NCBI GenBank assembly: GCA_017471405.1
Contig: JAFUTK010000006.1
Location: forward strand, 1 to 48,565
Source of the DNA: Ruminococcus sp.
GTDB taxonomy: Bacteria > Bacillota > Clostridia > Oscillospirales > Ruminococcaceae
Length of the DNA: 48,565 nt
Direction: 5' to 3'
The notes beneath the pieces are model-generated. The model did not search any database and was not told the origin of the DNA. It saw only the letters and a program-made list of their open reading frames with translations. Position numbers and translations under genes: made by a program. Below are positions 1 to 48,565 of the stretch, piece by piece (the first letter of the stretch is position 1; each line of letters opens with the position of its first letter).

Positions 1-17
1 GCGCAGATGCTCTAAAA

Positions 18-489
18 AGCACAAAGCTGTAAAATCAAAACGCGAAGCGCATTAAAAAGCGCGCGGTCAAGCCTCGCGCTAGAGGCTTGCGGGTCATTTT
101 ATCCTCTCGACAAGCTCGGCAGCGCCCTTGCAGAGCTCGAGACAGCGTCTCGTGTGCGGCGTCAGCCGCAAACCGGCGCTGCGAAAAGTAATAGCTCTAC
201 ACTCGCAGGAAAAGAGGGAGCGTCAGCGACCAATTTTTCCGTACCTAGGCGCACAAGCTGCGGGCGCCCGTCTCGGAGAAATACCCTTTTCCGGCGGTAA
301 CTGAATAGAATAGGCAAAAAGCGGCGGGGGCAAGCCCCCGCCCTACGAGGTGAGATTTTAAAATGCGCCGGTACACCTCACTTTAGGAATGCGAGCACCT
401 ACGGTCACAGCGCGGGCGGGTTTCGGTCGCGGCACGAAAGCTGCACGCCCGCACACACCCAAGCGACCAACGGGAGCGCAGCGCGACAT
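18..489 (+). repeat. Intergenic hairpin-rich repeat, copy 1 (modules A-B-C-D)
   Basis: This 470-bp stretch has no credible gene and matches copies 2-5 and 8. Module A carries the palindrome around 40-53 and the hairpin in the run GCCTCGCGCTAGAGGCTTGC (72-91). Module B carries GCGGCGTCAGCCGC (156-169). Module C contains the TTTTTCCGTACCTAGGCGCACAA block (about 234-256). Module D contains the GGCGGGGGC/GCCCCCGCC hairpin (333-352) and ends in the AAGCGACCAACGGGAGCGCAGCGCGA block (about 462-487). Unlike the other full copies it lacks the roughly 75-bp hairpin between the two CGGCGCTGCG arms, going straight from CGGCGCTGCG to AAAAGTAATAGCTC. The bases before position 18 are unassigned. Confidence 0.85.
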
Positions 490-490
490 A

Positions 491-520
491 AAAAAGCATA
501 CTCCGAAAGGAGTATGCTTT
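491..520 (-). terminator. Rho-independent terminator of the rpmH-khpB operon
   Basis: A perfect 12-bp stem (493-504 paired with 509-520, loop GAAA) lies just past the khpB stop codon. Read on the minus strand it runs into at least five T residues. It also separates khpB from repeat copy 1 and could act in both directions. Confidence 0.85.
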
Positions 521-525
521 CTTTG

Positions 526-1341
526 TTAGAATTCGATTTTGCCGTAAAGACCGGCGTTGAGGTTGTCCTCGGGCTTGGGTCGCTTGTAGTCCTTTTCAAA
601 GCTTGTGGTGATGTCGTAATGTGCCTTGGGCTTTCTGTCACGTCTGCCGCCGCCCTTGCGACCGCCCTTTCCGCCGCGGAAGTCCCGGGGCTTCTTATCG
701 GTGGAGCTGATGAGCACCTTTCTGTAGGGCTCCTCACCTGTGGAGCGGGAGGTAACTCCCTCAATTTCGGATACTGCTGCGTGGATAATGCGTCTCTCGT
801 AGGGATTCATAGGCTCCAGAGCAGAGGTTCTGCCGCTTCTCTTGACATTGCCGGCGATCTTTCTTGCCAGCTCCTCAAGCTGAGCCTTTCTGCGCTCTCT
901 GAAACCGTTGCAGTCGGTAGAGATTCGGAAATAATCTCTGTCCAGCTTGTTGCAGACCAGTGAGGAAAGATACTGGAATGCATCCAGCAGCTCGCCCTTC
1001 TTGCCGATGAGCTCCTCAAAGCCCTCGCCGGAGATCTCGAAGGAAGCGCCGTTCTCGGCGGGAGTAACGGTTATCTCGGCGTCGGTGATGCCCATATCTC
1101 TCATAACTGCCAGCATATAGTTCTTTGCGATGTCTTCCTTTGTGTCGCCGGCTGCCGGTGCAGCAGCAACGGGAGGCTCATACTCTGCTTCTACTCTTGC
1201 TTCGCCCTTGATCTTGCCGAAAATGCCCTTCTTGGGCTCCTCGAGAACACTGAAGGTGATCTCACTCTCGCTTACTCCGAATTCGGCGCTTGCTGCCGCT
1301 TTAGCCTCCTCAACAGTGGCAGCGATAAAAATTTTCTTCAC
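526..1341 (-). CDS. khpB: RNA-binding protein KhpB (Jag/EloR family)
   Basis: KhpB is a cytoplasmic RNA-binding protein that in other Firmicutes works with KhpA and affects cell elongation and division. The N-terminal Jag_N domain (about residues 1-50) is followed by a spacer, a KH domain with an intact GKKG loop (about residue 110) and an R3H domain with RRIIHAAV (about 180-190). A Gly/Arg/Lys-rich basic tail follows. I prefer the GTG at 1341, because AAAGGA lies nine bases upstream and the protein then begins VKKIFIAATVEEA like its relatives. An ATG at 1359, with AAGGAC twelve bases upstream, would add six residues. It is the last gene of the minus-strand operon rpmH-rnpA-yidD-yidC-khpB, which is the standard origin-proximal order. 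Confidence 0.93.
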   Translation of the reverse strand: MKKIFIAATVEEAKAAASAEFGVSESEITFSVLEEPKKGIFGKIKGEARVEAEYEPPVAAAPAAGDTKEDIAKNYMLAVMRDMGITDAEITVTPAENGASFEISGEGFEELIGKKGELLDAFQYLSSLVCNKLDRDYFRISTDCNGFRERRKAQLEELARKIAGNVKRSGRTSALEPMNPYERRIIHAAVSEIEGVTSRSTGEEPYRKVLISSTDKKPRDFRGGKGGRKGGGRRDRKPKAHYDITTSFEKDYKRPKPEDNLNAGLYGKIEF

Positions 1342-1380
1342 ACTTACCAATCCTTTCATATTTTAGCGGAGTCCTTTAAC

Positions 1381-2718
1381 TTAATCCTCGTGATATTCGT
1401 CGCCGTACTTTTCCGCATATTTTCTTCTTGCTTCGTTGAGCTTCTTGCGCTGCAGCTCCTTGAGCTCCGCCTTTGTGAGTTTCTTCTCGTCATCGTCGGA
1501 GGAGTCATCATCGTCGTCATCGTCATCGGAGGCGGGCTTTATGCCGCGCTGCTCCTGCTGCATTTCTATTGCTCTTTCCATAAACGTCTTTTTGCCGTTC
1601 TTGCGGCGCTCCTTGTTGGCCTCCATTTCCTTAGCAACTACCTCCCTGATGTGTGCGGGAGAATAGAGGAGGTTAAGGGCTATTATCTGGATAAGTCCGA
1701 ACAGGGAGGAATAAATCCAGTAAAGACCCAGACCTGCGGGGTATGTGAAGGCTATCCACAGCGAGAACAGAGGCAGCACGAAGAGCATTACCTTCATGCC
1801 CATGCCCATATTCATACTGGGGTTATTCTTCTTGGTGAAATGGTTGGAGATAATGGTGGATGCCAGCTGGAGCAGGAAGGACAGTATCGGAATGATAGCC
1901 AGCTTGCTCTTGACATCAGGGATAGCGCCCAGAGAGAGGCCGAAAATCTCATAAGAGAAGCCGTCGGCAAACTCTCTGACATCGTCGGGGAGGACATCGG
2001 CATACTGTGCGTTAGCCTTGGTCTCATCGACGAAGTCGAAGGTGGTCAGCTCAGGACGGGAGACCACAAGATTCTGGGAGATATAGCTGGAATTTGTAAT
2101 AAAGGTGTCGATATCCGGGTACTTGGTGAAGATATCCACCATAACGTCCCACATATCCTTATTGTCGCTGTCGTTGAAATACTTGGCGGTGGATTTGTAG
2201 CTCTTGTCGTCCTCGTTGGTAACGATCTCCTTGACCTTATCCCAGTCATTGCCGTTTTCCTCTAGGAGCTTGGCAACGGTGGTATCGTTGGCGGCCACGT
2301 CCTTGCTTAAGGTAGCCAGAGCGGTTATCCTGTTGTTGGAGGTGGTGATGCTTTCCTTATCCAGATCGGAAACATAGGTCAGGGGACCGTAGATAACGGG
2401 GATCATGGAGAACAGGATAAGCATTGAGATGAGCATCGGCAGGCAGCTTGCCATGGGGTTTACGCCATGCTTCTGATAGAGGGCCATTGTCTCCTCATTG
2501 AGCTTTTCCTGATTTTTGCCGTACTTTTTCTTGAGCTTATCAAGCTCCGGCTGTATCAGCGACATACGGGCTGTGCTCTTCTGCTGCTTGATGCTCAGAG
2601 GCAGCAGGATAACTCTCGTGATGAGAGTAAAAATAAGCAGCGCCACGGCGTAGTTCTGGACGAGCTTGTAGCAGCCCTTCATCAGCCAGCCGAGGGGTGT
2701 TGCAAAAAGACTAAACAT
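1381..2718 (-). CDS. yidC: Membrane protein insertase YidC
   Basis: YidC inserts and folds integral membrane proteins, alone or with SecYEG. The Gram-positive form starts directly at the first conserved helix (about residues 22-42), which carries the conserved Arg (R35, in TLITRVILLP) of the hydrophilic groove. A charged cytoplasmic hairpin follows (RMSLIQPELDKLKKKYGKNQ), then a second helix at about 92-115 and three more between about 268 and 352. The external loop between helices 2 and 3 is about 150 residues, longer than in most Bacillus homologues. The C-terminus is unusual: a run of eight Asp residues, then a Lys/Glu-rich basic segment that could contact the ribosome. AGAGGATA precedes the ATG. 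No lipobox is seen. Confidence 0.95.
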   Translation of the reverse strand: MFSLFATPLGWLMKGCYKLVQNYAVALLIFTLITRVILLPLSIKQQKSTARMSLIQPELDKLKKKYGKNQEKLNEETMALYQKHGVNPMASCLPMLISMLILFSMIPVIYGPLTYVSDLDKESITTSNNRITALATLSKDVAANDTTVAKLLEENGNDWDKVKEIVTNEDDKSYKSTAKYFNDSDNKDMWDVMVDIFTKYPDIDTFITNSSYISQNLVVSRPELTTFDFVDETKANAQYADVLPDDVREFADGFSYEIFGLSLGAIPDVKSKLAIIPILSFLLQLASTIISNHFTKKNNPSMNMGMGMKVMLFVLPLFSLWIAFTYPAGLGLYWIYSSLFGLIQIIALNLLYSPAHIREVVAKEMEANKERRKNGKKTFMERAIEMQQEQRGIKPASDDDDDDDDSSDDDEKKLTKAELKELQRKKLNEARRKYAEKYGDEYHED

Positions 2719-2797
2719 ATTTTATCCTCTTTTATTCTTTTTCTTTACTTTCCTTATTGTATTCCTCGCCGCTGACGCGGCTGGGAAGAGTGCGGAA

Positions 2798-3076
2798 TTA
2801 TTTTCCCGCGGGGTAGCTTATTTTGGGCTTTGAGCCGTCTCTTTTTCGGCGGAGAATATGGAACTCCTCCGGCACCTTGTCTATCCCGCCCATGCTCCAG
2901 GGATTGCAGCGGAGCAGTCTCCATACAGAGAGGATAGTTCCCTTAATAGCTCCATGCTTTGAATAGGCCTGAAGACAGTAGGTGGAGCAGGTGGGGTAAT
3001 ACTTGCATCTGGCGGGGAACAGGGGACTGATAAACTTCTGATAGAATTTTATCGGGAGCATAAAGATATACTTCAT
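2798..3076 (-). CDS. yidD: Membrane protein insertion efficiency factor YidD
   Basis: This 92-residue protein has the YidD signature. An N-terminal amphipathic segment (FMLPIKFYQKFISPLFP) is followed by CKYYPTCSTYCLQAYSKHGAIKG, then WRLLRCNPWSMGGIDKVPE. Family members lie at the inner face of the membrane and help YidC-dependent insertion. It starts four bases after the rnpA stop, with AAGAGAT upstream, and precedes yidC as in most Firmicutes. Confidence 0.95.
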   Translation of the reverse strand: MKYIFMLPIKFYQKFISPLFPARCKYYPTCSTYCLQAYSKHGAIKGTILSVWRLLRCNPWSMGGIDKVPEEFHILRRKRDGSKPKISYPAGK

Positions 3077-3080
3077 AGCG

Positions 3081-3446
3081 TTATCTCTTTTTTGTACCGG
3101 GTTTTTTGCCGGTGTCGCTGTTCATAGCCGGAATAACTCTGTGCATAATGAATCCGACCACGTCCCGGGAGGACTTCTCACAGGCGTCGTTCCTGGCGGC
3201 GAAGATGATGTCGTAGCCGATGGGAATCTGCGCCTCGGTCAGGCGGTAGCCCGCTCTGAAAATGCGCTTGATGCGGTTTCTCTCCACAGCGCCGCCGTTT
3301 TTCTTGCTGACGGATATGCCAAAGCGGTTCACAGGCAGCTTGTTCTTCAAATAATAGACCGTGGCAAAGCCGCAGCTGACAAAGCTGCCCTGCCTAAAGC
3401 ACCTCAAATAAATCTTGTTGTCCTTAACGGTCTCGGTAAAAAGCAT
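3081..3446 (-). CDS. rnpA: Ribonuclease P protein component
   Basis: RnpA is the protein subunit of RNase P, which removes the 5' leader of tRNA precursors together with the M1-type RNA (rnpB, not in this window). The 121-residue protein has the RNR motif in GGAVERNRIKRIFRAGYR (about residues 50-67) and the preceding FGISVSKKNG strand. The basic tail ends GKKPGTKKR. It lies downstream of rpmH, separated by about 90 bp that contain a terminator-like hairpin, so its level may be set by partial read-through. The ribosome-binding site (AGGGG nine bases upstream) is weak. Confidence 0.95.
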   Translation of the reverse strand: MLFTETVKDNKIYLRCFRQGSFVSCGFATVYYLKNKLPVNRFGISVSKKNGGAVERNRIKRIFRAGYRLTEAQIPIGYDIIFAARNDACEKSSRDVVGFIMHRVIPAMNSDTGKKPGTKKR

Positions 3447-3480
3447 TATCGCAGCCCCTGTTTAAAAAATTATCTTTCAA

Positions 3481-3530
3481 TAAAAGACAAAAGACCATAT
3501 ACCTTTCAGCAGGCTGAAAAGTAGATGGTC
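3481..3530 (-). terminator. Attenuator-like hairpin between rpmH and rnpA
   Basis: A two-part stem is visible: GACCAT (3493-3498) pairs with ATGGTC (3525-3530), and inside it CTTTCAGC (3503-3510) pairs with the GCTGAAAAG run (3513-3521). On the minus strand the stem is followed by CTTTTGTCTTTTA. This has the shape of an intrinsic terminator or processing hairpin that would let most transcripts stop after the abundant ribosomal protein gene and fewer continue into rnpA. Confidence 0.6.
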
Positions 3531-3538
3531 ATTGAAGA

Positions 3539-3673
3539 TCAGTAGCTGAGTCTTGCTCTGCCCTTTGCACGTCTGCGAGCCAAAACCTTTCTGCCGTTCC
3601 TTGTAGACATTCTCTTCATAAATCCGTGGACCTTTTTTCTCTGGAGCTTCTTAGGCTGATATGTTCTTTTCAT
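3539..3673 (-). CDS. rpmH: 50S ribosomal protein L34
   Basis: The 44-residue protein begins [18 protein letters not shown] and ends [11 protein letters not shown], a complete and typical bL34. The open frame extends far upstream, but the family start is the ATG at 3673, preceded by GAAGGAGGGAAAA. It is the first gene of the minus-strand operon and is transcribed away from dnaA. Confidence 0.98.
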
Positions 3674-3787
3674 TTCATTTTCCCTCCTTCGGTAAGCGCC
3701 GCTGCGGGAGCATAATGCTGCCGGCGGCTGACGTAAACGGGCTGTAAAAGCATTAACACAATACACTTTTTGCCCCTGCAATAATCT

Positions 3788-3817
3788 ATTATAACTCAAA
3801 GGGACAGGTCTTGTCAA
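3788..3817 (-). promoter_or_regulatory. Promoter of the rpmH operon
   Basis: On the minus strand TTGACA (3812-3817) and TATAAT (3788-3793) are separated by 18 bp. Both hexamers are perfect sigma-A consensus, and this is the only strong match upstream of rpmH. Confidence 0.75.
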
Positions 3818-4033
3818 GCCTGTTAACAGTTTTTTTATATTTATTTTTTTGCGCAATTTCGGCATACTTTTCAGAAAACGCGGAGCATTTCTTAATTTTT
3901 TATTACATTGAAAAGAACACCTCCCATATCTTGATAAAATGAGACAAAAAGCGTCAATATACAGTGGCCTTAAACGTAAAACCGCGGTTTGCGATACACT
4001 ATTATAAATATATAACAAATAACGCCCAAACAC

Positions 4034-4062
4034 TTGAATTTTCAACTCAACTATGTTATAAT
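4034..4062 (+). promoter_or_regulatory. dnaA promoter with a possible DnaA-binding 9-mer in the spacer
   Basis: TTGAAT (4034-4039) and TATAAT (4057-4062) are 17 bp apart, about 125 bp upstream of dnaA. The spacer holds TTTTCAACT (4039-4047), close to the 9-mers clustered downstream of dnaA (6147-6192). If those are DnaA boxes, this one would sit where DnaA could repress its own gene. Confidence 0.7.
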
Positions 4063-4185
4063 GTAATAGAATTGGTCTTTATGCCCTATTTTGAGGTAAG
4101 AGATAAAAATCAAACGTATGTTTGTGTAAAAATATCATATTTTTCATAGGCGGGAGCCTGTATTTCAAGGAGGAAGTAAAGTAAA

Positions 4186-5523
4186 ATGGAATCGCTTAAC
4201 GAAGCGTTTGATCTGGTGATCAGATACTGCGAAAACGACACTGAAAATATCAGCTCTATAGCATTGGATAAATGGATAAAGAAGCTAGAGCCCTTCAAGC
4301 TGGAGGGCAGCTCGGTAATGCTTCTGACCGAGAGCGAGTTTACAAAGAACATCATCTCGACCCACTATCAAGGACTGCTGGAAAAGGCTTTTGAGAACGT
4401 ATTCGGGTTTCCGGTAAAGGTGGAGCTGCTTATCCGCTCAAAGGAAGAGGAGCCTGCGGAGATACCTGTTTACAACGACCCGGGGCAGTTTGACAATCTT
4501 ACCTTTGAAAATTTTGTAAAGGGCAAATCAAACGAGCTGGCATACGCTTTTTCTATGGCGGTAGCTGGAAACAGCGAGATGAGCAGCTCGATAAATACCA
4601 ATCAGACCTTTAACCCGCTGTTTATTTACGGTGATTCGGGTCTTGGTAAGACGCACCTGATGAAGGCTATCGAGAACGAGGTAAAGAGGAAAAATCCCGA
4701 TATAAAGATAATCTACACCACAGGCGAGAATTTTCTCAATGAGCTGGTGGAGGCCATAAAGAACAAGACCACCACAGAATTCCACAGCAAGTACAGAGGA
4801 GCGGATTTTCTGCTTATTGACGACATTCAGTTCCTTGCGGGAAAGGATTCGGCACAGGAGGAATTTTTCCACACCTTCAACGACCTTTACAATGCAAGAA
4901 AGCAGATTGTACTGACTGCGGATATTGCTCCCTCGAAGATAAATCTGCTGGTGGACAGGCTGAGGTCGAGGTTCTCTCTAGGAGTACAGGTAGACATACA
5001 GCCGCCTGATTTTGAAACGAGAATGGCTATTGTCAAGAGAAAGGCGGAGCTGGTGGGCTTACAGCTGGGTGACAATATAGCGAGGCTCATTGCGGAGAAG
5101 ATAAAGACAAATATCCGTCAGCTTGAGGGCACTGTCAACAAGATGAAGGGATTGACGGAATTCACCAATGAAACGCCTTCTATGGCAATGGCACAGAAGG
5201 TTGTCAAGGAGATAATGATACAAAATCACCCGCAGGAGATAACTGTTGACAGGATTTTGACTGAGGTTGCAAATGTTTTCAGGGTAACGCCGGAGGACAT
5301 AAGGAGCACCAACAGGAGCAAGAACATTTCGACGGCGAGAAAGGTAGCGATATACATTCTTAAGGAGGTCAAGGGAATGACTTACTTACAGATAGGTGAT
5401 GAGCTGAACAAGAACCACTCGACGATGACGATACACTATCAGAAGATATCGGAGCAGATAGCTTCGAGCAATGATCTGAGACAGGTCGTTGACGATCTGA
5501 TAAAGAATCTGAAGAATAATTAA
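4186..5523 (+). CDS. dnaA: Chromosomal replication initiator protein DnaA
   Basis: DnaA is the AAA+ initiator that binds oriC, melts it and loads the helicase. At 445 residues it is a normal length. Domain I covers about residues 1-80. The AAA+ core carries Walker A GDSGLGKTHL (about 148-157) and Walker B LLIDDIQF (about 209-216). Domain IV is the C-terminal DNA-binding part. Its signature helix reads IGDELNKNHSTM, so the usual Arg-Asp-His of the recognition helix is K409-N410-H411. Loss of the Asp (D433 in E. coli) is notable because no canonical TTATCCACA box is seen in the adjacent intergenic regions. AAGGAGG lies upstream of the ATG. Confidence 0.98.
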   Translation: MESLNEAFDLVIRYCENDTENISSIALDKWIKKLEPFKLEGSSVMLLTESEFTKNIISTHYQGLLEKAFENVFGFPVKVELLIRSKEEEPAEIPVYNDPGQFDNLTFENFVKGKSNELAYAFSMAVAGNSEMSSSINTNQTFNPLFIYGDSGLGKTHLMKAIENEVKRKNPDIKIIYTTGENFLNELVEAIKNKTTTEFHSKYRGADFLLIDDIQFLAGKDSAQEEFFHTFNDLYNARKQIVLTADIAPSKINLLVDRLRSRFSLGVQVDIQPPDFETRMAIVKRKAELVGLQLGDNIARLIAEKIKTNIRQLEGTVNKMKGLTEFTNETPSMAMAQKVVKEIMIQNHPQEITVDRILTEVANVFRVTPEDIRSTNRSKNISTARKVAIYILKEVKGMTYLQIGDELNKNHSTMTIHYQKISEQIASSNDLRQVVDDLIKNLKNN

Positions 5524-6115
5524 GCGAGCACAAAGCTGTAAAATCAAACGCGGAGCGCGTTAAAAGTTTCGGTCGGCTCAAGGAACTTGAGCCTGCCTTT
5601 CTTCAAAGGCTTGCGGGTCAAGGGCAGAGCCCTTGCAGAGCTCGAGGCAGAGCCTCGTTCGCGGCGCCAGCCGCGAGACGGCGCTGCGCACAGTACCAAA
5701 AAGGCACCACCTTATCCGACTACTCCAAGTTATCAAGAACAAACCAAATTCGCAGCGCCGAAATGTTACAGCTCTGCACTTGCAGGAAACAGTGAGCGCA
5801 GCGAACGTTTTTCCGTCCTCAGACACACAAAGTGAGGGCGCCCGGCTCCTCGCCTCTGACGCGGCTCGGAGACAGTCAGGGAAAGGATATTATCTCCGCC
5901 TGCGGCGGAGAAATACCCTTTTCCGGCGAAAACTGAATAAGCAACAGCGGCGAAGGCAAGCCCCCGGCCTACAATGCAAATCTTGAAAACGCGCCAGCGC
6001 ATCTCACCTTGTAGAATGCGAGCACCTACGATCACATTACGGACAGACTTCGGTCGCGGCACGAAAACAGCACGCCCGCACACACCTAAGCGACCAAAGG
6101 GAGCGCAGCGTGACT
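5524..6115 (+). repeat. Intergenic hairpin-rich repeat, copy 2 (modules A-B-C-D)
   Basis: This is the longest copy and starts immediately after the dnaA stop. Module A differs from the other copies: the usual hairpin is replaced by GGCTCAAG/CTTGAGCC (5575-5593) and GCCTTT/AAAGGC (5594-5609). The 29-bp ATTTTATCC/GGATAAAAT cassette is absent. The CGGCGCTGCG (about 5679-5688) and CGCAGCGCCG (about 5752-5761) arms are both present, as are module C (TTTTTCCGTCC near 5809) and an extra TCTCCGCC/GGCGGAGA hairpin (5893-5911). Module D ends in AGCGACCAAAGGGAGCGCAG. Small open frames inside it are shadows. Confidence 0.85.
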
Positions 6116-6120
6116 TTAAA

Positions 6121-6394
6121 AGAAGTTTTAACAATGTTTTTAAAAGTTTCAACAGTTTTCAACGGTCGGGAAAATTTCAACAGTTTCAACAAAATATCAA
6201 GAGAAAAGGTTGAAAAATAAGGGCGGGAAAATGGCTTAAAATCACAGAGAAAATGAAATATTGGTGTTTTTAAGGTTCCTACTACTATAACTAAAAAAAT
6301 AAATGTTATTTATGTTGTTTTAAAGCGGCGGAGCGCCGAATGATGCTATTAGGAATGTTGAGAAAAAATCTAATCATATGAGAGGAAGATATTT
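6121..6394 (+). other. Candidate replication origin (oriC)
   Basis: The AT-rich gap before dnaN holds two pairs of abutting 9-mers: TTTCAACAG (6147-6155) with TTTTCAACG (6156-6164), and TTTCAACAG (6175-6183) with TTTCAACAA (6184-6192). The two pairs are 28 bp apart, and an inverted relative (GGTTGAAAAA) lies near 6209-6218. Downstream, CTACTACTATAACTA (6279-6293) resembles the complement of DnaA-trio elements and leads into an AT-rich run (6288-6322). A CGGCG/CGCCG hairpin lies near 6327-6339. Firmicutes origins flank dnaA, so position and architecture fit. The boxes differ from TTATCCACA, so assignment is inference. Confidence 0.55.
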
Positions 6395-7501
6395 ATGAAA
6401 CTCACCTGCAATAAGCTAAAGCTCTATGAGGCTGTAGTGAATGTGTCAAAGGCTATCTCGGAAAGAAGCTCCCTGCCTTCTCTGGAGGGTATGAAAATGA
6501 AGCTGGATAATTCCACTCTGGAGCTCACCGGCTACGATCTGGAGATAGGCATCAGAACTACTATCGCAGTAAGCTCGGCGGACAGCGACAGCTTCATTAT
6601 CAATGCTAAGCTGTTCAGCGAGATGCTAAAGAAGATGCCCGCTGACGATATCTATATGGAGATAAACGAGAATATGCAGGTGACGCTTTCAAGCGGAGCT
6701 GTTGTCTACAATATGGCAGTTACTTCGGCGGACGAGTATCCCGAGCTGCCGGATAAGAAAAACTGCGAGATGATAAGCATCCCGCAGACGATGCTCAAAA
6801 GCATGATAAATCAGACTATCTTCGCGGTTGCTGTATCGGATATGAACCCGGTGCTGAAGGGCGAGCTTTTCGAGATTGAGGACGGAGTTTTCAATCTGGT
6901 AGCTATCGACGGCTACAGACTGGCTGTAAGGACTGAAAACGTCAAATCAAACGACGAGAAGAAGTTTATCGTGCCCTCAAAGACGCTGGCGGAGGTTTCA
7001 AGGCTGCTGAGCGACAACGACGAGGACAGCTGCGAGATATTCGTTTCAAACAAGCATATTATCTATGAGATAAACGGATATCTGGTTTATTCGAGACTTA
7101 TCGAGGGAGAGTTCCACCCCTACAAGAGCGCTATCCCTAAGACCAGCACGACGGACGTCATCGTGGATAGGAAAGAGCTTATCTCCACACTGGAAAGAGC
7201 TATGCTGCTTATCAGCGACAGAACTCCCAGCCCGGTTAGATGCTATTTTGAGAACGGCACTATAAAGATAAAGTGTACCACCGCTCTGGGCAAGATACAG
7301 GACGAGATCAAGGCGGATATGGCTGGACCGGTCATTGAGATAGGCTTTAAGTGCAAGTATCTTCTCGACCCGCTGACTAAGATTGAAGAGGATAAGGTAA
7401 AGCTGCAAATGGGCGGCAGCCTGCTGCCTATGAAGATAGTACCGCTGGAGGGGAACAAGTACACCTATCTGGTGCTTCCCGTAAGGCTTTCTAGAGAATG
7501 A
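6395..7501 (+). CDS. dnaN: DNA polymerase III beta subunit (sliding clamp)
   Basis: DnaN forms the ring-shaped dimer that holds DNA polymerase III on the template. At 368 residues it has the usual length of three clamp domains. It starts MKLTCNKLKLYEAV, includes FEIEDGVFNLVAIDGYRLAVR in the middle domain, and ends with YTYLVLPVRLSRE, the usual C-terminal clamp sequence (MPIRL in E. coli). AGAGGAAG precedes the ATG. It heads a tight run dnaN, FakA-C-like gene, yaaA, recF. It is separated from dnaA by the repeat and the candidate origin, so it probably has its own promoter, though I see none that is convincing. Confidence 0.98.
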   Translation: MKLTCNKLKLYEAVVNVSKAISERSSLPSLEGMKMKLDNSTLELTGYDLEIGIRTTIAVSSADSDSFIINAKLFSEMLKKMPADDIYMEINENMQVTLSSGAVVYNMAVTSADEYPELPDKKNCEMISIPQTMLKSMINQTIFAVAVSDMNPVLKGELFEIEDGVFNLVAIDGYRLAVRTENVKSNDEKKFIVPSKTLAEVSRLLSDNDEDSCEIFVSNKHIIYEINGYLVYSRLIEGEFHPYKSAIPKTSTTDVIVDRKELISTLERAMLLISDRTPSPVRCYFENGTIKIKCTTALGKIQDEIKADMAGPVIEIGFKCKYLLDPLTKIEEDKVKLQMGGSLLPMKIVPLEGNKYTYLVLPVRLSRE

Positions 7502-7512
7502 GGTGAATGAAA

Positions 7513-7764
7513 ATGCTGGAATTCAGATATGACACACAGCTGCTCATCGACGGGCAGGACTTGGACGAGGACGAGATCAACGACTATATAGTTGAACATT
7601 TCAAGGGCGACAGCCTGCTGGTAGTGGGTGATGAGGAGCTCATAAAGCTGCACTATCATACCAATGAGCCCTGGCTGGTGCTGGAATATTGCAGCAAGCT
7701 GGGAGAGATATACGATATCGTAGTTGAGGATATGGACAGGCAGCAGAGAGGTCTTAAGGGCTGA
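7513..7764 (+). CDS. Stand-alone FakA C-terminal (DAK phosphatase-like) domain protein
   Basis: This protein of about 83 residues resembles the C-terminal domain of the fatty acid kinase subunit FakA (YloV). The core [22 protein letters not shown] followed by [21 protein letters not shown] corresponds to the HVHTN(E/D)P and GEL..I.I.NM.EQ segments of that family. The kinase (Dak2) part is absent. I chose the ATG at 7513 because GAGGTGA lies six bases upstream; the ATG at 7507 almost touches it. It overlaps yaaA by one base (TGATG), so translation is probably coupled. Its function in the dnaN-recF operon is unknown. The two His of HYHTN are kept. Confidence 0.75.
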
Positions 7765-7988
7765 TGAAGTATAAGACGGAAGAGATAAGCATAAGCACTG
7801 AATTCATAAAGCTGGATTCGCTGTTGAAATTCTCCGGAGCTGTGGAGACCGGAGGCATCGCCAAGGAACTGATACAGATGGGAAAGGTGAAGGTCAACGG
7901 TGAGGTCTGCCTTATGAGAGGAAAAAAGATAAGGTCGGGTGACAGGGTCCAGCTGGATGAGCTGAGGACTGAGATTGTTATCAAGTAA
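7764..7988 (+). CDS. yaaA: S4-domain RNA-binding protein YaaA
   Basis: The 74-residue protein is one S4 domain: [37 protein letters not shown] followed by [12 protein letters not shown]. In Bacillus, YaaA lies at the same place between dnaN and recF and is linked to large-subunit ribosome assembly. The start codon overlaps the upstream stop by one base, and recF begins directly after its stop codon. Confidence 0.93.
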
Positions 7989-9101
7989 ATGTATATCACT
8001 AAGCTTAAAATAGACGGATTCAAAAACCTTAAGGGTATTGCACTGGCACCGCATAAAAGACTTAATATCTTCTGCGGAGACAATGCGCAGGGCAAGACCA
8101 ATCTTATCGAGGCCATATGGCTGTGCAGCGGGGTCAGGAGCTTTCGCAGCACTAAAGATAAGGATATGATAATTCTCGGCGGGGAGAGTATGGATATCGG
8201 GCTTTCCTTTAAGGACAAGCAGAGGGAGCAGGATATCCGCTACCGAATGACGAGGGCAAACCTTAAAGAGAAGCTTTGCACTCTTAACGGAGTGAAGCTC
8301 AAGGCGCCCTCAAAGCTGTTCGGCAGCTTTGATTGTGTGGTGTTCACGCCGGAGGACTTGGAGCTATCCAAGGGCTCGCCGGAAAAGCGGCGGCAGTTTA
8401 CAGACCTTTGCGCGGCGCAGATAAAGAACTCCTATCGTGACGTTTCGGACAAATACGAAACGGTTTTGGAGCAGAGAAATATGCTGCTCAAAAGCATAGG
8501 CTATGGAAGAGCCTCAAAGGACGAGCTGGACGTTTGGGATATTCAGATGTCACAGCTGGGGGCTTATGTTTCGATGCTCAGGTACAGCTACTCGAAAAAG
8601 CTAGCGGTTTATGCGTCAAGGCTTTACGGGGAAATATCCTCCGGGAAGGAAAGGCTGGAGCTGGAATACAGCTCGACGGTTTTTTCCAAGCTGGAGGGCA
8701 GAGAGGACTACCGCAGCGATTTGGCGGTTGAGTATCTTGAAGTTCTGAAAAGGAGCAGAGATGAGGACATCAGGCTGGGCTTCACCACAAAGGGAGTTCA
8801 CAGGGACGACTTGGTGGCATATATAAATGGGCTGCCGGCGAGAGATTTCGCGTCTCAGGGGCAGCACAGGTCAATTGCGCTGGTGCTGAAGCTGGCGCAG
8901 GCGAACATTCTGATTGATGAAACTGACGAGGCGCCGGTATTTCTGCTGGACGATGTTTTGAGCGAGCTTGACCCCTCGAGGCAGGAATTTGTGCTCTCGA
9001 AGATAGATAATATGCAGGTGTTCATAACCTGCTGTGACGAGAATATCCCGGAGAATAAGACCGGGAAGATGTATAGGATAAGGGACGGAAGAACGGTCTG
9101 A
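7989..9101 (+). CDS. recF: DNA replication and repair protein RecF
   Basis: RecF is an SMC-like ATPase that loads RecA at single-stranded gaps with RecO and RecR. The 370-residue protein has Walker A GDNAQGKTNL (about residues 30-39) and an ABC-type signature region near FASQGQHRSIALVLKLAQA. Walker B with the D-loop is VFLLDDVLSELDPSRQ (about 317-332). The ATG directly abuts the yaaA stop codon, which implies translational coupling. Repeat copy 3 begins a few bases after its stop. Confidence 0.97.
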   Translation: MYITKLKIDGFKNLKGIALAPHKRLNIFCGDNAQGKTNLIEAIWLCSGVRSFRSTKDKDMIILGGESMDIGLSFKDKQREQDIRYRMTRANLKEKLCTLNGVKLKAPSKLFGSFDCVVFTPEDLELSKGSPEKRRQFTDLCAAQIKNSYRDVSDKYETVLEQRNMLLKSIGYGRASKDELDVWDIQMSQLGAYVSMLRYSYSKKLAVYASRLYGEISSGKERLELEYSSTVFSKLEGREDYRSDLAVEYLEVLKRSRDEDIRLGFTTKGVHRDDLVAYINGLPARDFASQGQHRSIALVLKLAQANILIDETDEAPVFLLDDVLSELDPSRQEFVLSKIDNMQVFITCCDENIPENKTGKMYRIRDGRTV

Positions 9102-9105
9102 GGAA

Positions 9106-9445
9106 AAACGAACGCGGAGCGCGTTAAAAAGCGCGCGGTCAAGCCTCGCGCTAGAGGCTTGCGGGGTAAATTTATCCTCGGCAAGCTCGGATAAAATGGG
9201 GCTGGCCCTAGCGGAGCATATTTCATTCTCGAACAACTCGAATGAAATTGGCAGAGCCTCGTTTGCGGCGTCAGCCGCAACTCGGCGCTGCGACAAATGA
9301 GAGAAAAGGCTCGACTTTTTCTGACCTCTCGGAAGTAGCAAAAACATAGCAATTCGCAGCGCCGAAAATGAGCAGCTCACGTCTCACAGGAAACAGTGAG
9401 CGTAAGCGAACGTTTTTCCGTACCTAGGCGCACAAAGTGAGGGAT
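9106..9445 (+). repeat. Intergenic hairpin-rich repeat, copy 3 (modules A-B-C)
   Basis: Starts four bases after recF with AACGCGGAGCGCGTT (9111-9125). It carries the GCCTCGCGCTAGAGGC hairpin, a slightly altered TTTATCC/GGATAAA cassette (9171-9196), the ATTTCATTC/GAATGAAAT cassette (9218-9246), GCGGCGTCAGCCGC, and both CGGCGCTGCG (about 9284-9293) and CGCAGCGCCG (about 9355-9364) arms. Module C ends at AAAGTGAGGGATGCC. Module D is missing and remB follows. Confidence 0.85.
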
Positions 9446-9491
9446 GCCAATAACCCCTCCGGCAAAACACTTTTTAAAGTTGGAGTTTGAA

Positions 9492-9767
9492 ATGTATCTG
9501 CACCTTGGAAATGATTTTATTGTAAATGAAAATGATATAATAGGGATATTCGACCTTGAAAAAAGCTCGGTATCCAAATATACGAGAGATTTTCTCTCAA
9601 ATGCTACTAAACAGCGGAGAGTTATAAACTGCACGCAGGAGCTGCCGAAAAGCTTTATAGTGACGCTGGACGAGGAGCTGACCGAGAGGGTCTATATCTC
9701 ACAGCTGAACTGTGCGACACTGATGAAACGTGCGGAGAAATTAAATACAGGTAATGCTCGCAGGTAA
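9492..9767 (+). CDS. remB: Extracellular matrix regulatory protein RemB (DUF370, YaaB)
   Basis: The 91-residue protein begins MYLHLGNDFIVNENDIIGIFDLEKSSVSK and continues with KQRRVINCTQELPKSFIV, the DUF370 signature. Bacillus RemB lies at the same place between recF and gyrB and is linked to biofilm matrix gene activation; RemA-type proteins bind DNA. The family start is the ATG at 9492 with GGAG eight bases upstream; an ATG at 9444 in the same frame lies inside the repeat and is rejected. gyrB follows after 24 bp. Confidence 0.92.
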   Translation: MYLHLGNDFIVNENDIIGIFDLEKSSVSKYTRDFLSNATKQRRVINCTQELPKSFIVTLDEELTERVYISQLNCATLMKRAEKLNTGNARR

Positions 9768-11774
<2,007 letters not shown>

Positions 11775-11808
11775 ATCTAATTCGGAATTAAAAACTGGGG
11801 GTTATCGC

Positions 11809-12366
11809 TTGGAAGAGAATAAGGAGCTTTTGGAGGAGACCTCCCTTTGCGAGTTTGAGTTCAATGTGACGCTTGACGAGGAGGACGACGCCTTCCGCAC
11901 CTTCCAGAAGAAGTATGTGTTCAAGAGAAATGTTTTGAAGAGCATAGGCTTTGGAATATTGGCTGTGGGATTTATGGTGTCGATAATTCTTTACCCGGAC
12001 AAGATAATGAACTATGCGCTGTTTGCGGTGTGTCTGGCGGCGGTGGTGCTGATATGGTACAACAACGTTCACATCAGGAAATCGCTGATGGAGGCGCTGA
12101 AAATTCTCGAGGACGACAGGTATGTTTTTACTCTGTTTGAGGACAGGTTCCGCATAAGCACCATAGTTCCGGAGGAGGAGCGCAATGAGGAGGGCTTTGA
12201 GGAGATACCCCCTCAGGAGTTCGACCTGAACGACCCTCTGCTTGACAGCGAGGAAAAGGACGACAAGTTCGTTATCATTGTGAAGAGGGCGACGATATAT
12301 GTGCTGCCGAAGAGATGTATGAACGATGAGCAGATTGGGATTGTAAGGGAAAAGCTGTTAGGATAA
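11809..12366 (+). CDS. YcxB-like membrane protein
   Basis: This 185-residue protein has an acidic N-terminus (about 1-40) and two transmembrane helices (about 46-64 and 68-84). A cytoplasmic C-terminal region follows, with FEDRFRIST and KFVIIVKRATIYVLPKRCMNDEQ. That arrangement matches the YcxB-like C-terminal domain, whose role is unknown. The start is a TTG at 11809 with a weak GGGGG upstream; the first in-frame ATG would remove the acidic start. It sits between gyrB and gyrA, and repeat copy 4 follows its stop. Confidence 0.7.
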   Translation: MEENKELLEETSLCEFEFNVTLDEEDDAFRTFQKKYVFKRNVLKSIGFGILAVGFMVSIILYPDKIMNYALFAVCLAAVVLIWYNNVHIRKSLMEALKILEDDRYVFTLFEDRFRISTIVPEEERNEEGFEEIPPQEFDLNDPLLDSEEKDDKFVIIVKRATIYVLPKRCMNDEQIGIVREKLLG

Positions 12367-12376
12367 ATCAAAAGCT

Positions 12377-12790
12377 GCGGAGAAACGAACGCGGAGCGCG
12401 TTAAAAAGCGCGCGGTCAAGCCTCACGTCAGAGGCTTGCGGGTCAATTTTATCCTCGACAAGCTCGGATAAAATGGGGCAGAGCCCTTGCGGAGCTCGAG
12501 GCAGAGCCTCGTTTGCGGCGTCAGCCGCAACTCGGCGCTGCGAAAGTGAGTAAAAAGGCACATCCTTTTCCTGCAATATCACAGGTGCAAGAACAAACAT
12601 ATTTCGCAGCGCCGAAATGTCACAGTTCACACTTCACAGGAAACAGTGAGCGCCAGCGAACGTTTTTCCGTACCCAAGCACACAATCTGCGGGCGCCCGG
12701 CTCCTCGCCCCTGACGCGGCTCGGAGACAGTCCGGAAGGCGAAATACAATGCCCGCACAAATGAAAAAACTCCCCGCCGTCAGGCGAGGT
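12377..12790 (+). repeat. Intergenic hairpin-rich repeat, copy 4 (modules A-B-C, D remnant)
   Basis: Begins about ten bases after the YcxB-like stop. It carries AACGCGGAGCGCGTT (12388-12402), an intact ATTTTATCC/GGATAAAAT cassette (12447-12475), the GAGCTCGAGGCAGAGCCTCG form of module B (12494-12513), and GCGGCGTCAGCCGC. It has the best preserved long-range arms, CGGCGCTGCGAAA (about 12533-12545) and TTTCGCAGCGCCG (about 12602-12614). After module C it runs into GGCTCCTCGCCCCTGACGCG and a short remnant before gyrA. No promoter for gyrA is evident in it. Confidence 0.85.
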
Positions 12791-12815
12791 ACGATAATTG
12801 AAAGAGGTTGGTAGT

Positions 12816-15374
12816 TTGTTTGCCGAAAATTCAACAGTAATAAAGAGCGATGTTAATAATATTATGCAGGAGAGCTTTTTACAGTACTCTATGGCTGTAA
12901 TAGTTTCCCGTGCGCTGCCCGATGTAAGGGACGGTCTGAAGCCGGTTCACAGGCGTATTCTCTATACTATGTATGAGAACGGCCTGACACCGGACAAGGC
13001 TTACAGAAAGTGCGCCGATACGGTAGGTAATGTGCTGGGTAAATATCACCCTCACGGCGACGCCTCCGTTTACGACGCTATGGTAAGACTTGCCCAGAGC
13101 TTTTCGCTGCGTTACCCTATGGTGGACGGCCACGGTAACTTCGGCTCGGTGGACGGCGACCCTCCGGCGGCTTACCGTTATACTGAGTCGAGAATGTCCA
13201 AGATGAGCCTGCATATGCTCTCGGACATTAATAAGGAGACAGTTGACTTCCAGCCCAACTACGATGACCGCTTGAAGGAGCCGGTAGTGCTGCCCTCGAG
13301 ATTCCCGAACCTGCTCTGCAACGGCTCGGTGGGTATCGCAGTAGGTATGGCGACGAACATACCGCCTCACAACCTAAATGAGATAATCGACGGAATGAAG
13401 CTGCTGGTGAAGAACCCCGACTGCACTCTTGACGAGCTTATGGAGTGCATAAAGGGGCCTGACTTCCCCACCGGCGGCATCATTATGGGCAGAGCGGGCA
13501 TCCGCGCGGCCTACGGCACCGGCAGGGGCAAGATAACCCTGCGTTCCAAAACCTCTATTGAGGAGATACACGGCAGAAACTGCATCATCGTTCACGAGAT
13601 ACCCTATATGGTAATTAAGGCGAGACTGCTGGAGTCCATTGCTAATCTTGTGAAGGATAAGAGAGTTGAGGGAATACACGACCTGAGAGATGAGTCTGAC
13701 AGAGACGGTATGCGCATCGTCATCGAGCTGAAAAAGGACGCTATCCCGGACGTGGTGCTCAACAAGCTGTTCTCCTACACACAATTACAGGACACAGTAG
13801 GCGTTATAATGCTGGCGCTGGTGAACGGCGTGCCGAAGATACTCACGCTTAAGGAGTGTCTGGAGCAGTATATTGACTTTCAGGTAGAGGTCATCGAGAG
13901 AAGAACAAGATACGACCTGAGAAAGGCCAAGGAGAGAGACCATATCCTCAGAGGTCTGAAAATAGCGCTGGACAACATCGACGAGGTAATCGAGATAATG
14001 AAGACCTCGAAGAATATCCCCGAAGGCAAGGAGAGGCTTATTGCCCGCTTTGCGCTGTCGGAAATTCAGGCTGACCACATCGCCAATATGATACTGGGAC
14101 GTCTGACAGGTCTGGAAACTCAGAAGATACTGGACGAGCTGGCTGAAATTGAGGCCAAGATAGCCGACTATGAGGATATCCTCTCCAATCATCAGAGGGT
14201 GCTGGATATCATCATTTCCGAGGTGGAGGAGATACAGAAGAAGTTCGGCGACGAGAGACGGACTATGATAGAGAACGTCAGCGGTGAGGTGGATATTGAG
14301 GACCTTATCCCTGTGGAGGAGAGCGTTGTCACCTACACCAATGCGGGATATATCAAGAGAACGCCTATCTCCGTATACAAGGCGCAGAACCGCGGCGGCA
14401 GAGGCGTCTCCGGCGTAAAGCAGAGAGAGGACGACTTTGTTTCTGAAATGAATATCTGCTCGACACACGACCATATTCTCTTTATATCCAACAAGGGCAT
14501 TATGTACAGGCTCAAGTGCTACGAGCTGCCGGAGGGGGCAAAGAATGCCCGCGGTAGCAACATCATCAACCTGCTGCCCCTCAAGGAGGACGAGAAGATC
14601 GCCCAGATGATAAAGACCGAGGATTTCAGCGGCGAGAAGTTTATCATAATGGTCACCAAGAACGGCAAGATAAAGAGGACACCTCTTTCAGCATACAAGA
14701 ACGTGAGAAAGAACGGGCTTATCGCCATCGGACTGGACGAGGGCGACGAGATTGCAGGTGTCAGAATGACCGGCGGCGAGGATCAGCTCATCATTGCTAC
14801 TCACAACGGTATGGCTATCAGAGTTGAGGAGCAGAAGATAAGGGCAATGTCGCGCTCGGCTCACGGAGTGAAGGCTATAAAGCTCAGAAACGGCGACTTT
14901 GTGGTTTCGATGGCGAGAGTAAGAGAGGGAGCCAGCGTGCTGACAGTCTCCGAGAAGGGACTTGGAAGGCGGACCTCGCTGGATGCTTACAGGATACAGA
15001 ACCGCGGCGGCTACGGTATGCTCAACTACAAGGCGAGCGACGTTAAGGGATACGTCTGCGGCATAAAGGTAGTTGACGAAGAGGACGACATCATCATGAT
15101 TTCGTCGGACGGCATCATTATCAGACTGCGGGCTTCGGATGTACGCATTATGGGCAGATATGCTACGGGTGTAAGAATGATGAAGCTGCAGAGTGAGGAC
15201 AGCAGAGTTGTTACCTTCACGAGAGCGGAGCATGAGGAGGATGCGGAGATCACAGAGATCGAGCAGCCGACTGATGAAGAGCTTGCGGAGGAAGAAGCGG
15301 CAGCCAAGGCAGAAGAGGCCGGAGAGGTCATCACGAATGATGAAGAGCCGGACGAAGATGACGGTGAGGAATAA
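12816..15374 (+). CDS. gyrA: DNA gyrase subunit A
   Basis: GyrA is the DNA-cleaving subunit of gyrase. With the TTG start at 12816 (AAAGAGG eight bases upstream) the residue numbers coincide with E. coli: catalytic Tyr122 in AAYRYTESR, and the quinolone region [12 protein letters not shown] with Ala83, Ser84 and Asp87. Ala at position 83 instead of Ser is the state of Mycobacterium tuberculosis (its Ala90). The C-terminal domain has blade repeats and a GyrA box ([11 protein letters not shown]). The last 40 or so residues are strongly acidic, a tail known in other GyrA proteins to modulate DNA wrapping. A TTG at 12798 is an alternative start. The length of 852 residues is normal. Confidence 0.97.
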
Positions 15375-15384
15375 AGCTAAAAGC

Positions 15385-15945
15385 TGAAAAGAAAAACGCG
15401 AAGCGCGTTAAAAAGCGCGCGGTCAAGCCTCGCGCCAGAGGCTTGCGGGGTAATTTTATCCTTGACAAGCTCGGATAAAATGGGGCAGAGCCCTGACCGG
15501 AGCAAATTTCATTCTCGAACAACTCGAATGAAATTGACAGAGCCTCGTTTGCGGCGTCAGCCGCAACTCGGCGCTGCGCCAGTGTAGGAAAAGGCTCGTC
15601 CTTTTCCGACCTTATCACAGACGCAAGAACACAGCAATTTGCAGCGCAGAAAAGTTATAGCTCTGCACTCACAGGAAACAGCGAGCGATAGCGAGCGTTT
15701 TTCCGTACCTAGGCGCACAAAGTGAGGGGCAACCGGCTCCACGTCGTTGACGTGGCTAGGGGATAATAAATACCCTTTACCGGCAGAAGCTGAATAGGCA
15801 AAGGCGGCGGGGCAAGCCCCCGCCCTACGATGCGAGATTTGATAATTCGCCGCGTGGCTCACCTTGTGGAATGCGAGGTCACAGCTTGAAGGCACTTCGG
15901 TCGCGGAACGAAAGCTGCATGCCCGCACAAACCAAAGCGCGATTT
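15385..15945 (+). repeat. Intergenic hairpin-rich repeat, copy 5 (modules A-B-C-D)
   Basis: Begins about ten bases after gyrA. It has ACGCGAAGCGCGT (15397-15409), the GCCTCGCGCCAGAGGC hairpin, and both optional cassettes: ATTTTATCC/GGATAAAAT (15453-15481, one change) and ATTTCATTC/GAATGAAAT (15506-15534). The CGGCGCTGCG left arm (15569-15578) faces a decayed right arm (GCAGCGCAG, 15641-15649). Module C, the GGCGGGGCAAGCCCCCGCC hairpin (about 15805-15824) and module D with the CTTCGGTCGCGG block follow. This is the most complete copy in the window. Confidence 0.85.
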
Positions 15946-15947
15946 GC

Positions 15948-15997
15948 GTGGTGCACGCTGTGCACCACTTGAAATAGGGGAAACAGTGTGCTATAAT
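15948..15997 (+). promoter_or_regulatory. Promoter of the SLOG gene, preceded by a GTGCAC inverted repeat
   Basis: TTGAAA (15969-15974) and TATAAT (15992-15997) are 17 bp apart, 25 bp before the SLOG gene start. Abutting the -35 is a perfect inverted repeat, GTGGTGCAC and GTGCACCAC with GCT between (15948-15968). It could be an operator. Similar GTGCAC pairs occur near 22659-22673 and 25066-25082, each at the edge of a repeat copy, so it may belong to the repeat. Confidence 0.7.
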
Positions 15998-16022
15998 TGT
16001 ATGACGGAAGGGAGCCTTTGAT

Positions 16023-16580
16023 ATGGCCGAGGGGCAGCTGACATTCAACAGAGAAAAGACCTGCTGCTTTACCGGTCACAGGGATAGGGACCTGCCCTTC
16101 GGGGGCGACCGGAATACTATGGGTATGAAGCACCTGGTAAGCACCTTGCAGCTGATGATAGAAGAGGCCGAAAGAGACGGCTACGACACCTTCATCTGCG
16201 GTATGGCGGAGGGGGTGGATCTCATCTGCGCGGAGATAGTCCATTCGCTTATTACTCACGGGCACAAAATAAGGCTGGTCTGCGCGGTGCCCTATGAGGG
16301 ACAGATAAGAGATATCAAGGAGCTGAGGGACAAGTACCTCTACTCGATGCTGAGGGACATCTATCCGACAGCGGTGATGTCGGAGAAATTCCACAGGGAA
16401 TGCTACAAGGTGAGAAACCTGTATATGGTGGAAAGGTCGTCAAGGCTTATCGGGGTCTATAAGCATAAGGAAAAGGGCTCCGGCACTTTGCAGACAATAT
16501 CTATGGCGAGAAAAGCCGGGCTGGACTTAAGGCTGATAAAGCTGGACGGCAATCCGGTATATTATATAGACGGAGAGTAA
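16023..16580 (+). CDS. SLOG-family protein (DUF1273, YpsA-like)
   Basis: The 185-residue protein has the features of the DUF1273 branch of the SLOG superfamily. An N-terminal CCFTGHRDRDLPF motif (about residues 14-26) is followed by ICGMAEGVDLICAEIV (about 58-73), then LVCAVPYEGQ and RNLYMVERSSRLIGVY. SLOG proteins have a Rossmann-like fold that binds nucleotides or nucleotide-derived ligands; YpsA affects cell division and filamentation in Bacillus. No exact ligand can be named here. GGAAGGGAG precedes the ATG. It starts a co-directional run with the LCP-like and PII-like genes. Confidence 0.82.
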   Translation: MAEGQLTFNREKTCCFTGHRDRDLPFGGDRNTMGMKHLVSTLQLMIEEAERDGYDTFICGMAEGVDLICAEIVHSLITHGHKIRLVCAVPYEGQIRDIKELRDKYLYSMLRDIYPTAVMSEKFHRECYKVRNLYMVERSSRLIGVYKHKEKGSGTLQTISMARKAGLDLRLIKLDGNPVYYIDGE

Positions 16581-16606
16581 GAGATATCCGTCAAAGGAGT
16601 AGTTCA

Positions 16607-17539
16607 ATGAGCAAGGCGAAAAAGAAAAGATCGCAGGCGCCGGTGGCGCTGGTGTATTTCATCACGCTGCTGGTGTTCATGGCTGTGTTTGGGTTCATAG
16701 CTTTCCAGCTTTTGAAAAAGGTCACCATATTTGACAAGAACAATGATGACGACGAGCTGAAAAGCGACAGGAGCTTCAGCATTATGATGGCAAGGCTCGA
16801 CAGCACCGGGTCGCTAATGGATATAGGGCTGTTCAAGTTTATGCCGGACGATGAGAGGATACTTATCGTTCCGCTGCCGGGGCGGACTGTCAACGATAGC
16901 ACCGGCGTGCTGATGAGCGAGGTATATCAGGCCGGAGGCATCAGAAGTCTGGAAAATGCTGTTGAGAACACGCTGGGAATAAGCGTTGATTACTACATTA
17001 CAGTTGAGGAATCGGCCTTTGAGACGGTGTTCGACATAATCGGAGGAGTTGTGTTCACCGCTGATGAGGAGCTGTACAGGCTGACGGATAACGATGCTGA
17101 GGATATCTCCTATCAGGCGGGCATACCGGTGGAGCTCACTGGCATACAGGCAAGAGTGCTGCTGGACACCAAGATCTTCTCAAATGGATATCAGGGCAAC
17201 CTAAACTTGCAGTGCTCGGTATTGCAGCAGCTGGTAAACAGCGCATTCAGGCAGGCAAACCTCACAAAGAACAGCCTTGACAACATTTATGACAAGCTGG
17301 TCGGCACCGGAGAGACCAATTACACTGCCGCGATATTCCGCGAGCACAAGCAGATAATAATAGAAATGCTGGATAAGAAGCTCAAGCCCGGCTCTCTCTT
17401 CAAGCCGGACGGCGAGTGGAGAGACGAGGAGAGATATGTTCTTGCGGCGACCTTCAAGAATTCGCTGCAGGAGATTTACGGAATACCCACTGAGACCGAA
17501 AAGGCTGCTATGAACGCTGAAAGCACTGACGAGGAGTAA
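16607..17539 (+). CDS. Divergent LytR-CpsA-Psr (LCP)-like membrane protein
   Basis: The 310-residue protein has a basic N-terminus, one transmembrane helix (about 14-36) and an extracellular domain resembling the LCP fold. Segments matching the family include ENAVENTLGISVDYYITVEESAFETVFDIIGGVVF. LCP enzymes transfer teichoic acids or polysaccharides to peptidoglycan using conserved Arg and Asp residues. Here the usual PRD(S/T) and YVR(S/T)R motifs read PLPGRT and LLDTK, so several catalytic residues appear missing. It may be a non-catalytic relative, and the family call itself is moderate. AAAGGAG lies upstream. The PII-like gene follows after 15 bp. Confidence 0.6.
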   Translation: MSKAKKKRSQAPVALVYFITLLVFMAVFGFIAFQLLKKVTIFDKNNDDDELKSDRSFSIMMARLDSTGSLMDIGLFKFMPDDERILIVPLPGRTVNDSTGVLMSEVYQAGGIRSLENAVENTLGISVDYYITVEESAFETVFDIIGGVVFTADEELYRLTDNDAEDISYQAGIPVELTGIQARVLLDTKIFSNGYQGNLNLQCSVLQQLVNSAFRQANLTKNSLDNIYDKLVGTGETNYTAAIFREHKQIIIEMLDKKLKPGSLFKPDGEWRDEERYVLAATFKNSLQEIYGIPTETEKAAMNAESTDEE

Positions 17540-17554
17540 AGGAGGAGAACCGGA

Positions 17555-17947
17555 TTGAAACTGATGGTCATTATTCTCAACAAGCTCGATGCACTGGAAT
17601 ACCTGCTGGAGGGGCTCTCCGCCGCAGGCATCGGAGGAGCTACCATCATAGAATCCTCCGGTATGGCTATGACCCTCTCAAAGCTTGACAGCTCGTTTGT
17701 TAGCGCTTCCATAAGGGCAATGTTTTCCTCTTCGGGAAATGAGGACAACCGGACGATAATCTCCGTAATAAGGAACGATCAGCTGGAGGTGGCAAGAAAG
17801 GTCATCTACAGCACCGTCGGGGACCTCTCAATGCCCAACACAGGCGTGCTCTTTACCCTGCCAATAGATTTCGCTGAGGGTATCCGCAAAAACCGCGGCT
17901 CAATTATGAATCAGGAACAAAGCAATGAGGCTAAGGAACAAGGGTAG
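17555..17947 (+). CDS. PII-like (GlnB/CutA-fold) small protein
   Basis: This 130-residue protein starts with TTG at 17555, with GGAGGAG eight bases upstream. The beta-alpha-beta pattern (KLMVIILNKLDALEYLLEGLSAAGIGGATIIESSGMA, later NRTIISVIRNDQLEVARKVIYSTVGDLSMPNTGVLFTLPID) fits the PII-like superfamily, in which a trimer binds small ligands. The T-loop is short and there is no PII uridylylation Tyr. The partner is not evident; it probably shares a transcript with the LCP-like gene. Confidence 0.65.
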   Translation: MKLMVIILNKLDALEYLLEGLSAAGIGGATIIESSGMAMTLSKLDSSFVSASIRAMFSSSGNEDNRTIISVIRNDQLEVARKVIYSTVGDLSMPNTGVLFTLPIDFAEGIRKNRGSIMNQEQSNEAKEQG

Positions 17948-17993
17948 TTTACAAAAAATTAACAATTAAAGTACAAAAAACTGCCTTATCCCC

Positions 17994-18022
17994 TTGCAAA
18001 GCGCGAAAAAGCGTGATATAAT
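17994..18022 (+). promoter_or_regulatory. Promoter directly followed by a terminator
   Basis: TTGCAA (17994-17999) and TATAAT (18017-18022) are 17 bp apart. Transcription would start near 18029 and meet an intrinsic terminator at 18041-18072, giving an RNA of only about 40-45 nt, unless read-through continues toward nusA. Confidence 0.6.
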
Positions 18023-18040
18023 AATGTATGATATAGGAGA

Positions 18041-18072
18041 AAGGCTGGAAAAAAAACTTCCAGCCTTTTTTC
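18041..18072 (+). terminator. Rho-independent terminator upstream of nusA
   Basis: AAGGCTGGAA (18041-18050) pairs with TTCCAGCCTT (18058-18067), followed by a run of T. It may end the PII-like transcript, the short transcript from the promoter at 17994-18022, or both. Confidence 0.85.
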
Positions 18073-18088
18073 TGCGGTAAACCCGATC

Positions 18089-18420
18089 CCTCTTTTCACC
18101 TCTGCGCCTGGGGCTGTGTGCGCGGACCTTAACGTTGTTCGTTACCCTTGGGGGAGACCTTTCTGAAGAAAGGTCCTCCCCCAGACCCCCTCCCAAAGAC
18201 TTCTGATTTTTTGGCGAGGATATCTGCGAGCCCTGTAATAACACAGCGAGCTTATAAGTCTGATGTCCCCTTAAAAAAACGTAGGTATCCTCGCCAAAAA
18301 CATTAAAAGTTTTAGGAAGGGGGTCTGGGGGATAACCCTTTTTCAAAAGGGTTTCCCCCAGGGGCAGCAAGCAGCATTACGATACGCGCACACAGCCCCA
18401 GGTGCAGAGGTGAGAAGAGG
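18089..18420. repeat. 332-bp long inverted repeat (MITE-like or RNA-structure element)
   Basis: The outer 36-bp arms, 18089-18124 and 18385-18420, are complementary with two mismatches; both contain CACACAGCCCCAGG or its complement. Inner parts also pair: CCCCCAGACCCCCT (about 18179-18192) with GGGGGTCTGGGGG (about 18318-18330), and TTTTTGGCGAGGATA (about 18210-18224) with TATCCTCGCCAAAAA (about 18287-18301). Two local hairpins, GGGGGAGACCTTTC/GAAAGGTCCTCCCCC and AACCCTTTTT/AAAAGGGTTT, lie inside. There is no transposase or convincing gene. It lies between the terminator and nusA, so nusA transcription must cross it or start after it. Confidence 0.85.
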
Positions 18421-18475
18421 AATCAATTTAAACGCGGCGGGGAGCTGCCGGGAAAGAAAGGATTGGATCAGAAAA

Positions 18476-19543
18476 ATGAACAAGGAATTATTTGAGGCGC
18501 TGAGCCTGCTGGAAAAGGAGAACAACATTGATGCTGAGAAGCTGATTGAAACGGTAAAGTCGGGCATAATGAAGGCTATCAAGAAGGACTATCCCAACTG
18601 CGAGAACATTTCTGTTGAGATAGACCCTGAGAGCGGGCACTTTGAGATGAAGATACTGAAAGAGATCGTTGAGGGTGAGCCGGAGGATCCGGACAATCAG
18701 ATCAGTCTTGACGAGGCGAGGACGATATCCAAGCGCTCGAGGGTCGGGGGGACATGCGAGATAAAGCTGAACCCGGCGAAGTTCGGACGTGTTGCGGCGC
18801 AGAACGCGAAGCAGTCCATAAAGCATGAGATAAAGGGCTTTGAGAGAGACAAGCTGATAGAGCAATACAAGGACAAGGTTTACGAGTGTGTACCGGCGAC
18901 GGTTCAGAAGGTAGAGCCTGCGACGCTGAACGCGGTAGTGACCATTGACCACAACGAGGTATATTTTATCCGCAAGGAGCAGATACCGGGAGAGGTACTC
19001 AAGCCGGGCGATGTTATACAGGTATATGTAGTAGGTGTATCGCAGCCGGACAAGAAGCCCTCCATCAGGATATCGAGGACACACAGGGAGCTTGTAAAGA
19101 GGCTGTTTGAGAGAGAAATTCCTGAGATCGCAGACGGAATAGTTGAGATAAGGGCTATTTCGAGAGTTGCGGGTGCCAGGAGCAAGATAGCGGTTATGAG
19201 CACCGACCCCAACGTTGACGCCATCGGCGCTTGCATAGGACCGGGCAAGTCGAGGATAACGGCTATTGTCAACGAGCTCAAGGGTGAGAAGATAGACATA
19301 ATTCTTTGGAGCGAGGACCCTGAGGAGTTCATAGCAAAGGCTTTGGCTCCGGCGGAGGTCAAGAGCGTTGAGATCTACGAGGACGAAGAGGTAAGGGAGT
19401 GCAGGGTCATCGTGCCGAACAATCAGCTTTCTCTTGCCATCGGAAATAAGGGACAGAACGCGAAGCTCGCGGCGGGGCTCACCGGCTACAGGATAGACAT
19501 TCTGCCGGAGGACCCGATACCGGAGGAGGACAGCGAGGAATAA
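18476..19543 (+). CDS. nusA: Transcription termination/antitermination factor NusA
   Basis: NusA binds RNA polymerase and nascent RNA and controls pausing, termination and antitermination. The protein (355 residues) has the N-terminal polymerase-binding domain, an S1 domain (about 135-200) and two KH domains, and lacks the C-terminal acidic repeats of proteobacterial NusA, as is normal in Firmicutes. KH2 has an intact GNKG (LSLAIGNKGQNAKLAAGLTGY). KH1 reads CIGPGKSRITAIVNELKGEKIDII, so the usual GPRG loop is GPGK and its second Gly is missing. The start at 18476 gives the family N-terminus MNKELFEALSLLEKEN; the frame is open upstream into the inverted repeat. It heads nusA-ylxR-ylxQ-infB. Confidence 0.96.
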   Translation: MNKELFEALSLLEKENNIDAEKLIETVKSGIMKAIKKDYPNCENISVEIDPESGHFEMKILKEIVEGEPEDPDNQISLDEARTISKRSRVGGTCEIKLNPAKFGRVAAQNAKQSIKHEIKGFERDKLIEQYKDKVYECVPATVQKVEPATLNAVVTIDHNEVYFIRKEQIPGEVLKPGDVIQVYVVGVSQPDKKPSIRISRTHRELVKRLFEREIPEIADGIVEIRAISRVAGARSKIAVMSTDPNVDAIGACIGPGKSRITAIVNELKGEKIDIILWSEDPEEFIAKALAPAEVKSVEIYEDEEVRECRVIVPNNQLSLAIGNKGQNAKLAAGLTGYRIDILPEDPIPEEDSEE

Positions 19544-19544
19544 A

Positions 19545-19814
19545 ATGAAGACGAAGAAGATCCCTATGAGGATGTGCTTAGGCTGCGGCGAGATGAAGCC
19601 AAAGCGGGAGCTTGTAAGGGTCGTCAAGAGCAAGGAGGGGGAGATATCCCTTGACCTTACGGGACGGAAGGCAGGCAGAGGCGCATATATATGTAAGGAT
19701 ACCGAATGTCTCAGAAAGGCACGCAAGGCGAGAAGATTTGAAAAGAGCTTTGAGTGCAGGATAGATGACAGCGTCTACGACAGTATGGAGGCAGAGCTTG
19801 ATGAAGAAGAATAA
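19545..19814 (+). CDS. ylxR: YlxR family RNA-binding protein (DUF448, RnpM)
   Basis: The 89-residue protein has the YlxR signature: RMCLGCGEMKPKRELVRVVK, then DLTGRKAGRGAYICKDTECLRKARK. YlxR proteins bind RNA and have been linked to RNase P modulation in Bacillus. The start lies one base after the nusA stop codon, and its end overlaps ylxQ by 14 bases. The C-terminus is acidic. Confidence 0.95.
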   Translation: MKTKKIPMRMCLGCGEMKPKRELVRVVKSKEGEISLDLTGRKAGRGAYICKDTECLRKARKARRFEKSFECRIDDSVYDSMEAELDEEE

Positions 19815-20139
19815 GACGGGTCTGCTGACTATCTGTATGAAGGCGGGAAAGCTGTTGCTGGGAATGGATATGGCTAAGGACACCTGCCGCAGCGGTGAAG
19901 CGCGGGCGGTATTTACAGCCAGCGACCTTTCCGACAAGAGCCTCAAGGAGGTAAGGTTTTACTGCGGGAGATACAAAGTAAAACTTTACGCGCTTGGAAT
20001 GACGATGGACGAGATTGGCACTGCGCTGGGAAAACGCAGCGGGATAGTGACGGTCACCGAAAAGGGCTTTGCGAAGTCGCTTTCCGAGGGGCTTGACGAG
20101 ATCGAGCCGCTTGATAACGATCGAATGGAGGAATATTGA
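19801..20139 (+). CDS. ylxQ: Ribosomal L7Ae-like protein YlxQ
   Basis: A member of the L7Ae/L30e/S12e family of K-turn RNA-binding proteins. The 112-residue protein begins MKKNKTGLLTICMKAGKLLLGMDMAKDTCRSG and includes ARAVFTASDLSDKSLKEVRFYC. The ATG at 19801 overlaps the end of ylxR by 14 bases; the upstream in-frame ATG at 19765 would overlap more and is not supported by a family N-terminus. infB follows after three bases. Confidence 0.92.
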   Translation: MKKNKTGLLTICMKAGKLLLGMDMAKDTCRSGEARAVFTASDLSDKSLKEVRFYCGRYKVKLYALGMTMDEIGTALGKRSGIVTVTEKGFAKSLSEGLDEIEPLDNDRMEEY

Positions 20140-20142
20140 TAA

Positions 20143-22650
20143 ATGGCAGCAACAAAGAAATACAAGCTTAATGAACTGGCTAAGGACTTAAAGCTGACGG
20201 GTCCGCAGCTGATAGAGTGTCTGGCGGCACTGGGCGGAGAGCCCAAGAAGACCGTTTCGGCGCTGACGCCCGAGGAGGTCAGCTTTGTCTTTGATTATTT
20301 CACGCTGAAAAATCAAGCGGAGAATTTTGACGCATTCTTTATGAATACTGTAAGGCCGGAGGGTGAGCCGGAGAGGGTCACCAAGAAGAAGGCTGTCAAG
20401 AAGGAGGAGCCTGCAAAGGCTGCGGAGCCTGAGGCGGCAAAGCCTGCCAAGGAAGAAAAGCCCGTAGAAAAGGCTGAGGAAAAGAAGGCTGAGGAGAAGA
20501 AGCCCGCAGAGGAAAAGAAGCCAGAGCAGCCCAAGCCAGAAAAGCGCAAGGAGCCCAAGAAGCAGGCCAAGAAGCAGGAGCACGGCGTAAAGACCTTTAT
20601 CGGAGGCTCGAAGTCCGGCTCGGACGAGGGATACACCGTATCCGAGGGCAGCGAGGGCGGCAGCAGGAGAAATGTTGACACCCGCGGCAGCTATGTTGAG
20701 CTGGACAAATACAATGAGAAGTATGACAACCTTGCCAACACCAAGCAGAACAGAAGCAAGGAGAACTTCCAGAAGAAGCAGAAGCTTACACAGAAGTCCC
20801 AGCAGTACAAGAAGCAGCAGAACCAGGGCGCCAAGAGGCGCGAGGGCGAGAGCGAGAAGGAGAGGCTGCGCCGTCTGGAGCTGGAAAAGGCAAGAAAGCA
20901 GCAGCTTAAGGTACTTATCCCTGATGAGATAACCGTAGGTGAGCTGGCTACACGTTTGAAGGTAACTGCCACAGAGGTCATCAAGAAGCTGATGGGTCTG
21001 GGCGTTATGGCATCCATAAACGAGACTATCGACTTTGACACTGCTGCGCTGGTAGCTGAGGAGCTGGGCGCAAAGGTGGAGAAGGAGGTTATCGTCACCA
21101 TTGAGGAGAGGCTCATCGTTGACGAGGAGGACTCCGAGGAAAATCTTGAGGAGAGAAGCCCTGTTGTTGTTGTAATGGGACACGTTGACCACGGCAAGAC
21201 CTCTATCCTTGACAGGATAAGAAATGCAAATGTTGCAGAGGGTGAGGCAGGAGGCATCACCCAGCACATCGGCGCTTATCAGGTATATTACAAGAACAAG
21301 AAGATAACCTTCTTAGATACTCCGGGACACGAGGCCTTCACCGCTATGAGAGCGAGAGGTGCTAATGTCACCGATATCGCAATACTTGTTGTTGCGGCGG
21401 ACGACGGCATCATGCCTCAGACTGTTGAGTCGATAAACCACGCTAAGGCGGCGGGAGTTTCCATCATCGTTGCCATCAACAAGATGGACAAGGAGGGTGC
21501 AGACCCTGAGAGAGTAAAGCAGGAGCTCACCGAGCACAGCCTTGTTGTTGAGGAATGGGGCGGCGACGTTATCGCTGTGCCTGTTTCCGCAAAGACGGGT
21601 ATGGGCATTGACGAGCTGCTGGAGAATATCCTGCTGGTGGCAGAGGTCAAGGAGCTCAAGGCAAATCCTCACAAGGCGGCAAAGGGTACCGTTATCGAGG
21701 CGAAGCTGGACAAGGGCAAGGGCCCGACCGCTACGCTGCTGGTCGAGGGCGGAACTCTGCACTCGGGCGATGTTATCATCGCTGGCACTGCTGTGGGACG
21801 TGTAAGGACTATGACCAACGACAAGGGCCACAAGATAGACAAGGCGGGCCCCTCCACACCTGTTGAGATAACAGGTCTGGCAGAGGTTCCTATGAGCGGC
21901 GACACCTTCAACGCTGTTGCGGACGAGAAGCTGGCAAGAGAGCTTGTTGAGCAGAGACGTCACCAGGCGAAGGAGGAGGAGTTCAAGAAGGCCAGCAAGG
22001 TAACTCTTGACAACCTGTTCAGCCAGATCAGCGAGGGCGAGATGAAGGAGCTTCCCATTATCGTCAAGGCTGACGTTCAGGGCTCGGTAGAGGCTGTTAA
22101 GCAGAGCTTAGAGAAGATCTCCAACGACGAGGTAAGAGTAAGGGTTATCCACGGGGCAGTGGGTGCTGTCAACGAATCTGATGTAATGCTGGCGAATGCG
22201 TCTAACGCTATCATTGTAGGCTTCAATGTAAGGCCCGACCCGGTAGCCAAGGAAAACGCGGAGAGAGATGGCGTGGATATCCGTCTTTACAGGATAATCT
22301 ACGATGCTATTGAGGAGATCACCACTGCTATGAAGGGCATGCTGGCTCCCAAGTACCGCGAGATCGACACTGCAAGAGTAGAGGTAAGGCAGGTATACAA
22401 GATCAGCTCTGTCGGAAACGTTGCGGGTGCTTATGTACTCTCCGGAAAGATCGGCAGGAACGATCTTATCAGAGTTGTGCGTGACGGCATCATCATTGCT
22501 GACGACAAGATGAGCTCACTCAAGCGCTTCAAGGACGATGTAAAGGAAGTCAACGAGGGCTACGAGTGCGGTATCACTCTGGAGAAGTTCACCGACATCA
22601 AGGAGGGGGACATCTTCGAGGGATACATTATGGAGGAATACCGCGAGTAA
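20143..22650 (+). CDS. infB: Translation initiation factor IF-2
   Basis: IF-2 is the GTPase that brings initiator fMet-tRNA to the ribosome. The 835-residue protein starts with an IF2-N helical domain ([22 protein letters not shown]), then a long low-complexity Lys/Glu/Pro/Ala-rich stretch (about 80-240). A second IF2-N domain (about 260-310) precedes the G domain with GHVDHGKTS (about 346), DTPGHEAF (about 392) and NKMD (about 446). Domains II to IV complete a normal-length protein. GGAGGAATATTG precedes the ATG. A partial inverted repeat copy separates it from rimP. Confidence 0.98.
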
Positions 22651-22654
22651 TTCG

Positions 22655-22790
22655 GAATGTGCACGCGGGTGCACAATGCGAACAAGTTCGCATACGAAGT
22701 CGCGTTACGCTCCCGTTGGTCGCTTTCAAGAGTTCGGGCGGCGCAGTTTTGTGCCCGCGGTCGTGACTGGGGCGTGAGCCGGAGGGAGTA
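22655..22790 (-). repeat. Intergenic repeat, copy 6 (inverted module D fragment)
   Basis: Relative to the other copies this fragment is reversed: CGTTACGCTCCCGTTGGTCG (about 22704-22723) is the complement of the end of module D, followed by the CGCGGTCGTGAC block. It also carries GTGCAC/GTGCAC (22659-22673) and a perfect hairpin TGCGAAC/GTTCGCA (22677-22692). Modules A-C are absent. It fills nearly all of the gap between infB and rimP. Confidence 0.75.
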
Positions 22791-22828
22791 AGAGCTGCTG
22801 CTGTATGCGGCGATGAATGGAGATATTT

Positions 22829-23293
22829 ATGAACACAGTTGAAAAGGTAACGGCGCTGGCGCAGCCTATATGTGACGAGCTGGAGCTTTTCCTCTGGGAC
22901 GTAAGGTTCGAGAAGGAGGGGGCGAGCTGGTATCTGAAGGTGCTGATAGACAAGGACGGCGGCGTTGATATGAACGATTGCGAGGCGGTCACCCGGCCGC
23001 TGAACAAGCTGCTGGACGAGACCGACCCTATTGAGCAGAGCTACATTTTAGAGGTCGGCAGTCCGGGGCTGGGCAGGGAGCTGAGGCGTCCGGAGCACTT
23101 CATTGCGTGCATAGGTGATGAGGTGAGGGTAAGGACCATCAGGCCAGTGAACGGTGAGAGGGATTTCATCGGGATACTGTACGCCTATGACAAGGACGGC
23201 TTTGTGATAGCGCAGTCGGAGCTTGAAGAAGACAGGCTGACGTTCAGGCAGCAGGACTGCGCGTATGTCAGGCTGAATGATGATCAGTTCTGA
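22829..23293 (+). CDS. rimP: Ribosome maturation factor RimP
   Basis: RimP assists 30S subunit maturation. The 154-residue protein has the N-terminal alpha/beta domain (FLWDVRFEKEGASWYLKVLIDKDGGVDMNDCEAVTRPLNKLLDE), the linker LEVGSPGLGRELRRPEHF, and a C-terminal SH3-like barrel. I chose the ATG at 22829 with GGAG six bases upstream rather than the one at 22817, which overlaps that site. In most bacteria rimP stands immediately before nusA; here it lies between infB and rbfA, after an inverted repeat fragment. Confidence 0.95.
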   Translation: MNTVEKVTALAQPICDELELFLWDVRFEKEGASWYLKVLIDKDGGVDMNDCEAVTRPLNKLLDETDPIEQSYILEVGSPGLGRELRRPEHFIACIGDEVRVRTIRPVNGERDFIGILYAYDKDGFVIAQSELEEDRLTFRQQDCAYVRLNDDQF

Positions 23294-23313
23294 AAAAAAT
23301 ACAAGGAGACAAA

Positions 23314-23685
23314 ATGAGCATAAAATCAGGAAGAATGTCCGAGGATATCAGGAGGATAATCTCGGCGAAGATGAGGGAGCTTAAGGATCCCAGACTGGGC
23401 GGGGGCGAGATGCTCACCATTGTCAGATGCGACGTCGCTTCCGACGGCAGCTTCTGCAAGGTGTATGTCTCAAGCCTTGAGGGCTTTGACAAGGCCAAGG
23501 AGGCTGTCAAGGGCTTCGAGAGTGCGTCGGGGTATCTCAAGAGGGAGATATCAAACGTGCTGGGGCTGAGAAAGGCGCCCGACCTTAAATTTATCGCTGA
23601 CGACTCGGCGGAGTATTCAGCGAGGATATTTGAAAAGCTGAAAAACATCAAAACGTCCGATAGTGGGGACGATGATGAAGATTAA
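23314..23685 (+). CDS. rbfA: Ribosome-binding factor A
   Basis: RbfA binds the immature 30S subunit and helps 16S rRNA processing. The 123-residue protein shows the KH-type core: GRMSEDIRRIISAKMRELKDPRLGGGEMLTI, then CKVYVSSLEG, then LRKAPDLKFIADDS. ACAAGGAGACAAA precedes the ATG. The C-terminus is acidic and overlaps the following tatD start by about 11 bases. Confidence 0.96.
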   Translation: MSIKSGRMSEDIRRIISAKMRELKDPRLGGGEMLTIVRCDVASDGSFCKVYVSSLEGFDKAKEAVKGFESASGYLKREISNVLGLRKAPDLKFIADDSAEYSARIFEKLKNIKTSDSGDDDED

Positions 23686-24448
23686 GTACTACGACATTGG
23701 GCTGAACCTTTTTTCATCGCAGTTTCGTGACCCGGAGGAGATACTCCGGGGGGCGTGGGACGGCGGTGTGCAGGTAATCATCACCGGGTCGGACATGGAG
23801 AGCAGTGAGAAAGCGGCGGAGTTTGTGAAAACTCACGAATGCTTCTGCACTGCGGGGCTTCACCCTCACGGCGCCGACAGGGGGTCGGAGCGGGACTTTG
23901 CCCGGCTTCGGGAGCTTTACTCGCAGGAGCGGGTAGTGGCTGTCGGGGAATGCGGGCTGGACTATGACAGGATGTTCTCCTCAAAGGAGGGTCAGCTTGC
24001 CTGCTTTGAGCGGCATTTAGAGCTGGCGGAGGAATGTGGCAAGCCGCTGTTTCTGCACGAGAGGGCGGCGTTTGAGGATTTCTCGGCGATGCTCTCAAAG
24101 CGTCCGGAGCTTTGCAGGAGGGCTGTTGTCCACTGCTTTACCGGAGGACGGCGGGAGCTGGAGAAATATCTGGAGCTGGGATGCTATATTGGCATCACCG
24201 GCTGGATATGCGATGAGCGCAGGTCACAGGAGCTGCGGGAGGCGGTTAGATATCTGCCGGAGGACCGGGTGATGATAGAGACCGATGCTCCCTACCTAAA
24301 GCCCAGAGGTATAAAGGGCTTGGGCAGGATAAATCTGCCGCAGTATGTTTGCTATGTGGCGGAGGCTCTGGCGGGATATATGGGTATCCCGGAGGAGGAG
24401 CTTATCCGGAGTGCGGCAGAGAACACGAGGAGATTTTTCATGGTATGA
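23675..24448 (+). CDS. tatD: TatD family metal-dependent nuclease
   Basis: A TIM-barrel metallohydrolase of about 257 residues that resembles E. coli TatD more than YcfH. The first motif is YYDIGLNLFSSQF rather than DTHAHL, and CGLDYDRMFSSKEGQ matches the CGLDFNRNFS form. Other family motifs are TAGLHPHGAD, LFLHERAAFEDF, VHCFTGG and ETDAPYLKPRG. Members degrade DNA or RNA from the 3' end. Starts at 23663 (GTG), 23672 and 23675 (ATG) are possible; the last gives the family-like MKIKYYDIGLN. It overlaps both neighbours, so it is in the same transcript as rbfA. Confidence 0.88.
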   Translation: MKIKYYDIGLNLFSSQFRDPEEILRGAWDGGVQVIITGSDMESSEKAAEFVKTHECFCTAGLHPHGADRGSERDFARLRELYSQERVVAVGECGLDYDRMFSSKEGQLACFERHLELAEECGKPLFLHERAAFEDFSAMLSKRPELCRRAVVHCFTGGRRELEKYLELGCYIGITGWICDERRSQELREAVRYLPEDRVMIETDAPYLKPRGIKGLGRINLPQYVCYVAEALAGYMGIPEEELIRSAAENTRRFFMV

Positions 24449-24795
24449 AGGGCAGGATAATATACTGCATCAATTTTATCTGGGCGGGTGTGGTGGCCTA
24501 CACATTCCCGATGTGCTTTGGGCTGATATATCTTTTTTTGACGGGTCATTCAAAGGGCTACGACTATGACCTGGGTGAGGAGAAGGATATTTCGGTTATG
24601 CTTGGGTTTGTGGGGCTGCTGATATGGCTCGCAATGGCGCTGCCCTCGAATATTTATGTTTTTCGCAAGACGCTTGGCAAGGGAAAGGCGTACCTGCTGA
24701 TACCGGCCTTGCTATATGCGGCGCTTGCCGTTACAAGTGTGGCGGTGGTGTTCGGCGGGTGGACGGAATACTCGAAGGAAATATTTAATATATAG
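24445..24795 (+). CDS. Small membrane protein of unknown function
   Basis: The 116-residue protein has three predicted transmembrane helices (about 4-27, 47-66 and 79-100 plus a hydrophobic end) and a short charged loop, HSKGYDYDLGEEKD. The ATG overlaps the tatD stop (ATGA), which suggests coupling. I do not recognise a family. The frame is open upstream within tatD, but that extension is a shadow. Repeat copy 7 follows its stop codon. Confidence 0.65.
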   Translation: MKGRIIYCINFIWAGVVAYTFPMCFGLIYLFLTGHSKGYDYDLGEEKDISVMLGFVGLLIWLAMALPSNIYVFRKTLGKGKAYLLIPALLYAALAVTSVAVVFGGWTEYSKEIFNI

Positions 24796-24814
24796 GGGTT
24801 TTGGGGGTTTTCTG

Positions 24815-25075
24815 ACGGGCGCCCTCAGATTGCTGGCAAAGGGACGGAAAAACGTTCGCTGCGCTCACTGTTTCCTGTGAGGCGGCGGGGGCTTGCCCCC
24901 GCCCTACGAGTGATAATGCTCGGCAAATTTTTAAAAGAGCGAAATGCGTCTCATTCTCAAGAATGCGGGCACTAGAGTTACATTGCGGACGAATGTGCGA
25001 GCGCGGCACAGAAGTTACAGTTCCGCAGGCACCCAAGCGACCAACGGGAGCGAAGCGCGAATTCGGTGGTGCACC
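24815..25075 (+). repeat. Intergenic repeat, copy 7 (inverted module C fragment joined to direct module D)
   Basis: The first part (about 24815-24885) is the reverse complement of module C: GGGCGCCCTCA, then GGACGGAAAAACGTTCGCTG and CACTGTTTCCTGTGA. From 24883 the sequence is direct module D, with the GGCGGGGGC/GCCCCCGCC hairpin (about 24884-24903), GAATGCGGGCAC and the AAGCGACCAACGGGAGCG block (about 25035-25052). It ends in a GTGCAC inverted pair (25066-25082). The junction of opposite orientations inside one spacer shows rearrangement between modules. Confidence 0.8.
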
Positions 25076-25100
25076 GTGTGCACAAGGAGTGTGTGTTCTT

Positions 25101-26048
25101 ATGGATTTTGCAGAGATAGGTAGATTTTTTGAGGAGCATGACTGCTATTCAATACTGACACATAAAAGCCCCGACGGCGATACGCTTGGGGCAGGCTTCG
25201 CTCTGTGCGCTTATCTGCGCAGTATGGGCAAGAAGGCCAACGTCCTCAACGGCGAGGGCTTCCCTTCAAGATACAGCTTTATGTACGAGGGGTACGAGCC
25301 TCAGGATTTTGAGGAAAAATGCGTCGTCGCCGTGGATATCGCCGATACCAGACTGCTGGGCAGCGGGCTGGCACAGTACGCCGAGCCCGGAAAAATCGAC
25401 CTCTGCATCGACCACCACATCTCCAACAAATACTATGCTAAGCAAAGCTACGTTGACGGCGAGGCCTCCGCAGCCTGCCTGATACTCTACGAGCTGTTCA
25501 AGGAGCTGGGAAGACCTATCAGCGACCTTATCGCCAAGTGCCTCTATACCGGCATCGCTACCGACACCGGCTGCTTCAAGTATGAGAATACCACCCCTAA
25601 GGCGCACATCGCCGCCTCCGAGCTGATACAGTACGACATCGGGTTCTCTATTATTAACCGGGAGATGTTTGACATCAAGAGCAAGGGGCGCATCGCTGCC
25701 GAAAAGCTGGTGATGGACAGTATGGAGTTCCTTTGCGGGGACAAGTGCGCCGTCATCGTTATGACCACCGAGATGATGGACCGCTGCGGCATCGAGCCGG
25801 CGGAGTTCGAGGGAATGGCATCTATTCCCCTTTCGGTGGAGGGCATAAAGATAGGAATTACCATCAAGCAGCGGCACGAGAATGTTTACAAGCTCTCGGT
25901 GAGGACCACCGAGGAGCTGGACGCGTCACGCTTCTGCCGGCAGTTCGGCGGCGGCGGGCATATCCGCGCGGCGGGCTGCGAGATACAGGGCACTCTTGAA
26001 GAGGTCAAGGATAAGGTGGCCGAGGCTGTTATGGGGCTGGGACTGTGA
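25101..26048 (+). CDS. nrnA: DHH-family phosphoesterase, NrnA-like oligoribonuclease/pAp phosphatase
   Basis: NrnA-type enzymes degrade short oligoribonucleotides and dephosphorylate pAp. The 315-residue protein has the DHH motifs HKSPDGDTLGAGFAL (about residues 23-37), VVAVDIADT, and the DHH motif itself in CIDHHISNKYY (about 104). The DHHA1 domain ends with GGGGHIRAAGCEIQG (about 285). The ATG at 25101 is preceded by AAGGAG 11 bases upstream; the longer upstream frame lies in repeat sequence. The last four bases overlap truB. nrnA, truB and ribF follow rbfA in this order in many Firmicutes. Confidence 0.92.
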   Translation: MDFAEIGRFFEEHDCYSILTHKSPDGDTLGAGFALCAYLRSMGKKANVLNGEGFPSRYSFMYEGYEPQDFEEKCVVAVDIADTRLLGSGLAQYAEPGKIDLCIDHHISNKYYAKQSYVDGEASAACLILYELFKELGRPISDLIAKCLYTGIATDTGCFKYENTTPKAHIAASELIQYDIGFSIINREMFDIKSKGRIAAEKLVMDSMEFLCGDKCAVIVMTTEMMDRCGIEPAEFEGMASIPLSVEGIKIGITIKQRHENVYKLSVRTTEELDASRFCRQFGGGGHIRAAGCEIQGTLEEVKDKVAEAVMGLGL

Positions 26049-26944
26049 CGGACAACAAGGAGCTCTGCGGGCTGATACCCGTATACAAGCCGGAGGGCTG
26101 GACCAGCTTTGACGTTATTGCAAAGCTGCGGGGGATACTGCACATCAGGCGTTTAGGCCACGCCGGGACGCTGGACCCTATGGCGACAGGGGTGCTGCCG
26201 GTGTTCGTCGGCAAGGCGACAAAGGCCTGCGATATCCTGCCGGACAGCGACAAGGCATATGAAGCGGGCTTTAAGCTGGGGATTTCCACCGACACGCAGG
26301 ATATCACCGGGAGGGTGCTGACCTCATCTGACAAAAAGGTATCTCGGGAGGACGTTGAAGCGGCGCTTTGCGGTTTCCGGGGAGAGATAATGCAGCTGCC
26401 GCCTATGTACTCGGCAGTGAAGGTCGGGGGGAAGAGGCTCTACGAGCTTGCCAGAGTGGGCAAGGAGATAGAGCGTGAGCCCCGAAAAATAACCGTCTAT
26501 GAGGCGGAGCTTAAGGAATACGGTGAAGAGACCCGGGAGGGCAGGCTGTTTATCAGCTGCTCCAAGGGGACGTACATAAGGACTATAATCCACGACCTGG
26601 GAGCGGCTCTGGGCTGCGGCGGGGCGATGACCTCCCTTTGCAGGGTAAGGGCTGCGGGGTTTGGCATTGACGAGTGCGTGACTATGGAGCAGCTCTCGGA
26701 GATGCCCCCGGAGGAGGCTGTAAGGCCGCTTATCAGAGCCTTTGAGGGCTACGCCAAGGCACATCTGGACGAGAGATGCACTGCTATGTACAAAAACGGT
26801 GTTAAGCTCAGCTCCGGGCAGGTGGGACTGGGCCGGACTTTTAAAAGAGATTTCTGCGTGCTGGGCTCGGACGGAGCGCTGCTGGGCATTGCCCGGATAA
26901 ACAGCGCCGAGGACGATGTAAGGGCGGTAAGGAATTTTTACTGA
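26045..26944 (+). CDS. truB: tRNA pseudouridine(55) synthase TruB
   Basis: TruB makes pseudouridine at position 55 in the T-loop of tRNAs. The 299-residue protein has the catalytic Asp (D44) in GHAGTLDPMATGVLPV, then LPPMYSAVKVGGKRLYELARVG and SKGTYIRTIIHDLG. The C-terminal part (about 230-299) is a PUA-like domain. Translation starts at a GTG overlapping the nrnA stop (GTGA), which indicates coupling. ribF follows after 24 bases. Confidence 0.96.
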   Translation: MTDNKELCGLIPVYKPEGWTSFDVIAKLRGILHIRRLGHAGTLDPMATGVLPVFVGKATKACDILPDSDKAYEAGFKLGISTDTQDITGRVLTSSDKKVSREDVEAALCGFRGEIMQLPPMYSAVKVGGKRLYELARVGKEIEREPRKITVYEAELKEYGEETREGRLFISCSKGTYIRTIIHDLGAALGCGGAMTSLCRVRAAGFGIDECVTMEQLSEMPPEEAVRPLIRAFEGYAKAHLDERCTAMYKNGVKLSSGQVGLGRTFKRDFCVLGSDGALLGIARINSAEDDVRAVRNFY

Positions 26945-26968
26945 GTTATTATCGGAGTGAGGACTTAA

Positions 26969-27877
26969 ATGAGGGATATCACCAATGAATATTCCCCGCT
27001 GGGGGAGCCTACGGCCATAGCGCTGGGGGTCTTCGACGGGGTACACCTGGGGCACAGGCTGGTCATCGACACTGCCGTTAAGAAAAGCGGCGGAGAGGTG
27101 AGGTCGGCGGTGTTTACCTTCAGGTCTGATACTGTGATGAACAAGGGCAGCGAGAGGCTGCTGACCAACAGCGAAAAGCTGCGGCGGCTCTCACAGAGAA
27201 GGATAGACTATGTCTGTTGCCCGGATTTCGGAGAATATAAGGATATGCCCTACGAGGACTTTGTGAAGGAAGTGCTGGTGGGGAGGCTGAATTGCCGGTT
27301 TGCTGTCTGCGGGAGGGATTTCCGCTTTGGCAAAGGGGCGCAGGGCGATGCCGAAAGGCTGACGGAGCTTGGAAAGGCGCTGGGCTTTGAGGTGACTGTG
27401 CTGGACAAGCTGGCACTGGCGGGGGAGACTGTGAGCTCCACCGTTATAAAAGAGCACATAAGAAAAGGCGAGATAGAGCGAGCCAACGAGCTGCTGGGGT
27501 ACCGGTTCGGGTACAGAGAGCCGGTGATACACGGCAATGAGCTGGGGAGGACATGGGACTTCCCCACCATAAATCAGAGGCTGCCGGAGGGGATAACGAT
27601 ACCGAGGTTCGGGGTGTACTGCTCGAGGGTAAAGATAGAGGGAAAGGGCTACACAGGAGTAACGAACATTGGTGTGAAGCCGACGGTAGCTGAGGGAATA
27701 AAGCCACTGGCGGAGACATACATCATTGATTATAGCGGGGACCTATACGGGAAGGTCATACAGACCGGACTGGAGAGGTTTATAAGGCCGGAGAAGCGGT
27801 TTGGGAGCATAGAGCAATTAAGGAAGCAGATCGCGGAGGATACGGCGGAGGCTATGAAGTCCATGGCGATGGGATAG
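26969..27877 (+). CDS. ribF: Bifunctional riboflavin kinase/FAD synthetase RibF
   Basis: RibF converts riboflavin to FMN and then to FAD. The 302-residue protein has the N-terminal FAD synthetase nucleotidyltransferase domain (LGVFDGVHLGHR, about residues 19-30; VCGRDFRFGKGAQGD; TVSSTVIKEHIRKGEIERANELLG). The C-terminal riboflavin kinase domain has GRTWDFPTIN for the usual GR.LGFPTAN, then PRFGVYCSRV and GVTNIGVKPTV. A GGAG site precedes the ATG. It ends the operon; repeat copy 8 follows. Confidence 0.96.
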   Translation: MRDITNEYSPLGEPTAIALGVFDGVHLGHRLVIDTAVKKSGGEVRSAVFTFRSDTVMNKGSERLLTNSEKLRRLSQRRIDYVCCPDFGEYKDMPYEDFVKEVLVGRLNCRFAVCGRDFRFGKGAQGDAERLTELGKALGFEVTVLDKLALAGETVSSTVIKEHIRKGEIERANELLGYRFGYREPVIHGNELGRTWDFPTINQRLPEGITIPRFGVYCSRVKIEGKGYTGVTNIGVKPTVAEGIKPLAETYIIDYSGDLYGKVIQTGLERFIRPEKRFGSIEQLRKQIAEDTAEAMKSMAMG

Positions 27878-27889
27878 CACGCCAAGTGG

Positions 27890-28415
27890 GGAAACGAACG
27901 CGAAGCGCGTTAAAATGTGCGCGGTCAAGCCTCGCGCTAGAGGCTTGCGGGGTGTCGGGGCAGCGCCCTGACCGGAGCTCGAGGCAGAGCCTCGTTCGCG
28001 GCGTCAGCCGCGAGACGGCGCTGCGCCAAGTGACCGAAAAGGCTCGTCCTTTTCAGACCTAGCAGAAGTATCAAGAACACAGCAATTCGCAGCGCCGAAA
28101 AGTTACAGTTCTGCACTCGCAGGAAACAGTGAGCGTAAGCGACCGTTTTTCCGTACCTAGGCGCACAAAGTGAGGGCGTCCCCCGCCCGCTAATTTTTGA
28201 AAAAGCATCACCCTGTTGACACAATAGGGTGGTAGAGTATAAAATGGTGAAATTTTGGTGCGGGGGCTATTTCCCAGCATCAATTAGTGATAAATGCGCA
28301 GACGCATCCCATTTTGTGGAATGCGAGTACCGAGGGCTGCTGCTTTAATGAGCTGCGGCCGCGGTGCGATGACTATGCGCCCGCAAAGAGCGAGGCGTGA
28401 CGTTAAAAAACGCAC
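27890..28415 (+). repeat. Intergenic hairpin-rich repeat, copy 8 (A-B-C, spacer with promoter, decayed D)
   Basis: Starts about a dozen bases after ribF with AACGCGAAGCGCGTT (27898-27912). It has the GCCTCGCGCTAGAGGC hairpin, lacks both the ATTTTATCC and ATTTCATTC cassettes, and keeps GCGGCGTCAGCCGC, both CGGCGCTGCG (about 28016-28025) and CGCAGCGCCG (about 28089-28098) arms and module C (to about 28180). A unique stretch (28181-28290) carries the promoter of the ABC operon, followed by a decayed module D (GTGGAATGCGAG, CCCGCAAAGAGCGAGGCGTGACG). Confidence 0.8.
28217..28244 (+). promoter_or_regulatory. Promoter of the GldA-like ABC operon
   Basis: TTGACA (28217-28222) and TATAAA (28239-28244) are 16 bp apart, roughly 190 bp upstream of the ATPase gene. 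The long leader contains the decayed module D of the repeat. Confidence 0.65.
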
Positions 28416-28431
28416 AAGGAGGCAAAAGCTA

Positions 28432-29388
28432 ATGATCGAAGTGCAAAATCTTTCCAAGCACTACGGCGACAAGAAGGCGGTGGACAATATCTCCTTCAAG
28501 GCCGAGGACGGAGAGATACTGGGATTTCTGGGGCCTAACGGTGCAGGAAAATCCACAACGATGAATATCCTTACCGGGTATATATCCTCGACCTCCGGCA
28601 AGGCGCTCATCGACGGGATAGATATTCTGGAGGAGCCGCTAAAGGCTAAATCCAAAATAGGCTATCTGCCGGAGCTGCCGCCGCTGTATCTGGATATGAC
28701 GGTGAAGGAGTACCTAAACTTTATCTATGACCTGAAAAAGTGCAAGCTGCCCAGGAACACTCATCTGAAGGACATCTGCTCGCTGGTGAAGATAGAGCAC
28801 GTCTACAACCGCATCATCAAGAACCTTTCAAAGGGCTACAAGCAGAGAGTGGGGCTGGCGCAGGCACTGGTGGGAAATCCCAATGTGCTGATACTGGACG
28901 AGCCCACTGTCGGCCTCGACCCCAAGCAGATAATCGAGATAAGAACGCTTATCAAGAAGCTGGGAAGAAACCACACCGTTATACTCTCCTCACATATACT
29001 CTCGGAGGTGCAGGCGGTCTGCGATAAGATAGTCGTCATCAACGAGGGAAAGATAGTTGCCGACGATACCGAGGACAACCTCTCCCAGAGGCTTTCCTCC
29101 GACCACAGGATAACCGTTCGCATCGAGGGCGAGCAGAGAAAGGTCACCGAGTTCCTTGAGGGCATGAAGAATGTGGTCAAGGTGGATATCGGGGCCCGCC
29201 ACAGCGATGACGTTATCGAGTACCGCGTGGAGGCCAAGGAGGGCGCCGACATCAGGCGGGAGCTGTTCATCGGCTGCGCCGAGAGGGGCTATATCATTCT
29301 GGAGATGAAGTCCAGCGAGCTGACGCTGGAGGATATCTTCCTGCGGCTTACTATGGGCGAGGCTATAACTGACGGAGGTGAGGACTGA
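28432..29388 (+). CDS. ABC transporter ATP-binding protein, GldA-like
   Basis: The 318-residue ATPase has Walker A GPNGAGKST (about residues 37-45), the signature LSKGYKQRVGLAQAL (about 129), Walker B VLILDEPTVGLDP (about 150) and the H-loop LSSHILSEVQ. A C-terminal extension of about 100 residues is typical of ABC-2 type exporters and of GldA. The ATG at 28432 has AAGGAGG upstream; the frame is open into the repeat but that part is not coding. It overlaps the permease by one base (TGATG). The four-gene set ATPase, permease, GldG-like and DUF4340 protein is a conserved but poorly understood system. Confidence 0.92.
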   Translation: MIEVQNLSKHYGDKKAVDNISFKAEDGEILGFLGPNGAGKSTTMNILTGYISSTSGKALIDGIDILEEPLKAKSKIGYLPELPPLYLDMTVKEYLNFIYDLKKCKLPRNTHLKDICSLVKIEHVYNRIIKNLSKGYKQRVGLAQALVGNPNVLILDEPTVGLDPKQIIEIRTLIKKLGRNHTVILSSHILSEVQAVCDKIVVINEGKIVADDTEDNLSQRLSSDHRITVRIEGEQRKVTEFLEGMKNVVKVDIGARHSDDVIEYRVEAKEGADIRRELFIGCAERGYIILEMKSSELTLEDIFLRLTMGEAITDGGED

Positions 29389-30266
29389 TGGGCGCGATAT
29401 TCAGGCGCGAAACGCTTTCATATTTCACATCGCCGATAGGCTACATCTTCCTTGCGGCTTTTTATGCATTCTCCGCCTTTAGCTTTACCTCTAACTCCCT
29501 GAGATACGGCACTACTAAGATGGACGGAATGTTCCAGCAGATAATGATAATACTGATAGTGCTGATACCTATTCTGACCATGAGAACGCTCTCGGAGGAG
29601 AAGAAGAACAGGACTGATCAGTGCCTGCTGACGGCGCCTGTAAGCCTCGGCGGGATAGTTGCCGGAAAATTTCTGGCTGCGTTGCTGATATACGCGCTGG
29701 GCGTGGCCATCACACTGGTGTATGCGGTGGTGATCTCTGCATTTGCGGCTCCCGACTGGTCGGTTATTACCGGAAACATCGTGGGGCTAATGCTGCTGGG
29801 TGCGGCATTCATCGCAGTGGGAATGTTCTGCTCCTCGCTGACTGAAAACCAGGTGGTATCGGCGGTGCTGAGCTTCATCGCTCTGATAGCGCTTTATATG
29901 CTCTCCACCATCGGAGATGTAATCCCCAGCGACTTCATCGAGCAGCTGCTGCCCGACTTAGGAGCCGTATGGAGGACTATAATCACCGAAGTTGTGGTTA
30001 TCGCAGTTACGCTGCTATGCTTCTTCCTGCTGGGAAGAAAGGCGGGGGCTATAATCATCGGCTTCGTTGCGATGCTGGTGCTGGGTCTCTTTGCCGCAAA
30101 GGGCGAGCTGGTGCCTGTGATATTTGAGAAGCTCTCCTTCTGGGAGAGATATGTAGGCTTTACCTACGGACTGTTCGATCTTTCAAATGCGCTGTTCTTC
30201 ATCAGTGCCTCTGTGGTATTCCTGTTCCTGACGGTCAGGGTGCTCGAAAAACGCCGCTGGGCTTAA
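29388..30266 (+). CDS. ABC-2 type permease, GldF-like
   Basis: The 292-residue protein begins MGAIFRRETLSYFTSPIGYIFLAAFYAF, typical of GldF/ABC-2 permeases, and has six or more transmembrane helices (about 18-38, 52-70, 97-121, 130-152, 160-180, 205-232, 262-284). TMRTLSEEKKNRTDQCLLTAPVS is the conserved cytoplasmic loop. It would form the membrane channel with the upstream ATPase, to which it is translationally coupled. The substrate is unknown. Confidence 0.9.
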   Translation: MGAIFRRETLSYFTSPIGYIFLAAFYAFSAFSFTSNSLRYGTTKMDGMFQQIMIILIVLIPILTMRTLSEEKKNRTDQCLLTAPVSLGGIVAGKFLAALLIYALGVAITLVYAVVISAFAAPDWSVITGNIVGLMLLGAAFIAVGMFCSSLTENQVVSAVLSFIALIALYMLSTIGDVIPSDFIEQLLPDLGAVWRTIITEVVVIAVTLLCFFLLGRKAGAIIIGFVAMLVLGLFAAKGELVPVIFEKLSFWERYVGFTYGLFDLSNALFFISASVVFLFLTVRVLEKRRWA

Positions 30267-30279
30267 AGGAGGGGATACT

Positions 30280-32094
30280 ATGTCAAACAAGAAGAAGAAA
30301 AAGACAGCCCCTGCCGCAAAGCCGCAGGAGGCAGTAAAGGATAAGGCTCTTGAGGCAGAAGAGAAGATCCCTGCCGGTGAGGAGGTTGTCCCCGAGGAGG
30401 AGGCTCCTGCCGAGGAGCAGCCCGCGGAGAGAGTTTCCAAGCCCATAAATGACCTGCTGGGCGATGTTGTAAAGGCCCAGAAGGAGGGAAAGATGGAGGC
30501 TCCCGATAATGAGGAGGACGGCGAGGCTGAGGATACAGACGAGCCCAAGAAGTCAAAGGACAAGAAGCACACCAATGTTCGGCAGTTAAAGCACGGAATG
30601 ATGTCTACGGTTCTGACCATAGTATTTGTGGCGGCGGTGGTGCTGGTGAACGTCATTGCGACGGTGCTGTTCGAGAGATACCCCCTGACCCTTGACCTGA
30701 CCAAGGAGAAGAAGTTCTCCATCTCCGATGAGTCCATAGAGTATGTGGAAAAGATCGACACAGAGGTAATGATAACTATATTCTCCACCGAGGAGGATTT
30801 CACCTCCCTCTCCGACTACACCAGGCAGGCGGTGGAGGTAATGAAGAAGTACAAGCAGTACAACGACCTTATCGACTACCGCTTTGTGGAGATAGATTCC
30901 AACCCGGACATAGTTTCCGAGTACGGCATCGACACCGTTTCCATATATGATATAATCGTGGAGACCAATCCCACCAATGAGGTCAAGAGGACGAGAAAGG
31001 TAACGCTTATCGACCTGCTCTCCTTTGACGATGAGTTCCTCACCAATTTGAGCAACTACGGTATGACCATTGACACCCTTGCTGACCAGTACGGCGACCT
31101 ACAGGTTTTGCAGTACTACGGCGGGTATGTGACTGCCTCACGTGCTGATCAGGCCTTTGTTTCGGCACTGATGGCTGTTACCGACCCCAACCCCACAAGC
31201 GCTGTGTTCCTCACCGGAAGAAAGGAAGCCAATTCGCTGGCTTACCTGCACACTCTGCTGGAGGCCAACGGCTATCAGGTGAAGGACATCGACATCACCA
31301 AGGAGGAGATTCCAGAGGACACCTCGCTGGTAGTCATCGCGGCGCCCTGTGTGGATTATCTGCCGGAGGAGATAGACAAGATAGATGCCTACCTTGAAAA
31401 CGGCGGAGCTCTTGGCAAGCAGATGCTTTACTGCGCCTCCGTTCTCCAGCCGGAGACACCGAACCTAGACGAGTTCCTGGCTGAATACGGCATAGAGATA
31501 GGCAGTGGAGTGGTTTGCGAGCAGAGCAGCGATTACTATTACCAGTTTCCCTACTACACCATTGCCAACGATATTTCGGACAAGTTTTTACAGGACGTTT
31601 CCGTCAGCGACCCGGTGCTGATAAATGCGGCTTCCCGCCCGATAAAGCTGCTCTTTGATGAGAGAGGCTTCAACGGCATAGAGGCATATGTATCCTCCAC
31701 CGGCAACGCCTATGTTATGGATATGACCACAGGCGAGCAGGTGGGGAAGGGTCAGCAGGTATACACTGCTATAGCCTCGAAGGTAAATTTCTCCTCTGAC
31801 GGGGGAGCAGATACCTACAGCAACATCGTGGTATACGGTGCGGTGGAGACACTTTCGGACGGATATTTGAGCTTCTCCCAGTTCAACAACAGGGAGTATG
31901 TACTGAGCCTGCTCAACGGCGTCACCAACAAGACCAGGACGGGGCTTGTAATTGAGCCGGTAGTCATCACAGGAAATGTTTACGACCTGACCGAGAAGCA
32001 GTCCTCAGTTTTGCAGTGGACCTTCACGCTAATCGTGCCGGTGATCGTGCTTATTATCGGCGGAGTTATCTGGCTGAGAAGAAAGAACAGATAA
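30280..32094 (+). CDS. GldG-like ABC system membrane protein
   Basis: The 604-residue protein has an unusual N-terminus: a Lys-rich start and about 85 Ala/Glu/Pro-rich acidic residues. A transmembrane helix follows (about 108-128), then a large extracytoplasmic domain like GldG/ABC-type uncharacterised transport proteins (YPLTLDLTKEKKFSISDESIEYV, then ITIFSTEEDF). A last helix (about 578-598) is followed by RRKNR. In Bacteroidetes, GldG works with GldA and GldF in gliding; Clostridia with this set do not glide, so the role here differs or is broader. GGAGGGG precedes the ATG. Confidence 0.85.
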   Translation: MSNKKKKKTAPAAKPQEAVKDKALEAEEKIPAGEEVVPEEEAPAEEQPAERVSKPINDLLGDVVKAQKEGKMEAPDNEEDGEAEDTDEPKKSKDKKHTNVRQLKHGMMSTVLTIVFVAAVVLVNVIATVLFERYPLTLDLTKEKKFSISDESIEYVEKIDTEVMITIFSTEEDFTSLSDYTRQAVEVMKKYKQYNDLIDYRFVEIDSNPDIVSEYGIDTVSIYDIIVETNPTNEVKRTRKVTLIDLLSFDDEFLTNLSNYGMTIDTLADQYGDLQVLQYYGGYVTASRADQAFVSALMAVTDPNPTSAVFLTGRKEANSLAYLHTLLEANGYQVKDIDITKEEIPEDTSLVVIAAPCVDYLPEEIDKIDAYLENGGALGKQMLYCASVLQPETPNLDEFLAEYGIEIGSGVVCEQSSDYYYQFPYYTIANDISDKFLQDVSVSDPVLINAASRPIKLLFDERGFNGIEAYVSSTGNAYVMDMTTGEQVGKGQQVYTAIASKVNFSSDGGADTYSNIVVYGAVETLSDGYLSFSQFNNREYVLSLLNGVTNKTRTGLVIEPVVITGNVYDLTEKQSSVLQWTFTLIVPVIVLIIGGVIWLRRKNR

Positions 32095-32109
32095 GAGATA
32101 GGAGACAGA

Positions 32110-33576
32110 ATGAACGGAAAGATACAGGGCATCATCATCGGCGGAGTTGTGGTGGCTGCGCTGGGAGGCACGCTTGCCTTTCTTGAGCTCACCGGCAAGG
32201 ACCCCGGAGGGACGGAGGACAGCTCCTCCTCGGTGGTATCAAAGGCTGCTGATGATGCAGAGGCTGTCACGCTGATAAGCGTGGAGCAGAAGGATATACA
32301 GAAGGTCATTGTTGACAATGCCTTCGGGGGCTACACCTTGGAGAGGCCCAGCTCCGGCAAGTCGGAGTTCAACATTGTGGAGCTGACGGGGCTTAATCAG
32401 AGCTCGGTGATGAAATCCGGGCTGGTGGAGGATTTGGCATCGCTGGAGGCCTACAAGACCGTTGAGGAGAATACCGATGACCTGGCTAAGTATGGTTTGG
32501 CGGAGCCGGAGACGAAATTCACCGTTGAGTTTGCAGACGGCAGCAGCCGCAGCTTCCGCATCGGGGACGTTTCCACCAAGAACCGCTACCGCTACTTCTG
32601 CGAGGAGGGCAAGAGCACCGTTTATATGGTGCTGTCGAGCGTTCTGAACAACATGATCGACCGCAAGGAGGATTATGTTTCCCTCTCGCTGATAGGCTCA
32701 AACACCGATTCGACCTACGGCAGGCTGGAGGTGGAGCGTAAGGATCTTGACTACATCTGCGCCTTTGAGGACATTGAGGAGGAAAGGGCGCTGATATCCT
32801 CACAGGTAATGGTAGAGCCCATATTTGCGCATCTGAACATCACCACCTCTTCGGGAGTGACACACGGGCTGTTCGGGCTTTCGGCGGCCTACTGCGAGAA
32901 GATTTTCCCCTCAGAGGAGGACTGGGAGGCCTACGGTCTTAACGATCCGCTGGCGGTAGTGCACTACGAGAACGAAACTCAGAATTACACTCTTACCATC
33001 GGAAACGAGATACACGCCACTGACGACAACGGAAACGAGACCGATGAGGTGACCGCTTATTACGGTTATGTCAAGGGAGTGACCGGGGCTGACTGCATCT
33101 GGCAGTTCACTGCCGACACTGTTCCCTGGGCGACCTTCCTGCCGGGCGATGTGACCTCGATGATGACCTCCAACAAGATATTCGATGTGAACGAGGTAGT
33201 CATCAACGCTAACGGCAAGACCTATGATTACACTCTCTCCGGCAGTGAGGCAGAGAACTCCGTTTACTGGGTAAAGCTGGACGGCACACAGGATATCACG
33301 CCGGGGCTGTTCCAGGGGCTTTACAAGTATCTGCTCTCCTGTCCCACCAATGAGATCTATTTTGAGGAGGCAAAGGGCGACCCCTTCCTGACTATTGACA
33401 TAAACCGCACTGACGGGCTGACCGACAAGCTGGAGTTCTATCAGGACACCTCAAGGCGCGTGATAGTGGCTATCAACTACAAGCCCTCCTACAAGATAGA
33501 ATCCCGCTGGACGGACGTATTCATCAGCAATATTGACAGGATAAACCGCGGAGAGGAAGTTCAGGATAACGCATAA
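32110..33576 (+). CDS. DUF4340 domain protein
   Basis: The 488-residue protein has an N-terminal signal anchor (GIIIGGVVVAALGGTLAFL, about residues 6-24) and a Ser/Asp-rich linker. It then shows DUF4340-type repeats: VEQKDIQKVIVDN, then LAKYGLAEPETKFTVEFADGSSRSFRIGD near 130, and a second similar block with YGLNDPLAVVHYENETQNYTLTIGN near 280. It is the fourth gene of the GldA/F/G-like set and follows it by 15 bases. It presumably sits outside the membrane as a partner of the GldG-like protein; its function is not known. Confidence 0.85.
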   Translation: MNGKIQGIIIGGVVVAALGGTLAFLELTGKDPGGTEDSSSSVVSKAADDAEAVTLISVEQKDIQKVIVDNAFGGYTLERPSSGKSEFNIVELTGLNQSSVMKSGLVEDLASLEAYKTVEENTDDLAKYGLAEPETKFTVEFADGSSRSFRIGDVSTKNRYRYFCEEGKSTVYMVLSSVLNNMIDRKEDYVSLSLIGSNTDSTYGRLEVERKDLDYICAFEDIEEERALISSQVMVEPIFAHLNITTSSGVTHGLFGLSAAYCEKIFPSEEDWEAYGLNDPLAVVHYENETQNYTLTIGNEIHATDDNGNETDEVTAYYGYVKGVTGADCIWQFTADTVPWATFLPGDVTSMMTSNKIFDVNEVVINANGKTYDYTLSGSEAENSVYWVKLDGTQDITPGLFQGLYKYLLSCPTNEIYFEEAKGDPFLTIDINRTDGLTDKLEFYQDTSRRVIVAINYKPSYKIESRWTDVFISNIDRINRGEEVQDNA

Positions 33577-33602
33577 ATGCGACAGCTTTCGTGCAGGGCC
33601 CC

Positions 33603-33611
33603 TGGTATAAT
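33603..33611 (+). promoter_or_regulatory. Extended -10 promoter of the small hypothetical gene
   Basis: TGGTATAAT is a complete extended -10 element. No good -35 lies 17 bp upstream, as is common with this class. It would give the 92-residue protein gene a transcript independent of the ABC operon. Confidence 0.5.
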
Positions 33612-33701
33612 AGGGAGTGCGCGGCTGACACTGTTAAGACCAAAAGTTCCCTGCCGCAGGGCGGGGACACATTCAAATATATTTATAAGGAGCTGATCTC
33701 A

Positions 33702-33980
33702 ATGGCAGAGAACAAGACACCGTTTTTCACCTACAAGGGTATGCCTTTAGTGAGAAAGGGCAACACTATCTACTTTGGAAATATGTACGAGGAATATGTG
33801 GTAATGATCGAGATACTGGGCACTGAACAGAAGGGCGGTATTGAGGTAGCCAACAAGGTAAGGCTGCGCAAGATGGCGACTGACGTTACCATTCCTCCTA
33901 CGGAGGCTATTGTCAAGAAGGCGGAGAAATCCAGCCTTTACGAGGCTTTGGACATGGCCTGCGCATGGCTGAAGGTATAA
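33702..33980 (+). CDS. Conserved-looking hypothetical protein, 92 residues
   Basis: The protein starts MAENKTPFFTYKGMPLVRKGNTIYFGNMYEEYVVMIEIL and is a compact, basic, soluble alpha/beta protein without signal, membrane helix or known motif. I do not recognise the family. The ATG at 33702 has AAGGAG 13 bases upstream, and an upstream in-frame ATG at 33591 lies in the promoter region and is rejected. It has its own extended -10 promoter and a strong terminator, so it is a single-gene unit and likely well expressed. Confidence 0.75.
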   Translation: MAENKTPFFTYKGMPLVRKGNTIYFGNMYEEYVVMIEILGTEQKGGIEVANKVRLRKMATDVTIPPTEAIVKKAEKSSLYEALDMACAWLKV

Positions 33981-33991
33981 TTGAAAATCAT

Positions 33992-34036
33992 AAAAAACGG
34001 AGCGCTCCTGCCGTTTGGCGGGAACGCTCCGTTTTT
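33992..34036. terminator. Bidirectional terminator between the hypothetical and CYTH genes
   Basis: AAAAAACGGAGCG on the left pairs with CGCTCCGTTTTT on the right, around a GC-rich loop. It lies between convergent genes (stops at 33980 and 34038) and has A and T tails suiting both directions. Confidence 0.85.
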
Positions 34037-34037
34037 A

Positions 34038-34580
34038 TTATTTCTGCGCCTTGAGCGCTTTCAGAAATCTTGAGTATTTCCCCTCGGCGGGGCGGTCTGT
34101 GTCTATGCCGAAGGAGGCTATCAATGCTATTGCTTCCTCAGGGTACTCTCCGGTGTACTCGGCCTCAAGCTCATAATCGGTGATGCCAAGATATTCGTTC
34201 CTGTCAAGGCAGAGCTCAACGTTTTCGATTTGATGTGAAAGCAGCCGCAGGGTGGACAGCGCGCCGATGCGCCTTGCCTCCCCGTCAACTCCGCAGATCT
34301 CTGAGAGCAGCTCCTGACCTACCGTTTCGGGGACTGAGGGGAGCTCCCGCTCCAGCTCCTCCCGCACTGCGAGGGAGCCCTCGGTGCTGACGGGCAGCTT
34401 TATCTGCAAAAGAGCCTTGCCGTCTATCTCCCTTACCCGGACGCTTATCCTCCGTTGGGAGCACTCCGCGCTGTAATAGTAATGGTTGGTTTGTACTGCC
34501 TCTCCGTCAAACCGGAGGCCGTTCTTTAGCCGGAGGTACTCCTCCTCCGAGAGCATCAGCTTTATTTCCTTTTCAAGCAT
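34038..34580 (-). CDS. CYTH domain protein (YjbK-like triphosphate tunnel enzyme)
   Basis: The 180-residue protein begins MLEKEIKLML, which is the ExExK signature (E3, E5, K7) of CYTH enzymes that bind triphosphate compounds inside a beta tunnel. Further alternating charged strands fit the fold: RRISVRVREIDGKALLQIKLP, VELCLDRNEYLGITDYELEAEYTGE and GKYSRFLKAL. Substrates in the family include inorganic triphosphate and thiamine triphosphate; none can be assigned here. It is a single-gene unit with its own promoter (34619-34647) and terminator. Confidence 0.85.
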   Translation of the reverse strand: MLEKEIKLMLSEEEYLRLKNGLRFDGEAVQTNHYYYSAECSQRRISVRVREIDGKALLQIKLPVSTEGSLAVREELERELPSVPETVGQELLSEICGVDGEARRIGALSTLRLLSHQIENVELCLDRNEYLGITDYELEAEYTGEYPEEAIALIASFGIDTDRPAEGKYSRFLKALKAQK

Positions 34581-34618
34581 AGTAACGCCTTTCTTTATGT
34601 TATTTTTTCGCTGAGAAC

Positions 34619-34647
34619 AGTATATCAGATGCAGCCTCGGCTGTCAA
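34619..34647 (-). promoter_or_regulatory. Promoter of the CYTH gene
   Basis: On the minus strand TTGACA (34642-34647) and TATACT (34619-34624) are separated by 17 bp, about 40 bp upstream of the start codon. Confidence 0.75.
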
Positions 34648-34667
34648 GGCTCTCGCCGCAAAGTGCG

Positions 34668-34712
34668 AAAAACGGTATCTCCACCCCAAAAGGGGGGGAG
34701 ATACCGTTTTCT
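34668..34712 (-). terminator. Terminator of the GH26 gene
   Basis: AACGGTATCTCC (34671-34682) pairs with GGAGATACCGTT (34697-34708) around CCCC and GGGG runs. On the minus strand a T run follows. It lies about 50 bp past the mannanase stop codon. Confidence 0.85.
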
Positions 34713-34760
34713 GATTGAAGCCACTTATGCAGCTTCCTTTTTGTGATTTCATTTTCTAAT

Positions 34761-36413
34761 TTAGCCCAAAGCGTCAAAGTCGGGGAGCTGGTCTCTTGTG
34801 AGGATAACGTCGCTGCTGTAGACCTTATCCATCATATCGAAGGAGGTATAGGCATCGGACAGATGGGTGGTGCCATACATTACGATATAGTCCCAGTTCC
34901 AGACGGCGTACCAGAGCCAGTAGGCGTTGTCCCGGATGATGAGCTCCGGGTCGGGCATGGTGGCACATTCGCTCATTGTCACCAGCTTGCCGTTTTTCGC
35001 CCAGGAGGATACCTCCGCGAAGGTGCTGGGGGAGGTGCCGTAGTCATATGGCTGGTTGTAGATGTCGATGGCGCAGATGTCGCAGTACTCATCGCCGGGG
35101 TACCAGTCGGCGGCCTGAGCGTTCCATACCCAGATGAGGTTATCCAGCTCATGGTAGTCGGTCATACGGTGATACATCAGCTTCCAAAGCCATTTGTAGT
35201 TATCTGCGCCCGAGGCTCCCCACCAAAACCAGCCGCCGCTGGCCTCGTGGAGAGGCCGCCACAGTACGGTGACGTTCTCGTTCTCCATGCGCTGCATCAG
35301 AGAGGAGATGTTGTCGATATCCTGAACGATGGCAAGACATTCCTCGCTTATCTTCCCTTCATCGAAGAGACGCTGCACCTCGTCGGGCGAGAGGGCGGCG
35401 AGGTCCTCATCGGTGACGGCGTTTTCAAGGCGGAAGTCGGTCTTTTCGGTATAGAATTCCGCCTTGCCGCAGGGCGCGTGCCAGTGCCAGTCGAAAACGA
35501 CCAGCCCGCCCTGCTTACTCCAGTCTATCGCCAGGTCAACGTCCTTGGCCTCAGGATTGCCGCCGCAGTAGTTCATCGAATCGAAGATGAAGTCAAAGGT
35601 GCGCACAGCCGGGTACTTGTTGTATTTGAGGAAGAGGGCGTCCGTTTCGGTATTGTGGCCGTAATCGGTACATTGCCCGGAGAGGGTGCGCTTGCCGTAG
35701 ACCGCCTTTAAGTACTGGTAGATGTTCTGGGTCTTGAGGTTTGCGTACTCATTGCAGAGGGTGTCGGCGGTGCTGTCATAGATGCTGTCGGGGATAGATT
35801 CGCCGTTCTCGATAAGGATGCTGTCGAGAGAAAACCAGCTCCAGCCCTCGCCGAGGGTGACGGTGTTCTCGCCCTTTTCGAGGAACACGCCATCGGCGGT
35901 GCTTTCCTGCCAGTCGCCGTCCTCGGAATAGATATCCATTGCCTTAAGGCCGTTGAACACAAGGGGGTTCTCCTTATGGCCGCCGGCCCGGTGGCGGACT
36001 GTCAGCTTATAGTACTGGCTGGCGGGGATATCCACCTTAAGCTTGAAGGAGGGGTTGTCGGAGATATCCACATAGCCCTCGCCAGAGAAGCCCTTGAAGG
36101 AATCCCTGAGCACCACCTTGTCACCGTCCGCGGCGTCCTCAGCCTCAATGAGGATAGACACCTCCTGCTGCTCGATGCCCTCAAAGGAGAGCTTATCGAA
36201 GCTGTAGCTGTCGGCATAGGTTATCCTTGCAGGGTCCACCTTTTCCCGCGGGGCGGGGGTGACAGGTGCCTCCTTCTCCTGCTCGGACACAGATTCCGTC
36301 ACACTGCTGTCCTGTGCAGAGGGTGTGCTGCTGCTATCGCTGCTTGTGCAGGCTGAAAGGGAAAGGCTAAGCATCATCAGTGCCATGATGAGCTTGTTTG
36401 CTCCGGGTCTCAT
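34761..36413 (-). CDS. Lipoprotein GH26 beta-mannanase with N-terminal CBM35-like module
   Basis: GH26 enzymes mainly hydrolyse beta-1,4-mannan. The 550-residue protein has a lipoprotein signal with lipobox LSAC (Cys about residue 22), a Ser/Thr/Pro/Glu linker, and a CBM35-like module (about 95-235) with FKGFSGEGYVDI and YYKLTVRHRAGG. The catalytic barrel has the acid/base Glu in LWRPLHEASGGWFWWG and the nucleophile Glu in LVTMSECATMPDPE. The start at 36413 gives a clean signal peptide and has AGGAGGAG upstream. It is divergent from an AraC regulator and GH27 alpha-galactosidase, which fits galactomannan breakdown at the cell surface. Confidence 0.92.
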   Translation of the reverse strand: MRPGANKLIMALMMLSLSLSACTSSDSSSTPSAQDSSVTESVSEQEKEAPVTPAPREKVDPARITYADSYSFDKLSFEGIEQQEVSILIEAEDAADGDKVVLRDSFKGFSGEGYVDISDNPSFKLKVDIPASQYYKLTVRHRAGGHKENPLVFNGLKAMDIYSEDGDWQESTADGVFLEKGENTVTLGEGWSWFSLDSILIENGESIPDSIYDSTADTLCNEYANLKTQNIYQYLKAVYGKRTLSGQCTDYGHNTETDALFLKYNKYPAVRTFDFIFDSMNYCGGNPEAKDVDLAIDWSKQGGLVVFDWHWHAPCGKAEFYTEKTDFRLENAVTDEDLAALSPDEVQRLFDEGKISEECLAIVQDIDNISSLMQRMENENVTVLWRPLHEASGGWFWWGASGADNYKWLWKLMYHRMTDYHELDNLIWVWNAQAADWYPGDEYCDICAIDIYNQPYDYGTSPSTFAEVSSWAKNGKLVTMSECATMPDPELIIRDNAYWLWYAVWNWDYIVMYGTTHLSDAYTSFDMMDKVYSSDVILTRDQLPDFDALG

Positions 36414-36452
36414 AGCTGCTCCTCCTTTTGGTGTTCGGTATACCTTGCTATA

Positions 36453-36481
36453 ATTGTAGCATCGGGGGAGGCTTTTGTCAA
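36453..36481 (-). promoter_or_regulatory. Promoter of the GH26 gene
   Basis: On the minus strand TTGACA (36476-36481) and TACAAT (36453-36458) are 17 bp apart, about 40 bp before the start codon. The AraC promoter lies about 110 bp away in the other direction; no clear operator repeat was found between them. Confidence 0.75.
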
Positions 36482-36589
36482 TTGGAATTTGTGAAACACG
36501 CGGTTTCAAATTTTAAATATCTAAATCGTTTAAGGCGGAAATGCGCGGGATATTTACATAATATGTATTTCAAAACACAAAATTCGGTG

Positions 36590-36618
36590 TTGACAATCCG
36601 AAACGGGTCTGATATAAT
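36590..36618 (+). promoter_or_regulatory. Promoter of the AraC-GH27 operon
   Basis: TTGACA (36590-36595) and TATAAT (36613-36618) are separated by 17 bp and are both perfect consensus. The start codon of the regulator lies 20 bp downstream. Confidence 0.85.
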
Positions 36619-36637
36619 ATCCTCAGAGGTGAGGAAT

Positions 36638-37489
36638 ATGTCTTTGGCAGTTGAAATGAACATCTACCCCTATGCCGAAAAGACCGAGAGTCTGCCGGTA
36701 TGCCTGCGGGGCATCGGCGGGACGGAATGGCAGGGTTATGTCAAGGAGACCGGAGATAACTGCTGGAACAAGCTGCTCTGGTGCGTCAAGGGGCGGGGAT
36801 GCCTGAACTTCGATAACAAAAGCGTTGAGATATCGGCGGGGGATCTTTTATATATGCCAAGGAGATTTCCTCACGAATACTATCCCTTCGAGAAAAAATG
36901 GACGGTGCGGTGGATAGTCTTTGACGGCTATGACCTGGACAGGACGCTGACACAGCTGGGGCTTGACAAGCCGTCGGTCATCAAGGGGGGAGGCCTTAAG
37001 GAGCTCAACAGGCTCTATGACAAGGCAATGCTCAGCATACAGGCGGACAGGATAAACGGTCCGCTCCGGGGCTCAGGGCTGTGTTATGAGATGATACTGG
37101 AGCTGCACAGCCTGATGATGAGCGAGGCTTTGCCTGGAAGTGCTGTCAGAAACGAGATACTTCTGCCGGTGATAAACCACATTGAGGACAACTTCCGGCG
37201 TGACCTGCCCGTTACCGAGCTGGTGGAGCTGGGGGGAGTTTCTCACCAGTATCTGGGGAGGATATTCCGGCAGGCGATGGGGACGTCCATTGAAAAGTAT
37301 TTACAGAAAAGGCGCCTGTGGGAGGCCAAGCATCTGCTTCTGGAAACGGAAAAGCCGGTGGCGGAGATAGCCGCTATGTGCGGCTTCCGGGATCCGGGGT
37401 ATTTCAGTACGGTATTCAGGCGGGCAGAGGGAATGTCCCCCGCCGCCTACAGAAGGATAAGTCAGCAGCAGCTAAATGAAAGGAAATGA
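36638..37489 (+). CDS. AraC family transcriptional regulator
   Basis: The 283-residue protein has an N-terminal cupin-like sensing domain (about 1-150; KGRGCLNFDNKSVEISAGDLLYMPRRFPHEY). The C-terminal two-helix-turn-helix domain (about 175-275) has DLPVTELVELGGVSHQYLGRIFRQAMGTSIEKYLQKRRLWEAKHLL and PVAEIAAMCGFRDPGYFSTVFRRAEGMSPAAYR. The ATG at 36638 is placed by the promoter and by GAGGTGAGGAAT. It overlaps or abuts the alpha-galactosidase gene, so it likely responds to a mannan- or galactose-derived sugar and controls this locus, including the divergent mannanase. The effector is inference. Confidence 0.92.
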   Translation: MSLAVEMNIYPYAEKTESLPVCLRGIGGTEWQGYVKETGDNCWNKLLWCVKGRGCLNFDNKSVEISAGDLLYMPRRFPHEYYPFEKKWTVRWIVFDGYDLDRTLTQLGLDKPSVIKGGGLKELNRLYDKAMLSIQADRINGPLRGSGLCYEMILELHSLMMSEALPGSAVRNEILLPVINHIEDNFRRDLPVTELVELGGVSHQYLGRIFRQAMGTSIEKYLQKRRLWEAKHLLLETEKPVAEIAAMCGFRDPGYFSTVFRRAEGMSPAAYRRISQQQLNERK

Positions 37490-37494
37490 TTACT

Positions 37495-38652
37495 ATGAAA
37501 ACACAACTGGCAGCAGTGCCCCCTATGGGCTGGAACTCCTGGAACACCTTCGGGTGGAACATCAGCGACGAGCTCATCAGGACTACCGCCGACTTCTTCG
37601 TGGAGAGCGGGCTTAAGGACGCGGGGTATGAGTACATCGTAATTGACGATACCTGGTCGGAGCGTCAGCGGGACAGCAAGGGAAGGCTAGTCCCTGACAA
37701 GACAAAATTCCCGGAGGGAATGAAGGCCCTTGCAGACTATATCCACTCCAAGGGGCTTAAATTCGGAATGTACTCCTGCGCCGGCACTCACACCTGCGGG
37801 GGCTATCCCGGCAGCTTCGAGCACGAGTTCACCGACGCCGAGACCTTTGCCTCCTGGGGGGTGGACTACCTGAAATACGACTACTGCTACAAGCCCCTTT
37901 CGGCGGACGGCGCCAATCTATACAGGAGAATGTCAATGGCGCTGCGCAGCTGCGGGCGGGATATCCTCTTCTCGGCCTGCAACTGGGGCGCTGACAATGT
38001 GCTGGAATGGATACGCTCCTCCGGGGCGCAGATGTTCCGCTCCACCGGCGACATTCAGGACAACTGGTTCAGCATAAAGAGCATTGTGGATTCTCAGCTC
38101 TCACATCAGCCCTACGGCGGCAGCTACTGCCACAACGATATGGATATGCTGGTGGTGGGTATGCACGGCAAGGGCGACAATGCCGAGGTGCTGGGCAGCG
38201 TTGTGGGGGGCTGCACCGATACCGAGTACAAGACCCACTTTGCCCTCTGGGCGATGATGAACTCCCCGCTGATGATAGGCTGCGATGTCAGAAAGATGGA
38301 CGCCGCTGCAAAGGAGATACTCACCAACCGGGACATCATCTCGGTAAATCAGGACATTGAATGTAGGGGGCCTTACGTTATCAGGCAGTGGAACAACCCG
38401 GAGAACGTGTTTGCGCTGGTAAAGCCGCTTTCCACCGGAGAGTATGCTATCGGGCTGTTCAATCTGAGCGACAAGCGGGCGGAGATGTCCTTGCAATTCT
38501 TTGATATCGGTCTGCCGGTAAGCTCCGGCAGGGGGCTGGAGCTTTACGACTGCTACACGCACTCTGCGGCGGGGATCTACACCGAGAGATATGTAACGCA
38601 GCTGGAGTCTCACGACTGCGCGGTATTCAAGGCTAAGGTGGCAGTGGTCTGA
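37495..38652 (+). CDS. GH27 alpha-galactosidase
   Basis: GH27 enzymes release alpha-linked galactose, for example from galactomannan side chains. The 385-residue protein starts TQLAAVPPMGWNSWNTFGWN, and has DDTWSERQRDSKG, the nucleophile Asp in YLKYDYCY (about residue 128) and the acid/base Asp in FRSTGDIQDNW (about 186). There is no signal peptide, so it probably acts inside the cell on imported oligosaccharides. The C-terminal beta domain (about 300-385) is present. I prefer the ATG at 37495, with AAAGGAA nine bases upstream, over the one at 37486. It is in one operon with the AraC regulator. Confidence 0.94.
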   Translation: MKTQLAAVPPMGWNSWNTFGWNISDELIRTTADFFVESGLKDAGYEYIVIDDTWSERQRDSKGRLVPDKTKFPEGMKALADYIHSKGLKFGMYSCAGTHTCGGYPGSFEHEFTDAETFASWGVDYLKYDYCYKPLSADGANLYRRMSMALRSCGRDILFSACNWGADNVLEWIRSSGAQMFRSTGDIQDNWFSIKSIVDSQLSHQPYGGSYCHNDMDMLVVGMHGKGDNAEVLGSVVGGCTDTEYKTHFALWAMMNSPLMIGCDVRKMDAAAKEILTNRDIISVNQDIECRGPYVIRQWNNPENVFALVKPLSTGEYAIGLFNLSDKRAEMSLQFFDIGLPVSSGRGLELYDCYTHSAAGIYTERYVTQLESHDCAVFKAKVAVV

Positions 38653-38855
38653 TGGCTAATTATAAGACCTGCAAGGAATGTGGGCAGGAGCTTAAGGCTG
38701 ACGACATAGCGATACACCGCAAGCTGATAGACCGGGGTGCGGAGGAGTTTTTCTGCATTGACTGTCTGGCGGAGAAGCTGGGGTGCAAGCGGGAGGACAT
38801 CGAGCGGCTGATAGAGTATTACAGAAGCACTGGGAAGTGTACGCTGTTCGTATAA
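38652..38855 (+). CDS. Small zinc-ribbon-like protein
   Basis: The 67-residue protein has two Cys pairs, CKECG (about residues 7-11) and CIDC (about 35-38), spaced as a four-Cys zinc site. A helical tail follows (REDIERLIEYYRSTGKCTLF). The family is not recognised with certainty. Its ATG overlaps the alpha-galactosidase stop by one base (TGATG), so the two are co-translated. A regulatory or chaperone-like role is possible but not shown by the sequence. A strong terminator follows. Confidence 0.7.
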   Translation: MANYKTCKECGQELKADDIAIHRKLIDRGAEEFFCIDCLAEKLGCKREDIERLIEYYRSTGKCTLFV

Positions 38856-38866
38856 AAAGAGATAAT

Positions 38867-38909
38867 AAAAAGAGGTCATTCTCGCAAAGGAGAATGGCCT
38901 CTTTTGTTT
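38867..38909. terminator. Bidirectional terminator
   Basis: AAAAGAGGTCATTCTC on the left pairs with GAGAATGGCCTCTTTT on the right around GCAAAG. It lies between convergent genes (stops at 38855 and 38912) with A and T tails on both sides. Confidence 0.9.
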
Positions 38910-38911
38910 TG

Positions 38912-39838
38912 TTATCTCTTCATCAGCGTTACATCTCCGGAGGAGGTCTCGATGTTTACCTTGCCGGAGCCGTCGCCGCAGGTGTAGGTCTCATCGCCGG
39001 TCTTGGTCATCGCCAGCTCGTATTTAACATCACCCGAGGAGGTGGATATTTCGGCGGTGAAGCCGGGTTCTTCGGGGAGACTTAATGTTACATCGCCGGA
39101 GGAGGCTTCGATGTGGGCGTCTCCCGGCTGGGTGTCAAGCGCGATAACTATATCGCCGGAGGAGGTGTCAACAAACAGCGAGCGGGTCTTTTCGGCGGTG
39201 ATATTTACCCTGCCCGAGGAGGCCTCGGCGGAGATGCTCTCTGCCTCACCCGTCTGCTTAAGGGTTATCTCGCCGGAGGAAGCCTCGGCGTGTATGCTCT
39301 GGGAGCTGCCGGTAAAGCTGATATTACCGGAAGAAGAGTCAGCGGTGAAGCTCTCTGCATTGCCAAAATAGGTCAGGTCTCCGGAGGAGGCATCAACAGA
39401 GGTCTTCTTGGAGGAAACACCCTGACAGCTTACGTCTGCGGAGGAAACGTCAATGCCGATGTTCTCGAATACGATATCCTCGGGGACAGTTATCTCAACG
39501 GTCTTGGTCTCGCCGCTGTAGCGCTCCCCGGACTTGCAGAACCTCACCCGGAGGGTGCTGCCGTCTACCCAGGTGTGTACCCTTTCTTTGTCGGAAAGGC
39601 TGCCCTTGGTGGTCTCGGTCACCTTGACGGTGCTGCCGCCTGCGGTGAGCTTAACATAGCCGCTGGGCCAGTCGATGTCGAGGCGGTCGATCTTGTCGGT
39701 TATCTCCCGGTCGCCGGCGGTGTATTTATCCGCGTTGTCGTAACGGGTCGCCGAGCTGCCTATAAATCCCACAGAGCAGCCGCAGAGACACATAGCGGCA
39801 ATGCTCACAGCCAAAACAATGATGATAAGTCTTTTCAT
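38912..39838 (-). CDS. DUF4097 beta-helix-like lipoprotein
   Basis: The 308-residue protein has a lipoprotein signal (IAAMCLCGC, lipobox Cys about residue 21) and then repeated short strands ending in ASSGD or TSSGD. At least ten such turns occur between about residues 125 and 305, as in DUF4097 adhesin-like domains. It is the third gene of the unit ECF sigma, anti-sigma, DUF4097 protein, and starts one base after the anti-sigma gene's stop codon on this strand. In this gene arrangement a role in envelope stress sensing or response is plausible but unproven. Confidence 0.85.
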   Translation of the reverse strand: MKRLIIIVLAVSIAAMCLCGCSVGFIGSSATRYDNADKYTAGDREITDKIDRLDIDWPSGYVKLTAGGSTVKVTETTKGSLSDKERVHTWVDGSTLRVRFCKSGERYSGETKTVEITVPEDIVFENIGIDVSSADVSCQGVSSKKTSVDASSGDLTYFGNAESFTADSSSGNISFTGSSQSIHAEASSGEITLKQTGEAESISAEASSGRVNITAEKTRSLFVDTSSGDIVIALDTQPGDAHIEASSGDVTLSLPEEPGFTAEISTSSGDVKYELAMTKTGDETYTCGDGSGKVNIETSSGDVTLMKR

Positions 39839-39839
39839 T

Positions 39840-40805
39840 TTATTTCTTCCTCCTGTTCTTTACTGTAAGAGCTCCGATAAGTCCGCAGACCGCGGCAACC
39901 GCTATGCTGATGACAGCCATTAGCGTGAAGGAGCTGAATTCAAATCTTCTTCCCATAGTCTCAATGTAGAGCAGTGAGCTGTAGTCCCCGATGTGGAATA
40001 TCAGCCCGCAGACGGTCATTATAATGCCGGTCATTCCGAAGGCTGCGGCGGTTTTCAACAGTCTGCCCGCCTTAAGATAGCGGACGATGAGGAACAGCCC
40101 CCATACCCAGAGAAGTATCGGCAGGGATATGGCAGCAGCAAGGCCGTAATATCCGGCGCCAAGGCCGTTTACCAGCCCGATGCAGAGCATCATCAAAAGG
40201 TACAGTCCGGTGTCAAGAGCCATGACTGCCAGCCCCTTATGATTTTTCAGGACTGCCGCTATGGGTTTTGCCCTGACAGCTGCCGGTGCAAAGGCTACCG
40301 AGAGCCCGAATAGCACTGCCGGAGCCGCTATGAAGAACCAGCTCCCGCCGGAGAGAACGCTGCATACTCCCAGCAGGAGAGTTAAGCTCACCGCAAAGGA
40401 GCCCAGCGTCCAGAGGGCCTTGTTTTCCGGTGCCAAAAGGGGCACCGCCACCAGCGAGGCGGGAATAAGCATCGCCGCCAGCACTATCAGCACCCAGGAG
40501 AGCCCTCCGCCTGCCAGACCTACTATCAGGCAGATAAGCACCGGCAGCATAAATACTCCCGCGAATACCGTTCCCACTACTGCGCTCCTGCGCCTGAAAA
40601 ATTTCGCCTGCGAGGAAATGGCCTCCTCCCGCTCGGCGGTGAAGGTGTTCTCTATCTCTTCACCGGAGCGCAGCGAGCTGAGGTAATCGCTGCAGGCCTT
40701 ACATTCTTTAAGATGCTCCTCCACCGCCAGGGCGCTGCCCTCGCTGCAAACGCCGTCCTGATACAGCGGGAGAAGATCTCTGATAACATCACAGTTATAC
40801 TTCAT
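39840..40805 (-). CDS. Anti-sigma factor with zf-HC2 domain and multiple membrane helices
   Basis: The 321-residue protein begins with a zf-HC2 anti-sigma domain: CDVIRDLLPLYQDGVCSEGSALAVEEHLKECKACSDYL (about residues 5-42), whose His and CxxC bind zinc. Eight or so transmembrane helices follow between about 75 and 315. It would hold the ECF sigma factor at the membrane until a signal is received. Its ATG lies 11 bases inside the end of the sigma gene. Confidence 0.88.
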   Translation of the reverse strand: MKYNCDVIRDLLPLYQDGVCSEGSALAVEEHLKECKACSDYLSSLRSGEEIENTFTAEREEAISSQAKFFRRRSAVVGTVFAGVFMLPVLICLIVGLAGGGLSWVLIVLAAMLIPASLVAVPLLAPENKALWTLGSFAVSLTLLLGVCSVLSGGSWFFIAAPAVLFGLSVAFAPAAVRAKPIAAVLKNHKGLAVMALDTGLYLLMMLCIGLVNGLGAGYYGLAAAISLPILLWVWGLFLIVRYLKAGRLLKTAAAFGMTGIIMTVCGLIFHIGDYSSLLYIETMGRRFEFSSFTLMAVISIAVAAVCGLIGALTVKNRRKK

Positions 40806-41283
40806 CGTTGTCTAACCTCTCTTTCAGTTTCATCCGAGCGCGGTGATAGGTAACTCTTGCCCAGGATTCTGTTTTTCTGAAGATGTCGCCCACCTGCTTG
40901 AAGGAGAGCTCTCCAAACACCCGCAGCTGAAAGACCTCCTTGTAGGGCTCCTCCAGCTCGTGGAGGGCTTTATGGATCCGAAAGCTCTGGTCCTCGTCGG
41001 CTAGGGTCTGCTCTATGCTGGAGCTGTCGGGGCTGTCCTCGGGGAGCTCGTCCGCAAAGCGGGAGCGCTGCCGCAGCTGGTCGGTATAGAGGTTCTTGGC
41101 TATGGCACAGAGCCAGGAAAGCTGCTGGGACTCGCCGCGGAATTGCTGCTTGGAGGTCATTGCTCGGAAGAAGGTCTCCTGAGTTATTTCCTGAGCAGTA
41201 TCTTTATTTCCTGCCAAGGTCATCACGAAGGAATAGACCTTCATATAACAGGTTTCATACATCTTCTCCAAGGTCTCGTCCAC
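40795..41283 (-). CDS. ECF RNA polymerase sigma factor
   Basis: The 162-residue protein has sigma region 2 (SFVMTLAGNKDTAQEITQETFFRAM, about 20-45; WLCAIAKNLYTDQLRQRSR) and region 4 (LEEPYKEVFQLRVFGELSFKQVGDIFRKTESWARVTYHRARMKLKERL). The start is GTG at 41283, with AGGAGG ten bases upstream; a GTG at 41289 lies only four bases from it. The longer upstream frame crosses the promoter and terminator. A matching ECF-type promoter lies directly upstream, so it probably activates its own operon. Confidence 0.92.
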   Translation of the reverse strand: MDETLEKMYETCYMKVYSFVMTLAGNKDTAQEITQETFFRAMTSKQQFRGESQQLSWLCAIAKNLYTDQLRQRSRFADELPEDSPDSSSIEQTLADEDQSFRIHKALHELEEPYKEVFQLRVFGELSFKQVGDIFRKTESWARVTYHRARMKLKERLDNDEV

Positions 41284-41321
41284 TGTCACCGCACCTCCTT
41301 TCTTTCGTTCTGCATTGGTTA

Positions 41322-41347
41322 GACGGAGAAAGTCCCGTTTCGTTACA
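41322..41347 (-). promoter_or_regulatory. Autoregulatory ECF-type promoter
   Basis: On the minus strand TGTAAC (41342-41347) and CGTC (41322-41325) are 16 bp apart, the layout of ECF promoters in Firmicutes such as those of SigX, SigW and SigM. It lies about 40 bp upstream of the sigma gene start. No sigma-A promoter is seen here. Confidence 0.75.
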
Positions 41348-41408
41348 AAAAATAAAAAATTTTTTTCTGAGGGGTTTAAGCAGAGAAAATACTGCCGCGT
41401 ATATGCTG

Positions 41409-41458
41409 AAAAGACCCGGCATACTGTTATCCCTCGGGGAGGCGGTATGCCGGGTCTG
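41409..41458 (-). terminator. Terminator of the GH10-araD unit
   Basis: ACCCGGCATAC (about 41411-41421) pairs with GTATGCCGGGT (about 41446-41456), with a T run on the plus side and a short one on the minus side. It lies seven bases past the araD stop on the minus strand and insulates the sigma operon. Confidence 0.85.
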
Positions 41459-41464
41459 TTTTTG

Positions 41465-42157
41465 TCAGTTTTGGCCGTAGTAGGCGTTTGCGCCATGCTT
41501 TCTTAAATAATGCTTGTCAAGCAGCTCCTGCTGCATAGGCCCCACAGCAGGGTTTATAGACATTGCGTGGTAGTTCATAAAGGCGGCCTCTTCGAGAACG
41601 ACTGCGTTGTGTACGGAATCGGCAGCGTTCTTGCCCCAGGTAAAGGGGCCATGGCTCTTGACCAGCACCGCAGGTATCGTCATAGGGTCAATACCCTTAA
41701 AGGTCTCGATGATGACGTTGCCCGTCTCCTTTTCGTACTCGCCGGCTATTTCCTCCGGGGTCATAGCGCGGGTGCAGGGTATCTCGCCGTAGAAGTAGTC
41801 GCCGTGGGTGGTTCCCATAGGGATAACGCCTACTCCTGCCTGCGCAAAGGAGGTGGCCCAGCGGCTGTGGGTGTGGCAGATGCCTCCGATGTTCTCAAAG
41901 GCTCTGTATAGCGCCAGATGAGTGGGGGTGTCGCTGGAGGGCTTGTATCTGCCCTCGACGGTCTCGCCGGTCTCAAGGCTCACCACCACCATATCCTCGG
42001 CGGTCATGCCGTCATATTCAACGCCCGAGGGCTTGATGACGAAGAGCCCGCTCTCACGGTCAACGGCGGAAACGTTGCCCCAGGTGAAGGTTATAAGGCC
42101 GTGCTTGGGAAGCATAAGATTTGCCTCCAGCACCTTTTGCTTTAAGCTTTCAAGCAT
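41465..42157 (-). CDS. araD: L-ribulose-5-phosphate 4-epimerase
   Basis: AraD interconverts L-ribulose-5-phosphate and D-xylulose-5-phosphate in arabinose catabolism. The 230-residue protein, the length of the E. coli enzyme, has the class II aldolase fold with [32 protein letters not shown], the zinc-binding His pair in CHTHSRWA, and a third His in [12 protein letters not shown]. The ATG at 42157 has AGGAG nine bases upstream; an in-frame ATG at 42166 sits too close to it. It lies 28 bases after a GH10 xylanase on the same strand, consistent with use of arabinoxylan. araA and araB are not in the window. Confidence 0.95.
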
Positions 42158-42185
42158 ATTCTGCATCTCCTGTCTGTTGTTACGG

Positions 42186-43874
42186 TCACTTATTGCGGTC
42201 CTCCATAATTGCATAGAAGGCGGGCTTTGCGTTGTTGTTTCCGTCAAAGAGCAGCGGCTGACCGTAATCTCTCCAGCTCTTGTCATCGGTAATGCCCCAG
42301 AAGATGACCGCGGAGATGTTATCTTTATGGCTGTATGCCAGAGACATTATCTTTCTGAAATACTCTGCCTGCGCCTCGAAATACTCATCACCGGAATTGT
42401 TAGGAACCGTAGCGTCCAGTTCGGTTATCTGAACGTCAAGGCCTAAGCTGCAATAGGTATCGAGGGCATTGCTGTACATACCCACAGAGGGGAAGGCATC
42501 GCTGCCGGTGCGGACGTCAAGGTGCGACTGCATACCGATGCCGTCGATGAGGCCCTTGGATTTCAGGTCCTTTGCCATATTGACGATGGCTGCCAGCTTG
42601 TTATCCATATACTCGTTATAGTCGTTGTAGTAGAGCTTGCAGCCCTCGGGAGCATACTTGCGGGCATAGGTGAAGGCCTGCTCAATAAAGGAATTATCGC
42701 CGTATACCTTTACCCAGGCGGACTCGCCCTCATTTACCTTGTTATCGCCGGCCTTTCTGGGATTGCCGTCCTCCATCCAGGCCTCGTTCACAACGTCGCA
42801 GGCGTAGAAATCCACATCGGGGTAGAGCTTTACAAGCTCTTCAAAATAGGCCTTGATGTAGTTTTCCAGACGGGTGTTCATCTTCTCGGGAGTTACCCAG
42901 TCGCCCTTGGCGTCATAGCCCTCCTTGAAGAACCAGGTAGGGGTCTGGGAGTGCCATACCAGCGTGTGAACACGAACCGGTATCTTAAGGCTCTGGGCGT
43001 AATCGAGAACGGGCTTGGCCTTTTCAAAGGATATCTGAGGATGCACGTCATCACCGGTCTCGTTGAAATAGGCGAGGGAGGCGTCCATATCCAGCACATA
43101 GTCGGGCTTGAGCTCGTTGCCGACGGTGATGCTCTGATTGAAGTGCTTTTCCAGCAGAGCGGTCATGCTTCTGTCCTTGAGGTCGGAGGGAGTGATGGCG
43201 GTGCCGACCTTGAAATCGTCCTTAAAGGCCTCACTGAGAGAGTCAAGGTCAAATTCGATCTCTGCCGAGGGAAGGGCGATAACGTTGATGAAGTCAAGGT
43301 AGATATCGGAGGTGCCGCCCTCGAAGTAGATATAGCCTCTCTTGAAATCTCCGGGGACGGACACCAGCAGCTGCTTTACGCTGTGCCATCTGCCGCCCTC
43401 TGAGGTGGTGAAAAGGGGCTTGGTCTGAACTGCGCCGCTTTCGTCGGTGTATTCAAGTCCGATGGTTACGGGAGTGCGGTCCTTCTGCATTACGGTAAAG
43501 TTCAGGGAGTACTCCTTATTAGCCTCGCAAAGTCCGTCCAGCTTAAGCACCGGGCCGTCCTTCTCAGACTTTCTTCCCGAGGCGCAGAGGCTCTTTTTGC
43601 CGGTCTTGACCATCTCCTCGGAGACGGCAAGGGAGGTGGGGTCGTCTGCGCTGCGGGCGGAGAACTTGCTGATATCTCCGTCATCGAAGGTGGCGTAATA
43701 GATGATATCGAAGCTGTCGGGCATTACGGTGCCGGTCTCCTCCTCAACATCCTCATCGGCGGCAGCCTGAACGCCGCTGCTCTGAGCGCCGGAGGAGTCG
43801 TCGGAGCTGCATGCTGTGATCATACACACAGAGCATACGAGCATACACAAAATAAGTAAAAGCTTTTTGTTCAT
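42186..43874 (-). CDS. Lipoprotein GH10 endo-beta-1,4-xylanase
   Basis: GH10 enzymes cut beta-1,4-xylan. The 562-residue protein has a lipoprotein signal (CMITACS, Cys about residue 22), a Ser/Ala/Glu linker, and a CBM22-like carbohydrate-binding module (about 55-200). The catalytic barrel (about 210-560) has [13 protein letters not shown], the acid/base Glu in CDVVNEAW and the nucleophile Glu in [10 protein letters not shown]. The frame and start at 43874 fit the signal peptide. It is followed by araD and has a sigma-A promoter (43935-43963). Xylanase on the cell surface and pentose epimerase inside the cell point to arabinoxylan use. Confidence 0.94.
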
Positions 43875-43934
43875 AATGATTCTCCTATAGCTGCATGGTT
43901 ATCTTTGCAGCAAAATTAATGATACACACAGGTT

Positions 43935-43963
43935 ATGATAACACGAAATCCCGCCGATGTCAA
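43935..43963 (-). promoter_or_regulatory. Promoter of the GH10-araD unit
   Basis: On the minus strand TTGACA (43958-43963) and TATCAT (43935-43940) are separated by 17 bp, about 60 bp before the start codon. Confidence 0.7.
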
Positions 43964-43965
43964 GC

Positions 43966-43990
43966 TTGATAAAAGCTATCTGTTTATCAA
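43966..43990. promoter_or_regulatory. Inverted repeat between divergent promoters
   Basis: TTGATAAA (43966-43973) and TTTATCAA (43983-43990) form an 8-bp inverted repeat with a 9-bp centre. It abuts the -35 of the xylanase promoter and lies 24 bp from the -35 of the MoxR promoter, a position suited to an operator. No regulator gene is adjacent. Confidence 0.4.
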
Positions 43991-44013
43991 TTTTTGCGAC
44001 AGTTCACAGGGGC

Positions 44014-44042
44014 TTGAAATAGAGAGGGCTATATGTTATACT
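44014..44042 (+). promoter_or_regulatory. Promoter of the MoxR-DUF58-transglutaminase operon
   Basis: TTGAAA (44014-44019) and TATACT (44037-44042) are 17 bp apart, about 48 bp upstream of the MoxR start codon. Confidence 0.7.
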
Positions 44043-44089
44043 TTAGGTGACAAGCACTGTGGCAAAAAAGTCGAAAGGAGGAGCAAAAA

Positions 44090-45007
44090 ATGATTGGTAA
44101 GCTAAAAGCCTGCATACGGGAATATTTTGTGGGAGAGGAGGAGACGGTTGACTGTCTGCTCATTTGCCTGTTTGCGGGAGGTCATGTGCTGCTGGAGGGT
44201 GTGCCCGGCGTGGGCAAGACCACCCTTGCCTCCACTCTGGCGAGGGCTGTGAAATGCGACTTCGGCAGGATACAGTTCACTCCCGACACCCTGCCCTCTG
44301 ATGTGACGGGCACCGAGATATTCAATATGAAGACGGGAGAGTTTGAGTTCCGGCAGGGGGCTGTGATGCATCAGATAATTCTCGCCGACGAGATAAACCG
44401 CACCTCACCTAAGACCCAGGCGAGCCTGCTGGAAGCAATGGCGGAGGGACAGGTCACCGTCGGAGGGGTAAGGCACCCTCTGCCAAAGCCATTTATGGTC
44501 ATAGCCACACAGAACCCTGCCGCCTTTACCGGCACCTATCCTCTGCCGGAGGCGCAGATAGACAGATTTATGATGAAGCTGACCCTTTCCTACCCGGAGG
44601 AGGGGGAGGAGCTCCGTATGACTAAGAATATGCTTGCCGGAAAGGAGCCCGGCACCTTAGAGAGCATCATCACCGCCGAGGAGGTGCTTAAGCTTCAGCA
44701 GAGGGCGGCAAGCGTCACCGTAAAGGACGAGGTTATACTGTACGCCCGGAACATCGCCAAGCTGACAAGGGAGGAAAAGCGGTTCGTGCTGGGTGCCAGC
44801 CCCAGAGCTGTGCTGGCGCTCATAAAAGCCTCCCAGGCAAGAGCCCTGCTGGAGGGCAGGGATTTCGTCAAGCCCGACGATGTGAAATATGTGGCACCCC
44901 ACGTTCTCACTCACAGGCTGTCCCTTACCTCCGAGGCAAGGAGCGCCAGAGAGGACAAGGACGGCATCATTGCAAAGCTAATCGGCAGGGCAAAGGTACC
45001 TATGTGA
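44090..45007 (+). CDS. MoxR family AAA+ ATPase
   Basis: MoxR ATPases act as chaperones in assembly of envelope or metal-containing complexes. The 305-residue protein has Walker A GVPGVGKTTLASTLARA (about residues 36-52), Walker B ILADEINRTSPKTQASLLEAM (about 100-120), sensor 1 ATQNPAAFTGTYPLPEAQIDRF, and a lid domain with GASPRAVLALIKASQA. AAAGGAGGAGC precedes the ATG. It begins the set MoxR, DUF58, transglutaminase, which is conserved in many bacteria. Confidence 0.94.
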   Translation: MIGKLKACIREYFVGEEETVDCLLICLFAGGHVLLEGVPGVGKTTLASTLARAVKCDFGRIQFTPDTLPSDVTGTEIFNMKTGEFEFRQGAVMHQIILADEINRTSPKTQASLLEAMAEGQVTVGGVRHPLPKPFMVIATQNPAAFTGTYPLPEAQIDRFMMKLTLSYPEEGEELRMTKNMLAGKEPGTLESIITAEEVLKLQQRAASVTVKDEVILYARNIAKLTREEKRFVLGASPRAVLALIKASQARALLEGRDFVKPDDVKYVAPHVLTHRLSLTSEARSAREDKDGIIAKLIGRAKVPM

Positions 45008-45032
45008 CACAGACATACAAACAGGAGCATTT

Positions 45033-46196
45033 ATGAGAAGAAACAGGATCATCTGGGGAGTACTGTGGGTGCTGTCCGTCGTCTGCATCAGCTTAGACGG
45101 CGGAGCGGTGACCTACGGCTTTTTCACAGCGATAACGCTTGTCCCCATAGTCTCCGCTCTTTATCTGCTGGCAGTATATAAGCTGTTTCATATATATCAG
45201 GAGCTAGACCAGCGGTTCATCACAGTGAACGAGCCGGTCAGCTACCGCTTTGCTCTGGCGGACGAATACCCCATACAGTTTTCAGGCATAAGGGTGAGGT
45301 TTTTTACAAGCTTTTCCTCCATCACCGACCTGGACGACGAGACGGAATACGAGCTGGCGCCCCATTCGAGAATAGAAAAGGAGACAAGGCTCATCTGCAA
45401 ATATCGGGGAGAGTATGAGATAGGAATAAGGGAGATAGAGATACAGGACTTCTTTCGGCTGTTTAGGATAAGATACAAGAACAAAGAGCGCATAAGGGTC
45501 TTTGTAAAGCCCCAGCTGATAGAGACTGACTCTGTCGGGGATATCAGGCTATCCGATGCGGTGAGAAGCTCCGAGCAAAGCAAAAGCGAGCCCGATGTGC
45601 TGAGCCGGGATTATGTCCCCGGTGACGACCGCCGGTATATCAACTGGAGCCAGTATGCCAGAACAGGCACCCTTATGACAAGGCTGCTGACAGGCACCGA
45701 CCATCAGGAGATAGCCGTCATCACCGACACCTACCGCAGAGACAGCGAGCCCTCAGAGTTCCTGCCCGCCGAGAACAGGATATTGGAGATAACGCTGGCG
45801 CTCTGCTATTATTTCAGCAGGAACAGGATAAACTTTTCCGAGTACCATTTGCAGAATGAGATGGTCTGTCTCAATGCCGAGAACACCAAGGCCTTTGATG
45901 AGCTTTACGAGGCCTTAGCGGAGGTTAGCTTCAACAGTCGCAACACTCACAAGAGCCTATACAAGTCAGTGCTGCGGAGGCGGGATATCTTTGAAAGCTC
46001 TATGGTGTTCATTGTCCTGTCGGTATGGGACAGGCTGACCGACGGTATGCTAAGGGAGCTGGAACGAAACGGTCTCCACGCCGTCATATGCTTTGTGAGC
46101 GATAATGAGGACCTAAGGCCGGAGCTGTCGGAGCACAGGAGCTGTGACCTCATACAGCTCTCGCCCTACAGGGACATAACAGGGGGGCTTAAGTAA
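45033..46196 (+). CDS. DUF58 domain protein
   Basis: The 387-residue protein has two N-terminal membrane helices (about 7-21 and 26-48) and a beta-rich domain. The DUF58 motif follows in RDYVPGDDRRYINWSQYARTGTLMTRLL (about 190-217), then a vWA-like C-terminal part. DUF58 proteins are encoded with MoxR ATPases and transglutaminases. It overlaps the following gene by one base (TAATG), so the two are translationally coupled. The exact function is unknown. Confidence 0.9.
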   Translation: MRRNRIIWGVLWVLSVVCISLDGGAVTYGFFTAITLVPIVSALYLLAVYKLFHIYQELDQRFITVNEPVSYRFALADEYPIQFSGIRVRFFTSFSSITDLDDETEYELAPHSRIEKETRLICKYRGEYEIGIREIEIQDFFRLFRIRYKNKERIRVFVKPQLIETDSVGDIRLSDAVRSSEQSKSEPDVLSRDYVPGDDRRYINWSQYARTGTLMTRLLTGTDHQEIAVITDTYRRDSEPSEFLPAENRILEITLALCYYFSRNRINFSEYHLQNEMVCLNAENTKAFDELYEALAEVSFNSRNTHKSLYKSVLRRRDIFESSMVFIVLSVWDRLTDGMLRELERNGLHAVICFVSDNEDLRPELSEHRSCDLIQLSPYRDITGGLK

Positions 46197-48403
46197 TGAT
46201 GACTATGCCCGCCCTTTACGATATTATAAATATACTTCCGCTGTCACTGCTCTCGGTGATGCTGCTGGGCGGCTATGCCGGCATACCGGAAAAAAGCGCT
46301 GCCGCGGTCATTTTCTGTCTGCTCTTTACTGTCTGGCTGACGGCGCTTAAAAACATGAAGCTGAAAAACCGGCTGCGGAATGTAGGGCTCGTTCTGGTAT
46401 TTATCCTCGGGCTCTGGCTGGCTGTGGGAGAAGAGAGCAGAGATATCTTTTTTGAGAAGCATCTCTGGGTGGCATGGGTGTTTGGCTTCAGCGCCGGAGC
46501 AGTGGTAATTGGGCTCATTTTATACCGGAGCATCTGGCTGCGGAGGGCCGCAGCGCTGGCACTGCTGGGCTGGTGCATTGTTATGACAGTTTTCGGCAGG
46601 GACATCGGCAAGGGAGCCTTTGCGCTTATCTGCTTTTTCCTGCTTATCCGCGCTTCTGAGGAGATACAGCGTAGGTGGCCAAAAAGCGGCAGCCCGGAGA
46701 TGGAAGGGCACATCACCCGGACGGCTCCGTTTATTGCAGCGCTCTGCCTTATTGTCTACTTTACTCCGGCGCCTGACAAGCCCTTCAGCTGGCAGTTTGT
46801 CAAGGATATCTATTACAGGACGGCTTCCTTCATCGGGCGCATATTCGGCACCTTTACCGAGCGCTCCGACGACTACGGCTCTATGGGCTTTTCGGAGGAG
46901 GGCGGCTTTCTCTCAAAGCTGGGGAGCAATGACGACGAGGTGATGTACATCACAGTTCTCGGCAGCTCCTCCGGGGAATACAGACTGGTGGGTTGCATAA
47001 GCGGCGACTTTGACGGCAGGGAGTGGGTATTCGGAGGTGAACCCGGGAACGAGCTGCGGACTATGGACTCCGTCGAGACCTTTGCCGCTGTGAGCAAGTA
47101 TTCCGTTTCAGAAAGAACCGACCTCATCATGAGGGTAGATATGGATAACGAGATGGGGTATTACAGCACAAGGTATATCTTTGCCCCCTCCAAAATCAAG
47201 TCGGAGACCACCAAAGGAAACGGCTTTAACATAAGCGAAAACGGTTTGAGCATAATTTCCGACAAGTGGCTGGGATATAAGGACACCTACCGGGTCTCCT
47301 GCTACGAGCTCAATTTCCGAAACCCGAAGCTGCCGGAGCTGCTTGAAAATGCCGCACCGCTGAATGAGGCAGAATGGAAGCAGTCTGCCGCTATGGTGGG
47401 AAGTCCCGGTATTTCCTTTGAGGAATATCAGAGCTACCGGAGCAAGGTCTATGAGAACTTCTGTCGCTCACGGGGAGTATCGGAGGAAGTGGAGAAGATA
47501 CTTGCCGCCATAAGGAGCGAGGCCTCCGGAAGATATGAGGCGGCTAAAATGCTGGAGACCTTCCTCAGACAGATGGAATACTCCACCGACTGCGGGCCTC
47601 TCCCGGACACCGTTACCGATGCGGCCAGCTTTCTTGACTATTTCCTGCTGACCTCACAGAAGGGCTACTGTATGCACTACTCAACAGCCTTTGTGCTGAT
47701 GGCGAACGAGCTAGGGATACCTTGCCGTCACGTTCAGGGCTACTATGTGAAAAAGAGCTTCGGCGGCAGGGTCACCGTTATGGAGAAGAACGCTCACGCC
47801 TGGCCGGAGGTGTATTTCGACAATGTGGGCTGGGTGGCCTTTGAGCCGACGCCGGGGTTCTCGGTATCCTCGGGCTGGGCGCTTGATGATATCCAGCTTT
47901 CCGACCTGGAGAGCTCCCCGCCGGAGCCGGAGATAACAATAAATATTCCGGAGCCTGTGGTTCTCCCGGAGGTAACGGAGGAGGAACAGGCAGGGCTTGA
48001 CCCACTTATTTTCATTATCCCCACGCTGGCGGTCATAGGCTTCCTGCTGATGTTTTACGCTGTGAGCCGGTTTCTGAACGCAAGGAAATACAGGCAGATG
48101 GGGACGACTGAGAAATTTAAGTTTCTTGCCGGGCAGGATATCCGGCTTATCGGGTATCTGGGGATAAGCCCCGGGGAGGGCGAGACCCTGTCGGAATATG
48201 CAGAGAGGATAACTGCCTCTGATGAAGAGGGGCTCACAGAGCGCATAGGGTTTATCCAACTGTATGAGGCTGTGCTCTACTCGGACAGAGGGGTGACTTC
48301 CGATGAATTATCCGCGGCGGAGGAAAACACCCGCGCACTGCGTGAGCTGGTGAAAAAGCGGAGCCTGAGGCTCAGGGTGATGCTAATCGTCAGGGGGCGT
48401 TGA
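46196..48403 (+). CDS. Transglutaminase-like membrane protein (TgpA type)
   Basis: The 735-residue protein has an N-terminal block of five or six membrane helices (about 12-200) and an extracytoplasmic middle. The transglutaminase core (about 460-560) has the catalytic Cys in QKGYCMHYSTAFVLMANELGIPCRHVQGYYV and the catalytic His in NAHAWPEVYF. The third position is Glu in VAFEPTPGF, as in TgpA-like members. A Pro/Glu-rich linker, a further helix (about 602-622) and a cytoplasmic tail with a DUF4129-like segment follow. With MoxR and DUF58 it forms a conserved envelope unit. Confidence 0.92.
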   Translation: MMTMPALYDIINILPLSLLSVMLLGGYAGIPEKSAAAVIFCLLFTVWLTALKNMKLKNRLRNVGLVLVFILGLWLAVGEESRDIFFEKHLWVAWVFGFSAGAVVIGLILYRSIWLRRAAALALLGWCIVMTVFGRDIGKGAFALICFFLLIRASEEIQRRWPKSGSPEMEGHITRTAPFIAALCLIVYFTPAPDKPFSWQFVKDIYYRTASFIGRIFGTFTERSDDYGSMGFSEEGGFLSKLGSNDDEVMYITVLGSSSGEYRLVGCISGDFDGREWVFGGEPGNELRTMDSVETFAAVSKYSVSERTDLIMRVDMDNEMGYYSTRYIFAPSKIKSETTKGNGFNISENGLSIISDKWLGYKDTYRVSCYELNFRNPKLPELLENAAPLNEAEWKQSAAMVGSPGISFEEYQSYRSKVYENFCRSRGVSEEVEKILAAIRSEASGRYEAAKMLETFLRQMEYSTDCGPLPDTVTDAASFLDYFLLTSQKGYCMHYSTAFVLMANELGIPCRHVQGYYVKKSFGGRVTVMEKNAHAWPEVYFDNVGWVAFEPTPGFSVSSGWALDDIQLSDLESSPPEPEITINIPEPVVLPEVTEEEQAGLDPLIFIIPTLAVIGFLLMFYAVSRFLNARKYRQMGTTEKFKFLAGQDIRLIGYLGISPGEGETLSEYAERITASDEEGLTERIGFIQLYEAVLYSDRGVTSDELSAAEENTRALRELVKKRSLRLRVMLIVRGR

Positions 48404-48427
48404 CTTTTCGATGCGGGGTGGTATAAT
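48400..48427 (+). promoter_or_regulatory. Promoter reading out of the window
   Basis: TTGACT (48400-48405) and TATAAT (48422-48427) are 16 bp apart and overlap the end of the transglutaminase gene. Transcription would enter repeat copy 9 and whatever gene lies beyond the window. Confidence 0.6.
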
Positions 48428-48439
48428 AAGATAAATCAG

Positions 48440-48565
48440 AATTTGCGGGGCACGCCCCCGCGGGCGAATTCGCGTTACGCTCCTTCGTCGCTTTCAATTG
48501 AGCGGGCGACGTACTTTTGCACCCGCGGTTGTGACCTTTGTTAGTGTGAAGAACTGAAAATGCGC
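48440..48565 (-). repeat. Intergenic repeat, copy 9 (inverted module D fragment, runs off the window)
   Basis: As in copy 6 the module D end is reversed: GCGTTACGCTCCTTCGTCGC (about 48472-48491) followed by GCGGGCGACG and ACCCGCGGTTGTGACC. It starts with a GCGGGGCACGCCCCCGC palindrome-like run (48444-48460) and GCGAATTCGC (48463-48472). The window ends inside or just after it. Confidence 0.7.

Follow-up and report, generated by a model that had tools for sequence, protein, structure and literature searches.

The EFAR repeats of Enterococcus faecalis are modular palindromic mobile elements that lie close to gene ends. The repeat described here, which we call element A, resembles them in that description, the likeness being one of description. 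In Escherichia coli, a significant share of REPs lies 1 to 20 nt from the end of an ORF (PMC12306157), and RAYT-like Y1 transposases are tied to inverted-repeat families, TIRYT/TIR (PMC3733652). Element A is about 300 nt long, non-coding and built of interchangeable hairpins, with core copies mostly of 220 to 340 nt. We judge it, with a probability of roughly 0.7, to be a non-autonomous mobile hairpin element of the REP/BIME/BOX class that resides in 3'UTRs. None of the papers listed by our literature searches describes such repeats in rumen Ruminococcus, to which element A would add a sizeable, structurally conserved and fast-turning-over repeat family.

Our starting material was a 48,565-nt stretch of a draft genome (the window), in which the initial annotation had seen nine copies of a single repeat family. 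Repeat search, sequence inspection and profile search all find related blocks at those positions, and they sort into two families: element A, with six copies and a reversed fragment, and element B. The A copies are all on the + strand. Copy 1 (36..270), recognized by profile search and sequence inspection, has a deleted or rearranged interior. (Contig C7 ends in an A copy with copy 1's short flanks but a different interior.) Copy 2 (5543..5844) lies between dnaA and dnaN, 20 nt past the dnaA stop; copy 3 (9107..9445) begins 6 nt past the recF stop, before a small gene, which we take to be remB, and gyrB; copy 4 (12384..12699) is upstream of gyrA and 18 nt past a stop; copy 5 (15392..15729) lies 18 nt past the gyrA stop; and copy 6 (27893..28180) lies 16 nt past that of ribF. 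The fragment, found by profile search, is 66 nt of the 3' end on the - strand (24816..24881). That 3' end is the TTTTTCCGTACC block, whereas the AAGCGACC and AAGCGACCAACGGGAGCGC blocks belong to element B, not A. Parts of element B, none assigned a strand, lie at 360..486, 5984..6116 and 22648..22767, with diverged parts at 15840..15939 and 28292..28383, an end at 25016..25065 and one half at 48432..48565, which runs from the terminal repeat TAAATCAGAATTTGCGGGGC until the contig end cuts it. The part at 22648 opens with the shared terminus TAATTCGGAAT (the B match proper is 22695-22767), and its start is the TAA stop codon of the gene at 20143-22650. Because element B matches there, the blocks at 22655-22790 and 48440-48565, and most of that at 24815-25075, are not A copies. 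That the blocks follow stop codons holds throughout: all nine begin no more than 40 nt after one, eight by called genes, and the stop before the first block is the TAA at 13-15, where the corresponding contig C7 has the end of a called gene.

A profile search places element A at 63 sites in 484 kb of stretches from the same genome (G000), 61 of them at 70 bits or more. Those stretches make up about one quarter of the 2.04 Mb draft, which is 64% complete, so the count is a lower bound of at least 61; it becomes 58 once three likely assembly duplicates are removed. The stretches were chosen for holding copies, the copies are not mutually independent, and the genes around them were called by a simple script. 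A 24-mer from element A matched 52 times at up to three mismatches, against a single match for the reversed control pattern, and so its recurrence is not chance. The picture of a mosaic, hairpin-built, non-coding element has stood up; no convincing gene was called inside element A. Integron attC sites, group II introns and IscB-type RNAs were set aside, and the window gave no match to Rfam 15 at gathering scores. Element A is short, non-coding and dispersed; its mobility is a reading of empty sites. The three duplicates, the nature of the assembly (a draft MAG) and the many contigs that end inside these elements, which helps explain the draft's fragmentation, could all be taken for signs of an assembly artefact or a local duplication. 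Differing flanks on dozens of contigs and relatives in other assemblies of the genus leave that idea with a nearly negligible probability.

Nine of 16 genomes of the genus, G000 among them, have such relatives; they are also weakly present in other genera, where G113 (a genome of two contigs) and G192 carry A-like elements and G212 has two weak hits. The expectation that copies would be numerous across this genome and its relatives is borne out, and restriction to the region of the window is refuted. An exact 35-nt core pattern had no match among the genome contigs searched, from which the own genome was possibly left out. Across 197 family genomes, the 24-mer matched once each in its own genome and two others, at two mismatches, and its matches were no more frequent than those of the reversed control.

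The site between recF and the next gene (recF-gyrB) is empty in all eight related loci, and the site before gyrA in all six. The nearest neighbour of an aligned copy comes from the same species in 59 of 65 cases (36/36 for G000 and 15/15 for G197, a 66% complete genome), the six exceptions being from the thinly sampled G199, G201, G205 and G207, and mean identity is 0.78 within species and 0.61 between them. When the 23 copies of G197 are set against the 61 of G000, three have both flanking genes and direction in common, and one sits at a common site in the opposite direction. Shared sites do exist: G197 has the dnaA-dnaN site in common, and G200 (after gyrA), G207 and G071 have one shared neighbour. 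Because related sites are empty and copies cluster by species in G000 and G197, element A appears to move or turn over fast, and the suggestion that it is a mobile element is likely correct on this comparison of genomes. We propose a gene-less array of swappable hairpins, with a long-range helix (P7) and a terminal hairpin, that would be copied or moved by an enzyme supplied in trans.

Element A is also placed unevenly relative to genes. The initial annotation had the full copies running with the upstream gene where that gene is visible. This is so for five A copies of the window by their called genes and for the first by its C7 counterpart, and genome-wide it is a bias only: an upstream gene is visible for 56 copies, 39 of them co-directed with it and 17 opposed (P=0.005), so that about one third of G000 copies are antisense. 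Between tandem genes the split is 29 sense to nine antisense (P=0.002), and 11 other genomes, other genera included, give 46 to 17. The 5' end is no more than 30 nt from the stop of the upstream gene in 26 of 39 sense copies (one overlapping the called gene); the 3' end comes that close to the stop of an opposing gene in only one of 16. A preference for the 3' ends of genes, with a sense bias after stop codons, is therefore present. Replication strand was considered as the cause of orientation and rejected: GC skew agrees with element direction in 31 of 42 sense copies but only eight of 18 antisense copies, which leaves the latter unexplained, and it is confounded with gene strand. We suggest that insertion is polar, the 5' end, often with a TAA-containing terminus, landing just past stop codons, so that element A would read in the gene's sense. 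It would probably be transcribed within a 3'UTR or operon spacer, where it may affect the mRNA. GC-rich hairpins past stop codons also bring a transcription terminator cassette to mind, which we regard as highly improbable. A hairpin with a T-run occurs inside 20 of 63 copies, against 43% of random 350-nt stretches in the same lax scan; four of the six copies that lie between convergent genes are followed by a distinct terminator-like hairpin; and the recF copy sits between closely spaced genes, a spacing that probably indicates an operon rather than an operon end.

Would the host keep such a sequence for its fold? The initial annotation had raised a selected RNA role (stabilizer or insulator), and a host-selected 3'UTR RNA might also be a translation-coupling device. 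Such a role would lead one to expect what is seen in G000, a preference for sense orientation close to stop codons, and also the pooled sense bias of the 11 other genomes. It would equally suit four convergent gene pairs of G201, where two copies face each other and each reads in the direction of its own gene. The fold itself adds to the case. P7 is a long-range helix of 9 bp with compensatory changes across genera, so the anticipated compensatory changes in stems are present in at least one helix. The core domain used for model R1 is exemplified at 5680..5817 (+), with P7 formed by GGCGCTGCG/CGCAGCGCC and the terminal hairpin by GGAAACAGTGAGCG...CGTTTTTCC. P7 has 12 distinct strand pairs, with four Watson-Crick types at one position, and is fully paired in 98 of 103 copies, most of which had been selected with a pattern covering its two strands; on average 8.75 of its 9 positions pair, against 7.33 with the strands swapped. 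Within the genus, RNAalifold finds double changes in three of 16 pairs, and covariation contributes -0.7 of -20.3 kcal/mol. Judged by eye, the P7 loop might form a pseudoknot with sequence 3' of P7 in some copies, but in others this fails, and the idea was dropped. Against a role as RNA stands the balance of G-U over A-C pairs in stems (in a scan permitting one non-Watson-Crick pair per stem), which is 21 to seven in G000, with 13 of the 21 from one hairpin type, and one to six in G197. This is no consistent strand signature, and selection as RNA lacks that support. Insertion sites mostly differ between species, the recF copy has the position described above, one third of copies are antisense, and the facing pairs of G197, G199, G202, G205 and G113 have one antisense member. 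We consider host selection for an RNA function unlikely.

The termini speak in part for a mobile DNA element. TAA occurs 26 times in 49 copies at -28 to -25 from the first hairpin, against about 1% per position. Part of the A copies have the 5' terminus TAAATCRGAA, and only some a matching 3' end; it was not seen in the G197 copies. This terminus is common to element B and, inverted, to some tails, and matches number 59 in the 64% complete genome against eight for a control. (A fuzzy scan at three to four mismatches gave hits about equal to a random control and was replaced by this stricter one.) Terminal inverted repeats, a hallmark of MITEs, are clear for element B, whose complete copies, of 289-291 nt, are located elsewhere in the genome. 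No target duplication was found beyond TA, itself part of the terminus, and no transposase-bearing pair of termini in the inspected parts of 12 regions. Sense orientation beside stop codons and a conserved multi-hairpin layout would also suit spread through an RNA intermediate, a 3'UTR RNA being reverse transcribed and reinserted past stop codons; the symmetric terminal repeats of the sister element B point to DNA, and we hold this route to be very unlikely.

Our candidate enzyme, and a testable one, is a Y1 transposase of the IS200 type, whose single-copy gene separates ruvA from ruvB in six element-bearing genomes. Strong matches (70-100% identity) occur in six of the 16 genus genomes, among them G000, and all six carry the element; the element-free G198 and G203 have weak matches (31% and 24%). 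Among genomes in which the ruvA locus was located, Y1 is there in six of seven element-bearing and none of three element-free genomes (Fisher P=0.03). The exception is G199, with ruvA directly before ruvB; G201 and G202 are uninformative because ruvA itself was not found. Compared with its homologues, the Y1 frame of G000 is cut short by a TAG. Conceivably, this HUH transposase has been domesticated and works, jointly with the RuvABC machinery for branch migration and resolution, on single-stranded A and B hairpins, inserting them 3' of TAA, which would yield sense orientation right past stop codons. If true, a repeat-copying system would be built into a recombination operon. We think it a long shot: the association of Y1 with element-bearing genomes follows phylogeny, G113 and G192 have A-like elements and no Y1 homologue (G212 has one at 37%), and a model built on G000 copies detected no A at E<=1 in the 7-10 kb around the gene in six genomes. 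Among the terminus matches listed, just one falls on the Y1 contig of G000 (C50), at two mismatches and about 3 kb away.

How does element A compare with what is known? It shares with Rfam RNA families a structured, non-coding nature, yet nothing in the window matches Rfam 15 at gathering scores. Like the REP/BIME sequences associated with RAYT (PMC2817692 and PMC3733652; PMC3116915 for REPINs), it consists of dispersed extragenic hairpins, mosaic arrays and inverted pairs. REP units, however, are 20-40 nt, against a multi-domain core of about 300 nt here, and the GTAG/CGTC tag of REPs is absent from all 101 hairpin feet (perfect stems, at least 7 bp) in the 61 A copies, where GTAG occurs 11 times (60 expected) and CGTC 68 (69 expected). 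In REP systems the repeat flanks the RAYT gene, whereas the Y1 gene here has no flanking A; unlike the TIRYT/TIR arrangement, it lies in the ruv operon, with the nearest listed terminus match some 3 kb off. The BOX elements of Streptococcus pneumoniae (PMC3049150) are like A modular composites with fixed ends and variable inner modules, with predicted RNA stem-loops and a proposed mobilization in trans, as for A; here too the likeness is by description only. What element A has, in comparison with BOX, is the stop-codon-adjacent sense bias, and this makes it suitable for studying what leads small mobile hairpins to insert sense-wise right past stop codons.

The window, contig C15, belongs to a draft genome (G000) of 2.04 Mb in 87 contigs, 64% complete, whose named close relatives are mainly Ruminococcus MAGs, rumen-derived in many cases. 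It carries dnaA, dnaN, recF, gyrB, gyrA, ribF and one jag-type gene; from gene order and sequence character we take the gene at 20143-22650 to be infB and the small gene after recF to be remB. The initial annotation had joined nine hairpin-rich blocks of this stretch into one intergenic repeat family. The blocks exist, but they divide between two families: element A, a non-coding hairpin repeat of about 300 nt, and element B, a separate repeat ending in inverted repeats. Six copies of A and one reversed fragment lie in the window. The AAGCGACCAACGGGAGCGC block belongs to the inverted-repeat element B, not to A; copies of B of 291 nt and 289 nt are on contigs C24 and C73, a minimal palindrome of 44 nt with the same ends is on C59, and in the window matches to B are spread across the remaining blocks and the tails of A.

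Copies are not restricted to the window. A profile search of 484 kb of stretches fetched from G000 gave 65 matches to A, which merged into 63 places, 61 of them at 70 bits or more (58 without three likely assembly duplicates). Blast with one copy as query returned at least 51 matches in the same genome (40 of 88 candidates scored), and a 24-mer of A, at up to three mismatches, matched 52 times in G000 against once for its reversed control. The dnaA-gyrA region of the window (1-28200), with six copies, is above the genome-average density; six copies also lie in a 20-kb stretch of contig C55 (L116). With a covariance model over the 137-nt core of A (R1), matches in the genus numbered at least 63 in G000, 66 in G201, 35 in G197, 28 in G071, 17 in G200, 14 in G202, 7 in G199, 3 in G205 and 2 in G207; seven of the 16 genus genomes had none. 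Across 247 genomes of the family, six had a match, G000 and G071 among these. The remaining four belong to three further genera: G113 (2 matches) and G192 (8) to one, G212 (2) to another and G121 (1, E=8.5e-4) to the last. By eye, the G113 and G192 copies follow an A-like order of 5' hairpins, cassettes with AGA or AGC loops, a long-range helix and a hairpin around CAGnGAGCGnAGCGAnCG. Pattern searches with the exact G000 core sequence found no match outside G000.

Element A starts at its 5' side with a small palindrome, AACGCGAAGCGCGTT, and a CAAGCC...GGCTTG hairpin. Next comes a run of hairpins whose loops have three or four bases, for example CAAGGGC-AGA-GCCCTTG and CTGGGGC-AAA-GCCCCAG; the run is variable, and copies differ in it by complete units. 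3' of these come P7, a long-range 9-bp helix whose strands (GGCGCTGCG and CGCAGCGCC) have about 60 nt between them, a terminal hairpin and one of several alternative tails. Several tandem repeats of the terminal module occur at two loci of G197 (L142 and L134), and in G201 several contigs (L150-L158) end in near-identical copies with an A-like 5' module and another hairpin set in the 3' half. Compensatory changes in stems, which the initial annotation would count as support for a selected RNA element, are present in P7. Its pairing is complete in 98 of 103 copies, a fraction that arises partly by construction because most copies were picked by the two-strand P7 pattern. The 12 different strand pairs, which include GGCGCGGCA/TGCCGCGCC, GGCGGCGAA/TTCGCCGCC and GGCGCAATT/AATTGCGCC, carry more weight: a mean of 8.75 of nine positions pair, compared with 7.33 after exchange of strands between types. 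RNAalifold kept 16 pairs within the genus, three with double changes, and its covariation term was small (-0.7 of -20.3 kcal/mol).

Copies of A prefer the 3' ends of genes, as the initial annotation had it. All counts of position given here are estimates, because the stretches were chosen for containing copies, the copies are non-independent and a simple script based on codon usage predicted the genes. Of G000 copies with a visible upstream gene, 39 run in its direction and 17 opposite (P=0.005); between tandem genes the figures are 29 with and 9 against (P=0.002). Among the 39 co-directional copies, the model of A begins no more than 30 nt from the stop codon in 26, at 5-27 nt in 25 of these and overlapping the called gene in the other; its 3' end comes that near to the stop of an opposing gene in 1 of 16. 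For 11 other genomes (72 of 75 matches counted), 46 copies lie with and 17 against the upstream gene, while nine have none visible. G201 has facing A-like pairs at four convergent-gene sites (L276, L153, L275 and L280), and there every copy runs the same way as its own gene; facing pairs in G197, G199, G202, G205 and G113 have one antisense member.

This placement, like the covariation of P7, favours a putative function of A as RNA; the strand test speaks against it. A stem scan that favours clean stems, since it allowed one non-Watson-Crick pair per stem, counted 1671 Watson-Crick pairs, 21 G-U (13 of them from one hairpin type), 7 A-C and 63 other mismatches in G000, and 548, 1, 6 and 39, respectively, in G197. 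The stems of copies in these two genomes carry no RNA-strand signature, and the counts are as expected for palindromes that are preserved as DNA.

The 5' terminus bears on how copies arrive. Counting from the first hairpin, positions -28 to -25 show TAA 26 times among 49 copies, compared with a rate of about 1% per position, and because 7 of the 16 copies that run against the upstream gene carry it there it is not merely the gene's stop codon; a TAA at -7 (13 occurrences) is part of A. Beside copies, 21 of 26 stops begin with TA, an over-representation compared with 218 among 388 genes (P=0.013). A terminus, TAAATCRGAAnTTGYG, is common to part of the A copies, to B and, inverted, to some tails, and at up to two mismatches it matches the genome 59 times, against 8 for a control. 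The simplest account is an insertion process that recognises such ends and attaches them on the 3' side of TAA, or else restores a TAA; copies would come to lie at stop codons as a result. Symmetric terminal repeats leave the polarity of A unexplained; to account for it, either a single-strand mechanism with polarity or selection acting on sense copies would be needed. At one G000 locus (L247; C77:38392-38860, contig coordinates) a pair of TAAATCRGAA termini surrounds a small membrane-protein-like open frame, which hints that such ends might be able to carry a gene.

Between recF and the small gene that follows it, a gap of about 390 nt in G000, A is missing from eight loci that belong to close relatives with RecF identities of 75-77%; going by identity and contig, one of these is probably from G206, which has no A anywhere. 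Spacing there is 1-48 nt in six loci, an apparent overlap in L186 and about 125 nt in L193. The site before gyrA is empty in all six loci reaching that far, and A is present between dnaA and dnaN in G000 and G197 only. When 23 G197 copies were compared with 61 G000 copies, three of the 23 had both flanking genes and direction in common (dnaA-dnaN, ribF and one on C55), one lay at a common site in the opposite direction and two had one common neighbour; single neighbours of G000 copies are also common with G200 (after gyrA), G207 and G071. The nearest neighbour in a 65-copy alignment is of the same species for 59, including all 36 from G000 and all 15 from G197. Taken together, these comparisons point to copies that spread recently inside each species, or to concerted evolution at sites that mostly change. 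The window start and the end of contig C7 (window:1-307 and L095:10390-10766) have short common flanks, of 35 nt ahead of A and 37 nt behind it. The interiors differ: the C7 copy has the P7 loop, and the window copy is without it and has another hairpin there. This suggests one locus in two forms in the population; if so, hairpin units would be undergoing exchange now.

Matches to the Y1 (IS200-type, HUH) transposase family occur in 11 of the 16 genus genomes, some of them ordinary IS200-type proteins. G000, G197, G071, G200, G205 and G207 share an orthologous protein, about 170-190 aa long, in which an HxH motif is invariant. Its gene is single-copy and lies between ruvA and ruvB in all six (L231:3578-6311 in G197, with Pfam order RuvC, RuvA, Y1_Tnp, RuvB; also L230, L232, L233, L234 and L235); the G000 frame ends early at TAG. 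All six genomes have A, and G206, G204 and G162 have a ruvA locus without Y1 and no A. G199 has seven copies of A, and ruvB directly follows ruvA. A Y1 homologue was not found in G113 or G192, both with A-like elements, and G212 has one at 37%. No copy of A lies within the 7-10 kb fetched around the Y1 gene, and a literature search found nothing on a REP-associated transposase (RAYT) or tyrosine transposase together with ruvA and ruvB. We regard the ruv-operon gene as a lead, a candidate partner of A and not a demonstrated one.

According to PMC2817692, two REPs always flank a RAYT gene; some RAYT-like genes are described with flanking inverted repeats (PMC3733652). REP and BIME repeats are like A in their position after stop codons and their mosaic hairpins; a significant share of E. 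coli REPs lie 1-20 nt from an ORF end, and those less than 16 nt away can lower translation (PMC12306157). A is unlike REP in that the tests of unit length, of the GTAG/CGTC tag (0 of 101 hairpin feet) and of flanking genes all failed, and for this reason we do not class it as REP. Among the papers listed in the literature searches, largely without subscription journals, none deals with repeats of this sort from Ruminococcus. Element A appears to be a previously undescribed family of mobile repeats, built from hairpins and conserved in structure, whose general type is known; most likely it is mobilised in trans and comes to lie in sense orientation behind stop codons. The EFAR repeats of Enterococcus are similar to it. 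In modular structure A is like the pneumococcal BOX elements (PMC3049150).
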